Translations under genes and position numbers: made by a program
Shown: positions 1 to 43,252 of the stretch, piece after piece
Layout of the letters: every line of letters starts with the position of its first letter
Numbering within the stretch: the stretch's first letter is position 1
The notes under the pieces: generated by a model
Told to the model about the DNA's origin: nothing
Databases searched by the model: none
What the model saw: the letters and a program-made list of their open reading frames with translations, nothing else
From: a virus
Length of the DNA stretch: 43,252 nucleotides
IMG/VR virus record: IMGVR_UViG_3300048822_000009
Location: 1 to 43,252 of that record
Direction: 5' to 3' (one strand)

Positions 1-11
1 ATACGCATCAT
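1..11. repeat. 11-nt inverted copy of 98-108 at the window edge
   Basis: The first 11 bases are the exact reverse complement of bases 98-108, which also occur at 43213-43223. The circularly matching sequence upstream of base 12 (around 43120-43126) is different and keeps the gene open. These 11 bases are therefore most likely a fold-back assembly artefact rather than phage sequence. Confidence 0.7.
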
Positions 12-137
12 GGCATGGCTACGACAGCCAGTCTCCATTAGGGGGTCCAACAAATCGGGAGTCTCTAGAGAAAGAATTAGGCAGTGTCTACCATGCTATG
101 ATGCGTATGTGGAGTGCTGGGGACATTGACGAGGATG
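12..137. repeat. Terminal direct repeat, left copy
   Basis: Bases 12-137 are identical to 43127-43252 (126 bp). Joining the ends restores one uninterrupted reading frame, the MazG-like gene, so the repeat is either a true terminal redundancy or the overlap left by assembling a circular map. A length of 126 is close to a common assembler k-mer minus one, which favours the second reading (inference). Confidence 0.9.
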
Positions 138-223
138 AGATTTATCGCCATGAATGTGATAAATCGAATAGCATACGACAGTACCTGCACCATCAATACG
201 GCCCAGAGGAAGACGACGAATAG
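14..223 (+). CDS. MazG-like protein, C-terminal part (continues from 43021)
   Basis: This is the 3' part of the gene that starts at 43021 and crosses the window ends. The frame is continuous through the terminal repeat and stops at TAG 221-223, giving a 105-residue protein for the joined gene. This part includes the second helix region (REXLEKELGS) and a tail ending in acidic residues (PEEDDE). Function and the missing metal ligands are described under the 43021 entry. Confidence 0.75.
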   Translation, partial: HGYDSQSPLGGPTNRESLEKELGSVYHAMMRMWSAGDIDEDEIYRHECDKSNSIRQYLHHQYGPEEDDE

Positions 224-251
224 TCTTTCGGGGATGTTCCCGCTGAATCTG

Positions 252-295
252 AATAACTAGGCCCGATTACTACCTAGTAATCGGGCCTAGTTATT
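252..295. repeat. CAH palindrome 1 (perfect 19-bp stem)
   Basis: Arms 252-270 and 277-295 are perfect reverse complements around a 6-nt loop (taccta). Compared with the commonest copy (arm ctagtccccattac), this one has ctaggcccgattac. Both changes are matched on the other arm, so the stem is kept by compensatory substitution. It lies between the MazG-like gene and the early operon. No T-run follows, so it is not a standard intrinsic terminator. Confidence 0.9.
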
Positions 296-379
296 CCCCA
301 AAGCTCTTCCCAGCACCCCCATCCACCCTAAACCCTCTCTAGAATCTTCCTCAAGTCTGGGCCAATCCGGGCCTCGAAA

Positions 380-388
380 TGATATAAT
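380..388 (+). promoter_or_regulatory. Extended -10 promoter candidate for the early operon
   Basis: TGATATAAT at 380-388 is a perfect extended -10 box (TGnTATAAT). No good -35 hexamer lies 16-18 bp upstream, as is usual for extended -10 promoters. Transcription would start near 395, about 43 bases before the start codon at 438, and would serve the run of overlapping genes that follows. Confidence 0.55.
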
Positions 389-437
389 TCATCATCGGTT
401 GCGAAATTGCACCGACAACCCGAGAAAGGAACCCACG

Positions 438-1019
438 ATGACTAACAACAACACTCTCGAATCAGCAACTTCCCATGAGGAAATCCTCACGGACGAAACT
501 TTCGACGATCTTCCAGTTTCCGAGAAAACCCCCCTCGCATACCCTCATGCAAGTCTTGACGACTTCCTGAAAGAAGTTTACATGCCCGAACCTTCGGCCC
601 CTGCTGACGACCTAGCGAATCTCAACTCCTTGCTTGCCGAAAGTCTCGCACAAGTAGAAGAGTCCCGACAAGTCCGAGCAACTCGCAAGGCCCTACACGA
701 GAATCGCCAGAACCTCACTGTCGAGCAGAAGCAGGCATTGCGTTTGCAAATCGCCTTGCACGAACTCAAGCACGAATGGACAGCAGAAGCCGAAGTCGTC
801 TCTTTTCGTATCCAAGAATGCTCTTGCTGCCGAAGCCAATCTTCGATATTCGAAGGATTTTTCCAGCGCCAATCTCATCGTTCTTCGAAGATATCTCGCT
901 GGGTTGCACAAACCAATGCGCCACTGGATGGGAGCACTCTCCAGCGGGAGGTGAAACTCGAACGGGAAGAAGTCCCCGTTTGCATTGCTTGCATTCAAAA
1001 CTTGGGGTATTCATTATGA
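438..1019 (+). CDS. Hypothetical protein with C-terminal CxxC pairs
   Basis: I do not recognise this 193-residue protein. The N-terminal half is acidic and polar. Residues of about 70-130 form a long charged helical stretch rich in R, E and Q. The C-terminus carries ECSCCRS and, about 60 residues later, PVCIACI, which look like two halves of a zinc-binding site. The frame extends back to an ATG at 399, but AAAGGA at 425-430 lies 7 bases before the ATG at 438, so I place the start there. It is the first gene of the early run, and its stop overlaps the next start (ATGA at 1016-1019). Confidence 0.7.
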   Translation: MTNNNTLESATSHEEILTDETFDDLPVSEKTPLAYPHASLDDFLKEVYMPEPSAPADDLANLNSLLAESLAQVEESRQVRATRKALHENRQNLTVEQKQALRLQIALHELKHEWTAEAEVVSFRIQECSCCRSQSSIFEGFFQRQSHRSSKISRWVAQTNAPLDGSTLQREVKLEREEVPVCIACIQNLGYSL

Positions 1020-1303
1020 CGCAATCGACAGTCAAAACCACGGTCTATCTTATTCGTGCTGGGGGGGATTTCCAAATCATAGCCTACAAGCCATACGATC
1101 AGAAAATAATTGCGTCAATGGGAATTGAGATGCAAGTCCCTGCGGATTGCGACCCCATTGCAGAGGAACTGACCAGCATTGCAAAGGAAAGGGATGATCT
1201 CGCTTCTTTCATTAAATTCAAGGAAGAAGCATTGGACTCTCGACTACGTAGCATACTTCAATCCAAAGGAAACTCTCATGGCACTACGACCGCTCAGGAG
1301 TAA
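1016..1303 (+). CDS. Hypothetical early protein, 95 aa
   Basis: The start overlaps the previous stop as ATGA, a sign of translational coupling. The product (MTQSTVKTTVYLIRAGG...) begins with a beta-rich segment and ends with a charged helix of about 50 residues. No motif lets me assign a function. It belongs to the tightly packed early operon of small proteins. Confidence 0.65.
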   Translation: MTQSTVKTTVYLIRAGGDFQIIAYKPYDQKIIASMGIEMQVPADCDPIAEELTSIAKERDDLASFIKFKEEALDSRLRSILQSKGNSHGTTTAQE

Positions 1304-1457
1304 GTCCCCGATAACCTCTATCTTGAATCCCCGGTTCCCCTATGTTCCGGCCTCGCAAACGGATGTAGCTGCGACGTTTGCGAGGGTTCGTAAGCAGCAA
1401 ATGGGGGCTGGGAAGCTCCAAACGGAAACACTAACTATTGTGAAGAGGGTGAAATGA
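1278..1457 (+). CDS. Small basic hypothetical protein, 59 aa
   Basis: AAAGGA at 1264-1269 precedes the ATG at 1278 by 8 bases, which decides this start. The gene overlaps the previous one by 26 bp. The product is basic, with RPLRSKSP near the start and FPYVPASQTDVAATFARVRK in the middle. I recall similar short proteins with a YVP..TDV..TF core from other phages of proteobacteria, all without known function. Confidence 0.6.
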   Translation: MALRPLRSKSPITSILNPRFPYVPASQTDVAATFARVRKQQMGAGKLQTETLTIVKRVK

Positions 1458-1681
1458 GTGAAACGAAAATTAGCGAAGCTATGCTAAAGGATTTGATTGC
1501 ACTAGCGAAGGAGGAAATTCCTGCTGACCAGTCAGGGGATGAGGAGTTTATCCCTGAAGATTGGTCCGGCGGAAATTACGACGACTGCTTTGATATGGGA
1601 GAACACACTGGAAGGATACTTCTTGCACGCTGTATACTTGACGCTCTTGAAATTGACTACGGCAAGAAAGGAATAGCATGA
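1454..1681 (+). CDS. Acidic hypothetical protein, 75 aa
   Basis: The gene is coupled to its neighbours on both sides by ATGA overlaps (1454-1457 and 1678-1681). The product is strongly acidic, with GDEEFIPEDWSGGNYDDCFD in the middle, between two short helices. No family is recognised. Acidic early proteins of this size are often inhibitors or DNA mimics, but nothing specific supports that here. Confidence 0.65.
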   Translation: MSETKISEAMLKDLIALAKEEIPADQSGDEEFIPEDWSGGNYDDCFDMGEHTGRILLARCILDALEIDYGKKGIA

Positions 1682-2064
1682 AACCATTCGACCTAGAAGC
1701 TTTCCGCAACGGGGATATAGCACTGACGCGTGACGGTGGAGAAGTGAAGTTCGTAGCTGAATGCTCGGAAAAGGAATTCCCAAGGCTCCGCGAAAGTCAC
1801 CGTCTGGTGTATGCAACCGAGTACGGGATAGTCACCACTCGGACGGCAGGCACTCGATATCCCGACAGGACCCACCCCAATGATCTCGTGGGCATGAAGC
1901 CGAAGGAAGTTACCTATTGGGTGAATGTCTTTAAGAATAATCAGGGAGTAATTTGCTCGTCCCACTTCCCGTACACGTCAAAAGCATTCGCGGAGGAGGC
2001 TTTTGAGCAGCTTTCGGAGGACGAGAAGCTGGCGTCCGCTGTCCCCTTAACCATCACCCTTTAG
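1678..2064 (+). CDS. Tandem-module family protein, copy 1
   Basis: First of five neighbouring copies of one small phage module. The shared layout is an opening [MP]F[DN]LE.F..G..A.TR.G...FVA, then a RL.V strand, a Y/P.G turn, the signature DLVGM or DIIGM, and a closing strand set (here VTYWVNVFKN). Single-copy relatives with a TRDG motif and a closing YVNVY strand are common in phages of Gram-negative bacteria and have no known function. This copy is 128 residues and complete, and it starts with an ATGA overlap. Confidence 0.75.
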   Translation: MKPFDLEAFRNGDIALTRDGGEVKFVAECSEKEFPRLRESHRLVYATEYGIVTTRTAGTRYPDRTHPNDLVGMKPKEVTYWVNVFKNNQGVICSSHFPYTSKAFAEEAFEQLSEDEKLASAVPLTITL

Positions 2065-2075
2065 GAGTCTTCCCC

Positions 2076-2414
2076 ATGCCCATTCCACAATCTTTAGGAG
2101 AAGACTTTCTAATGTACATTGCATTTTTCGGTCTTGGAGTATGCTTTTGCAGCATCTATCACGACATCACAACGATCCGAAAACTGGAGCGAGAAGCAAA
2201 AGAAGCCCACGAGGCGATGATAGACTGGGATGCGGCGTATGCCGCGAAATACCCGCAGGCCACCCCTCTGCCGAAGCTTCTTTCACCAGAGGAAATCGAG
2301 CAACGCTATCCATCGGTGGATGCGTCTCCCGCAGGAAGCTATCCATTGCAATCTCCCCGAAACTCAACAACTGAAAAGGACCCTGACCCCAATGGCACGC
2401 ACGAAATCTCCTGA
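2076..2414 (+). CDS. Small membrane-anchored hypothetical protein
   Basis: This 112-residue protein has a hydrophobic stretch at residues of about 11-30 (FLMYIAFFGLGVCFCSIYHD), followed by a charged helix (IRKLEREAKEAHEA) and a proline-rich tail, so a single N-terminal membrane anchor is likely. TAGGAG at 2062-2067 fits the ATG at 2076. A second ATG at 2112 has a similar site and would still keep most of the anchor. Function unknown. Confidence 0.65.
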   Translation: MPIPQSLGEDFLMYIAFFGLGVCFCSIYHDITTIRKLEREAKEAHEAMIDWDAAYAAKYPQATPLPKLLSPEEIEQRYPSVDASPAGSYPLQSPRNSTTEKDPDPNGTHEIS

Positions 2415-2610
2415 AGGAAGTAACAGCCTTCACACATACATCCCCGACGATCTCTGGCTAGCACTTCAGCTTGAATTGCATTCTGAGGTTGAAGGGAGAA
2501 TTCCCCAAGGGGCGATCCAGCGACTTGTATGCCAAGCACTTCGCAAGGAACTGGAACTTAGAAAATCTCAACGGCAAGAAAGGATTGAACATGGAACTGG
2601 CACAATTTGA
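2392..2610 (+). CDS. Conserved small phage protein (LPDDLW...VPQGA type), 72 aa
   Basis: The core YIPDDLWLALQLELHSEVEG and the following RIPQGAIQRLVCQAL resemble a short protein seen in many tailed phages (pattern lpeDl.aqLdlhl.SevEGRvPqGA). The size and a helix-turn-helix-like layout would fit a ribbon-helix-helix type regulator, but I cannot show this. The gene overlaps both the membrane-protein gene and the next module copy. The start at 2392 follows AAAAGGA by 11 bases, which is a rather long spacing. Confidence 0.65.
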   Translation: MARTKSPEGSNSLHTYIPDDLWLALQLELHSEVEGRIPQGAIQRLVCQALRKELELRKSQRQERIEHGTGTI

Positions 2611-3034
2611 CTTGGAAGCATTTAGGCGGGGGAGGGTAGCCCTTCTGCGGAACGGAAAGGAAGTTCGTTTTATAAGAGAGATTTGTCAGCCGGAAATCCC
2701 TGAAAGATATCGACTTTTTGTAGAAATTTTGGGGGAGACTACAAGCGCATGCACAGTGTATCCGCTGACCCCAGAGGGGAAAATGTGGGACTCCCCCTCC
2801 CCTTTTGACATTATCGGCATGGAGCCGGAAAAGCGCATTTACTATTTCAACGTGTATCTGGGCCGGTATAATAACACAGCCTATTGCGGAGGATTGCAGA
2901 AAGACAAGGAAACGTGCGTAAAGTTTGCATCGAACGTAAAGCATGGCCGAGAAAATGATCAAGTTCTGGCCATCGCTATCCCCATTGAATGGAATCGTCC
3001 TGAGTCAGCATGGAGTCCGCATGAAACCCTTTAA
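2591..3034 (+). CDS. Tandem-module family protein, copy 2
   Basis: Second copy of the module (147 residues). It opens with QFDLEAFRRGRVALLRNGKE, has PFDIIGMEPEK in place of DLVGM, then the YYFNVYLG strand and a closing AIAIPIEW. It is the longest single copy and has a 10-residue extension at the end. AGAAAGGA at 2576-2583 is 7 bases before the ATG at 2591, which supports this start over the upstream one in the same frame. It overlaps copy 3 by 14 bp. Confidence 0.75.
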   Translation: MELAQFDLEAFRRGRVALLRNGKEVRFIREICQPEIPERYRLFVEILGETTSACTVYPLTPEGKMWDSPSPFDIIGMEPEKRIYYFNVYLGRYNNTAYCGGLQKDKETCVKFASNVKHGRENDQVLAIAIPIEWNRPESAWSPHETL

Positions 3035-3722
3035 TTTGGAAGAATTCAAAGCCGGAAAAATAGCAATTACGAGAAGTGGGCAGGAAGCCAGTTTTATAGC
3101 CTATCTCGACCATCCAGACATTCCAGAGGGATATCGACTCTTCGCAAGATTGGTGGATATCCCTCAATTTCACCCGCGACATCCTGACGGGAGCCTCTTC
3201 AGGAATAGGAACGATCCGCATGACCTCGTAGGGATGAAGGCAGAAAAGAAAACATCGAGCAATGAGGGGATAGTCCCCAAAATTTCAACCGTTAAGAAAG
3301 AAAAAGGAACACAAATGAAACCATTTAACCTCAGTAGCTTCTGCTCTGGAAAACCAGCACTCACGGGGTCAGGGAAGACGGCTCACTTTGTAGCTTATTT
3401 TTCCAGAGGCGAATTCCCTGATTTCGAGGAGTACGAACGGCTCGTAGTTCGGCTGGAGGGGGTGGAGGGTAGAGGTCTAGAGGCAATAGAAACCTACAAT
3501 CCAGAGGGGAAGTACTGCAATGTCGGGGAATATGGAGGAAGAGATTTGATAACAATGAAAGAGCAAGAGGTTACTCAATACCTCAATGTTTTCCTCTCAA
3601 TGGGTGAGCTATGTTCATTCGGACATCCTACTCAGGAGGCCGCTAAGGGGCAAGCAGAAAGTAGAGACAGACTGGAGGTGAAGTTCCTTCACGTAGCCGT
3701 GCCAGTAACTTTTAACCTGTAA
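3021..3722 (+). CDS. Fused tandem-module protein, copies 3 and 4
   Basis: One open frame of 233 residues holds two modules. Module 3 (residues 1 to about 75) starts MKPFNLEEFKAGKIAITRSG and reaches HDLVGM, but lacks the usual closing NVF...PI half. A short linker (VPKISTVKKEKGTQ) joins it to module 4, which starts again with MKPFNLSSFCSGKPALTGSG and is complete. The linker DNA holds a good ribosome site (AAAAAGGA) before an in-frame ATG at 3315. This looks like an in-frame deletion that fused two former genes, and module 4 (135 residues) may still be made on its own. Confidence 0.75.
   Translation: MKPFNLEEFKAGKIAITRSGQEASFIAYLDHPDIPEGYRLFARLVDIPQFHPRHPDGSLFRNRNDPHDLVGMKAEKKTSSNEGIVPKISTVKKEKGTQMKPFNLSSFCSGKPALTGSGKTAHFVAYFSRGEFPDFEEYERLVVRLEGVEGRGLEAIETYNPEGKYCNVGEYGGRDLITMKEQEVTQYLNVFLSMGELCSFGHPTQEAAKGQAESRDRLEVKFLHVAVPVTFNL
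3298..3317 (+). promoter_or_regulatory. Internal ribosome binding site and start codon inside the fused module gene
   Basis: AAAAAGGA at 3299-3306 is followed 8 bases later by ATG 3315-3317, in the same frame as the long ORF. The ATG begins MKPFNL, exactly like a module start. This would allow module 4 to be translated separately from the fused protein. Confidence 0.6.
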
Positions 3723-3744
3723 CAAAGAGAGGAAAGACTCCAAA

Positions 3745-4134
3745 ATGCCGACACTATTTATCACAACTCAAGCGACCCCCTTTGACTTCGATGACTTCTG
3801 CGCTGGGAGACCCGCGATCACCAGAAACGGGAGGAAAGCCCACTTTGTAGCATACATCTCATATGAAACTGACCCTGACTATGACGATTATGATCGACTT
3901 ATCGTCCGTCTGGAAGGGGATCCTTCGGGAGGCTCCGCAGCAACGTATAGTTCCAGTGGCTCTTATTTCGATTCGGGAAAATCCAGCTTCGATTTGGTGG
4001 GGATGGAACCGCAAAATGACCGCTATCATGCCGTAAAGCTACTAGCTACCTTCCCTACCCAAAAGGAAGCTGAGGAGGATATCGAAGAAAGGGAACTGAA
4101 ACACAAAAAGGATGTTTTCCTTTTCACAATTTAA
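3745..4134 (+). CDS. Tandem-module family protein, copy 5
   Basis: Last copy of the module (129 residues). It has a short leader (MPTLFITTQA), then TPFDFDDFCAGRPAITRNGR and KAHFVAYIS, the RLIVRLEG strand and SSFDLVGMEPQ. The closing half has drifted (YHAVKLLATF in place of Y.NVF). The segment AHFVAY...D.DDY.RL.VRLEG is closest to module 4, which suggests that copies 4 and 5 duplicated last. The helicase gene follows 15 bases downstream. Confidence 0.75.
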   Translation: MPTLFITTQATPFDFDDFCAGRPAITRNGRKAHFVAYISYETDPDYDDYDRLIVRLEGDPSGGSAATYSSSGSYFDSGKSSFDLVGMEPQNDRYHAVKLLATFPTQKEAEEDIEERELKHKKDVFLFTI

Positions 4135-4149
4135 CCAAAAGGCTCTCTA

Positions 4150-5481
4150 ATGCAATCCGAAACATTTCCACCAGTTGACGAACAACCAGCTACCCTCCCG
4201 GAAGCTTCCCCGGACCCGAAGCCTCTCAACGACCAGCAGCAACTTGCCCTATCCGCTATGATTGAGTTCATCCAAGACGCGGAATTTTCCCCAGACAATT
4301 GGTGCTTTGCTCTCAAGGGGTATGCTGGCACAGGCAAGACCTTCCTCATGAAGAAGATTGCCGACATGGCCGCACGAAGTAAAATGACTTTAGCCTTCAC
4401 AGCCCCGACGAATAAAGCTGCTAAGGTACTGAAAGCCGTTGTCGGAGAAGCTTGCACGATATACTCCCTATTGGGACTGCGCATTGACACGACAGGAGAA
4501 CTCAAGACAATCGTAGGGGGTGAAAAAACTGACCTCACAGGCTTCGACCTTGTATTTGTAGATGAAAGTTCCATGATAAACGAGAACCTTCGACAAGCCA
4601 TCTACAAAGCCTCAATGGAATCTGGCTGTAAATTTATCTTCATGGGGGATATTGCGCAGCTTCCTCCTGTGAATGAAGGGGAAAGCCCTGTCTGGAAGCT
4701 TGAATGCCCCTCAGCGGAACTCACCAAGGTCATGCGTCACGATAATCAGATTCTGAAGCTCGTAACACAAATCCGGGAGGAGGTTTTCAAGCTCTGCCCA
4801 ACATTCAATTTCAAATCCGACAATGACGGGACCGAAGGAGTCTGGAAACTTGCGAAGAATGAGTTTGCCCAGAAAATCTACGAACTTGCTGCCCGAGGGA
4901 GTTTCGCCGATGGGGCAAAGTTCAAAATCACTGCTTGGCGCAACGTGAAAGTTGCTGAATACAACAACCTCGTTCGCAAGGCAATCTACGGTGCAGATGC
5001 CGTTGAGGGATTTTATCTTCCCGGGGATAGAATCATCGCAGCAGCCCCTTGCATGCGGGGGGAAACTACACTCCTTGCAACCGACGAAGAAGCTCTAGTT
5101 GAATCAGTCGTGCAGGCTTCGCATCCCACCAATCCAAGCTATCTGTGTTTGGAACTAAAGTGTCGGACAGAGAATAATCAAATCATCCGACTGCAAGTTC
5201 TACATCCAAGAAGCCGTCAAGGGTTTGAGAATGATTGTCAGGCACTCGGACATCAAGCCAAGTCCAATCCCAAGCTTTGGAGACGATTCTGGTCCCTAAA
5301 AGAAACCTTTCACGAGGTGAAGTATGCTTATGCAATCACGACTCACCGAGCGCAGGGGTCAACCTACGAGAATGTTTTCGTGGACTATCTGGACATCCTA
5401 ATGAATCGTAATCGCAAGGAGGCATTCCAATCCTTGTATGTGGCTTGCAGCCGCCCAACAACAAGACTTTACTTGGCATAG
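4150..5481 (+). CDS. SF1B DNA helicase, Dda/RecD-like
   Basis: This 443-residue protein has the full set of superfamily 1 helicase motifs: Walker A GYAGTGKTF (about residues 57-65), motif Ia AFTAPTNKAAKVL, Walker B VDESSM, motif III FMGDIAQLPPV, motif IV-like VMRHD, motif V/VI TTHRAQGSTYENVFVD and SLYVACSRPTTRLYL. The order and length match T4 Dda-type 5'-3' helicases that remodel replication and recombination intermediates. It is probably the only helicase of the phage, because no DnaB-like gene is present. The start follows AAAAGG. Confidence 0.9.
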   Translation: MQSETFPPVDEQPATLPEASPDPKPLNDQQQLALSAMIEFIQDAEFSPDNWCFALKGYAGTGKTFLMKKIADMAARSKMTLAFTAPTNKAAKVLKAVVGEACTIYSLLGLRIDTTGELKTIVGGEKTDLTGFDLVFVDESSMINENLRQAIYKASMESGCKFIFMGDIAQLPPVNEGESPVWKLECPSAELTKVMRHDNQILKLVTQIREEVFKLCPTFNFKSDNDGTEGVWKLAKNEFAQKIYELAARGSFADGAKFKITAWRNVKVAEYNNLVRKAIYGADAVEGFYLPGDRIIAAAPCMRGETTLLATDEEALVESVVQASHPTNPSYLCLELKCRTENNQIIRLQVLHPRSRQGFENDCQALGHQAKSNPKLWRRFWSLKETFHEVKYAYAITTHRAQGSTYENVFVDYLDILMNRNRKEAFQSLYVACSRPTTRLYLA

Positions 5482-5492
5482 TTGAATGCTGA

Positions 5493-5541
5493 GAGGCCCT
5501 ATGCGATTATAGGGACTCATTACTCATTAATAATAGGGACC
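5493..5541. repeat. CAH palindrome 2, degenerate and three-armed
   Basis: Three related arms occur here: ggccctat (5495-5502), atagggac (5509-5516) and atagggacc (5533-5541). The first can pair with either of the other two, so two exclusive hairpins are possible. The third arm runs directly into the start of the next gene (agaaATG at 5546). Confidence 0.55.
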
Positions 5542-5545
5542 AGAA

Positions 5546-5767
5546 ATGACATATCCTACAATGACTCCTGAACTGAGAGAAACCCTTCGCCAGAAAGCCC
5601 GAGAAGGCGCCCTGACCCTAGAGGAACAGCGAATGGCGATTGCTGCCCTGAGGGAAGATCGTGTGCGTGCAACAACCGTTAGTGCAAAAAGTCGTGCGAC
5701 TAAGGCTGAGGCGAAAGCCAAACAAGCCCCAATCGATTGCGCAGACCTATTGAGTCAACTCCAATGA
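5546..5767 (+). CDS. Conserved small phage protein, 73 aa
   Basis: A lysine/arginine-rich helical protein with a core ALTLEEQRMAIAALREDR, then a basic alanine-rich stretch and the closing DCADLLSQLQ. Short proteins with a LEE.R.AIAALR core and a (D/E)DLLA.L tail are frequent in tailed phages next to recombination genes. Their role is unknown. The ATG lies 5 bases after the third arm of CAH 2, so the arm forms part of the translation start. The stop overlaps the nuclease start (ATGA). Confidence 0.7.
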   Translation: MTYPTMTPELRETLRQKAREGALTLEEQRMAIAALREDRVRATTVSAKSRATKAEAKAKQAPIDCADLLSQLQ

Positions 5768-6738
5768 GCGGGAACTTGGTACGGCCAATGTTCCCTCACA
5801 CGGTGGATTCGACTATCCTGTCCACCTTCAGGTCTTGTCCGCAAAAGTTCTTTCGAACCTATGTGGAACACTGGAAGCCGAAAGCTAAAAGCGTTCATCT
5901 TGTCGCTGGGGGAGCCTTTGCATCTGGAATCGAAGCTGCTCGCAATGCCTACTATTCCAGACAAGTCGTCGCAGAAGACGCGGTTGCAATTGGTCTAGGG
6001 GCGCTCATTGACCATTACGGAGATTTTGAGGCTCCTTCGGACTCTCCCAAAAGCCTAGATCGTGTAATGGGGGCACTGGAATTCTACTTCGACCGTTACC
6101 CACTTGGTGGGGATGGTGCAAATCCGATAACCTTCGCAAACGGGAAGCGGGGAGTGGAATTCAGCTTCGCGGAACCTACCGAATTCAAGCATCCGGTGTC
6201 CGGGGATCCAATCCTGTACACGGGGCGAAGCGATATGGTCGCAGAGCGAAGCAACGGGGTGTATGTGTATGACGAAAAAACCACTTCCAGCCTTGGAGTA
6301 AGCTGGACTCGTCAATGGGAGATGCGATCCCAATTCACAGGCTACATGTGGAGTCTGCGTCAGCAAGGAATCAAAACCCACGGGGCGGTCGTTCGGGGTG
6401 TGAGCATCCTCAAGACAAAATACGACACTCTGGAAGTCCTGACACATCGTAGCGAGTATGAAATCGACCGATGGTATACTCAGCTTCTTGCTGACCTTAA
6501 GCGTATGCAGGAATGCTGGGAGTCAGGATATTGGGATTGGAGTTTGGACGGAGCCTGCACCGATTATGGTGGATGCAGCTTGACGCAAGTCTGCAAAAGC
6601 CCTCAACCGGAAATCTGGCTTCCAATGAACTTCGAAAAAAGAGTCTGGGACCCACTGGAACGGAAAGAAATGACGGTGGAAGAGTTTGAAGCCTCTTGGG
6701 GGCATAAACAAGGTACGGAGGGAGCATCATGCAAGTAA
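5764..6738 (+). CDS. PD-(D/E)XK nuclease, Cas4/RecB-like, with probable Fe-S cluster
   Basis: 324 residues. The nuclease core is visible as GRSDMV, about 12 residues later YDEKT (the D...(E/D)xK motif), and a downstream QFTGYMW helix. An N-terminal cysteine in STFRSCPQKFF and three C-terminal cysteines (CTDYGGC and QVC) match the four ligands of the 4Fe-4S cluster in Cas4/AddB-type exonucleases. In phages such proteins work with Sak4-like ATPases in recombination or end processing, and the Sak4-like gene is two genes downstream. The ATGA overlap with the previous stop decides the start. Confidence 0.85.
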   Translation: MSGNLVRPMFPHTVDSTILSTFRSCPQKFFRTYVEHWKPKAKSVHLVAGGAFASGIEAARNAYYSRQVVAEDAVAIGLGALIDHYGDFEAPSDSPKSLDRVMGALEFYFDRYPLGGDGANPITFANGKRGVEFSFAEPTEFKHPVSGDPILYTGRSDMVAERSNGVYVYDEKTTSSLGVSWTRQWEMRSQFTGYMWSLRQQGIKTHGAVVRGVSILKTKYDTLEVLTHRSEYEIDRWYTQLLADLKRMQECWESGYWDWSLDGACTDYGGCSLTQVCKSPQPEIWLPMNFEKRVWDPLERKEMTVEEFEASWGHKQGTEGASCK

Positions 6739-6911
6739 GATTCATAAATGACGGAAAGAGTTATCTTGGGTATCTTCGGCACTATATGACTGCCTACAAG
6801 GAGCAGATTCCCGGAGCAGTGATTGAGGGCGGGGAAGGGCGGCTTCTATGGATACCCTTGCATAATATCCAGTCCCTATTCCCAGTTCCTATTATCAGGG
6901 AGCGAGCATGA
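6729..6911 (+). CDS. Hypothetical protein, 60 aa
   Basis: A short gene wedged between the nuclease and the ATPase, overlapping both. GGAGGGA at 6718-6724 is a strong ribosome site for the ATG at 6729. The product is beta-rich (EGRLLWIPLHNIQSLFPVPI), and no family is recognised. The position suggests an accessory role in the recombination module. Confidence 0.65.
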   Translation: MQVRFINDGKSYLGYLRHYMTAYKEQIPGAVIEGGEGRLLWIPLHNIQSLFPVPIIRERA

Positions 6912-7735
6912 CCGAAAGCATACTCCAAGGGACGAATGTCCTTCTCATGGGGCCTTCTGGTACAGGAAAAACCACGTCTTGCGGCACTCTCGCGGATACC
7001 GGACTCAAGGTCTTCTATCTCGCACTGGAACCGGGATTGGAATCTCTTGTGGCATACTTCACGGACAAGGGGAAGCCTGTTCCAGATAATCTGTATTGGC
7101 ACACTGTCCAGCCCAAAAAGGCGAGCTTCAAAGACCTTCAAGCCACAGCGAAGAACATCAATACGCTGAGTCTGGAAAGTCTTGCCAAGCTTGTTGACCC
7201 GAATCGCTCGAAGTATGACAGCTTCGATAAGATTCTGACGGCACTTAACAACTTCAAGGATGATCGGACTGGTAAGGAGTTTGGCTGTGCGGATGAATGG
7301 GGGACAGACTCCGTGCTTATCATTGATGGGCTGACAGGTCTTTGCCGGGCTGCGATGGAATTGGTTGTTGGTGGGAAGCCCGTCAAATCTATGAGTGACT
7401 GGGGGATTGCCCAAGATCAAGTTGAAAAGCTGCTTTTCATGCTGACAAATATTCGATGCCATTTCGTGCTGATTGCCCATGTCGAGCGGGAAGTTGATCA
7501 AGTTTTGGGTGGGACGAAGATCATGGTGCAGGGATTGGGGAAAGCCCTCGCTCCGAAACTCCCAGCAATGTTTTCGGATGTTATCTTGGCCGACCGTCAG
7601 GGGTCGAAATGGTCATGGGATACGGCAAGCGCAATGGCAGACGTCAAGACTCGGAATCTTCCAATAGCGTCTGGACAAGCCCCGAGCTTCGCAGCGATTA
7701 TTGCAAAATGGCTGAGCCGGGGAGGGGTTATTTGA
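6908..7735 (+). CDS. Sak4-like RecA-fold ATPase (single-strand annealing)
   Basis: 275 residues with Walker A GPSGTGKTT near the N-terminus, Walker B VLIIDGLTGL, and a conserved LIAHVERE strand ending in a sensor histidine. A downstream region VQGLGKALAPKLPAMFSDVI is typical of AAA_24/Sak4 phage ATPases. Sak4 proteins are small RecA-core proteins that anneal single strands together with an SSB. The SSB-like gene at 8238 and the nuclease at 5764 complete the usual set. The gene starts by an ATGA overlap. Confidence 0.85.
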   Translation: MTESILQGTNVLLMGPSGTGKTTSCGTLADTGLKVFYLALEPGLESLVAYFTDKGKPVPDNLYWHTVQPKKASFKDLQATAKNINTLSLESLAKLVDPNRSKYDSFDKILTALNNFKDDRTGKEFGCADEWGTDSVLIIDGLTGLCRAAMELVVGGKPVKSMSDWGIAQDQVEKLLFMLTNIRCHFVLIAHVEREVDQVLGGTKIMVQGLGKALAPKLPAMFSDVILADRQGSKWSWDTASAMADVKTRNLPIASGQAPSFAAIIAKWLSRGGVI

Positions 7736-8040
7736 TGAATGGAGATATTTACGAGAGTGCGCGTCAGTCTCTTAGTATGCCAACTCCGGGAAAAGAACCC
7801 CCATACGAGGACTTACGCCAGTTTGCGGAATCTCGGAAAGCAGATCAGACCCCCCCTTCGTCGGGAGTTTATCGAGTTCTAGGCTCTCCTCCGCTGCCAC
7901 TCCTAAACGTAGCCTTCTCTTCGGAAGAGGGGGCATTGGGAGCTATCTATAAGCTAGTTCCCAGTCTCCGGGCAGGGGATTATGTCGTAGTGCGGGAGTG
8001 CGTGAAGGTTACATTTTCAAAAACGGTTTCTCCCGCATAG
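7735..8040 (+). CDS. Hypothetical protein, 101 aa
   Basis: The start is TGATG (stop 7733-7735, ATG 7735-7737), preceded by GGAGGGG at 7721-7727. The product has a polar N-terminal half and a C-terminal half with mixed strands ending RAGDYVVVRECVKVTF. No family is recognised. A non-coding stretch with CAH 3 follows it. Confidence 0.65.
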   Translation: MNGDIYESARQSLSMPTPGKEPPYEDLRQFAESRKADQTPPSSGVYRVLGSPPLPLLNVAFSSEEGALGAIYKLVPSLRAGDYVVVRECVKVTFSKTVSPA

Positions 8041-8053
8041 CTACTTGCAAGCT

Positions 8054-8121
8054 GGGGACTAGCATCGTATTATGAAGTTACTCGATAACTAGTCCCCATT
8101 ACTAGAAAATAATAAGGACCT
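8054..8121. repeat. CAH palindrome 3 with an extra upstream arm
   Basis: The normal element is at 8085-8121 (ataactagtccccatta ... taataaggacct). An additional arm ggggactag at 8054-8062 is the exact complement of ctagtcccc at 8089-8097, so the middle arm can pair either upstream (9 bp, perfect) or downstream (imperfect). The 3' arm runs into aaaATG of the 36-residue gene at 8125. Confidence 0.75.
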
Positions 8122-8124
8122 AAA

Positions 8125-8235
8125 ATGAAGGAGAAGCGCGACACTGACAACCACAACACATACACACTATTCGACATCCTTATAGTAATCTTTTTCCTAA
8201 TCGTACTCTATCTCGAATCTTACCCTGAAAGCTAA
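8125..8235 (+). CDS. Small single-pass membrane protein, 36 aa
   Basis: A short ORF starts right after the CAH 3 arm (aaggacctaaaATG). The first 12 residues are charged and polar (MKEKRDTDNHNT), followed by a clear membrane segment (residues of about 15-30, DILIVIFFLIVLYL) and a short polar tail (ESYPES). It ends 2 bases before the SSB-like start codon. No homologue is recognised, and the job is unknown. Confidence 0.6.
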   Translation: MKEKRDTDNHNTYTLFDILIVIFFLIVLYLESYPES

Positions 8236-8237
8236 TT

Positions 8238-8696
8238 ATGACATTCGACGTTCATTCATTTCTCGACGCAGCAGTTTCCGGTGCCAACGATACAAAGATC
8301 GTTCCTTGCCCTGCCGGGGAGTTTCGCGCAATCATCACGAAAGTTGAGGCCAGAACATGGGCATCGAAGGACGGTTCGAAGTCCGGCATTGCTCTTGACG
8401 TGTCATGGGATATTGAAGACCCCGAAGTTCGGCAGCGCCTTAACCGCACTGAGGTTATCGTTCGCCAAGGTATCATGCTGGACATCACTCCAGACAATCG
8501 CATCGACACTGGCGTCGGAAAGAATGTTAGCCTAGGCCGGCTGCGTGAAGCTGTTAACATGAACGATCCTTCTCAGCCATTCTCTTTCAACATGCTGCCG
8601 GGGCAAATGGCAGTCGTGACAGTCACTCATCGTCCCGATGACCGTAATCCGGGAGACTCGTTTGCCGAAATCCGTTCGGTAGCTCGTTTGGGCTAA
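8238..8696 (+). CDS. Probable phage single-stranded DNA-binding protein
   Basis: 152 residues, beta-rich. The layout is a strand PCPAGEFRAIITKVEART, a charged turn, IALDVSWDIEDP, then GVGKNVSLGRLREAVNMNDP and a closing GQMAVVTVTHRPDD strand. The motif GKN..LGRLREA.N followed by M.PG.....V.HRPD is one I associate with phage proteins encoded beside Sak4 ATPases and treated as SSB-like OB folds. The family call rests on this pattern and the neighbours. A strong terminator follows. Confidence 0.6.
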   Translation: MTFDVHSFLDAAVSGANDTKIVPCPAGEFRAIITKVEARTWASKDGSKSGIALDVSWDIEDPEVRQRLNRTEVIVRQGIMLDITPDNRIDTGVGKNVSLGRLREAVNMNDPSQPFSFNMLPGQMAVVTVTHRPDDRNPGDSFAEIRSVARLG

Positions 8697-8718
8697 TCCC
8701 GCCTCCTAGCACTCCTTG

Positions 8719-8758
8719 GGGCCAAGTTTGCAGTCTCGCAGCTTGGCCCTTTTTCTTT
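8719..8758 (+). terminator. Rho-independent terminator after the SSB-like gene
   Basis: GGGCCAAG (8719-8726) and CTTGGCCC (8742-8749) form a perfect 8-bp stem, followed at once by TTTTTCTTT (8750-8758). This is a textbook intrinsic terminator on the plus strand and the clearest one in the rightward arc. It separates the recombination genes from the methyltransferase-polymerase block. Confidence 0.9.
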
Positions 8759-8787
8759 ACCGCCAATTTCCCAGTAGAAAGACTTGT

Positions 8788-10161
8788 ATGCCATTCATAC
8801 ACGAATCAGAGATTATTGTCCCATCCGACAGGCAACGGAAGACCTTTGACCCCGACAAACTTGCCGAACTGGCCCTCACGATCACAACCAAGGGATTGAT
8901 GCACGCAATTGTCTTACGAGAAGGTCGAATCCTCGTTGCAGGGGAGACCAGACTCAAATGCATGCGGGACATTTGGGCTATCGGGGGAAACTTCCAGTAT
9001 AATGGGGAAATTGTCGAAAAAGGAATGATCCCCTTTACGGACCTTGGCAAGCTCTCCCCTCTCGAAGCCGAAGAGGCCGAATTGGAAGAAAATACTCGCC
9101 GGACTGACCTGACTTGGCAGGAGCAATCTTCCGCTATCCAGAAACTCCACAAGCTTCGCACGCTGCAAGCGCAGGCCAAAGGCGAAATCCATACTGTGGC
9201 GGATACCTCAGCGGAGCTGACTGGCAGACGTGACGGATCGTACCAGAATAATGTCCGCGAGGCCGTCATTGTTGCCAAGCATCTCGATAACCCGCTTGTC
9301 GCAGCGGCCAAGAACCAAAAAGAAGCGATCAAAATTATCAAGCGCGAAGAAGCCAGCGCGAAGTATGTGCAACTTGCTGAAAGCGTAGGCAAGACCTTCT
9401 CGGGGAAAGTGCACACTGCCGTCAATGGGGATTGCTTGGCATGGCTGAGAAATGAATGCCAAGCAGATTATTTTGATGTCATCCTGACTGACCCTCCTTA
9501 CGGCATGGAGGCTCAGAATTTCGGAACCCGCGCCGTCAATACCCCAGCCCATCAATATGACGACAGTCCGCAAGCATGGAAGCTTCTCATGGATCAATGG
9601 GCACCCCTGAGTTTCCGGGCCGCAAAATCCCAAGCCCACGCCTATGTCTTCTGCGATATCGACAACTTCCCGTTGCTGAAGGAAGCCATGCGAAAGGCTG
9701 GATGGTATGTGTTCCGAACTCCGCTGGTAATTGTCCGCCCCAATGCTTTCCGCACTCCCTTGCCCGATGAAGGCCCGCGTCGCCAGTATGAAATCTGCCT
9801 CTACGCGATCAAAGGCCACAAACACACTACAGGAATCCAATCGGATGTTATCACAGCATATGCCGACTCTAATCTCTCTCATGGGGCCCAGAAACCTATC
9901 AGTCTGTATGAAAATCTGCTTAGTCGGAGTGTGCGGCCTGGGGATCGTGTCTTGGATTGTTTTAGTGGGACTGGGACTATATTCCCTGCTGCCCACAAGT
10001 TTAAGGTTATTGCGACAGGCGTGGAACTCAATCCAGAATACTACGCGATGGGCCTGCAACGCTTGCGGGACTTGGATGCGCCGGGGGGAGTTTCTCCGGG
10101 AGAAGCAGCCAAACTTTCGGGAGAACTTGCCGGAATGCTTGCGAGAGGGGGGCAGCGATGA
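8788..10161 (+). CDS. ParB-like domain fused to a DNA methyltransferase
   Basis: 457 residues. The N-terminal part matches ParB/Srx-type domains (DPDKLAELALTITTKGLMHA, then VLREGRILVAGETRLKCM). The C-terminal half is a class beta DNA methyltransferase, with motif IV TDPPYGME first and motif I VLDCFSGTGTIF later, for amino methylation of A or C with S-adenosylmethionine. The linker (residues of about 110-210) is helical. Such fusions are common in phages and may protect DNA from restriction or mark it. The frame is open upstream, but MPFIHESEI at 8788 starts the domain. The ribosome site is weak. Confidence 0.85.
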   Translation: MPFIHESEIIVPSDRQRKTFDPDKLAELALTITTKGLMHAIVLREGRILVAGETRLKCMRDIWAIGGNFQYNGEIVEKGMIPFTDLGKLSPLEAEEAELEENTRRTDLTWQEQSSAIQKLHKLRTLQAQAKGEIHTVADTSAELTGRRDGSYQNNVREAVIVAKHLDNPLVAAAKNQKEAIKIIKREEASAKYVQLAESVGKTFSGKVHTAVNGDCLAWLRNECQADYFDVILTDPPYGMEAQNFGTRAVNTPAHQYDDSPQAWKLLMDQWAPLSFRAAKSQAHAYVFCDIDNFPLLKEAMRKAGWYVFRTPLVIVRPNAFRTPLPDEGPRRQYEICLYAIKGHKHTTGIQSDVITAYADSNLSHGAQKPISLYENLLSRSVRPGDRVLDCFSGTGTIFPAAHKFKVIATGVELNPEYYAMGLQRLRDLDAPGGVSPGEAAKLSGELAGMLARGGQR

Positions 10162-10418
10162 CACTCTGCGCAAGGAACTTTGCCAAACGACTGTACCTGA
10201 CTCGCAAGAGTCGTGGAATTAGCCTGAAAGCTCTCGCTATCAGGGCGCGGGTGCCTGAAGCCGTCATACAGGAAATGGAAGCTGGTAAAGCTGACGGCCT
10301 GCCCCGAATTAGGCTGGTCAAGAGATTGTCGGAAATCCTCGGAGTTCATTCGGACTATTTGCTTCTCCGAGACCATAAACAACCTACGGAACTGGAAGGA
10401 ATGGGAAATGAAAAATAA
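10158..10418 (+). CDS. XRE-family DNA-binding protein 1
   Basis: 86 residues with a helix-turn-helix of Cro/C1 type: AKRLYLTRKSRGISLKALAI then RARVPEAVIQEMEAGK, LPRIRLVKRLSEILGV and SDYLLL. The gene is coupled to the methyltransferase by ATGA. It overlaps a second, unequal XRE gene. With no integrase in sight, the pair more likely tunes early or late expression, or the methyltransferase, than lysogeny. Confidence 0.8.
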   Translation: MTLCARNFAKRLYLTRKSRGISLKALAIRARVPEAVIQEMEAGKADGLPRIRLVKRLSEILGVHSDYLLLRDHKQPTELEGMGNEK

Positions 10419-10635
10419 ATGGAATGCTGAAAAATTTCAACGGAGATTGGTAGAAACCAGAACTGAGCAAGGCTTGACTCAATTGGAAGTTGGCAGATAT
10501 CTCCATACATCTTCGCACACGATAAGTAACTGGGAACAAGGACGAACTTTTCCACGCCCTCATGCACTATACGCATTGTGCGAACTGTATGACATATCAG
10601 CGGACTGGCTATTGGGGTTGGAGGGGGACTACTAA
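10408..10635 (+). CDS. XRE-family DNA-binding protein 2
   Basis: 75 residues: FQRRLVETRTEQGLTQLEVG, RYLHTSSHTISNWEQGRTFP, HALYALCELYDISADWLLGL. This is a standard single-domain Cro/C1 repressor fold with the recognition helix SHTISNWEQG. It overlaps the first XRE gene by 11 bp. The overlapping TAATG at its end couples it to the polymerase gene. Candidate operators are the TTGTTTC...GAAACAA palindromes near 37.3 and 37.9 kb (inference). Confidence 0.85.
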   Translation: MKNKWNAEKFQRRLVETRTEQGLTQLEVGRYLHTSSHTISNWEQGRTFPRPHALYALCELYDISADWLLGLEGDY

Positions 10636-13016
10636 TGCCCTCCATTCGCCCATTTGGCAGTACCTCCGCACGCATCATGATCGTTGGAGATTTCCCCCAT
10701 GAAATGGACCTTCGGAATGGCTACCCCTTCGTCGGGGGAGGCGCTTGGGAACTTACGAAAATCTTCCAAGAATCCGGCATGATTCAACCATTGTTTAAGA
10801 CTCTGGTTTGTCGAGAGAGGCCCTACAAGAATCGAATCGAAGGGTTAATCCCGCAGAAAAAGTCTGAAATCGATTACACCGTGCATGTGCTTTGTGATGC
10901 TGGCAATGGACAGTCTCGATTCATGCATCCAGATGTCCTTGAGGGTATCGAACTTCTGAAGCAAGAAATCGCACTTGTCCAGCCCAATGTTGTGCTAGCT
11001 CTGGGCAATCTGGCTCTCTGGGCACTCACTGGGCAATGGGGTGTGAAAGACTGGCGATCCTCCATCATGGAAAGCACTTTGATCCCGGGACTGAAGGTCA
11101 TTCCAAGCTTCTCTCCAGAAGCCCTCATGAAGCAATGGAGTTTGCGGCCTCTGCTCGTTCATGACTGCAAGAGGGTTGTTCGGCAAGCTGGATTCCCTGA
11201 GATTCGTCGGACAGAATACAATTTCCAAATCCGTCCTTCTTTCGAGCAAGCCAAGCAATGTTTGATAGAATTATACGAGTCAGCTTGCGATAGATGCGTG
11301 AAACTCTCCTTGGATATCGAGACTCGTGCAGGTCATATCTCCTGCATTGCGATTGCATGGAGCGACAAAGATGCGATCTGCATCCCCTTTATGGACGTAA
11401 TCCGCGGGAACTATTGGTCGTCGGAATTCGAAGAATCCTTTCTCGTCCATCTCCTGTATCAAATCTGCCAACGAGCGACTGTCATCGGGCAAAACTGGAA
11501 CTACGATGCCCAATTCTTTCTCAAGCATTGGCTCTTCGTTTGCCCTCGTGTCGAAGATACCATGCTCAAGCAACATTCCTGCTTCAGCAATCTTGACAAG
11601 AATCTCTCATTCCTATCTTCAATGTATTGCGAAGACCATCTTCATTGGAAAGATGACCGCACCAATTGGACAGAAGGCCCGAAGGGGGAAGGCGAAGAAG
11701 CTTATTGGATTTATAATTGCACTGACGCAGTGAGGACTTATGCTATTAACAACGTGCTTGACAATGTTGTGGGTGCTATGGGATTGCAGAAAGTTGCTAG
11801 CTTTCAGCAAACCCTTGCTCCAGCTGTTCTGCGAACTATGGACAAGGGTGTGCGGATTGATTCGGTCGAGCGGGGAAGGCTAATTCGAGAAACTGAAGCC
11901 GCAATCAAAGAACGTGAGACTTGGTTATTTGACGTGATTGGCGGCCCAATCAACATCAAATCCCCGAAGCAGATGCAGGATTTCTTCTATCGGGAGATGA
12001 AACAGCCAGTCGTACTCCAATCTAAAACAAAAACCCCCAGCACTGACGATACCGCCTTGCACACGATAGCCAGTCGGGAGCCTCTGCTGCTTGGAGTGAC
12101 GCGAAAAATCTCGGAACTTCGTTCTCTTGGAGTATTCCTTTCGACATTCTTGCTAGCCCCAACGGACTCCGATGCCCGAATGCGCACAATGTACGGCATC
12201 GCAGGAACTGAAACCTATCGCTTCAACTCCAAGCAGAATGCCTTTGGCACTGGCATGAACTTGCAGAATGTCCCGAAAGGGGGAGAAACCGAAGACGGAG
12301 GGCTTACCCTCCCCAATGTCCGCAACATGTTTGTACCAGACCCCGGTCATACCTTCTTCGATATCGACTTGGACTCAGCAGACTTGCGCATAGTGGCGGG
12401 GGAATCCGATTGCCAATGGCTCATTGCACAATTTGCGGCTGGTCGAAAGCCCTACGTAGAGATGATGAAGGAATACTATCAAGACCCAAGCATTGACAAG
12501 ACCCATCGAAGCTACCCCATGTTCAAGGCAGTCTGCCACGCCTCCAATTATCGTGGAACCGCAGCTGGAATCTCTCCCCGCATCGGTCTTGATGTCGCCA
12601 AGGTTCAGCAACTCCAAGACTGGTATTTCGGACTATGCCCGGAGATTCGCAAATGGCAGGAAGACATCACAAAGCAGGTCAATGGCCGTCGCTGGATCGA
12701 GAATGTTTTGGGCTATCGGATTCATTTCTTCGACCGCATCACAGACAAAACCTTGAATGAAGCTGTGGCTTGGAAGCCCCAGTCCACTGTGGGGTGTTTA
12801 ATCAATCGAGCCTATCTCAACATTCACAATAACTTGCCAGAAGTCGATATCTTGCTTCAAGTCCATGATTCGCTTGCAGGCCAATATCCGACAAGCAAGC
12901 CGGAGATGCTGGAGGCTATTGTGAAAGAGAGTGAAATTGTGCTTCCTTATAATGTTCCGATGATTATTCCGGTGGGCATTAAGTCGAGCGTGAAATCGTG
13001 GGGAGAGTGCGACTAG
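10635..13016 (+). CDS. UDG-like domain fused to family A DNA polymerase
   Basis: 793 residues. Residues 1 to about 190 look like a family 4 uracil-DNA glycosylase fold (IMIVGDFPHEMD, GYPFVGGGAWEL, VLALGNLALWALTG, then IPSFSPEALMKQ). The last motif normally reads HP(S/A), and here the histidine is a serine. A 3'-5' exonuclease follows, with LDIET (about 225), GQNWNYDAQFF and YNCTD. The polymerase core has motif A FFDIDLDSADLRIVAG (about 573), motif B KAVCHASNYRGTAAG (about 631) and motif C LLQVHDSLAG (about 740, HDS instead of the usual HDE). This is the replicative polymerase. The start is coupled by TAATG. Confidence 0.9.
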   Translation: MPSIRPFGSTSARIMIVGDFPHEMDLRNGYPFVGGGAWELTKIFQESGMIQPLFKTLVCRERPYKNRIEGLIPQKKSEIDYTVHVLCDAGNGQSRFMHPDVLEGIELLKQEIALVQPNVVLALGNLALWALTGQWGVKDWRSSIMESTLIPGLKVIPSFSPEALMKQWSLRPLLVHDCKRVVRQAGFPEIRRTEYNFQIRPSFEQAKQCLIELYESACDRCVKLSLDIETRAGHISCIAIAWSDKDAICIPFMDVIRGNYWSSEFEESFLVHLLYQICQRATVIGQNWNYDAQFFLKHWLFVCPRVEDTMLKQHSCFSNLDKNLSFLSSMYCEDHLHWKDDRTNWTEGPKGEGEEAYWIYNCTDAVRTYAINNVLDNVVGAMGLQKVASFQQTLAPAVLRTMDKGVRIDSVERGRLIRETEAAIKERETWLFDVIGGPINIKSPKQMQDFFYREMKQPVVLQSKTKTPSTDDTALHTIASREPLLLGVTRKISELRSLGVFLSTFLLAPTDSDARMRTMYGIAGTETYRFNSKQNAFGTGMNLQNVPKGGETEDGGLTLPNVRNMFVPDPGHTFFDIDLDSADLRIVAGESDCQWLIAQFAAGRKPYVEMMKEYYQDPSIDKTHRSYPMFKAVCHASNYRGTAAGISPRIGLDVAKVQQLQDWYFGLCPEIRKWQEDITKQVNGRRWIENVLGYRIHFFDRITDKTLNEAVAWKPQSTVGCLINRAYLNIHNNLPEVDILLQVHDSLAGQYPTSKPEMLEAIVKESEIVLPYNVPMIIPVGIKSSVKSWGECD

Positions 13017-13029
13017 TGGCATGAGAAAA

Positions 13030-13060
13030 GGGCGGGGCCACCCGTGGAATGGCCCCGCCC
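13030..13060. terminator. GC-rich hairpin between the converging arcs
   Basis: gggcggggcca (13030-13040) and tggccccgccc (13050-13060) form a perfect 11-bp stem with a 9-nt loop. Read on the minus strand it is followed by TTTTC, which makes an intrinsic terminator for the late transcript. Read on the plus strand there is no T-run, so it would be weaker for the polymerase transcript. It sits exactly at the meeting point of the two gene arcs. Confidence 0.85.
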
Positions 13061-13130
13061 CGCTCTCGAATTACCTTTCCCCTTCCCTCACTACCATCCA
13101 CCACGTGCGACGCGGCCACGGACCCCTATT

Positions 13131-13946
13131 TCAAGTCCCACTAACCCCTATCTTCTCCAATCCCTGTATGTCGAGGGCGATTGCATGATAGGCAAAAGGG
13201 TCGAAATCCTCCAAAAGATTGCCCGGACTCTCTTCGAGCATTATTGCAGGAGTAACTTGCTGCCAAGGCATTAATCTGCCAAGAGTGGCCGGAAGTCCCG
13301 GCACTGGATCAATCTCGTTGGCGTAGCTTTCGACCTTGGCGCAATTTGCCAGAATCGTGGCTGCCGAGTCAGGGAAACACGAATTCGGAGATTCGAAGAG
13401 GAAAAGGGTTTCGACTGGGATAGAGAATCGCTGCCCAGGAAAGAATTTGCAAGAAGCCCGAGCAAATACCCCTGCCATGTAGGCCGCATGGGCAGCCCCG
13501 AGGGAGTGGCCTGCAAAGCTGACTCGATAGGGGGCAGGGACAGAATCAACCAAAATTTTGATAATCGTATTGGTCGCTTCGAGAATCCCCTCCCAGAATC
13601 CAGTGTGAACCGTACCCAACTTGGGGATGACGAGAGGGCGACAATCGAGGTCTCTGATCCAGTCGAGTGGATTTTCGGAGCCTGCAAAGCTGAAGGTGTG
13701 CAAATCTCCCAGCAACTTGTATCCGAAGGAAATCTTCCCAACGAATCCTACTTGGTCGAAAGTTCCGGGGGCGATGGGCGAATATACGGCTTGGCAAAGC
13801 TTGCAAGCTTCCAATGCTGTCAGAGGGGGTTGCGGCTCTGGCGGGAGGGTTTGAGTAAGTGTGGTTTCCATCTTAGCTGCCCCTAGGGGGGCAATTGGAA
13901 CCTCTGCCGCTGCCTCTGCCCCCCTAGCCCAAATCGTATTACTCAT
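13131..13946 (-). CDS. Class 3 lipase-like hydrolase in the lysis cassette
   Basis: 271 residues. The core matches lipase class 3 (alpha/beta hydrolase). It has an oxyanion strand TFSFAGSENPLDWIRDLD, then HTGFWEGI, the nucleophile elbow VSFAGHSLGAAHAAYMAG (GxSxG), a candidate catalytic Asp in NEIDPVPGLP and a candidate His in FDPFAYHAI near the C-terminus, so the full triad seems present. No signal peptide is visible. The ATGA overlap with the lipoprotein gene at 13943-13946 decides the start, although the frame is open further upstream. As the last gene of the late arc beside holin and endolysin, it may attack host lipids during lysis (inference). Confidence 0.8.
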   Translation of the reverse strand: MSNTIWARGAEAAAEVPIAPLGAAKMETTLTQTLPPEPQPPLTALEACKLCQAVYSPIAPGTFDQVGFVGKISFGYKLLGDLHTFSFAGSENPLDWIRDLDCRPLVIPKLGTVHTGFWEGILEATNTIIKILVDSVPAPYRVSFAGHSLGAAHAAYMAGVFARASCKFFPGQRFSIPVETLFLFESPNSCFPDSAATILANCAKVESYANEIDPVPGLPATLGRLMPWQQVTPAIMLEESPGNLLEDFDPFAYHAIALDIQGLEKIGVSGT

Positions 13947-14212
13947 TTGACCGCTCCCGAAATTGGCAGAATCGGTGCTGGAGTCCCCGCTGGCATGCAA
14001 GCATCCTTCACGACTGACTGGAATTCTGGATGCCGAAGGACTGCCCCAATCGGCGTAGCGCAAATACCGTCCATCAAGGACTTGATAGTGTTGTCGTCAG
14101 CCGCTTCGACGCCTTTCTTTGCGGCTTGTTCGTAGCCAGAATACAATTGCGCTCCGGTCGTGGTGCAGCCGACCAGACAGAAGCTTGCCAGAATCATGCC
14201 AAGTGTTTTCAT
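13943..14212 (-). CDS. Small phage lipoprotein, possible outer-membrane spanin
   Basis: 89 residues with a short signal peptide and lipobox (MKTLGMILASFCLVGC, acylated Cys at 16). The mature part contains ATPIGAVLRHPEFQSVVKDAC. Similar short lipoproteins with YE.AA.KGV.AADDN occur beside holin and endolysin genes in other phages. The position after the holin suggests an o-spanin-like or lysis-accessory role, although no inner-membrane spanin partner is obvious. The start overlaps the holin stop (ATGA). Confidence 0.7.
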   Translation of the reverse strand: MKTLGMILASFCLVGCTTTGAQLYSGYEQAAKKGVEAADDNTIKSLMDGICATPIGAVLRHPEFQSVVKDACMPAGTPAPILPISGAVK

Positions 14213-14409
14213 GTTGAGTCCTTTTTGTCTGGGAAAATGATTTTGAGGATTGCCGAAACCGCTGCCCCAGCACTTGCGGCTTGCCCCCAGTCAAGGTTTG
14301 CGTACTTACTGCCAAGAAGGGTCAGAAGAAAAGCTACCCCTTGCCATGTGGAAGGCTCCACTATCCGGGCTTCTGCATAGTCGATGAGTTGCTGGAATTT
14401 AGTTTGCAT
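14209..14409 (-). CDS. Holin
   Basis: 66 residues with two likely membrane segments (about 22-36, TWQGVAFLLTLLGSKYA, and about 43-60, AASAGAAVSAILKIIF) and a charged C-terminal tail PDKKDST. The pattern I.EPSTW.G....L.LLGSKYA fits small class II phage holins, which open the inner membrane to the endolysin. It overlaps the endolysin gene by 11 bp and is followed by the lipoprotein gene. Confidence 0.8.
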   Translation of the reverse strand: MQTKFQQLIDYAEARIVEPSTWQGVAFLLTLLGSKYANLDWGQAASAGAAVSAILKIIFPDKKDST

Positions 14410-14911
14410 GAATTGCTCCTATGAGGAGGTTTCGAGCAATTCGATTCGCCCATCCTCCGAGAAATTCCGGCTTCTTCAGGCTTACATAGTATTCCAGATG
14501 ATAAGCACAAAATCTCGAAATTACTGGAATTGTCGAGCATGTGCGAGCAGTGCCAATTGTGCCTGCCCCCAGAATCCCATCCTCTGCGATGCCCAAGGCT
14601 CGCTGAAGCCATCGAATGGGGTCGCCCCCATTGACCGCGGCATCGAAGATTTGATATGCAATGCCAATTGGAAGCTGATCGCATTGGTGAGCTACCCAGT
14701 AGCGGCTTTTGTAGATCATTTGGGCGATTTCGACGGGCATAGCCTGCATTTCCCCTTCGTAGCCGCTGGCGCGTGCAACAGCTTCGGTGATGCCCCACAT
14801 TGTTTCCCCTCCCGAATCGTCAGGATTGTTGCTGTAGCCCCCTTCAATGCCAAGTAGTGCCGTGAAGGCGCTTTTGAAGTCTGTAACGACTGGGATTGGT
14901 GAATTATCCAT
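14399..14911 (-). CDS. Endolysin, glycoside hydrolase family 108
   Basis: 170 residues. The N-terminus carries the GH108 signature LLGIEGGYSNNPDDSGGET and WGIT, with the candidate catalytic Glu at about residue 23. A C-terminal peptidoglycan-binding-like region follows (GDPIRWLQRALGIAEDGILG). This lysozyme cuts the glycan strands of peptidoglycan. There is no signal peptide, so export depends on the holin. Its ATG directly follows the CAH 4 arm (gggactagaaATG), so the hairpin can control its translation. Confidence 0.9.
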   Translation of the reverse strand: MDNSPIPVVTDFKSAFTALLGIEGGYSNNPDDSGGETMWGITEAVARASGYEGEMQAMPVEIAQMIYKSRYWVAHQCDQLPIGIAYQIFDAAVNGGDPIRWLQRALGIAEDGILGAGTIGTARTCSTIPVISRFCAYHLEYYVSLKKPEFLGGWANRIARNLLIGAIHAN

Positions 14912-14944
14912 TTCTAGTCCCTATTACTAGTGAGTAATGAGGCC
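14912..14944. repeat. CAH palindrome 4
   Basis: ctagtccctattac (14914-14927) faces gtaatgaggccctg (14934 onward) around a short loop. On the minus strand it lies between the stop of the membrane-protein gene and the endolysin start, only 2 bases from the ATG. Confidence 0.8.
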
Positions 14945-14960
14945 CTGTTATTAGGGCTTT
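14942..14960 (+). terminator. Small terminator-like hairpin on the antisense strand
   Basis: GCCCT gttatt AGGGC followed by TTTTT (14942-14961) is terminator-shaped on the plus strand, opposite to the genes here. It overlaps CAH 4 and the stop codon of the minus-strand gene ending at 14951. It could stop antisense transcription into the lysis genes, but the stem is only 5 bp. Confidence 0.4.
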
Positions 14961-15286
14961 TTGTGAAAGAGTGCGTGCCGAGTGTCCGAAGCGACTTGCG
15001 CCAGCTTACGTTTCTCATCGAGAAGCTTGATTCGTTCTTCGATTGTATGAATCCTGTAGCGTCGAATTTGCACCGCCACGCCAATGCTTACCGCAATCAA
15101 TCCTACAATCACACTTAGCAGACTGCAAACCTCATGGAGAATGGGCAATCCAGTCGTCAGGCTATTCGTCACTCCGACTGCAATCGATGATATCCCCCCG
15201 GCAATCGTCAGCCCCGGATGACTCAGCCATTCCAGCAGCCTCTGATTCAGGTCGAGGTGGGAGATTTGATCTGTAAAGTCGTTCAT
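14951..15286 (-). CDS. Two-span membrane protein of the lysis cassette
   Basis: 111 residues. Two hydrophobic segments (about 25-45, LTIAGGISSIAVGVTNSL, and about 55-80, CSLLSVIVGLIAVSIGVAVQ) are followed by a charged helix (RRYRIHTIEERIKLLDEKRK). This could be a second holin, an antiholin or an inner-membrane spanin-like protein. I start at the ATG 15286, which has AGGAA 9 bases upstream, rather than at the TTG at 15304. Confidence 0.65.
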   Translation of the reverse strand: MNDFTDQISHLDLNQRLLEWLSHPGLTIAGGISSIAVGVTNSLTTGLPILHEVCSLLSVIVGLIAVSIGVAVQIRRYRIHTIEERIKLLDEKRKLAQVASDTRHALFHKKP

Positions 15287-15306
15287 GATGATATTTCCTG
15301 ACAAGA

Positions 15307-15753
15307 TTAATGGCCCAAACCAGCAACCAGAGAAAGTAACCCCCCATAAGGAGGCCGCGCAAGAGTCGAATCATGAGGCCCCACGAATAGGAATCTGAGA
15401 AAGGTTAAGCAGACAATGGCATGGATAGTCCAATTGTAGAAGTAGGGGGTCAGGCCACGAATGCCGGTAAGGTCTTCCAGGATGTACAAAAGTCCGCCAA
15501 GAAGCTGGAATAGAAGCTGGCAGAGTGTGAGATTCACGATGTCTAGGAGGAAATTTGACGGAGAGAACCCTCTGACAAGAATCAGCAAAAGCCCCGCATT
15601 CCATGAAGCGCATGCCACATAGTACCAGCCATCAAAAGGGACCAAGGGCAGCGTAAGCTTCGATCCAATTTCTACCCCGACCAGTAGCAAGAAGGCGGAA
15701 AACCTCTCCCGCCTTCTTGGACTGCCTTTGGAGGGGTTAATGCCCCGGACCAT
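15307..15753 (-). CDS. Multi-span membrane protein, unknown
   Basis: 148 residues. The N-terminus is basic (NPSKGSPRRRERFS), and about four hydrophobic segments follow (AFLLLVGVEIGSKLTL, VACASWNAGLLLILV, LDIVNLTLCQLLFQLLGGLL, IHAIVCLTFLRFLFV). The frame is open upstream to 15828, but that part overlaps another small gene in a different frame, so I prefer the ATG at 15753. No family is recognised. The position points to lysis or superinfection exclusion. Confidence 0.6.
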   Translation of the reverse strand: MVRGINPSKGSPRRRERFSAFLLLVGVEIGSKLTLPLVPFDGWYYVACASWNAGLLLILVRGFSPSNFLLDIVNLTLCQLLFQLLGGLLYILEDLTGIRGLTPYFYNWTIHAIVCLTFLRFLFVGPHDSTLARPPYGGLLSLVAGLGH

Positions 15754-15880
15754 CGCCGCCGATGGAAACAGACTCCTGACTAACGGCTTCAGGAGACTCT
15801 TCCGTGTCTTCGGAGTCTTCCAAAACATCCTCTACTATTTCATCCACTGTTTCGAGAATGTCATCTGGACCATTGACCAT
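15737..15880 (-). CDS. Very acidic small protein, 47 aa
   Basis: A short ORF: MVNGPDDILETVDEIVEDVL, then a run rich in E, D and S, and the end GGDGPGH. AAAGG lies 8 bases before its ATG. It is the first gene after the promoter candidate at 15914-15943. It overlaps the next membrane-protein gene by 17 bp. The function is unknown, and its charge would suit a protein that binds a basic partner. Confidence 0.55.
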   Translation of the reverse strand: MVNGPDDILETVDEIVEDVLEDSEDTEESPEAVSQESVSIGGDGPGH

Positions 15881-15913
15881 ATCGAGTGCCTTTGCAAAGT
15901 TTTTGGAGATTGT

Positions 15914-15943
15914 AGTCTAGCGAAAACTTTCTCAAACTGTCAA
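15914..15943 (-). promoter_or_regulatory. Promoter candidate for the lysis cassette
   Basis: On the minus strand, TTGACA (15943-15938, perfect -35) is followed after 18 bp by TAGACT (15919-15914, 4 of 6 to -10). It lies in the gap between the tail-fibre stop and the acidic small gene, where a separate lysis promoter would be expected. Confidence 0.5.
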
Positions 15944-15952
15944 TTGGGCATA

Positions 15953-17620
15953 CTATCGACGGCGACGAGCGATGATCTGCCCAGATACTGCCGCAGTGCC
16001 CCCAGTGAAGGCGGCATACGAAACCAAATACACTGTGGTGGAGGTTGATACATTAACTCTCAGCATTGGAGGGGATTGCGATAAAGCTAATGTGGAGGAT
16101 ACCCCAGCTATTTGAGAAAGCGTATAGACTGCACCAAACGTATTTGAAGTTGTGGACAGGCCGGAAGAGAACAGCGTGATCGTCGCTCCCGTGGGGAGGA
16201 TGTAATTCCCTGCATAAACGTCCCAATCCCCCGCAGTCAAAGACACCGACACAGCATTCATCGCTGTGGCAGAGGTTATAGCTACTGAGGTCGCATTCGC
16301 AGTTATCACCTCCCCTACACTTCCCGCAGAAGCATTCCCTGCCGCAGTTGTCCCGACAATATTCGGAGTTGTGATCGTCGGGCTAGTCGCCAGTACATTC
16401 AAGCTTGGGGCCATTTGCCAGACATCATTCACCCCATCTTGCTGGATCAGGGTTGCTGCTGAATTGTTGACTCCTTGTGGAATGAAAATCCCTGTTCCGA
16501 TTGGCGTATTGCTATTTGTCGCCATCCGAATTTGTAAGGTGAATGCCCCAGTTGTGTTATTATTTGTCAGACCTTGGGAACTGGCGGTAAGGTAAGTTCC
16601 GACAGGGAGCAAAATCAAGGCATTGGAGGTCAGAGTCCCTGTGAGTGTCAGTGTGTAGAAATGCAGCACATCAACAGGTTGAATTTGAATTGACCCACCT
16701 CCGACGCCAGTGTAGCCTGTTCCCCCATAGAGGATTTGAAGAGAAGCTACTCCGCTCCCGGAAAGAGTCATAACCCTGACAACGGCATCCCCATTCCCAG
16801 TGGTGCCGATAACATTGAGCAAATCCCCTACAACGTAGCCTGACCCAATCGCAGAAATCGACAATATGGAGGTAATCGCACCTCCTGACGTATTGTAGAC
16901 AATCTGTGCGCCAGTCCCTACCCCTGCAAAACTATACTGACCTCCGCCACTGGCTCCAAGATTTAGCGGATAAGTGGACTGGGCATGCGTGATGGCAGAT
17001 TGCACTTGCGCAGTAGTTGCAACTTGGGTATTGTTCAGGTTCGCTGCGGCAGTAGGCGCTGTGGGAATTCCAGCTGCGGAGATTGCAAAAGCATCCGTTG
17101 CGCCACCGTTCGTAACGAAGTGAATGCCGTTTGACGTGGTTGTCCCAAGAACCAACTCTCCGCTTGTGGCTGTCAGGTATGTGGCATTCGGAAGACTCAA
17201 GCTACCGCTTCCGACAAACCCCGAAGAGTTAATCCCGAAGTCGCCATAATATGAGGTCGATGTCCCCAAATTGTTGGAAACAACAACATCCGCTGACGCC
17301 AAAGCCCCTGCATTTGAATTCTGAATAACTTCCTGTACGTAGCTATTAACCGAAGCTGAGTAGCTCTCGACGATATTCGTGTCCGTGTAGGTGAGGTTCC
17401 CGTAGGAATAGGCTCCTTGATTGGAAGCTGCTGCAATTGACCCAGTGAGGGTGATCGTCAATGCAGACAGATTGCTATTAAGGACTAGATTCTGCTCGAT
17501 GAAGGACTTGAACAACGAAGCTGGAATTTGCACCGTGACGCCGGATTGCACGAGCGGCATTAACTCCGGGCCTGTTGGAATTGTTCCTGCTGGAAGTCCT
17601 GAAATTGTTGAATCTGCCAT
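15953..17620 (-). CDS. Tail fibre or spike protein
   Basis: 555 residues, very rich in G, S, T, A and N. The N-terminus MADSTISGLPAGTIPTG and following LMPLVQSG are typical of phage tail-fibre attachment regions (ISGLPA.T). The middle is repetitive beta structure with GSGYVVGDLLNVIGTTGNGD and GGTGYTGVGGG turns. The end SGQIIARRRR follows a jellyroll-like segment. It probably binds the host receptor. TAGGAG precedes the start. Confidence 0.8.
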   Translation of the reverse strand: MADSTISGLPAGTIPTGPELMPLVQSGVTVQIPASLFKSFIEQNLVLNSNLSALTITLTGSIAAASNQGAYSYGNLTYTDTNIVESYSASVNSYVQEVIQNSNAGALASADVVVSNNLGTSTSYYGDFGINSSGFVGSGSLSLPNATYLTATSGELVLGTTTSNGIHFVTNGGATDAFAISAAGIPTAPTAAANLNNTQVATTAQVQSAITHAQSTYPLNLGASGGGQYSFAGVGTGAQIVYNTSGGAITSILSISAIGSGYVVGDLLNVIGTTGNGDAVVRVMTLSGSGVASLQILYGGTGYTGVGGGSIQIQPVDVLHFYTLTLTGTLTSNALILLPVGTYLTASSQGLTNNNTTGAFTLQIRMATNSNTPIGTGIFIPQGVNNSAATLIQQDGVNDVWQMAPSLNVLATSPTITTPNIVGTTAAGNASAGSVGEVITANATSVAITSATAMNAVSVSLTAGDWDVYAGNYILPTGATITLFSSGLSTTSNTFGAVYTLSQIAGVSSTLALSQSPPMLRVNVSTSTTVYLVSYAAFTGGTAAVSGQIIARRRR

Positions 17621-17628
17621 TGCGGCTC

Positions 17629-17934
17629 CTAGTGTAAGATGTAAAAAGTATCCATTTCAGCATCGTATTCTTGCAGAAGCCCCCCTCCATTCTCTTGCAG
17701 GAGTTTGAAACTGCTTTGTACGAAACTCAAAGGAGGCTCGGGGCGGCTGAATGGCACGCTTTGGTTGTCCCGGACTCCGCGAAGGTAATCCTGCGGATTG
17801 CGGACCTCTTTGTGACGCTTGCAGACATAAAAGTTGTCCCAAGTCTTCATCGTGAGGCTGGCTTTGATCTTGGCCCCACAGAGATCGCAGACAACATTCC
17901 AATCCCCGTCTTTGTAATAGTCTGATTGACCCAT
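17629..17934 (-). CDS. Conserved zinc-ribbon phage protein, 101 aa
   Basis: The N-terminal half has VVCDLCGAKIKAS and, 16 residues later, YVCKRHKEVRNPQDYLRG, a CxxC...CxxH metal site. After that comes SVPFSRPEPP and a less ordered tail. Proteins with CDLCG.K.KAS...KTWDN..VC..H...RNPQD are common beside tail-fibre genes in short-tailed and siphophages. The role is unknown. TAATG overlap with the upstream stop at 17934 decides the start. Confidence 0.75.
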   Translation of the reverse strand: MGQSDYYKDGDWNVVCDLCGAKIKASLTMKTWDNFYVCKRHKEVRNPQDYLRGVRDNQSVPFSRPEPPLSFVQSSFKLLQENGGGLLQEYDAEMDTFYILH

Positions 17935-18335
17935 TAGGAGTACTCCAACCAATTTGAAAGGGTGGCGGTTCCGGCAGTCGTTATTTCATAGGAAGTATTG
18001 GGTGGTACGATACCCTGAACTGTCATGAGGGCCGTGGAAGTTCCTCCATTCTGCTCGTAAGCCGCCACAACTCCCCCTATTGTAAGGGCTGTAGCCGCAG
18101 AAGGTGCTAGGCTCACCACAACTGACACGAAGATACTGGCTTTCGAGGACGTGTACACTGTGCCGACGACCCTTGTCGGAGTAGAGTATGCCCCAGTGGT
18201 CCCTCCAATTGTGTAGGCTCGCACAAACAATCCAAGTTGCGAGAACCATCGTTGCCAGACGCTGGATGAAAATCCCCCATTTTCGACAACTGGCGTCGGA
18301 GGTGGGGGAACGGGGCCAAGAATATGTTTTGCCAT
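17934..18335 (-). CDS. Tail-associated hypothetical protein, 133 aa
   Basis: The protein begins MAKHILGPVPPPPTPVVENG, then SSSVWQRWFSQL, followed by beta strands rich in T, S and V, as in small tail or baseplate-type proteins that precede the fibre. The start is 1-2 bases past the CAH 5 arm (aggccctaaaATG). A direct structural role is likely, but I see no specific family. Confidence 0.6.
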   Translation of the reverse strand: MAKHILGPVPPPPTPVVENGGFSSSVWQRWFSQLGLFVRAYTIGGTTGAYSTPTRVVGTVYTSSKASIFVSVVVSLAPSAATALTIGGVVAAYEQNGGTSTALMTVQGIVPPNTSYEITTAGTATLSNWLEYS

Positions 18336-18336
18336 T

Positions 18337-18372
18337 TTAGGGCCTTATTACTAGTTAGTAACGGGGACTTAA
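18337..18372. repeat. CAH palindrome 5
   Basis: Read on the minus strand: attaagtccccgttac, loop taacta, gtaataaggccctaa. Pairing is less perfect than in other copies. One arm holds the stop codon of the PurD-like gene (TAA 18369-18371), and the other ends just before the ATG at 18335. Confidence 0.75.
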
Positions 18373-19697
18373 TATTCCCAACTGGAGGCATAGCCCCTAG
18401 CTTGAAGCTTGGGAAGCTGCTTTTCCAGCCTCTGCCCAATGTCAAGACGATACATGGGGGAATTCGGAATTTCAAGAGAGTCTATCACGGAGTAGGCTTT
18501 CTTGGCTGCTTTGCTGACAGAATCCCCCACTCCACTCGCAACAAGGACTTCGTCCGCAGTCGTCACTAGCATAGCTTCTTCCACGATGCGAGAGCCTCGC
18601 AAGACAGGGGCTTTGCCCAGCTTCATGCTGATCGGGTGGATGTTGTATCGATTGGATTCGTCAATCCCCCATACAGGATAATCCTCAGCATCTTTATTGA
18701 GGGCTTTGCTGAAGGGGAAATTCGGCATGGCGACAAGAACGCCTACGGCATGCTTTGTCAGTGGCTCGAAGGTGTCTCGACCCTCCAGGAGGTCTTTCAT
18801 CCAAGTAGCGATCTCGGGGTGCAGAACTTGCTGAATGTTGAAGAGTGGCCAGCCAAATCGGCATGTATGCTCCATCGGACCGGGGGGCAAGCTGGCGTCA
18901 TCCGGGATGATAACACTCACGTCAATGTATCCGGTGTATCCGGCGCGATGGAGTTGGGCTTCGAGCGGCACAAGAACCTCTTGCGCTAGCATACTTTCCT
19001 CCAGAGTGCAATACTTCATTGCGGTCCCCATTTCGCCCGTATTCACCCCCAGTTCCCCATTCATGAGCTTCTTAAATTCGAAGTTTTCGAGAAACCATTT
19101 GCTGAAGCCATTGCGACCGAACCAGCCTCCGACAGCCATCTCAATTCCGGGGCAGAATTCCTGCAAAATGAAGCTTTCTTTGAGTTTGGCCTTCTGTTTC
19201 CATCGTTCCAGCATGAAAACCATGTCTTCGGGACCCTTGGATACATACGACATTGCTTTGTCAGCGTCGCCATTGGGCTTGCTAACGTAGCGTTTGAGGG
19301 TTTTCTGCACATGCAAGCTGGCCTCGTCGTAGTTTTTGAAGACTTCGTAGGGGAGAGTGGGAATACCAGCATTGTCGAAGACTGCTTGGCCGCATTCACG
19401 ATCCGTTTCCCACTTTGCGGTCTCCATGCCAGCCGAGAAGATCGGATACCCTTCCCGACGGTATTTCTCCAATGCTTGCAGGTATTTGAGGTTCATGCTA
19501 CAGCAAATGAGGCCATCCTGTGCCCATTTCATGTGGGGTTCCCAAGAGTTTACCTTGGTCAGGAGTCCGTCCCCCATACAAGAGCGCACGCCGGGGCGCT
19601 GTTCGGGCATCCAAATCTTGACAGTGTGGCCTTCGGCTTCGCATCGAAGGGCGAAATCAAGGAAGAGGAAATTAGCATCAATGAGGAGGATGTTCAA
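18369..19697 (-). CDS. PurD-like ATP-grasp ligase
   Basis: 442 residues, close to full-length phosphoribosylamine-glycine ligase (PurD), which joins glycine to phosphoribosylamine in purine synthesis. It has an N-terminal Rossmann start NILLIDANFLFLDFAL, ATP-grasp strands VSKPNG and FILQEFCPGIEMAVGGWFG, NTGEMGTA (PurD: NTGGMGA), MEHTCRFGWP (PurD: EFNVRFGDPE) and a C-terminal YRLDIG like PurD. The Mg-binding ExN is EHT here, so chemistry may have changed. The start is TTG at 19697 with AAAGGTG 5-6 bases upstream. It lies in the tail module rather than with nucleotide genes. Confidence 0.75.
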   Translation of the reverse strand: MNILLIDANFLFLDFALRCEAEGHTVKIWMPEQRPGVRSCMGDGLLTKVNSWEPHMKWAQDGLICCSMNLKYLQALEKYRREGYPIFSAGMETAKWETDRECGQAVFDNAGIPTLPYEVFKNYDEASLHVQKTLKRYVSKPNGDADKAMSYVSKGPEDMVFMLERWKQKAKLKESFILQEFCPGIEMAVGGWFGRNGFSKWFLENFEFKKLMNGELGVNTGEMGTAMKYCTLEESMLAQEVLVPLEAQLHRAGYTGYIDVSVIIPDDASLPPGPMEHTCRFGWPLFNIQQVLHPEIATWMKDLLEGRDTFEPLTKHAVGVLVAMPNFPFSKALNKDAEDYPVWGIDESNRYNIHPISMKLGKAPVLRGSRIVEEAMLVTTADEVLVASGVGDSVSKAAKKAYSVIDSLEIPNSPMYRLDIGQRLEKQLPKLQARGYASSWEY

Positions 19698-19717
19698 GCT
19701 GGCACCTTTAGAGGGGG

Positions 19718-19759
19718 ATAACTAGTCCTCATTACTAAAAAGTAATAGGGACTAGTTAT
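19718..19759. repeat. CAH palindrome 6
   Basis: ataactagtcctcattac (19718-19735) and gtaatagggactagttat (19742-19759) pair over nearly the whole 18 bases, around a taaaaa loop. It lies between the 107-residue gene and the PurD-like gene. Confidence 0.9.
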
Positions 19760-19761
19760 GA

Positions 19762-20085
19762 TTAATAGTCGAAACACGCGCACGAGGCACCGTCACGTCC
19801 ACATTGGGAACAGTCGCTTCGGCTGCGCAAAGCCTCGTAGACTCGGCCCGAGGTATGTGCGGAGACCTCCCGGGAGCCGACGGAGGCATCCCCCTCGTTC
19901 CGAGCGTCGTCCGTGAACACTCGGAACCCCTTGACAACTCCCCGTTTCGGCGCTATAATAAACCCGGGGTTGCCGAGGATAGCACGACACACCGGGCACG
20001 AGGGGTGGGAGCTCGTGGCGATCGCCGTCGAGACCTCCTCGGTTGCGGTGTGCGGTAAGCAGCCATCTGACGTCGTATGTATCAT
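19762..20085 (-). CDS. GC-rich moron-like gene, cysteine-rich 107-aa protein
   Basis: The ATG at 20085 follows the CAH 7 arm with the same bases as the endolysin gene (agtaatagggactagaaATG), which supports this strand. The product has two cysteine clusters, PSCPVCRA and CSQCGRDGASCACFDY, as in a zinc-binding protein. It resembles nothing I know. A hand count over 19801-20080 gives 177 G+C of 280 (63%), clearly above its neighbours. The gene is enclosed by two CAH copies, so it looks like a recently gained cassette. Confidence 0.55.
   Translation of the reverse strand: MIHTTSDGCLPHTATEEVSTAIATSSHPSCPVCRAILGNPGFIIAPKRGVVKGFRVFTDDARNEGDASVGSREVSAHTSGRVYEALRSRSDCSQCGRDGASCACFDY
19931..19959 (+). 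promoter_or_regulatory. Perfect consensus sigma70 promoter match on the plus strand
   Basis: TTGACA (19931-19936), a 17-bp spacer and TATAAT (19954-19959) give 12 of 12 consensus bases. It points right, against the late genes, inside the GC-rich cassette. A transcript from about 19966 would run through CAH 7 and antisense to the end of the ejection protein gene. It could also be chance inside coding sequence. Confidence 0.5.
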
Positions 20086-20125
20086 TTCTAGTCCCTATTA
20101 CTAATTAATAATGGGGACTAGTTAT
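20086..20125. repeat. CAH palindrome 7
   Basis: ttctagtccctatta (20086-20100) pairs with taatggggactag (20109-20121 region) around an AT-rich loop. It lies directly before the start codon of the 107-residue gene. Confidence 0.85.
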
Positions 20126-20137
20126 CGTCCCCCTCGT

Positions 20138-21886
20138 TCATTGTGCTGGCGTCGCTGTCTTCCCAATCGCCCCGCCCGTCGCTGCCCCGCCCTGACTCGC
20201 AAGTGTCAGCAGGATGAATCTCTTCAAACGCTCCCCGACACTTGTTCGCTCACCCTCGTCAGCAATCTTCTGCACGAGTGCGACTTGTTGGCGAATCGGA
20301 GCAAGTTCAGCCAATGTCATGAGATTACTCGAAACAAGCGCGGGTTGCAAGCGCCCAAAGGCTTTCCCAATCTCATCCGCAGGGGTATTCGCCAGCTTCT
20401 TGTTGATCTCCTGCGACAGAATTGGCTTCAGAGAAGGGTCTTTCCCGAGTTGATAAGCTAGCTTTTCGAGATCGCTTGGTGATCCTTTGCCCGTCACCTC
20501 CCGATTCAGCACTGACGGTATCATATCCTTCGCTTTGGCGACCTTCTCGGCTTGGTAGGCTGTCCGATACTGGGATTCCAGCCGCCCAAGCCCAATAGTT
20601 TGCAAATACTCATTGTAGGCTCCTCGGAGTTTCGCCCGGACATCGCTTGTAATGACATCCTGACCTGCTTTCGCTCCCGAACTTGGACCTGTTTCCAGTT
20701 GCTTCCCCCAATCCCTGATTTTTTGATCCACACTTTCCGCGTATCCCGCAAGAACTTTCGGGTCAGAGGTTGGCGCACTCAAGGGTTTGCCGCTGGCACT
20801 CACAAGCGCCGTCGCTGGCTTGCCCTTGGCTTGGTCAGCTTTCAGTCCCTTCAGCAAGCTTGAGGCTTCGCCCGGAGAAACTTCTCCAAGCGCAACCTTC
20901 GCCTTGAGGTCAGCCTCGAATCGCTGAAATGCTGGCGTCGTGGAGAATGTTTTCCCCTTCTGGACCGCATCCGTGACTCCTTGAAACATCCTTTCGCGGT
21001 AGATTGTCGAAGCCATATCGGGGGCATTGACAATTTTCCCAGCTTGTCGGGCTGCGGCAATCGCTGGGTCTTCGACCCCAATTGGCGGCAAACTTGGGTC
21101 AGCCTTGCGAGTAAGATCAGCCAATTTCCGACGATTCTCCGATGTCTCCAGTTGATTCACGTAGGCTTCCGGCGTAGGAAGTCGCTTGCCAAACATATCT
21201 TCTTGAAGCTTGGAGGCAATCCTGACATCTGCTTCCTTGTCCCTCGTGACGGCATTCTTTGCCGCTAGCATCACTCCGGGCAAGTTCCCCCGAGCGATAT
21301 TGGCCCCCATTGAAAGGATGTTCTTCGTCTCCCGGAAGGCTAGATTGCTCACGGCTTCCCCGGCTTGCGCCCCTACAAGGCTCGCACCGAGTTCGACCGC
21401 ATCGGGCCATCCTTCACGCTTGGCGACCGCTTCCACGCCCCCCGTCATCGCACCCGCAGCCGCACCTCCGGCAATCCGTTGCTTGGCCGGGACCATCTCC
21501 ATCCCCTTCCCAAGCGCCATCGCGGCTTCCCCATACTTCCCGGGAAGAACCTTGCCAGCGGCTTGGAGTGCCCGAGGAGCAATCCCTGATACAATCCCAC
21601 CACTCAACGCCCCGCCACCAACCTTGCCCATAGCTTCCTCAGCCGAAACTTCCTCTGGTGGCTTAGGCTTGAAATGGTCCGAGATACTGCGCGCAATCAT
21701 CTCTAAGCCCGATACGTCCGAAGGTTCTGCCCCCGGCTCCCGATGGGCGGGGTCAGTACTCCCCGGAGTCCACGCGGCTTTCGCTTGCGCTGCTTTGATT
21801 GCTCCTGCAAGTTGCTTGGCAGAAGCTGTATCCCCTGCCGCGTCCGCTTTTTCTAGTGCAGCCCCGAGTTCGTCAATTGTCGGCAT
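20138..21886 (-). CDS. Internal virion (ejection-type) protein, 582 aa
   Basis: The N-terminus TIDELGAALEKADAAGDTAS is of the D...A...ADAAGDT type found at the front of many phage internal and ejection proteins. Next come glycine/alanine-rich, possibly membrane-active segments (VGGGALSGGIVSGIAPRALQ and IAGGAAAGAMTGG), then long charged helices and a hydrophobic, glycine-rich end. It is the third of three consecutive genes after the needle-hub gene, the place of P22 gp7, gp20 and gp16. It probably leaves the capsid with the DNA to form a channel. GGAG precedes the start. Confidence 0.7.
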   Translation of the reverse strand: MPTIDELGAALEKADAAGDTASAKQLAGAIKAAQAKAAWTPGSTDPAHREPGAEPSDVSGLEMIARSISDHFKPKPPEEVSAEEAMGKVGGGALSGGIVSGIAPRALQAAGKVLPGKYGEAAMALGKGMEMVPAKQRIAGGAAAGAMTGGVEAVAKREGWPDAVELGASLVGAQAGEAVSNLAFRETKNILSMGANIARGNLPGVMLAAKNAVTRDKEADVRIASKLQEDMFGKRLPTPEAYVNQLETSENRRKLADLTRKADPSLPPIGVEDPAIAAARQAGKIVNAPDMASTIYRERMFQGVTDAVQKGKTFSTTPAFQRFEADLKAKVALGEVSPGEASSLLKGLKADQAKGKPATALVSASGKPLSAPTSDPKVLAGYAESVDQKIRDWGKQLETGPSSGAKAGQDVITSDVRAKLRGAYNEYLQTIGLGRLESQYRTAYQAEKVAKAKDMIPSVLNREVTGKGSPSDLEKLAYQLGKDPSLKPILSQEINKKLANTPADEIGKAFGRLQPALVSSNLMTLAELAPIRQQVALVQKIADEGERTSVGERLKRFILLTLASQGGAATGGAIGKTATPAQ

Positions 21887-21903
21887 AATCGCTCCCTTTT
21901 TCC

Positions 21904-23403
21904 TTATTTGTATTTATCGAATGCGGCTTGAGCGCCAGCAGAAAGTCCCTGAACCTCCGCCGAAGACGCGGAATTCAACGTATCAGGGATTTGCGCTTTG
22001 ATCTTATTGAGGGCATCGCTCGCACTTTCGACAGTTTTCTTGCTGATTGGCTGACCTGCCGCGCGTGCAGCATTTGCAATCTCCGTTGGCGAAGGGTATT
22101 TGCTCAGACCTTTGATGAGTTCTTGCCGTTTTTGCTCCTCTACGGGGTCTGAAAGGGCTGGCTGATTCTCGATTCGAGTCTTCGCAATCCCCGCAGCATT
22201 CGACAATCGGAACAAAGAAGTATATTTCCCATCCCCAGGGACTCCATCAATGAGGTTCTGCATCTCATGGTTCAAGGTTTTGTTCGTGCGACCATTGCCA
22301 GCAATGATTTGCCCAAGGTCCGTACCCATGCCAGCTACAGAAACCTTATACATTTGCTGCTCGTCTGTAGACCATCGATTCGCAGAGGATGCTTGCAAGG
22401 CACTCATGAAAGAATGCTTGTCGGTGACTTCTGCAAATTGCCCCGAGGTGAGTCCGGCAGACATCTGACCCACAGTGTCGAGTCCGCGAAGGACTTCCGA
22501 ACCCGCTCCCATCATATTGACAGTTCCACGCTGAACAACTTTGTCGATGTTGGCGTCGCCCAGCATTTTGTATTTGCTGTCAGTGGAGAGACGAGTCCCG
22601 TCTTTCCCGGTAGGGTCGAATTCATACTTTTTGCCATTAACTTCAATGACTTGAGGATTCTTTTCAACTTTCGATTCTCGCTCAATCGCCAAACGCTGGG
22701 ACTCCTGCAAGACGCGCTGTTGGTTGAGCTTGAGTTCGGCAGCTTTGTATTTGTCATTCTGGGCATCCCGCGAAGCAGTCTGGGCCATCGTAAGCTGTTC
22801 ACTGGCAGACACGGAAGAAATTTGCTTGGTTTTCCAATAGTTTTGGAATTCCTGCGGGGACATTTGCATCATTTTTAGGGCTGGAGTCAGACCTTCTCTC
22901 TCCTTTACGAAGTTGAAAGCTTCCTCGGGTGTAGCCGAACCTTGTAGCACAGAACCTGCAAATGCACCCTCGTCTTTCACATTCTTGTCTTTGGTTGCAA
23001 GAGCCTTTGCTTGCAAGTCCTCCAGCTTGTTTTGCGAAGTCTGTGCAAGTTGGTCGTAGCGTTCAGCATCTGCAGGACGGCCCGAGAGCTCATAGGCTTG
23101 AGCTTTTGCTTGGTAGACCTTGACAGCTTTTTGAGCCATCTGCACGGAATCAGCATCTGGAATTGCGCCCGATGCAATCGCATCAAGTTTCTGTCCCTTG
23201 TCGATAGCGCCAAGTTGCTTTTGCAAAAATGCCTGCTGTTGCTGTTGCTGGGCAAGTTGATTCTTTTGCATAATTTGTTGCATCTTGGACTCTTCAACTT
23301 GCTGCTTTTTGAGGTCCGTTGCGGCTTGCTTGTCTTGGAGATCAGCAATAAGCTGCTCTCCTTGGAAGTAGTTTGCTGCGAAGTTTCCAAAATTGAATGC
23401 CAT
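21904..23403 (-). CDS. Internal virion (ejection-type) protein, 499 aa, coiled coil
   Basis: The N-terminal 150 residues form strong coiled coil with a glutamine run (LAQQQQQQAFLQ at about 52-62). The middle contains LTMAQTASRDAQNDKYKAAE and EVNGKKYEFDPTGKDG, and the C-terminal half is helical. The gene order and composition fit the second ejection protein of P22-like phages (gp20 position), not sequence identity to it. GGAG precedes the start. Confidence 0.7.
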   Translation of the reverse strand: MAFNFGNFAANYFQGEQLIADLQDKQAATDLKKQQVEESKMQQIMQKNQLAQQQQQQAFLQKQLGAIDKGQKLDAIASGAIPDADSVQMAQKAVKVYQAKAQAYELSGRPADAERYDQLAQTSQNKLEDLQAKALATKDKNVKDEGAFAGSVLQGSATPEEAFNFVKEREGLTPALKMMQMSPQEFQNYWKTKQISSVSASEQLTMAQTASRDAQNDKYKAAELKLNQQRVLQESQRLAIERESKVEKNPQVIEVNGKKYEFDPTGKDGTRLSTDSKYKMLGDANIDKVVQRGTVNMMGAGSEVLRGLDTVGQMSAGLTSGQFAEVTDKHSFMSALQASSANRWSTDEQQMYKVSVAGMGTDLGQIIAGNGRTNKTLNHEMQNLIDGVPGDGKYTSLFRLSNAAGIAKTRIENQPALSDPVEEQKRQELIKGLSKYPSPTEIANAARAAGQPISKKTVESASDALNKIKAQIPDTLNSASSAEVQGLSAGAQAAFDKYK

Positions 23404-23423
23404 AAGGGGTCTCCAGTCTTCGA

Positions 23424-24287
23424 TTATTCTGCGTTAAGCCAGCTATCGATTTGGGAGTCGATATTCTGAGATGACGACCCCGGCTGGTTGGAGAAAGTGT
23501 CCGAACTCGATATCCCAGTATCATAGTTGCTGTTCTGTTGGGATTGATTCCAGAGATTGCTGGCTGCGGAGCCTCCCGCATTGGCGAGTTGCTGGAATGC
23601 CGCCGATTGTGCAATGTTATTTTGTTGTTGGAGTTGACCTGCTACGCCCGGATTGCCGATATTCATGCCAGAAAGCTGGGCAAGTTGTTGAAATTGATTC
23701 GAATAGTTATTTGCAGCATTCACATCCAACGTATTGTAGAGTCCGGCAGAAGATTGCAGCATGCCAGATTGCTGAGTTGCTAGATTCGAGAGATTCGTTA
23801 CATCTTGTTGATAGGTTTGACTTGCCAAACCTTGGCCGTATTGGGTGAGGCCAGCGGCAAGATTCCCCGAGCCGTTCATGCCTTGGGCGGCCCCGCTCCG
23901 AGCGAGTGCTTGGCTACCCTGCGTCAGTGCAAATTGATACCCCGGAGTGTTTTCCAAGGTTTGCTGTTGAAGGGCCGAATTGCCAGTAGTATTGACTAGC
24001 CCATTCAAGGTCCCCATCGTATTCCCAAGTCCCTGCCCCGCATAATACTGCTGGCCAGCGATGTCTGCTACAGCCCCAGAATATTGCGTAGCCCCGCCTT
24101 GGGTCGAACCTTGCGTGTTGACGAGGTTCGACAGCATCGGCTGATACTGCGGACGTTGACCTGCGAACGGGTCAGCCGCGTTCGCAGCAGTCTGCGCATT
24201 CTGGGATGAAGTTTCGCTGTTGGACTTCGAGGACAGATACCCCCCAACTGCCAGAACAGACGCACCTCCGATATATGCCCATACCAT
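23424..24287 (-). CDS. Internal virion (ejection-type) protein, 287 aa, Q/N/G-rich
   Basis: A short hydrophobic N-terminus (WAYIGGASVLAVGGYLSS) is followed by a Q, N, S and G-rich body (for example NTTGNSALQQQTLENTPGYQ and ALARSGAAQGMNGSGNLAAG). Proteins with TPGYQFAL.QG...L.R..AA.G...SG are typical of the first ejection protein of many podoviruses (gp7 position). It follows the cupin gene with a TAATG overlap, and AAAGGA precedes the start. Confidence 0.75.
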   Translation of the reverse strand: MVWAYIGGASVLAVGGYLSSKSNSETSSQNAQTAANAADPFAGQRPQYQPMLSNLVNTQGSTQGGATQYSGAVADIAGQQYYAGQGLGNTMGTLNGLVNTTGNSALQQQTLENTPGYQFALTQGSQALARSGAAQGMNGSGNLAAGLTQYGQGLASQTYQQDVTNLSNLATQQSGMLQSSAGLYNTLDVNAANNYSNQFQQLAQLSGMNIGNPGVAGQLQQQNNIAQSAAFQQLANAGGSAASNLWNQSQQNSNYDTGISSSDTFSNQPGSSSQNIDSQIDSWLNAE

Positions 24288-24835
24288 TATGAATTCCTTT
24301 CCAGACGCGCTGCGTCTTCTTCTGAGATAAGTTCTGGCAATGGGTCACGAAGTCCGAGAGCCGAATAGGATTCTGCAATCACTTTTGATTCGATAATATC
24401 TAGGTCAGTTTCATTCGTGGAATGCACGAGGGTCCAGATCGTATCTTCCAGCACACTGATTGCCCGTTGGCATCCCGCAGGGGCAATCCCTGAATAAGGT
24501 GCTTTGAGTTCCCGTAACCCTTCCTGCTCAGTGAATACTCGGACATGGCCTTGGGAGATGAATTCGAAATGCTCATGCCGGTGGATTCGGCCAATGACAG
24601 TTATACCTCTTGGGAGGAAAATACTTCGAATATATTGACCATTGCCAGCCGAGTTTGGCTTCACGAATTCGTGCTTGAGGGGGAATGCCATTGGCTGAAA
24701 GGTGCCTTGAATACTGGCATTTATCATTTCCCTTCCCAACCGGACAATAGCTTTCCGACGCTCATAGGGGTCTGAAATCTCGGACCATTTCTGGTCCTCG
24801 TTACTCGCTAGTAATAGGGACTCGAAATCCATCAT
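24287..24835 (-). CDS. Cupin-fold phage protein
   Basis: 182 residues. Cupin motif 1 is visible as IGRIHRHEHFEFISQGHVRV (HxHxxxE then G), and motif 2 as GIAPAGCQRAISVLEDTIWT ending in H. Metal-binding cupins of this type are encoded between the needle-hub and ejection genes in several podoviruses, role unknown. The first 17 or so residues (MMDFESLLLASNEDQKW) are encoded by CAH 8 itself. The next in-frame Met is at residue 37, so the long start is likely unless a non-ATG start is used. Confidence 0.75.
   Translation of the reverse strand: MMDFESLLLASNEDQKWSEISDPYERRKAIVRLGREMINASIQGTFQPMAFPLKHEFVKPNSAGNGQYIRSIFLPRGITVIGRIHRHEHFEFISQGHVRVFTEQEGLRELKAPYSGIAPAGCQRAISVLEDTIWTLVHSTNETDLDIIESKVIAESYSALGLRDPLPELISEEDAARLERNS
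24787..24828. repeat. CAH palindrome 8, inside a reading frame
   Basis: tttctggtcctcgttac (24788-24804), loop tcgcta, gtaatagggactcgaaa (24811-24827). On the minus strand it is read in frame as the start of the cupin gene. The stem has several mismatches and G-T pairs. Confidence 0.75.
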
Positions 24836-26331
24836 TCCTGAATATCCCCCACAATAAACGAATCAATCCGCATTGGCTGATTGCCTGTATAGGTAAATCT
24901 CCAAGCCCTGCGTCGGAAACTCCCCAAGCGACGGATTTGCTTGCGAATATACCCCATCGCAAGCGCAACTGGAGTCGAAAAGGTATTATAGTCGTCGTCG
25001 GAATAGCTAACCATTAGATTATCTGAGACTGTATCCCCCAGCACGGTCAAGGCTGAGGCATATTTCCTCTTCATAGTCCCTGCATCCCTCGGGTCAGTCT
25101 GGATTTGCATCGTAATTGCGTGCGATCCGGCATCCTGATACACATTTTGCCCCAAATAGTAGACATGCCCATCAAGGAACCCCTGTACAAGAGTCAGATA
25201 AGTCGATTGATCCACTACACCATAGAATCCAGTGAAGATATTCCCAAATCCCCCAGTCGTTGCCGAACTCCATACCGTCCAATGCTGGAAGTCCATATCA
25301 TACACAAGAGTGTAGCCAATGGTAGAATAGTTATTCGGGCCAGTAATCACATTCAACACATACAAGCTATGTCCAGCAACCTTGGCGGTGTAGGCCGAGA
25401 GGAAAGTTCCCGCCAATGTCCCTGAAAAGGGTACTGTTTGCAGAATCTTGTCAATAGCTGTGGTGCTGAGTTTTGTCATGGACAAGCCTTGGAATACAAA
25501 CACCCCCCGGCCAACCCCATTCACCACACCAACAAAGATCGTGGCTTCATTCATATGCGCAATGCTGTAGGGATCGATACAGCCTGTCTGGAATGTCGCA
25601 TTCGGAACTGGGGATAATGGACTTCCAGGAGGAGGGTTACCATTATCAAAGAAAAACTGAATCCCATTCTCGCAGAATGCCACGACATAGTTGAGGTGTC
25701 TGGATATTGTTGTCCCAACCCCCAGTGTTTGATCCCATTGAATGAGGTTGAGCGCGGTCCAAGTTGTCGGATCGTTCAGGTTGCTGCCGAAAATCCCCCC
25801 GGAAACCCCAGCGACGTACAGAGCTTGCGACATCACGTAATAGGTTCCATCGAGAACTACAATCCCCGGAACGATATAGAGTAGCGAAGTCGGTACTCCA
25901 GCACTTGTAATCTTCGTTACAGTGCCTGCACTGGGATTGACTTCCCAAATGCCAAATCCATTCTGCATCAGCCCATAGCCAATGAATACCCCGTTGGGGG
26001 TATTCAGAAAGGAATAGGTTTGCCCAAATGAAATAGGCGACGGAACAGCCACTGGAGTTACTGCCGCAGTTGGGAAGTATACGGTATCACCGAAGACAGC
26101 CACTGCTGTATTGACCGCAAATCCCATTCCTTGCGGGAGCGGATTCACTAGCGCAGGATCACGGGAGGAGTACACCAGTCCGGGCCTCTTAACCACAGAC
26201 GAGCCGCCATCGTCGTCCCTCTCCACAACGCAATTCAGGAGATAGGAGTCCTTATTCAGAGTCCCATCCCGAGAGGAAATGGGCTGAATAAAGGGAATCG
26301 GGGGATTCGATACAACTGGAGAATCCGGCAT
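24832..26331 (-). CDS. Tail hub / packaged-DNA stabilisation protein, P22 gp10-like
   Basis: 499 residues, beta-rich. The opening VSNPPIPFIQPISSRDGTLN and KDSYLLNCVVERDDDG, followed by VVKRPGLVYSS, is the usual start of gp10-like hub proteins (Q...R.. .KD....N...E....G...V.KRPG). The end FRRRAWRFTYTGNQPMRID is also typical. It closes the portal channel below the gp4-like adaptor. The start overlaps the upstream stop as TAATG, after AAGGGA. Confidence 0.8.
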   Translation of the reverse strand: MPDSPVVSNPPIPFIQPISSRDGTLNKDSYLLNCVVERDDDGGSSVVKRPGLVYSSRDPALVNPLPQGMGFAVNTAVAVFGDTVYFPTAAVTPVAVPSPISFGQTYSFLNTPNGVFIGYGLMQNGFGIWEVNPSAGTVTKITSAGVPTSLLYIVPGIVVLDGTYYVMSQALYVAGVSGGIFGSNLNDPTTWTALNLIQWDQTLGVGTTISRHLNYVVAFCENGIQFFFDNGNPPPGSPLSPVPNATFQTGCIDPYSIAHMNEATIFVGVVNGVGRGVFVFQGLSMTKLSTTAIDKILQTVPFSGTLAGTFLSAYTAKVAGHSLYVLNVITGPNNYSTIGYTLVYDMDFQHWTVWSSATTGGFGNIFTGFYGVVDQSTYLTLVQGFLDGHVYYLGQNVYQDAGSHAITMQIQTDPRDAGTMKRKYASALTVLGDTVSDNLMVSYSDDDYNTFSTPVALAMGYIRKQIRRLGSFRRRAWRFTYTGNQPMRIDSFIVGDIQE

Positions 26332-27047
26332 TATCTATCCCTTTGCGAAGGTGTGAAATAGACGCTGGCTTGCTCTTGGCAAGCGGCAAAGAATTCGTCA
26401 GCATAGGTTTTGGCTCGTCCCGCGATCTCTTGCCGTAAATCAGGACGAACTTCATATTCCAGTGCAAGCTGATCTGCCAAGTTCCATTTCAGCATGAGAT
26501 AGGCTTCTTGGGGAAAGTCTACGTTGTTTGTTGTGGTGCCAATGTCTTGGATTGAACGCTGTATTGTCAGGATAAGGTTCCATGTGGAGCTTTGACTTGG
26601 CACATCGTAGACAGTGATAATGCCAGCGCCCGGCACAGGAACCGTATTGCCGATTTGTGGATCATAAAACAATTGATTCGGCACGCCTTGGGCAGCTTTC
26701 TGCCCCAAGAGGTCATAGTCATATCGACTGAAAACTTGAATGCTCACATCATTCCCAGATGCGATCGTGCTGAGCCTAGCATCCAGAATCCGCAATGGCC
26801 GAGGACTGCCCAGAGAATAAGTAGCCTGCCCCGCAATCATTGGAACCGTTAAGGATTGCACTGCCCAGAGAGGCAAGCCTTTGATCGCCATAGCCTTGAC
26901 GAGAATCTCAAATGCCTGTGCCGCGTTCGTCATGTCTTGTGAAGTCGGCCCTGCGTCTGCTGCTCCATACGTCTGCATGATGCGAAAAGCCGCATTGATA
27001 AAATCAACGCCTTCCAACGCAAACGAATAAGTATTGCTGGTAGTCAC
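26331..27047 (-). CDS. Head-completion adaptor, P22 gp4-like
   Basis: 238 residues. An N-terminal helical region (FINAAFRIMQTYGAADAG then AFEILVKAMAIKGLPLWAVQ) is followed by TYSLGSPRPLRILDA and a C-terminal helix LMLKWNLADQLALEYEVRPD. This layout is typical of gp4-like tail accessory factors, which bind the portal ring and receive the hub protein. The start codon is GTG at 27047, with GAAGGAAG just upstream. Confidence 0.75.
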   Translation of the reverse strand: MTTSNTYSFALEGVDFINAAFRIMQTYGAADAGPTSQDMTNAAQAFEILVKAMAIKGLPLWAVQSLTVPMIAGQATYSLGSPRPLRILDARLSTIASGNDVSIQVFSRYDYDLLGQKAAQGVPNQLFYDPQIGNTVPVPGAGIITVYDVPSQSSTWNLILTIQRSIQDIGTTTNNVDFPQEAYLMLKWNLADQLALEYEVRPDLRQEIAGRAKTYADEFFAACQEQASVYFTPSQRDR

Positions 27048-27062
27048 AGGGCTTCCTTCACA

Positions 27063-27212
27063 TTAGCTTCGGGTAGCTTTAGCAGCGTACCCTTTTTTTA
27101 CTTTGCCTTGCATCAGGCCAGACATTTGCTCCTTAGACTTCTGCAAGTTGGAACTTGTTCGGCCCCCTCTTGCTGGGAGAGATTTCTGAACAGGTTTTTT
27201 GGGCTTTTCCAT
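27063..27212 (-). CDS. Very basic small protein, 49 aa
   Basis: MEKPKKPVQKSLPARGGRTS then SNLQKSKEQMSGLMQGKVKK and the end GYAAKATRS. AAAGGA is 6 bases before the ATG at 27212. Almost a third of the residues are K or R, as in small nucleic-acid-binding or head-associated proteins. It lies between two virion genes, with no overlap. Role unknown. Confidence 0.65.
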   Translation of the reverse strand: MEKPKKPVQKSLPARGGRTSSNLQKSKEQMSGLMQGKVKKGYAAKATRS

Positions 27213-27233
27213 TCCAGTTCCTTTCATCTTTGG

Positions 27234-27653
27234 TTAAGGTACAGTGACACCGCCAACTTTGATCAGTTCAAAGATGATAGTGTAGGTAAGTGGGCCACTT
27301 GTCCAGCCAGCCGTTGAAATGCCAATTTGCCCTGACGGAGACACGGCATTATTCGACAGACTCCCGTAGCCCTTGGATTCAATCTTGGACCTCCCGAAGA
27401 GTTCCGCACAAATCACCGGAGTTGCGGCATCCCAGAATACCCCCACTGACAAGCCATCCTGAATAACGTGAGTTATTTTCTGGATACTCAGCAGCGGAGA
27501 TTTGATCTGTTGCGCATTGTCGATCCCGAATAAGGTAGCTGGGTTCGCAATGATTGTATAGGCGAGATTGCTAGTTGCCGCAATCCCATCCACCTTGATG
27601 ACAGTGTTACGAGGACCGTCAAGAAGGATTTGCACGCCAAATGGATCAGCCAT
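27234..27653 (-). CDS. Virion structural protein, 139 aa
   Basis: A beta-rich protein: PFGVQILLDGPRNTVIKVDG, then a middle segment ITHVIQDGLSVGVFWDAATP and a closing GQIGISTAGWTSGPLTYTII. The pattern I.Y.IQ.GLSV.L.WDA.....I.EL.GR and GKIGI.T.GW is one I associate with small virion proteins of podoviruses encoded between capsid and adaptor genes. GGAG is 8 bases before the start. Confidence 0.65.
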   Translation of the reverse strand: MADPFGVQILLDGPRNTVIKVDGIAATSNLAYTIIANPATLFGIDNAQQIKSPLLSIQKITHVIQDGLSVGVFWDAATPVICAELFGRSKIESKGYGSLSNNAVSPSGQIGISTAGWTSGPLTYTIIFELIKVGGVTVP

Positions 27654-27668
27654 GAAGGATTCTCCAGA

Positions 27669-28424
27669 TTAACGTTCGTTCGACGCGACAATGTAGTCCA
27701 CGTTGAGGGTCTTTGCCGCAGCTGTCGAATTCTGAATACCGAAACTCGGAGACAGATTCACAGTCGTGAAGGCTGCCGGAGTGTACTGGGCAATACGGCC
27801 TTTGGCCACCGGATTCACAAGAGGGTTTGGTGCCAATTGCGTACCAGTTTGAGGTTGCCAATAGATTGCAAAATTTCCGTATTGGTCAATCTGGAATCCG
27901 ATTTCGAAATACACTCCTGCGGCAAGATTTAACACGATTGGAGTTGAAATCGAGGTTGATACACTGCCAACTACTACTGCAAAATGTAGCGAAGTGGACC
28001 CAGCAGTCTTGTAGCAGTAAAAACCATCCGTCGGGGCTAGCGGGGTTGTGGTTTGATTCAGCATGCCGCAATAGAATGCTGGAAGAGTAGCATCCGCAAG
28101 CGATCCGGCAAACTTAAAGAACATTTGCTTGCCGGAATCAATAGTGAAGGTTGGCTGAACTTGCTGGACAAACACAGCATCCGTTGTGCCAGTTGTAGTG
28201 GTGAGTTGCAGAATCCCGCCATCACCAGCAATTAATGCGGCAGTTCCTGTGCCAGTCAGGGTGATAGTCCAATCCCCTGCCGCATAGGTAGAAAAGTCAT
28301 TCGAGTAGATGTGTGAATAGGTGGGGTCTGGAACCCCGCTGCTGCCCATCGTCCCGAAGCGACTGGCATTGGTCAGGCCATTCGGATTAGACGAGGTTAG
28401 GCTTTGGAAAGCTTGAGAATTCAT
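27669..28424 (-). CDS. Capsid-associated jellyroll protein, 251 aa
   Basis: Beta-rich and glycine/threonine-rich, with a concanavalin/LamG-like look: DFSTYAAGDWTITLTGTGTA, QMFFKFAGSLADATLPAFYC, FYCYKTAGSTSLHFAVVVGS, and VYFEIGFQIDQYGNFAIYWQ. Phages often encode such a protein after the major capsid gene as a surface decoration. The gene is separated from the capsid gene by CAH 9. Confidence 0.6.
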   Translation of the reverse strand: MNSQAFQSLTSSNPNGLTNASRFGTMGSSGVPDPTYSHIYSNDFSTYAAGDWTITLTGTGTAALIAGDGGILQLTTTTGTTDAVFVQQVQPTFTIDSGKQMFFKFAGSLADATLPAFYCGMLNQTTTPLAPTDGFYCYKTAGSTSLHFAVVVGSVSTSISTPIVLNLAAGVYFEIGFQIDQYGNFAIYWQPQTGTQLAPNPLVNPVAKGRIAQYTPAAFTTVNLSPSFGIQNSTAAAKTLNVDYIVASNER

Positions 28425-28449
28425 GATCGTAGACCCTTTTCAGTATTTG

Positions 28450-28491
28450 ATTTCTAGTCCCCGGTACTAGCGAGTAATAGGGACTAGAAAT
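28450..28491. repeat. CAH palindrome 9
   Basis: atttctagtccccggtac (28450-28467) and gtaatagggactagaaat (28474-28491) form a stem whose outer 9 bp are perfect (atttctagt/actagaaat) while the inner part has mismatches. It lies between the major capsid gene and the next gene, a place where many phages have a terminator or processing site. Confidence 0.85.
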
Positions 28492-28522
28492 TGACTCTAA
28501 TCCAGCCAGCTTATGCTACATC

Positions 28523-29437
28523 TTATGCTGCGTTTTGACCGTACAGTCCGCGTGGATTTGCCCACAAGAACGTGTAACGTTCGTAAGCCGCAATCTTGTA
28601 GTTCCGGGTATCGAAGTCATTATCTTCCCAGAAGTCCAAAGCTTCACGTTCCTGCCAGATCAGACCGTCTTGGCAATTAGTTGTGACGAACCAAGGACCA
28701 GTGCCAGCCAAATACGGATTGCTTACGATACCGCCGGGAATCAGGCTCTCGGTTGCAATCGGATTGATGTCGTTGAAGTTATTCCCAACGGACTTCTGAG
28801 TCTTCACCACACGCTTCGCATTGAACAGATTGTTCGGATGCACAACCAGTTTGTCAGCCATTAACGGTTCGATAAAGCCTCGGTCGTCCTTGGCTTGCAG
28901 CATCAAGATCAGCATATCTTCCAGTGCCGCTTGCGAAAACTCACTCGGAACTGTGACTGTGTTTGCCCATGTGCCGCCAGAGAAGTTTGGATGTGCAGTG
29001 TTAAGCAGACTGACACCATCGCCACCAATATACGAAGAGTTGAATGCGCGATTGAAGACATTCGTCGCATTGATGTTCTTCGTTTCTTGGAACGATCTCC
29101 GCAAACGTTCAACACGATTCTTCACCAGCTTCACATAAAGATTATCTTTCAGTTCTTCATGTGTGGTGATAACTCCCAGAGCGTACGCGGCATTAGTTCC
29201 GCGAGTGATCCAACCTTGATTCATTGAATCATACTGGATTGGAGCACCTTCAGCCTTGAAGGGTGCGACCCCCAGAGTGACGTTCTGCACATATTCTTCG
29301 TAGTTCTTGGAAGACATTTCTTTGCGGAACATCAAAGGCCAGTATGGGGGAGCCGCTGCCGCAGCAGAATCCCACCACGATTTAACTCCTTCCCAAAGAC
29401 CCTTGGGATAACTTGCTGTGCTAATAATTCCTGGCAT
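28523..29437 (-). CDS. Major capsid protein
   Basis: 304 residues. The region KLVVHPNNLFNAKRVVKTQK, then IPGGIVSNPYLAGTGPWFVT and the end EREALDFWEDNDFDTRNYKI followed by AAYERYTFLWANPRGLYG are typical of HK97-fold major capsid proteins of the Mu gpT-like type. An N-terminal helix with SSKNYEEYVQNV fits the same family. A very strong ribosome site (AGGAGAAAATA) and a leader hairpin precede the gene, in line with high expression. Confidence 0.85.
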   Translation of the reverse strand: MPGIISTASYPKGLWEGVKSWWDSAAAAAPPYWPLMFRKEMSSKNYEEYVQNVTLGVAPFKAEGAPIQYDSMNQGWITRGTNAAYALGVITTHEELKDNLYVKLVKNRVERLRRSFQETKNINATNVFNRAFNSSYIGGDGVSLLNTAHPNFSGGTWANTVTVPSEFSQAALEDMLILMLQAKDDRGFIEPLMADKLVVHPNNLFNAKRVVKTQKSVGNNFNDINPIATESLIPGGIVSNPYLAGTGPWFVTTNCQDGLIWQEREALDFWEDNDFDTRNYKIAAYERYTFLWANPRGLYGQNAA

Positions 29438-29447
29438 TATTTTCTCC

Positions 29448-29496
29448 TAAGCGCAACTGCGCAATGTGGAATGACGATTGTAAGCGGTTGCGCTTA
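29448..29496 (-). promoter_or_regulatory. Leader hairpin directly before the capsid ribosome site
   Basis: taagcgcaac (29448-29457) and gttgcgctta (29487-29496) are perfect 10-bp inverted repeats with a 29-nt loop. On the minus-strand mRNA the stem includes the stop codon of the upstream gene, and its 3' arm touches the capsid ribosome site. It is unlike the CAH family. It could stabilise or gate the capsid message. Confidence 0.7.
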
Positions 29497-30102
29497 GACT
29501 CCAGCAGTATTACCCATGAGTTCGTGCTGGTTGAACATGACAAGCCATGTCGCGTAGGCTCCGAAGCCATTGTTAACCCGTTGAGACAGTCCCATCAAAC
29601 GCAAAGACAAGCCCTGAGTTGTAGCAACACTCGACGTAAGCAATACTGTAGCCGAATACTGCCCCGGGGCTGTCGGATTCGTTACAGTAAAGCTTGCATT
29701 CTTGTTGACTGCTGTCGCTGTCAGCACATTCAAGCCATCATCTTGGAGTTCGAAGACTGCCTCAGGATTATCCTGCACCAAGACATAGTATGCTTTTGTC
29801 TTGGTTGCTGGGATATTCTGCACAGTCAGGTCAAGATTGGTGCCCTGAATGCTGGGATTGTTCGGAGGGGCGATGTAGCATCCAAGAATCACGCCACGCA
29901 CGAGACCAGTGCCTGTGGTGTTCTTGGTCACGCCCATGATGCCATTACCATCTGATACTGCCGCACTCACAACAGCATCGCCGGGGTTGAATTGGTTCGT
30001 ATCAGCAGCCGCGATGTAATACATATTCCCGCGCATGGAAATCGAACCTGCCGCAAAGCTACTAACATCCACGAAGCCCTTCGGGGCTTGCAAGTTTGCC
30101 AT
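29494..30102 (-). CDS. Probable head decoration protein, 202 aa
   Basis: MANLQAPKGFVDVSSFAAGS, NMYYIAAADTNQFNPGDAVV, GVTKNTTGTGLVRGVILGCY, then YYVLVQDNPEAVFELQDDG and SLRLMGLSQRVNNGFGAYAT. The line VQDNP...FE.Q.DG is often seen in phage head proteins encoded beside the major capsid gene. It probably sits on the capsid surface or in its inner layer. AAAGGA precedes the start. Confidence 0.65.
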   Translation of the reverse strand: MANLQAPKGFVDVSSFAAGSISMRGNMYYIAAADTNQFNPGDAVVSAAVSDGNGIMGVTKNTTGTGLVRGVILGCYIAPPNNPSIQGTNLDLTVQNIPATKTKAYYVLVQDNPEAVFELQDDGLNVLTATAVNKNASFTVTNPTAPGQYSATVLLTSSVATTQGLSLRLMGLSQRVNNGFGAYATWLVMFNQHELMGNTAGV

Positions 30103-30117
30103 TTGAAATTCCTTTGG

Positions 30118-30137
30118 AAAAGGGAGCTGAGGCTCCC
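30118..30137 (-). terminator. Attenuator-like hairpin before the head-protein gene
   Basis: On the minus strand GGGAGC (30137-30132), loop CTCA, GCTCCC (30127-30122) is followed by TTTT (30121-30118). The stem is 6 bp. It stands between the gene ending at 30182 and the one starting at 30102, and may lower upstream read-through. Confidence 0.5.
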
Positions 30138-30181
30138 AGAGATAAGCCGACTAGGCAAACCCACAGCCTACTGCTAGCGGG

Positions 30182-30682
30182 TTATTCCTGACGGTTCCGG
30201 GTTTTGAGACTATTAGTATACCCATTCGGCACATATCGGGAATCTTCTTCCAAAGATCGGCGAATGGCACTATCCCATTTATTAGACTGCTCAGCCGTGG
30301 CGGCTTGGCGGTCTTCCCATGTCTCCTCGGTGCATTTCATCAAGTAGGCTCGAATTGATTGCCCACCTTCTGTAGTGTCAACATGCTTGCTTATTCTGTC
30401 GGCAGTGTCAAGCCCCGGAGCTACATTCGGCAAAGACCGCCCACGAGAGCTGCCAGCAACCTCTGCGGGGGTAACGAAGTCGAAGCCATCAGCATAATGC
30501 TGCTCAACACTTCCGTGAAGGTCGTTGATCCACATTGCCTTGTAGCCGGGAATGTTGAAATCAACTGCAAGCTTAAGCTTTGCCCCCCCAAGGTCCGCAG
30601 GACGAACGCGGGGGGCTTCTGGGCGGTCAGACGGCTTACGAGAAACTGGCTGACGGAGATCGGATTGAATATTATCGGACAT
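30182..30682 (-). CDS. Hypothetical head-module protein, 166 aa
   Basis: A charged N-terminus (NIQSDLRQPVSRKPSDRPEA) is followed by a compact region DFNIPGYKAMWINDLHGSVE and YADGFDFVTPAEV, and a helical C-terminus. The motif IPGY...W.ND..G.V..... .GFDFVTP.EV is known from proteins encoded between scaffold and capsid genes in podoviruses, with unknown role. The ribosome site is weak. Confidence 0.6.
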   Translation of the reverse strand: MSDNIQSDLRQPVSRKPSDRPEAPRVRPADLGGAKLKLAVDFNIPGYKAMWINDLHGSVEQHYADGFDFVTPAEVAGSSRGRSLPNVAPGLDTADRISKHVDTTEGGQSIRAYLMKCTEETWEDRQAATAEQSNKWDSAIRRSLEEDSRYVPNGYTNSLKTRNRQE

Positions 30683-30731
30683 AGGATGCTTTCAGGAATT
30701 TTACAGGAATAGTTACTGGAATCGGAATTAC

Positions 30732-31544
30732 TTATTTCCAGCGATAGTTTTTCAGGAAGTCAGCTTTCTTGACCCAGCCGTTTTTGTCAAATTCTTCCAT
30801 CAAAGCACGGTCAGCTTCTGGAAGATCAGCAGCAGTTCGACCGCCAGCACCCCCGCCAGAAGCTTGGGAACCGGATTCGACACTATTAGCACGAGTTTGG
30901 GACTGGAACTTGTGAGGAAATTCTGCCTTGATCAGGGAAGTAATCTTGTCCATGAATGGACGACCGTTTGTTGCATCTCCTGCAGCCCTCAGTTCCTCCG
31001 CCAACGCAATGGAATAGCTGCGCATTTTAGCATCCTTGAACCAAGCATTCTCTTCTGCCCATGCTTGGAACTCTGGAGTAACTTCATTCTGCTCGCGGGT
31101 AGGCTTCTGAGGAGCAGCTTCGACTTCCAAATCCTGCCTACTCTTTTTGAGGGCTTCCAGACGATCTTCCAGTCCAATGACAGCTTCGTCGTCACCCTCT
31201 CGGGTGGCTTGCGCCTTCTGGCGACGTAGTTCCTTGATCGCTTCGTCAAATTCAGCCTGCTTTGCTGCCAGTGTTTCCTTCATGTAACGCTGGAATTGCG
31301 CCTTGGTTTGCTCAAAGCCTTGGACTTCACTTCGCAGAGCCGTGACTTCTTTCTGCAAATTCGTGTTGAACTTGCGGCCACGCTCGACATACGTGGAAGC
31401 GTCAACCCATTTTTCTTCTGGACCCCGGAATTGTTCCTTGGGAACCCAACCAGTAGCTTTTGCTACGATTTCCGTAGCCTGATTCAGGGTTTGACCGTTT
31501 TCGGCTTCTCCACCTGGGATCAATTCGATAATTTCGTCAGCCAT
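30732..31544 (-). CDS. Scaffolding-type protein, 270 aa
   Basis: Long charged helices (ALRSEVQGFEQTKAQFQRYM, AIKELRRQKAQATREGDDE) dominate. The N-terminus has ATGWVPKEQFRGPEEKWVDA, the usual start of such scaffold-like proteins, and the end KADFLKNYRWK is short and basic, as needed to contact the capsid. AGGAGA fits the ATG at 31544 (MADEII) better than the one 6 bases upstream. CAH 10 lies between this gene and the GroES-like gene. Confidence 0.7.
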   Translation of the reverse strand: MADEIIELIPGGEAENGQTLNQATEIVAKATGWVPKEQFRGPEEKWVDASTYVERGRKFNTNLQKEVTALRSEVQGFEQTKAQFQRYMKETLAAKQAEFDEAIKELRRQKAQATREGDDEAVIGLEDRLEALKKSRQDLEVEAAPQKPTREQNEVTPEFQAWAEENAWFKDAKMRSYSIALAEELRAAGDATNGRPFMDKITSLIKAEFPHKFQSQTRANSVESGSQASGGGAGGRTAADLPEADRALMEEFDKNGWVKKADFLKNYRWK

Positions 31545-31561
31545 TCTCATTTCTCCTATTA

Positions 31562-31599
31562 TTGGTCCTCGTTACTAATTAATAATGGGGACTAGTTAT
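31562..31599. repeat. CAH palindrome 10
   Basis: ttggtcctcgttac (31562-31575), AT-rich loop, aataatggggactagttat (31581-31599). As plus-strand RNA several positions pair as G-U. As minus-strand mRNA these would be A-C mismatches. Confidence 0.8.
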
Positions 31600-31609
31600 C
31601 CCCAGTTTC

Positions 31610-31972
31610 CTATTCTTCTACTACACAAATAACATCCAGATCCGACAAGAGACGATATTCCTTGTCATCCACTGGAGATTTCACCATAGAGCCACAATAT
31701 TTGCCTACAAGAACCTTGTCCCCGACAGCGCAATAGTCTGTAGACTTATCCGTCCAAGCGTCATGTCCGATTTCAATGACTCTTGCGAAAACATTGGCAG
31801 CTTTTTCTTGATCCACCGTCTTGGAGGTGAGGACAATGCCGGAAGCTGTCGTTTTTTCGATTTCCTCGTTGATTACTAGGACACGATGCCCAGTCACGCG
31901 AAGCCCAGACACGTTACCAGCCTGCGCACCCTTGTCCGTTCTCCATCCAGCATTTCTCTTCAATACTTCCAT
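31610..31972 (-). CDS. GroES-like co-chaperonin
   Basis: 120 residues with the GroES fold pattern: LRVTGHRVLVINEEIEKTTA, then SGIVLTSKT (the mobile-loop region ..T.SGIVLP), AANVFARVIEIGHDAW, AVGDKVLVGKYCGSMV and a closing LLSDLDVICVVEE. Host GroES has about 97 residues, and the extra here is mostly N-terminal. Like T4 gp31, it may replace host GroES to fold the large capsid protein in the GroEL chamber. It lies in the head module, overlapping the gene before it. Confidence 0.85.
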   Translation of the reverse strand: MEVLKRNAGWRTDKGAQAGNVSGLRVTGHRVLVINEEIEKTTASGIVLTSKTVDQEKAANVFARVIEIGHDAWTDKSTDYCAVGDKVLVGKYCGSMVKSPVDDKEYRLLSDLDVICVVEE

Positions 31973-32196
31973 AGCCCATTCTCCATTTCTTCAAGTGTGG
32001 TTATCAATTCTGAAATTGCTTCTGCCATTCCCAGAGATTTCTCTGAGTTCGGAAGATTGCCGTTTGCCCAATCTTCCTTGATTTGTTCGCGCTCTATTCG
32101 GAGAACTTTCTCCTTGAATGCCAGTGTGATGGGATTATTTGCCCATTCCTGCCATTCCCTGACCGTCACCCGTTCCTGCGCTTGGTATTGCCCCAT
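31960..32196 (-). CDS. Small helical protein next to the portal gene, 78 aa
   Basis: Helical throughout: RVTVREWQEWANNPITLAFK, EKVLRIEREQIKEDWANGN and AEAISELITTLEEME. Small proteins with EW.EW..NP.T......... .+EDWA.G are often found between portal and scaffold genes. The gene overlaps the portal end by 62 bp and the GroES-like start by 13 bp. AAGGGG precedes the ATG. Role unknown. Confidence 0.65.
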   Translation of the reverse strand: MGQYQAQERVTVREWQEWANNPITLAFKEKVLRIEREQIKEDWANGNLPNSEKSLGMAEAISELITTLEEMENGLWKY

Positions 32197-34432
32197 TTAT
32201 AGCCCCTTGGAGTTTGCTAGTGGATTTTGCCGTGTTTGCGGCAGCTTGATTCTGAATATCTGCTTGCTTCTCTTGATGACTCATGGCTCGATGATTCTGC
32301 AACAGTTTGATTGCCGCAATGATCCCATTTTGCTGCTCTCTGGCAATCCCTACGGAAGCATTGAGAGCGGCAATTTGCTGGCCTGTTGCTACGCCTTCGG
32401 ATTCTGCTTGTGCAAGCTGGGCCTTGGCAAGAATCTCCTGCACAAGCGCCCCCATATGCTCCGCTTTGATTTGCAACTCTGCCACATCAAGCTGATATTG
32501 GCGATCAGCGTCTTTCGCATCCTGAGCCAGTTTCGCTTTCTCCAATTCAACTTTCGGATTTTGCGGAGGTGGCGGAGCATTCTCGCTTCCGGGAGTTGGC
32601 AAGAGTTCATCCAAGTCAGCAACCCCATTCGCTTCAAGGAATTGCTTTTCTGCTAGGTACTTGTTCATGAATGGGCTTTGATGGGAAACTTGATACACCA
32701 AACCAGCTTTCTGCTTGACTTGCTCTTCGCTTACACTGGCGGGATCGGCAGATGGGAACACTCGCAAGGGTCCGACATCATAATCGCCGGGAGCAAGAAT
32801 TGCGGAATCCCCTACAGTAAGTTCCTCCCAATGCGGACTGCTTTTCAGAAAAAGCTGATTCAGCCGGAATCGAATAGCAAGTTCCCTCTTGAAACTCCGA
32901 TACATCCGAGCATAGATTCCAGAGAAGACTTTCATCCCCTGCTCGATGGTATTGCGAGAGGTTTCTGCTGGGGTATTCTGCCCCGGAGAAACACCTGTCA
33001 TGATGTCGGTTGCTCCGCTGATCTTTTCCCCATAGCCAATTAGGAGTTCCAGTAACTGGAACATAACCATTGAAGGTTCTTGGGTGGGCAAGGGGACAAT
33101 GTTCTTGCGAAGATCGTCTCCGGTGGAGTCCACTGGCTTCCATTCCCCCGGATCGAATGGAGTTACCCCGCCCTTCATCTTCACGCCCCTGCCAAGAAAC
33201 CCTCCCCCAGCAATACGCAAAGAGCCGGAATCAATCATTTGATTAAGGATGGTATTGACCGTGGCATTCACTGGGCCAAGAAGCTGCCCAAGCCCCAGAT
33301 CATAAAATCCGCCATCGGGGCTTGGGATGAATGTCATCTTCGTAAAGGATTGCTGAGCATCAATGCGGACAATGTAATTCTTTCGGTCGTCCTGCAAGGC
33401 TTGTGCTTTTGCCAGATATTCCTGCTTGGTTGTTTCATCCCGCATGCTGAGAGCGGCATTCCGATAGGCCCGACAGGCAGCATCATTCACCCGATACACA
33501 TCCCCATCGTCGAAAAATCGCGCAACGATCCGCAAGACTTGCCCTGAATCCTCCTTGACGACCACGATGTAGGGTTCCTTGTAACCATCGCCATCAAGGT
33601 CCAGCCAAGTATGTTGCTCCAGGATCCCATAAGGCATGATTGCCATGTCGCCGGAAGCATATGTGCCTTGAGACTCGTCCTTGGCCGCTGCCAATGTATC
33701 CGGCAAGGTCAATCCCGTGAGTTTGGAATCGACCTTCAGGAAAACTCCTGACCGGAACCTTTCCTGAAGTTCATTGTCAGTCATTGGCATCCAGTGGGTA
33801 ATCCGCTGGGCCTTGTCGAAACTCGTCGTATAGTAGTCCACTACAAGATTCTGGGCTGGGACATACTCCCCGGGAAGTTGGCCTGTCACGAAATCCCAAT
33901 AGGTTTTCTTGAATGCGCACCCCATGATCGCAGTGGCAAGCTTCACCTTCTCGTCATTGTCTACCCAGTCGGGGTCTTCCTCAACCATCTGGAAACTCAT
34001 GTGTCGGGAAATGCGGGAGCCTTTGGCATATTTCGCCCCTCCCATATCAGCCCCCATCACATCGCACTTGACCAGATTCTGCCCCTTCGTCAGCAATGCC
34101 ACGCGAGATAGGAATTGGAGTGCCGCAATTGTCACCAGCGGAAACTTCACATTGCTGGCATTCACCCACGGGAAATTTTTCTGCTCCACAACTTGCAACG
34201 CCAGCTTGATCGCCTTCGACATCCGCTCTTCCCATTCCTTGCGACTGGACTTGTCTTGACGATATCCTGTAACAACCTGCAATCCGATTGCATCAAGAGT
34301 TTCTTGCTCCAGCATCGGAGCGATGTTGTTGGAGTCTCGGAGTTTCGAGAATTGAATTTTTGGCGACTTCCAACTTTGCAAGTTGCTGTCAGTTTGAGTT
34401 TGGTAGTCTTGCCCTGTGCTATCCATCGGCAT
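32135..34432 (-). CDS. Portal protein, P22 gp1-like
   Basis: 765 residues, the length of P22-type portals. Recognisable parts are VKFPLVTIAALQFLSRVALL, the clip/stem area with VNATVNTILNQMIDSGSLRI and FLGRGVKMKGGVTPFDPGEW, and MTGVSPGQNTPAETSRNTIE. A glutamine/alanine-rich helical barrel region follows at the end (SEGVATGQQIAALNASVGIA). It forms the ring through which DNA is packaged. It starts 2 bases after the terminase stop. Confidence 0.9.
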   Translation of the reverse strand: MPMDSTGQDYQTQTDSNLQSWKSPKIQFSKLRDSNNIAPMLEQETLDAIGLQVVTGYRQDKSSRKEWEERMSKAIKLALQVVEQKNFPWVNASNVKFPLVTIAALQFLSRVALLTKGQNLVKCDVMGADMGGAKYAKGSRISRHMSFQMVEEDPDWVDNDEKVKLATAIMGCAFKKTYWDFVTGQLPGEYVPAQNLVVDYYTTSFDKAQRITHWMPMTDNELQERFRSGVFLKVDSKLTGLTLPDTLAAAKDESQGTYASGDMAIMPYGILEQHTWLDLDGDGYKEPYIVVVKEDSGQVLRIVARFFDDGDVYRVNDAACRAYRNAALSMRDETTKQEYLAKAQALQDDRKNYIVRIDAQQSFTKMTFIPSPDGGFYDLGLGQLLGPVNATVNTILNQMIDSGSLRIAGGGFLGRGVKMKGGVTPFDPGEWKPVDSTGDDLRKNIVPLPTQEPSMVMFQLLELLIGYGEKISGATDIMTGVSPGQNTPAETSRNTIEQGMKVFSGIYARMYRSFKRELAIRFRLNQLFLKSSPHWEELTVGDSAILAPGDYDVGPLRVFPSADPASVSEEQVKQKAGLVYQVSHQSPFMNKYLAEKQFLEANGVADLDELLPTPGSENAPPPPQNPKVELEKAKLAQDAKDADRQYQLDVAELQIKAEHMGALVQEILAKAQLAQAESEGVATGQQIAALNASVGIAREQQNGIIAAIKLLQNHRAMSHQEKQADIQNQAAANTAKSTSKLQGAINGAIPSAGTGDGQGMAGMGK

Positions 34433-34434
34433 AA

Positions 34435-35919
34435 TCAGTATCCAGTTATATCAGAACGGCCATCCGATTCGTCGGCATGGCGATTAGGGCCAAATCCTCT
34501 GGAGTAGGCTTCATCCTCGTCCAGAAAATCCTCTTCCCCCATCAGGGGTATTTCATTAACGCCAATGACAAGGGTAGCTGTCGAGTCGAATTGATCATCC
34601 AAAATAGCTGCGCTGATCCCAGTGAACCGAAGAAGTTCGAACTCGTATGGTCCGTACCAATCAGCTTCTTTATCAAACCGGACATTACGCGCCCTTGTCC
34701 TTTTTTGCAAGGCTCTGCCCCGAGTGGCTTTGTCTTTGATCGACTGAATCGGAAAGAAGTTCATGAAAACCCCCCGAAGATTCATCTCACGCCGGATCAT
34801 GGGCCAGACACTCTTCCAGATAACTCCGTCTTCGACGAAGAAGATTTCCGGCTCGTGAGCTGCCTCAATGTCAAAGAGAACTTCCATCCACTCGTCAGTG
34901 TCCCAACGTCCGACTTTGTTATCTACAATCAGCAAACGATTGTCAGCATCTGGACCGCCAACTGTGAAACTTGTACGATTGGCTTTATCTTTCTTGGAAA
35001 CAGCAAAGTCACACCCAACAAATTTCTTGATCTTCTTCTCTTTGTCATCAGCCGTCATTCGGATGAAGTCATCTCTTCGAAGATATGCATCGGCATTATC
35101 GAAGGGGTCATTTAGGTATTCTTGGGAATATCCGGCAGCATCATATTGCTCCAGAAAGCTTTGTCGAATGGCTCTGAAATGCGCTTCATCAAACATCTCA
35201 GGCCAGAGGATATTTGAGAAATCGTCAAAGGCTTCGTGAGCCTTGTAAAATAGGCTTTGCCAAGTGGAATCCTTCAGAAACCTTGACAGCAGACTATCCT
35301 CATGAAGGACTGTGCCATGTACGCGAATCTTCCCTCCTTTTCGCAGCATTGGCTTCAAAGCACGTGCAACCCATTTGCGGAACTTCTCCCTACGATCAGC
35401 AGATTCAACTTGCTCGTCGTCCTCAAGATCGTCCCCTACAATAAGTCCCGGACGTCTCCCGCGCCACTTCCGGCCCCGCATCTTCTGCCCACTGCCACGA
35501 GCAATAATGCGAAAGAGATGTCCGTCTGCTAGTTCCACGATGAGGTCAGTCTTAGCATCTACCAGTAACTTCTTGATCTGGAAGTCCCTAATGAGGTCTT
35601 CATTTTCTCGAAGTTGCAGGCTGAGTTCCCCAAGAGCCTCGACTGCCATTTCCTCATTCGTGCCAACCATGACGATGTAATCTTGGTCCCGAAAGAGTGC
35701 GGTCGCCAGTATGAATGCCGTTGTGAAGGCTGCACTCTTGGCATGCCCTCGTGGTGCCACGATCATCGCTTGCAGAACATTGGAGCAATACAATCTCCAT
35801 CCTTCCCGATGGAACTCTGGAGTAGGGCTGGCATTGTCGTAGCTACTTGCAAGATAGTCGTAGGCAAACCCTTCGATGAGTTCGGCGGTCAAAGGGATGC
35901 GTTCGACGGTCTCAGCCAC
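34435..35919 (-). CDS. Terminase large subunit
   Basis: 494 residues. The ATPase half has Walker A-like MIVAPRGHAKS, Walker B LIVGDDLEDDE and GKIRVHGTVLHEDS. The nuclease half starts with VGCDFAVSKKDKANRTSF and continues to a LVIGVNEIPLMGEED region near the end. It cuts and pumps DNA into the head. A start at GTG 35919 has AGGAG 7 bases upstream and an 8-bp overlap with the small-terminase stop. In-frame ATG 35949 and TTG 35952 are further upstream with no ribosome site, so I choose GTG. Confidence 0.85.
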   Translation of the reverse strand: MAETVERIPLTAELIEGFAYDYLASSYDNASPTPEFHREGWRLYCSNVLQAMIVAPRGHAKSAAFTTAFILATALFRDQDYIVMVGTNEEMAVEALGELSLQLRENEDLIRDFQIKKLLVDAKTDLIVELADGHLFRIIARGSGQKMRGRKWRGRRPGLIVGDDLEDDEQVESADRREKFRKWVARALKPMLRKGGKIRVHGTVLHEDSLLSRFLKDSTWQSLFYKAHEAFDDFSNILWPEMFDEAHFRAIRQSFLEQYDAAGYSQEYLNDPFDNADAYLRRDDFIRMTADDKEKKIKKFVGCDFAVSKKDKANRTSFTVGGPDADNRLLIVDNKVGRWDTDEWMEVLFDIEAAHEPEIFFVEDGVIWKSVWPMIRREMNLRGVFMNFFPIQSIKDKATRGRALQKRTRARNVRFDKEADWYGPYEFELLRFTGISAAILDDQFDSTATLVIGVNEIPLMGEEDFLDEDEAYSRGFGPNRHADESDGRSDITGY

Positions 35920-36520
35920 GGCTAGACTCCTGAATTCGACTTTCAACATCAATTACGGTTGACTGGAGAGTTTCTGAAGGGGAATTCGACAATGCAGCCC
36001 GCTCCTGTGTACGCTGGATGAGAATTGCCGCGAGGTCAGTGATTGGCTTCGTGACTGGAGCTGCCACTTCCTCAACTTTCGGCTGACCAAGCCCAAGAGC
36101 CTTCACGCCAGTTTCCAAGGCTTTCAGCACTGTGAAGTCATCAATCTTCCCTTCGTCCATCTTCTTGTGCAGAGTTTCCATACTGTGCAGGGTGAGCGCC
36201 CGAAAGCGTTCTTCCATCGTGCTGACAATTCTTGGGTCTGCGATCTCATGCCTGCGAGGGTCAAGTGCCGCTTGAAAGCTGTCGCTTGCCAGCGTGCTGA
36301 AGTACCAACTTGCGGGACGACCAAACTTCGCAGCGAGTTGTCGATTATCCCAGTCTGGATGATCGATGATGGTTTGCACAAGGATTGCCGGAGAATAGTG
36401 CAGGATTTCCCCCACATCCCGCTTGGCCTCTTCCTCAGCTTCCCGAGCAGCTTCCGCTTTCTTATAGCGTTCAAGTTCCCGAAGCTGTTCCGCAAGAACC
36501 ATGCTGCCATGCGTGCCCAT
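35912..36520 (-). CDS. Terminase small-subunit-like protein A
   Basis: 202 residues. A charged N-terminal helix (EQLRELERYKKAEAAREAEE) leads to a helix-turn-helix with NRQLAAKFGRPASWYFSTLA and SDSFQAALDPRRHE. Helices that could form the ring follow (RFRALTLHSMETLHKKMDEG, DDFTVLKALETGVKALGLGQ). Position before the large terminase supports DNA recognition for packaging. It shares its core pattern with the protein encoded at 36526. AAGGAG precedes the start. Confidence 0.75.
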   Translation of the reverse strand: MGTHGSMVLAEQLRELERYKKAEAAREAEEEAKRDVGEILHYSPAILVQTIIDHPDWDNRQLAAKFGRPASWYFSTLASDSFQAALDPRRHEIADPRIVSTMEERFRALTLHSMETLHKKMDEGKIDDFTVLKALETGVKALGLGQPKVEEVAAPVTKPITDLAAILIQRTQERAALSNSPSETLQSTVIDVESRIQESSRG

Positions 36521-36525
36521 GGGGA

Positions 36526-36891
36526 TTACTCCTTACCTTGCTGGATACGATGCACAAGCCCCAAGGATTTGAGGGCAATCGATGCCGAATCTGTTTCGTC
36601 CAGAGTCCGCTGCAATGTTGATACACTGGATTCTGTCAGCAAGTGCAATCTCTTGTTGAGTTCTTTCTGGACAGTCGGCAAGACGGCTTTGTCCCGGCGA
36701 GCGGCATAAGCTGCCGAGAATGCATCACTCTTCATGATGCGACCCATCCACTGCTCGGAGTATCCCAAGGTTTCAGCAATCTCCTTGATCTTGATCCGAG
36801 GATTCAGCAGCAAAAGGTCAATCGCTTGTTCGTGGACTGGCTTAAGCTTCAGGACTGCCTTGCCTTCATCGTAGCCGATAGCTTCGCTCAT
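36526..36891 (-). CDS. Terminase small-subunit-like protein B
   Basis: 121 residues with the same core as protein A in a shorter frame: IKEIAETLGYSEQWMGRIMK, SDAFSAAYAARRDKA, then TESSVSTLQRTLDETDSASI and ALKSLGLVHRIQQGK. The shared landmarks are a helix-turn-helix with a W, S-D-x-F-x-A-A...RR, a TL....D helix and a closing L.LGL...Q. The pair looks like an old duplication. Either could be the packaging initiator, or they may work together. It starts by an ATGA overlap. Confidence 0.7.
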   Translation of the reverse strand: MSEAIGYDEGKAVLKLKPVHEQAIDLLLLNPRIKIKEIAETLGYSEQWMGRIMKSDAFSAAYAARRDKAVLPTVQKELNKRLHLLTESSVSTLQRTLDETDSASIALKSLGLVHRIQQGKE

Positions 36892-37115
36892 GGCGACACC
36901 AATACAAGCGAAGGGCGCTGGTCTTCCAAGTGCTGCATGAGTTCGCGCAATCGGGCTTTGAGGATTTCAGCATCCCCATGCGCCTTAACAATCGGCGTGT
37001 CTTCCCCTTCCCGAAACATGCGCAAGGCTTGCGGGGTTTCCCCTTTCCGGTGGATATCCAATTGCAGGGTAATGAATTCGGTTGCGGGGGATTCTGCGGG
37101 TAGCTGGTTGGCCAA
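36888..37115 (-). CDS. Small hypothetical protein at the front of the late arc, 75 aa
   Basis: The frame opens at ATG 37133, but the only ribosome site is AAAGGAGG inside it, 5 bases before a TTG at 37115. I therefore take TTG as the start. The product has beta segments (ATEFITLQLDIHRKGETPQA) and a helix AEILKARLRELMQHLED. It is the first late gene after the divergent region. Function unknown. Confidence 0.55.
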   Translation of the reverse strand: MANQLPAESPATEFITLQLDIHRKGETPQALRMFREGEDTPIVKAHGDAEILKARLRELMQHLEDQRPSLVLVSP

Positions 37116-37158
37116 TGTAGCCTCCTTTTGCATGGGTGAATGAATTTCTGAGGATTGG

Positions 37159-37188
37159 ATGATTACCGCTGCTGGTTTAGGGAGTCAA
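37159..37188 (-). promoter_or_regulatory. Late promoter candidate (leftward)
   Basis: On the minus strand TTGACT (37188-37183) and AATCAT (37164-37159) are separated by 18 bp (5 of 6 and 4 of 6 matches). It would start a transcript about 40 bases before the first late gene. The match is modest. Confidence 0.35.
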
Positions 37189-37220
37189 GTCTGCCGGGGA
37201 AGGCTGGATAGGAATATAGG

Positions 37221-37264
37221 AATAACTAGTCCTTATTACTAAAAAATAATGGGGACTAGTTATT
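37221..37264. repeat. CAH palindrome 11
   Basis: aataactagtccttatta (37221-37238) and taatggggactagttatt (37247-37264) pair over 18 positions, two of them T-G. It stands upstream of the whole late arc, beyond the promoter candidate. Confidence 0.9.
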
Positions 37265-37287
37265 TCCTCTCGTGTGTCAGTAGAATG

Positions 37288-37304
37288 TTGCTTCTAGGAA
37301 ACAA
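37288..37304. promoter_or_regulatory. Operator-like palindrome, left copy
   Basis: ttgcttc-tag-gaaacaa at 37288-37304 is a near-perfect inverted repeat (one mismatch) with a 3-bp centre. A related palindrome is at 37866-37883. It may bind one of the XRE proteins (inference). Confidence 0.45.
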
Positions 37305-37528
37305 ACCTGTACGCCGCGCAAAAAAAAATAAAAATTCTAGAAATGAGAAAAACTGGAAGTAGAAAAAAGATAGATGAGGTGGCCAGTGAAAGGTTGCTTG
37401 GAGGAAATAGGGATGGGGAAAGGGAAAGGGGGGAGAAAGGGTGCACTACACATTTTTCCACTGCCCATCAATTTCCCCCTCCCCCCATAGCCCCACGCTA
37501 TCCTCCTCCCCCAGCCCATAGTCTTCGC

Positions 37529-37630
37529 CTATCAAATTGGACAGAGAACTATCGAATCGTCGCAGAGGATAGGGAAGGGCTATCAAATTGGAGGGAATCC
37601 GGGAGGATCGTAGCAGGCATGGGGGGATTG
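37529..37630. repeat. Imperfect tandem repeat, 51-bp period
   Basis: Unit 1 (37529-37579) and unit 2 (from 37580) both start with ctatcaaattgga. They carry a related block 27 bases later (atcgtcgcag / atcgtagcag). Other positions have drifted. Confidence 0.7.
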
Positions 37631-37865
37631 GATGCTGGGCGAGAGACTTACTATATAGTTGAGTGGGGATTGGGGTGAAGGGGTAAGGGGATAAGGGGGA
37701 TGCGATGCACACAGGGCCCACACACACTCTACCCGCTACGCGCATAGGCCCTAGACACCTTCCTCTCTTCCTCTCTCCCCCTCCCCCCTCCCTCTTCGCC
37801 CCCCACTCCTCTAGCCACACTCTCCCCTATTCCCGGGCCTAGCAATTCCGGGAGGCAGTAGGGTT

Positions 37866-37883
37866 TGTTTCTCCAAGGAAACA
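37866..37883. promoter_or_regulatory. Operator-like palindrome, right copy
   Basis: tgtttc-tccaag-gaaaca at 37866-37883 is a perfect 6-bp inverted repeat. The preceding base t gives the half-site ttgtttc, as in the left copy. Together the two copies bracket the non-coding core and face both gene arcs. Confidence 0.45.
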
Positions 37884-37900
37884 CTTTGCATCTTACAATT

Positions 37901-37940
37901 ACCGGGCCTCGTTACTAGCTAGTAATCGGGACTAGTAATC
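37901..37940. repeat. CAH palindrome 12
   Basis: gggcctcgttac (37904-37915) faces gtaatcgggactagtaat (37922-37939), with a perfect ACTAGCTAGT centre. The two arms belong to different sequence types, so it looks like a hybrid of two element variants. Confidence 0.8.
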
Positions 37941-37990
37941 CACTCTTCGACATTCCAGCCAACTATTTTCAATTCTTTTGCAAATAGTTC

Positions 37991-38019
37991 TTGCAAAGTT
38001 CATTTCTAGTCCCTATAAT
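37991..38019 (+). promoter_or_regulatory. Rightward promoter merged with a half CAH arm (CAH 13)
   Basis: TTGCAA (37991-37996), a 17-bp spacer and TATAAT (38014-38019) form a good sigma70-type promoter. The -10 box is part of tttctagtccctat (38003-38016), which is one CAH arm without its partner. It is the likely main promoter of the rightward arc, with transcription from about 38026. Confidence 0.65.
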
Positions 38020-38059
38020 TCACTCATCGGCTCAACAAACACCAAACACCAAACAAACA

Positions 38060-38236
38060 ATGAACCCCTCGACAATCCGAAGCAATCCAATCTTTATCTC
38101 TGCCGTAGCGGCTTCCCACAAAGAATGCACAGAGCGCACGACAAAGTATCTTGCAAAGCTTAGCTTGCAACAAGTTTCGGAACTTGTGAATAATCCGAAG
38201 ATTCAACTTCAGATGTACAAACTAGCAGGACTTTGA
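38060..38236 (+). CDS. Small hypothetical protein, 58 aa, no ribosome site
   Basis: The product MNPSTIRSNPIFISAVAASH, KECTERTTKYLAKLSLQQVS and a helical end is not recognised. No Shine-Dalgarno sequence precedes the ATG. The leader (38032-38059) is instead a run of CAA/CAC repeats, which would be unstructured. It is the first gene after the promoter at 37991-38019. Confidence 0.55.
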   Translation: MNPSTIRSNPIFISAVAASHKECTERTTKYLAKLSLQQVSELVNNPKIQLQMYKLAGL

Positions 38237-38260
38237 TAGCAATTCTAACAGGAGAATAAA

Positions 38261-38476
38261 ATGAACACAATTTCAAGTGAGGTCGATGCGATGTACTTGG
38301 AAGGCATCCGGGAAGGGCGCGAAAGACTGCGCAAGTACGGATGCGATGCCGCTGAAGAACTTGCATCCTTGAACCGTACAATCAAAGGGTTTTCCGCATC
38401 TTCTCCAGTCGGTCAAATGCTGCGCGGTGAGAGGGATTTTTGGAAACACCAGATTTTCATTGCAAAATCAAAATAA
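38261..38476 (+). CDS. Conserved small phage protein, 71 aa
   Basis: Helical and charged: YLEGIREGRERLRKYG, ELASLNRTIKGFSASSPVGQ and RGERDFWKHQIFIAK. Phage proteins with this order (G...GRERRR..G, then EL..L......F..SP....L.GE..F...QI) are widespread in early regions, without known role. CAGGAG precedes the ATG by 8 bases. Confidence 0.7.
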   Translation: MNTISSEVDAMYLEGIREGRERLRKYGCDAAEELASLNRTIKGFSASSPVGQMLRGERDFWKHQIFIAKSK

Positions 38477-38521
38477 TCGGCAAGCGCAGCTAGGGCGCTT
38501 CCCTGAACAGGAGATTATAGT

Positions 38522-38902
38522 ATGAAAATCAGTAACGAATTTATCAGGGGTTACATTGAAAGCGCGTTTGCATTCACATGGTTACCGTCTGAGGAAAGTT
38601 ATCTCGAAGATGTAGCGGTTGTTCAAGACCTCTCCAAGGAAACTTGCGATCAGATGCTGAAAGACTGCCTAGAATTTCGGACGAACCATGATGCGATTCT
38701 GACTGAAGCCTATAGAACGATCCCCGGGTATAGTGAAGAGGGGGCAGGGGCTGACTTTTGGGTGATCCGCAATGGGCTTGCAGACGGATTTGACGAAGAA
38801 CCCAGCCTACGATCCAGCCTAAGCTCTTTGGAAGATGCTGCAAGCGCTTACGGGGAGTTTGTCCTTTATCTGGGGGATGACGGAAAAATCTACCATATCT
38901 GA
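38522..38902 (+). CDS. Conserved phage protein of the DFW..RNG type, 126 aa
   Basis: The second half has GADFWVIRNGLADGFDEE, then SLEDAASAYGEFVLYLGDDG and a closing KIYHI. This fits a small family widespread in phages (GhDFWLTRNGHGaGFWDR...A..yGe..lYvGDDGkiy). The W of FWDR is missing here (GFDEEP). The first half is a helical domain. Function unknown. CAGGAG precedes the start. Confidence 0.75.
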   Translation: MKISNEFIRGYIESAFAFTWLPSEESYLEDVAVVQDLSKETCDQMLKDCLEFRTNHDAILTEAYRTIPGYSEEGAGADFWVIRNGLADGFDEEPSLRSSLSSLEDAASAYGEFVLYLGDDGKIYHI

Positions 38903-38911
38903 CTAATCCCG

Positions 38912-38953
38912 ATAACTAGTCCTCATTACCAGAAAATAATAAGGACTAGAAAC
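38912..38953. repeat. CAH palindrome 14
   Basis: ataactagtcctcatta (38912-38928), loop ccagaaaa, taataaggactag (38937-38949). Both arms carry the pair T-A where other copies have C-G, a further paired change. It lies between two rightward genes. Confidence 0.9.
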
Positions 38954-38987
38954 TAAACCCGCGACTAACCTTTAGGAGAAGTAAATC

Positions 38988-39515
38988 ATGACAAACGCTT
39001 TCGACGCAAAACGCATTCCTGACATCTCCACAGCCATCTTTCCGGAATCCCGGACTCTGCACATCGTTTGCAGAAACGGCGACAAGCTGATCCTCGAATT
39101 AGACAAACTCCCAGCCGACATTCTAGACTATGCGGCTCTCGTAGGGCTCAAAGAGAAGCTTCTCGATGCTTCAGCATTGGCACGATCTACTGTCACGGGC
39201 CGAAGCGCCTCTCTTGACGAAAAATTCTCAGCCATGAAAGCGGTTTTCGACCGATTGACAGGACCATTACCGACTTGGAATGCCAAGAAAGCCGCCCCTG
39301 CTTCCCCGGATTCAATTTTCCTTAGGGCTGTATGCGAATATCGGCAAGTGGACTCCGAGAAAGCAAAGGCATTTCTCGCCACGCTGACGAAGGCCCAAAT
39401 AGCGTCAATCAAGCTTCACCCTGACATTCGCCGGATCATGGACCGAATGGCTAGCGAGGCCCTTGCAGATGAATCGTCGGATGACGTGAACGACTTACTT
39501 GATTCACTCTCCTAA
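38988..39515 (+). CDS. Conserved phage protein, 175 aa, distant relative of the 41644 protein
   Basis: The first third is a beta domain (RTLHIVCRNGDKLILELDKL) followed by AALVGLKEKLLDASALARST. A central linker with LPTWNAKK follows. The C-terminal half is helical (SIFLRAVCEYRQVDSEKAKA, FLATLTKAQIASIKLHPDIR). The same plan is seen in the 232-residue protein at 41644, so I treat them as paralogues. Related proteins are common in phages and have no known role. TAGGAG precedes the ATG. Confidence 0.65.
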   Translation: MTNAFDAKRIPDISTAIFPESRTLHIVCRNGDKLILELDKLPADILDYAALVGLKEKLLDASALARSTVTGRSASLDEKFSAMKAVFDRLTGPLPTWNAKKAAPASPDSIFLRAVCEYRQVDSEKAKAFLATLTKAQIASIKLHPDIRRIMDRMASEALADESSDDVNDLLDSLS

Positions 39516-39531
39516 CCGTCAGGAGAATCGA

Positions 39532-39711
39532 ATGAAATTCCGTCAATCATCACACATTCGCAAAGCCCGGAACATTTCTCGAACTCTTGGAACGTATCGA
39601 GCCGCAAGGTATCTCCGAGCGCGTGGTTGGAGTCTGGAAGGCGCTTTGCATATACTCGTTCCAAGGGCAGCTGACAGAATGGCCCCGCTTGGAGAGAATA
39701 GCGGCTCGTAG
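39532..39711 (+). CDS. Conserved small basic phage protein, 59 aa
   Basis: The core SRTLGTYRAARYLRARGWSL then EGALHILV is very common in small early phage proteins (RTLGTYRAARYLR.RGWS.E.AL..L). The product is strongly basic, with the N-terminus KFRQSSHIRKARN. Function unknown. AGGAG is 6 bases before the ATG. Confidence 0.75.
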   Translation: MKFRQSSHIRKARNISRTLGTYRAARYLRARGWSLEGALHILVPRAADRMAPLGENSGS

Positions 39712-39728
39712 CGGCTTTCGGAGTCCTT

Positions 39729-39794
39729 CCCGCTAGTCGGGTAGCGGGTAGCCAATTTGCGCGTCATGGCTACCCCATTCCGGCCCTTGGCCGG
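39729..39794 (+). ncRNA. Three consecutive hairpins, candidate structured RNA
   Basis: Hairpin 1: cccgcta (39729-39735) / tagcggg (39742-39748). Hairpin 2: ggtagcca (39747-39754) / tggctacc (39767-39774). Hairpin 3: ccggcc (39780-39785), loop ctt, ggccgg (39789-39794). All stems are perfect. No T-run follows, so these are not simple terminators. The region is between two genes and has no ORF. Confidence 0.55.
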
Positions 39795-39887
39795 GCATCC
39801 TAGGGCCTCTCGAAACCATTTCGCAATAAAACTATGGGAAACGATGGGGAATTCCCCCTCAGAAAACCCTCAAAAGGAACTGCCAGC

Positions 39888-40076
39888 ATGAAAACTACAA
39901 CACTCGACGACAAACCAGCAAAAATCCTGCCAATCTGTGCTAAATGCTCCAAGACGATAAAAACAGCGAAAATACTGCACTGTAACATTGCAATGCCTGT
40001 GACATATTTTCATCCGGGCTGCTACAAAAAGATGCAGGAATTGCACGGCAAAGGGAGATACCCTGTGACAATCTAA
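39888..40076 (+). CDS. Small zinc-finger-like protein, 62 aa
   Basis: PICAKCSKTIKTAK (CxxC) and, about 20 residues later, TYFHPGCYKK (HxxC) make one metal-binding site. The remainder is basic. Short LIM/treble-clef-like proteins of this size are often phage inhibitors or DNA binders, but no family is recognised. AAAAGGA is 9 bases before the ATG at 39888, and the upstream ATG at 39834 lacks one. Confidence 0.65.
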   Translation: MKTTTLDDKPAKILPICAKCSKTIKTAKILHCNIAMPVTYFHPGCYKKMQELHGKGRYPVTI

Positions 40077-40134
40077 GCATGAAAGAGGTTACTGATACAT
40101 CGTTGCCCACAAATTATCAAAAGGAACTGACATC

Positions 40135-40494
40135 ATGAAATCAAGTGAAATTCTGCAAGCTGCGAAAGCACGGATCAATACCCCAGAAAAGTGGGCGAAA
40201 GGAGCCCTTGCTCGAACCAAGAATTCTCACGTAGTACCCACAACTTCACGAAGTGCTGCTTGTTTTTGCTCATATGGAGCGATAATGGTCGAATGCGGTG
40301 AAACTGATCCTGAACCAGCCTTGGCGTGGTTGTGGGTTGCAGTCTCTAAAAGATGGTCGTCTGCCCCCAATGTCACCCGATGGTCGTCTGCCACCAATAT
40401 CCCCCGATGGAACGACAGTCCAGACACCACTCACGCCGATGTCATGCACGTATTCAGTGACGCGATAGACCTCGCGCAAGAAGCTGGAGATTGA
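40135..40494 (+). CDS. Conserved phage protein with an internal 9-residue duplication, 119 aa
   Basis: EILQAAKARINTPEKWAKGA, a cysteine pair CFCSYGAI, then NIPRWNDSPDTTHADVMHVF and AIDLAQEAGD fit a widespread phage family (...L..A...I..P..W.KGA....CFC..GA.........NDS.D.THADV...FD.AI..A). Just before NIPRWND it contains RWSSAPNVT and RWSSATNIP in tandem, encoded by a 27-bp repeat. Role unknown. AAAAGGA precedes the ATG. Confidence 0.75.
   Translation: MKSSEILQAAKARINTPEKWAKGALARTKNSHVVPTTSRSAACFCSYGAIMVECGETDPEPALAWLWVAVSKRWSSAPNVTRWSSATNIPRWNDSPDTTHADVMHVFSDAIDLAQEAGD
40351..40404. repeat. 27-bp in-frame tandem duplication
   Basis: 40351-40377 and 40378-40404 match at 22 or more of 27 positions, and a partial third start (cgatgg) follows at 40405. 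The duplication keeps the reading frame. Confidence 0.85.
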
Positions 40495-40499
40495 CCATT

Positions 40500-40739
40500 A
40501 TGAACCCTACCAAGGATACTGGAATGCCGGAAATAAAGAAAACCCTCCCCAAGCGTATCGACGCGTTCTGCTTTCAGGCGCCTGAGCTTTCGGAAAAGTG
40601 GGGAAGACTCTACCGAAGATCCATTCTGTTCTATATGGAAATTCTGTTGAATGACCCCACTGAGGAGGAATTTCAAGCCGCGAAAAGCCTGTTCGAGCAA
40701 GCTTTAGCGTGGCCGGGCCATTCTGACGGCATCGAATAA
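40500..40739 (+). CDS. Hypothetical protein, 79 aa
   Basis: MNPTKDTGMPEIKKTLPKRI followed by a helical region (KWGRLYRRSILFYMEILLND, EEEFQAAKSLFEQALAWPGH). CTGGAG lies 10 bases before the ATG at 40500, and a TTG at 40491 overlaps the previous stop and is a possible alternative. No family is recognised. CAH 15 follows. Confidence 0.65.
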   Translation: MNPTKDTGMPEIKKTLPKRIDAFCFQAPELSEKWGRLYRRSILFYMEILLNDPTEEEFQAAKSLFEQALAWPGHSDGIE

Positions 40740-40741
40740 TC

Positions 40742-40783
40742 ATAACTAGTCCCCATTACTAGAAAATAATGGGGACTAGAAAC
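40742..40783. repeat. CAH palindrome 15 (perfect 13-bp stem)
   Basis: ctagtccccatta (40746-40758), loop ctagaaaa, taatggggactag (40767-40779). This is the cleanest copy of the common type and a good reference for the family. Confidence 0.9.
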
Positions 40784-40816
40784 CCTCTCCCACCCACTTC
40801 AGCAAGGAAAATTCCC

Positions 40817-41260
40817 ATGAAATTCCTTTCGATTCTCCCAATCTTCCCCCTACTCGCGTGCTTGCATGCGTCTGCTTCCGATAATCTTCCGTCGGACCCA
40901 TCCCCATCCCCATCCCCATCCCCCATTCCTGTCTATACGCGAGCGGAAGAAGCCATTTTCGCAAGCGAACTCCTCATCGACTGGGCGCAATCAACCGAAA
41001 TCCGTGGGTATTGTGCGGGGAGAGTGGGCTGCACAATGCATGAAACAAACCCCCTTTTGCCGGATCATCCCTCGCGCTCGACGCTGGCGGGATATTTCAT
41101 CCTCTCGGAGATGCTGCATGCGGAAGTGTGTCTGGGTGAATGGGGCGAAGCCGGAAGGGGGGTGTCGGCCTACGTCCGGGGGGTGTGTCATGCAAGCCTC
41201 ATTCTCGAAGCTGCCCCCATCACCCACAATCAACGCATCGGCCTACGCGTGAGATTCTAG
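40817..41260 (+). CDS. Exported or lipid-anchored phage protein, 147 aa
   Basis: A signal peptide (MKFLSILPIFPLLACLHASA, with a possible lipobox LLAC at 15) is followed by a linker SDPSPSPSPSPIPV, which is encoded by a CCCATC hexamer repeat (40897-40925). The mature part has IFASELLIDWAQSTEIRG and HETNPLLPDHPSRSTLAGYF, a pattern (D..Q.......E.NP.L..HPS...) known from small phage and bacterial membrane proteins. It may act in the envelope, for example against superinfection. AAGGA precedes the start. Confidence 0.65.
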   Translation: MKFLSILPIFPLLACLHASASDNLPSDPSPSPSPSPIPVYTRAEEAIFASELLIDWAQSTEIRGYCAGRVGCTMHETNPLLPDHPSRSTLAGYFILSEMLHAEVCLGEWGEAGRGVSAYVRGVCHASLILEAAPITHNQRIGLRVRF

Positions 41261-41290
41261 CCCTCACTCGCCAGCGACCGAAAAAACCTC

Positions 41291-41320
41291 TTGCAATCGA
41301 ACGAAGTTTCGGTTTACAAT
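41291..41320 (+). promoter_or_regulatory. Promoter candidate upstream of the 232-aa gene
   Basis: TTGCAA (41291-41296), 18 bp, TACAAT (41315-41320). The -35 hexamer is the same as in the promoter at 37991. It lies in the non-coding gap after the exported-protein gene. Confidence 0.45.
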
Positions 41321-41475
41321 GGGGGTGGCGGAGGGGACGAGGAGGATATAGTAGGTGTTGGTTTTTCCTACTTGAGCGGAGCGAAAGTCAAATACAGGGG
41401 TAGAATAGGGGATTCGAGTCGCGCCAGCATCCCCTCCCCGCAAGAATGCGAGAATCCCCACTGACGCTATCCCCT
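41321..41475. other. Non-coding gap with short hairpins and atcccc repeats
   Basis: No gene is supported between 41261 and 41643. This part holds gtagg...cctac (about 41353-41373), ggggat...atcccc (about 41411-41437) and further atcccc copies near 41453 and 41469. CAH 16 follows. No tRNA fold can be completed. Confidence 0.4.
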
Positions 41476-41518
41476 AATAACTAGTCCTCATTACTCGCTA
41501 GTAATCGGGCCTAGTTAT
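41476..41518. repeat. CAH palindrome 16, hybrid arms
   Basis: aataactagtcctcattac (41476-41494), loop tcgcta, gtaatcgggcctagttat (41501-41518). The left arm is the common type and the right arm matches CAH 1, so the pairing has two mismatches. This suggests exchange between copies. Confidence 0.85.
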
Positions 41519-41643
41519 CCTCCCCACCCCTTCCCAGTCTTCCCGTTCACCCTCTTGCCAGCTTTCCGAGAATCGTTGATACTAGAATTTCTTAGACGAA
41601 CTCGTCGAGACACAATCCAAACATCCATGAGAGGTTTTATCAA

Positions 41644-42342
41644 ATGACAGTCCATCAAGTTGCCAGTGGTACAATGCATGCCCATTCCGCACCAATTTCA
41701 CATTCGCATGACGAATTCGATGACGGTTCTCCCGCACCAATTTCCGCTGCCGCGGCCAAGGCCGGAGTAGCTAAAGCTTCTGCGGCCCAATTCGATGTGA
41801 CCATGCCAGATGGCCGCAAGGTCACATTCAGCGAACGCACCCGCATGCGCAAGACCATCATGATAGGCGAACACAATGCCGTCAGCGTGCGTATGGACTT
41901 CGCGAACGGGGAAACTCGTACAATCAGCCTCCCTCATGATTTGCTGGTTAAAGCCGCTGGCCACGGTCTAAGCACAAAAATGTCAGACGAAGTCGCCGGA
42001 TTGAAAGACATCGACGATATCGTCATGGAAATCGAGTCTCTGAAAGCTCGAATTGAGGCCAAGAATCAGTGGAATTCCGAATCTCGTGCAGGCGAATCGT
42101 CGGCTGGTGCAAGCAACTTGGCGAAAGCAGTTGCCGAAGTCAAAAACTTGCCACTCGCAAAAGTCCGTGATTGGCTTGCCCAGCAAGATCGTGCATCCAA
42201 GCTGGCGATGCGCAAACATGCCCCAATCAGCGTAGTTCTGGCTCGATTGGAAGCTGAAGAGTTGGAGCGTAAACGTTCGCGTGGCCTCACAGCCCATTCC
42301 CCAATCGACGCAGGTATCTTGCTGGATGGCCTAACCTCCTGA
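41644..42342 (+). CDS. Conserved phage protein, 232 aa, paralogue of the 38988 protein
   Basis: A histidine-rich N-terminus (MHAHSAPISHSHDEFDDG) and an alanine linker lead to a beta domain (QFDVTMPDGRKVTFSER, VSVRMDFANGETRTISLP), then HDLLVKAAGHGLSTKMSDEV and a helical C-terminal half (NLAKAVAEVKNLPLAKVRDW, ISVVLARLEAEELERK). Similar proteins with F.NGETR...LP..L......HG...K..D are frequent in phages of proteobacteria. Role unknown. AGAGG is 9 bases before the ATG. Confidence 0.7.
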   Translation: MTVHQVASGTMHAHSAPISHSHDEFDDGSPAPISAAAAKAGVAKASAAQFDVTMPDGRKVTFSERTRMRKTIMIGEHNAVSVRMDFANGETRTISLPHDLLVKAAGHGLSTKMSDEVAGLKDIDDIVMEIESLKARIEAKNQWNSESRAGESSAGASNLAKAVAEVKNLPLAKVRDWLAQQDRASKLAMRKHAPISVVLARLEAEELERKRSRGLTAHSPIDAGILLDGLTS

Positions 42343-42348
42343 GATACG

Positions 42349-42451
42349 CCATCCTCCCGGACCTTTCTTATCTGAGCAATAAGTCGCAACCGGGAAGATG
42401 GTAGAAGGCTCCAGACCGTAAGGGCAGCTGGCGAGGGGGTGCAAAGCCCCC
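42349..42451 (+). ncRNA. Structured leader or ncRNA candidate
   Basis: Outer stem ccatcctcccgg (42349-42360) / ccgggaagatgg (42390-42401), 11 of 12 paired. Inner stem cttat (42367-42371) / ataag (42379-42383). Then ccag (42411-42414) / ctgg (42428-42431) and gggggt gcaaa gccccc (42435-42451). No T-run and no ORF are here. It precedes the gene at 42505 and could act as its leader. It matches no riboswitch I can recall. Confidence 0.5.
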
Positions 42452-42504
42452 AAGACTATTCGCACTCTTCCCATATTCCTACTATCCCCAAGGAACCCTA
42501 CCCC

Positions 42505-42699
42505 ATGTGTACAGCAGCCGAACTCATTGCCAAACTCCAAACCCTGTCCCCCGACACTATCATCATGTGCCCCCTCCCTGTGATAGATTTCTGGGACGAT
42601 GCTCCAGTAAGACTGATCTCCTGCCATGTCGCTACGCCTGACCAGTTTGAGGGTTCGGAACTTGAAGACAAGACTGTACTTTTCCTGTCTGCGGAGTGA
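42505..42699 (+). CDS. Hypothetical protein, 64 aa
   Basis: MCTAAELIAKLQTLSPDTII, MCPLPVIDFWDDAPVRLISC and a short acidic end. The pattern resembles small phage proteins that begin with AELI..L..L.PD..V. AAGGAA at 42490-42495 is about 9 bases before the ATG at 42505, and the ATG at 42439 would start inside the structured leader. Role unknown. Confidence 0.65.
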   Translation: MCTAAELIAKLQTLSPDTIIMCPLPVIDFWDDAPVRLISCHVATPDQFEGSELEDKTVLFLSAE

Positions 42700-42734
42700 G
42701 CCAAAAACTAACCTAATCAACAAAGGAAAGCCAA

Positions 42735-43028
42735 ATGAAACCCTACACACTGGTAACAAAACTCGGAGACACGATTATCGACATTGCGCAGCAATTCAGC
42801 CGTCAAGATAGACCTCAACTTGGGCATCCTTGGATTTACGAGTACGCGCATGTTAGATTTCTGCAAGCAGACTATCTCGAAGATGGGGCACATGTCCCAG
42901 CAAAAAATATCTCAATATATATCCCAAACGCAGAAGCAGCCCAGCATCTTTCGTCATATTTCGGGGAATTAGCACGAGCCTTACAAAATAAAGGGGTTGA
43001 GGATTCAGAGGGGGGAACTCATGTTTGA
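42735..43028 (+). CDS. Hypothetical protein, 97 aa
   Basis: MKPYTLVTKLGDTIIDIAQQ, then a middle region with HPWIYEYAHVRFLQADYLED and NISIYIPNAEAAQHLSSYFG. No family is recognised. The first residues recall the MKPF start of the tandem modules, but the rest does not match. AAAGGA precedes the ATG. The gene overlaps the MazG-like start by 8 bp. Confidence 0.65.
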   Translation: MKPYTLVTKLGDTIIDIAQQFSRQDRPQLGHPWIYEYAHVRFLQADYLEDGAHVPAKNISIYIPNAEAAQHLSSYFGELARALQNKGVEDSEGGTHV

Positions 43029-43252
43029 CCGGAATTTCAATCGACTGACCCCAGCGGAAGTAGAGCGTTTGGCTCTTTTGGTGGAAGAGGTTGGAGCAGT
43101 TCATCATGCAATTGGGAAGATTTTGAGGCATGGCTACGACAGCCAGTCTCCATTAGGGGGTCCAACAAATCGGGAGTCTCTAGAGAAAGAATTAGGCAGT
43201 GTCTACCATGCTATGATGCGTATGTGGAGTGCTGGGGACATTGACGAGGATG
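43021..43252 (+). CDS. MazG-like nucleotide pyrophosphohydrolase homologue with altered active site (continues at 14)
   Basis: The joined gene encodes 105 residues. ALLVEEVGAVHHAIGKILRH and NRESLEKELGSVYHAM match the helices of phage MazG-like NTP pyrophosphatases (EEAGEV..AIGKILRHG, then NR..LE.ELGDV). Two metal ligands are lost: the third acid of EExxE (A here) and the D of ELGDV (S here). It may therefore bind rather than cleave nucleotides. GAGGGGGG lies 5 bases before the ATG. The gene crosses the window ends. Confidence 0.75.
   Translation, partial: MFDRNFNRLTPAEVERLALLVEEVGAVHHAIGKILRHGYDSQSPLGGPTNRESLEKELGSVYHAMMRMWSAGDIDED
43127..43252. repeat. Terminal direct repeat, right copy
   Basis: Identical to bases 12-137. 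It shows that the map closes into a circle of about 43,115 bp, or that the linear ends are redundant. Confidence 0.9.

Follow-up and report, generated by a model that had tools for sequence, protein, structure and literature searches.

The 43,252-base virus record analysed here (the window; genome G000) carries a 42-bp interrupted palindrome in 15 full copies, as well as a lone 18-bp unit, and relatives with the same DNA polymerase have palindrome families of their own that share this geometry and differ in sequence. The site sequences of one phage change in concert, and we refer to the resulting variants as 'dialects'. Our analysis suggests that the sites are double-stranded DNA operators at the borders of transcription blocks, read by a co-evolving, phage-encoded dimeric regulator that is most likely a ribbon-helix-helix-like (RHH-like) protein; we put the probability of this reading at about 0.6.

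The repeat family in the window genome

A profile model built and trained on the window's own 15 copies recovers all 15 on the plus strand (E 3.5e-13 to 1.5e-9), and this model gives no further match in the window better than E about 1. With a symmetric PWM the copies score 47.5-63.1 bits and the shuffled genome reaches no more than -1.1, so that the phage-wide family described in the first-pass annotation is genuine and far beyond chance. The 15 full copies listed there are real, apart from the position of one: the copy given at 5493 has its centre at 5526 and is unusual in having one flipped unit. The supposed broken half at 38003 is in fact one complete 18-bp unit (38003-38020, plus strand; ATTTC-TAGTCCCT-ATAAT), which falls under the threshold of the 42-bp model and fits the 18-bp unit model. 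The description 'near-identical' was an overstatement, the copies sharing 60-95% identity with a reference copy. The window also has a 126-nt repeat shared by positions 12-137 and 43127-43252.

Phage and plasmid collections searched with the element gave short chance matches only. In viral contigs, a stringent DNA pattern had zero matches and a relaxed pattern 38 single matches, the best of which scored only E 0.04 with the 42-bp model. An ordinary repeat of the host genome had been named as a finding that would speak against the family, and one stringent, window-specific pattern has no match in bacterial genome contigs.

Site families in related phages

The motif search of this genome and of related phages, suggested at the outset, reveals families at the same places rather than scattered ones. 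Each of 15 near-complete genomes of the window's subclade contains 11-16 copies, most of which score 40-70 bits against shuffled maxima of at most 16; a few accepted copies are weak, at about 17-21 bits. Families were detected with a palindrome score of 11 of 18 and an identity of 23 of 36, thresholds that were set while exploring, and 10/22 was allowed where seeding gave fewer than three copies; shuffles of 3-nt blocks served as controls. By this detection method, outgroups such as G027 and G032 have no site family. Relatives identified through the portal protein (41-50% identity) were not matched by the element model, and the stretches examined contained no palindrome family, the exception being L054, which is part of G003, a genome whose family was seen later. 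MW202489, an uncultivated clade member in GenBank, has eight sites, and no real site family was found in the cultured Microcystis phage Mel-JY34 (polymerase 38%) or in a Planctomycetota MAG contig. The site-bearing relatives are all uncultivated.

Conserved positions at gene junctions

The sites stand at gene-block borders, as the first-pass annotation had proposed, and the same junctions are occupied across the clade. Occupancy in the 15 genomes is nearly all-or-none. The window site at 253-294 lies upstream of p206, at the p232|p206 junction (14/14 clade genomes), and that at 5506-5547 lies at the Hel|p73/Exo junction (Hel|Exo, 15/15), where it adjoins the ATG of a 73-aa gene. The Sak4|SSB junction (8085-8126) is occupied in 13 of 15 genomes, D27|major capsid (MCP; 28450-28491) in 12 of 13 and scaffold|GroES (31558-31599) in 15 of 15, while the p175|p232 interval (13/13) contains two window sites, at 40742-40783 and, upstream of p232, at 41477-41518. 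A further site, at 38912-38953, is upstream of p175, and two others (37222-37263 and 37898-37939) share the divergent non-coding region upstream of the late operon. The site at 14910-14951 makes up the entire gap between two minus-strand genes, from the lysozyme start to the stop of the upstream gene. Three more are found upstream of the ORF at 17934-18335 (18334-18375), upstream of the ATP-grasp gene at 18369-19697 (19718-19759) and adjoining the start of the ORF at 19762-20085 (20084-20125). On the window's own gene map every full copy is intergenic except the one at 24787-24828, already noted as the sole case within a reading frame, which lies within the 5' (N-terminal) end of the ORF at 24287-24835; the corresponding D23|Stab interval is occupied in 11 of 12 genomes. 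Ten other junctions are unoccupied (0/12 to 0/15). The same junctions stay occupied despite wide divergence of the polymerase.

Some clade sites lie within the polymerase gene. In G030, G041, G043 and G056 a site is found at the same place in the polymerase ORF, at nt about 567-572, and MW202489 also has one site within this gene. Judged from sequence, such sites make little sense unless the DNA word itself is under selection. The gene maps of the relatives derive from a greedy choice of ORFs, which gave some spurious 'inside gene' cases.

Two 18-bp units per site

The element consists of two 18-bp units 24 bp apart. The ends of each unit are AT-rich (clade consensus GTTAT...ATTAC) and flank an 8-bp core that is particular to each phage. 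Across the clade the half-site approximates RTTAY-N8-ATTAC-NNN, in which the ends and the inner ATTAC are kept and the eight central bases are specific to the phage. When 27 profiles are averaged, an additional dyad emerges within each half at -12.5 (z 5.3, or 4.6 for the core by itself), and no other dyad centre stands out in the half-sites of these profiles; each half is thus itself pseudo-palindromic over 18 bp, which is what recognition by a dimer would lead one to expect. In gene sense, one logo is common to both arms of the clade sites. Units may also be flipped, as in seven of the 11 sites of G028, which are tandem, in five of 14 in G056 and in four of 15 in the window. In the window site at 5506-5547 the left unit is flipped, giving a direct repeat of AGGGAC (support for the flip at 5526, 12 bits), and such a flip destroys the outer stem and keeps the unit itself.

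Candidate reader proteins

Among genomes whose early region is sequenced, the families present throughout or almost throughout include Hel, Exo, Sak4, SSB, a ParB-methyltransferase, Pol, p73, p175, p232 and p206, together with a 70-residue RHH-like protein whose gene is found in 27 of 29 genomes. The window's member has 72 residues (2392-2610, plus strand). Its N-terminus is AT-hook-like (MARTK in the window, ARPK or RGRPKK in relatives), and the predicted strand is hypervariable. The Pfam family RHH_1 matches one of 31 RHH-like members (E 7.7e-4), the window's own copy being without a match, and a PDB profile search gave weak matches to a CopG-family RHH protein and to the EndoAI antitoxin (E 0.3-0.5). 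An AF2 monomer model (pLDDT 84) has helices at residues 19-29 and 39-66, with the strand not called, and a Foldseek search with this model found no match.

By strength of association with the core, a predicted central contact residue of the strand is 4th among 1348 variable columns, and the contact triad is associated with the core at p=0.002 by permutation among 27 representatives; the association tests correct for phylogeny only in part. In a scan of all triads, the frame shifted by one contact (positions 10, 12, 14) ranks 9th-15th of 814 and the Arc-like frame (12, 14, 16) about 180-210 of 814. MW202489, examined after the association tests, has a dialect nearest to those of G058 and G064 among 29 profiles, and its triad, E-K-N, is closer to the D-K-S and D-K-T of these two genomes than to those of its nearest polymerase relatives. 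Several covariation designs were run, of which only some favour the RHH-like protein: its whole-protein partial correlation is not significant (r 0.15, p 0.08), and no protein stands out in whole-protein partial Mantel tests. Since equally strong associations with the core are seen for p175 and some polymerase positions, the association of the RHH-like protein is support and not proof. In G027 the RHH-like gene is present and the site family absent. We regard the RHH-like protein as the leading candidate reader, the association of its predicted contact residues with the core being suggestive and not decisive.

Alternative candidates are p175 (38988-39515, plus strand) and p232 (41644-42342, plus strand), which are both nearly universal in the clade and are paralogues; p232 has no convincing Pfam or fold match. 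The XRE proteins of the window (10158-10635) were also considered. They are recognised as XRE but are nearly absent from relatives: w10158 has 0 tblastn matches in 19 related genomes and w10408 matches only G033, so that XRE is not the general reader.

Proposed mechanism

In the mechanism that we propose, a predicted dimeric phage regulator reads two-unit sites at conserved block borders, the RHH-like protein reading the core with its beta-ribbon and the AT-rich ends with its AT-hook-like arms. Transcription of each gene block would be started, blocked or delimited by such binding and, by their likeness to stoperators, the sites would thus control transcription at block borders. As the specificity of the regulator drifts, all sites of that phage would change together, giving rise to dialects. 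We infer all three of protein binding, the identity of the protein and the effect on transcription. Terminator-like hairpins are commoner directly upstream of the clade sites (7/110 versus 1/250). With the element masked, sigma70 promoters show no clear excess in the flanks (p 0.04 upstream, 0.21 downstream); this promoter evidence is weak, and an operator is therefore not distinguishable from a roadblock. A bolder version, which we hold tentatively and think less likely than not, is a clade-wide genome address system in which every phage has a fixed map of about a dozen two-unit operators, an AT-hook/RHH protein reads them by a simple code of a few residues, and each lineage rewrites all of its sites into a private dialect.

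Alternative explanations

The copies were initially read as hairpins, and many of them can indeed be folded. RNA hairpins in transcripts might act in RNase processing, stability, termination or the masking of ribosome sites, and several window copies end in ATG with an SD-like AGGGA or AAGGA in the 3' arm. Overlap with a start codon, however, is not common to most clade sites, some sites lie within the polymerase ORF, and flipped units break the outer stem. A search of 205 sites found no compensatory base changes between the arms. Each arm follows the half-site consensus independently, and the arms match slightly less often than independent arms would: in the variable block agreement is 0.654, against 0.693 expected from randomly paired arms of the same genome (z -3.8), and it is below expectation in the outer, variable and inner blocks alike (z -2.7 to -3.9). 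As the first-pass annotation had observed, no T-run follows the window copies in their flanks, and an Rfam scan of the window assigned the repeat to no family, giving one chance match elsewhere. Terminator-like hairpins were found directly downstream of 0/110 clade sites. We consider an RNA function quite improbable; on this evidence the elements most probably act as double-stranded DNA sites and not as hairpins.

Protein binding sites had been one of the options offered, and the sequence comparisons now favour it. A phage protein such as the ParB-like methyltransferase, p175 or p232 might use the sites in segregation, condensation, replication or packaging. The ParB/methyltransferase fusion occurs in element-bearing genomes and is absent from G027 and G032, the sites are distributed round the genome, and p175 positions match the RHH-like protein in the strength of their association with the core. 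Free variation of the core, however, contrasts with a conserved methyltransferase (mean identity 60%), and a fixed subset of junctions is more like transcription borders; we regard a role outside transcription as unlikely, though the most probable of the alternatives. The sites might instead belong to a host factor, with the dialect following the host, since hosts could differ from phage to phage, but the stringent, window-specific pattern is unmatched in bacterial genome contigs and this idea appears a shade less probable even than an RNA function. Least probable of all are recombination sites (Xer/dif-like, or those of a serine recombinase) and mobile palindromic spacers, the latter also raised in the first-pass annotation. 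The inverted arms with a variable 6-bp centre recall recombinase sites and the elements do lie at module borders. However, no recombinase was recognised among the universal families, in a scan that took in part of the unnamed ones, and random insertion does not give nearly all-or-none occupancy of orthologous junctions or concerted sequence change at fixed places.

Relation to known systems and significance

The closest parallel to the proposed operators is found in the stoperators of Cluster A mycobacteriophages (L5, Bxb1, Trixie), about two dozen genome-wide and mostly intergenic sites, similar in number and place among relatives, whose consensus varies by subcluster along with the repressor; they are 13-bp asymmetric sites, oriented with transcription and bound by a monomeric two-domain repressor that stops transcription elongation (PMC6550527, PMC9283540, PMC5712189). 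The 15 sites of the window are likewise genome-wide and all but one intergenic; their dialects differ between phages, the protein partner here being only suggested. Unlike stoperators, the clade sites are symmetric 42-bp sites of two units, their pooled logo is without orientation, and no homologous repressor was seen. A second parallel is the repeated element of SPbeta, a phage-wide intergenic motif that was found in silico and later shown to be the site of the MrpR repressor; this is a 15-bp motif with about ten sites and a repressor of recombinase fold, and no clade-wide dialect series is described for it (PMC10516654). The present family is also a phage-wide repeated intergenic motif, but its sites are 42 bp long and form a dialect series across the clade.

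Arc, MetJ, CopG and omega are RHH repressors. Like them, the candidate has a predicted N-terminal strand region followed by helix-helix and, as a dimer, would bind units that are pseudo-palindromic; unlike them, it has an AT-hook-like N-terminal arm and one weak Pfam match, and its units are 24 bp apart and not adjacent. Concerted spelling change of a repeated word between lineages is also known from the DNA uptake sequence dialects of Neisseriaceae, which have very many copies and an uptake receptor, whereas the sites described here are two-unit, operator-type sites at fixed junctions.

The site families of these phages thus show a regulon of fixed positions being rewritten in concert in dozens of phages, a natural experiment on how the specificity of a DNA-binding protein shifts along with that of its dozen or so dispersed sites. 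Private dialects, if the address system is true, may perhaps protect a phage from cross-regulation by its rivals. Should the RHH code prove right, phage-specific regulator specificity would be readable from sequence, and gene control would become easier to approach in a large uncultured group of phages.

Conserved and other features of the window

The gene at 8791-10161, which encodes a fusion of a ParB N-terminal domain and an N6/N4 DNA methylase, is kept in the relatives that bear families of the 42-bp two-unit element. Between this methyltransferase and the polymerase lies a tandem pair of small ORFs for XRE helix-turn-helix proteins (10158-10635); the pair lacks conservation in the clade of uncultured phages related by polymerase: a tblastn search of 19 related genomes gave a single match, in the genome G033. 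Several adjacent ORFs at 1678-4134 (MKPFDLEAFRNGDIALTRDGGEV..., MKPFNLEEFKAGKIAITRSG... and others) appear to be paralogues arranged in tandem, and none of them had a match when the same 19 genomes were searched by tblastn.

A strong GC-rich hairpin, a possible terminator, occurs at 13030-13060, where the convergent arcs meet, and a tandem pair of 27-nt repeats (GATGGTCGTCTGCC...) lies at 40352-40405 inside a plus-strand ORF. Elsewhere, the palindromic runs of record MW202796 (13790-13834 and 18640-18741) consist of A/T only and were rejected as a palindrome family, the mimicry being a low-complexity artefact of the detection method.

Clade-wide alignments of three nearly universal proteins, p73 (5546-5767) and the paralogous p175 (38988-39515) and p232 (41644-42342), reveal a common C-terminal end, an acidic-hydrophobic tail resembling (N/D)SDDLLxEL.
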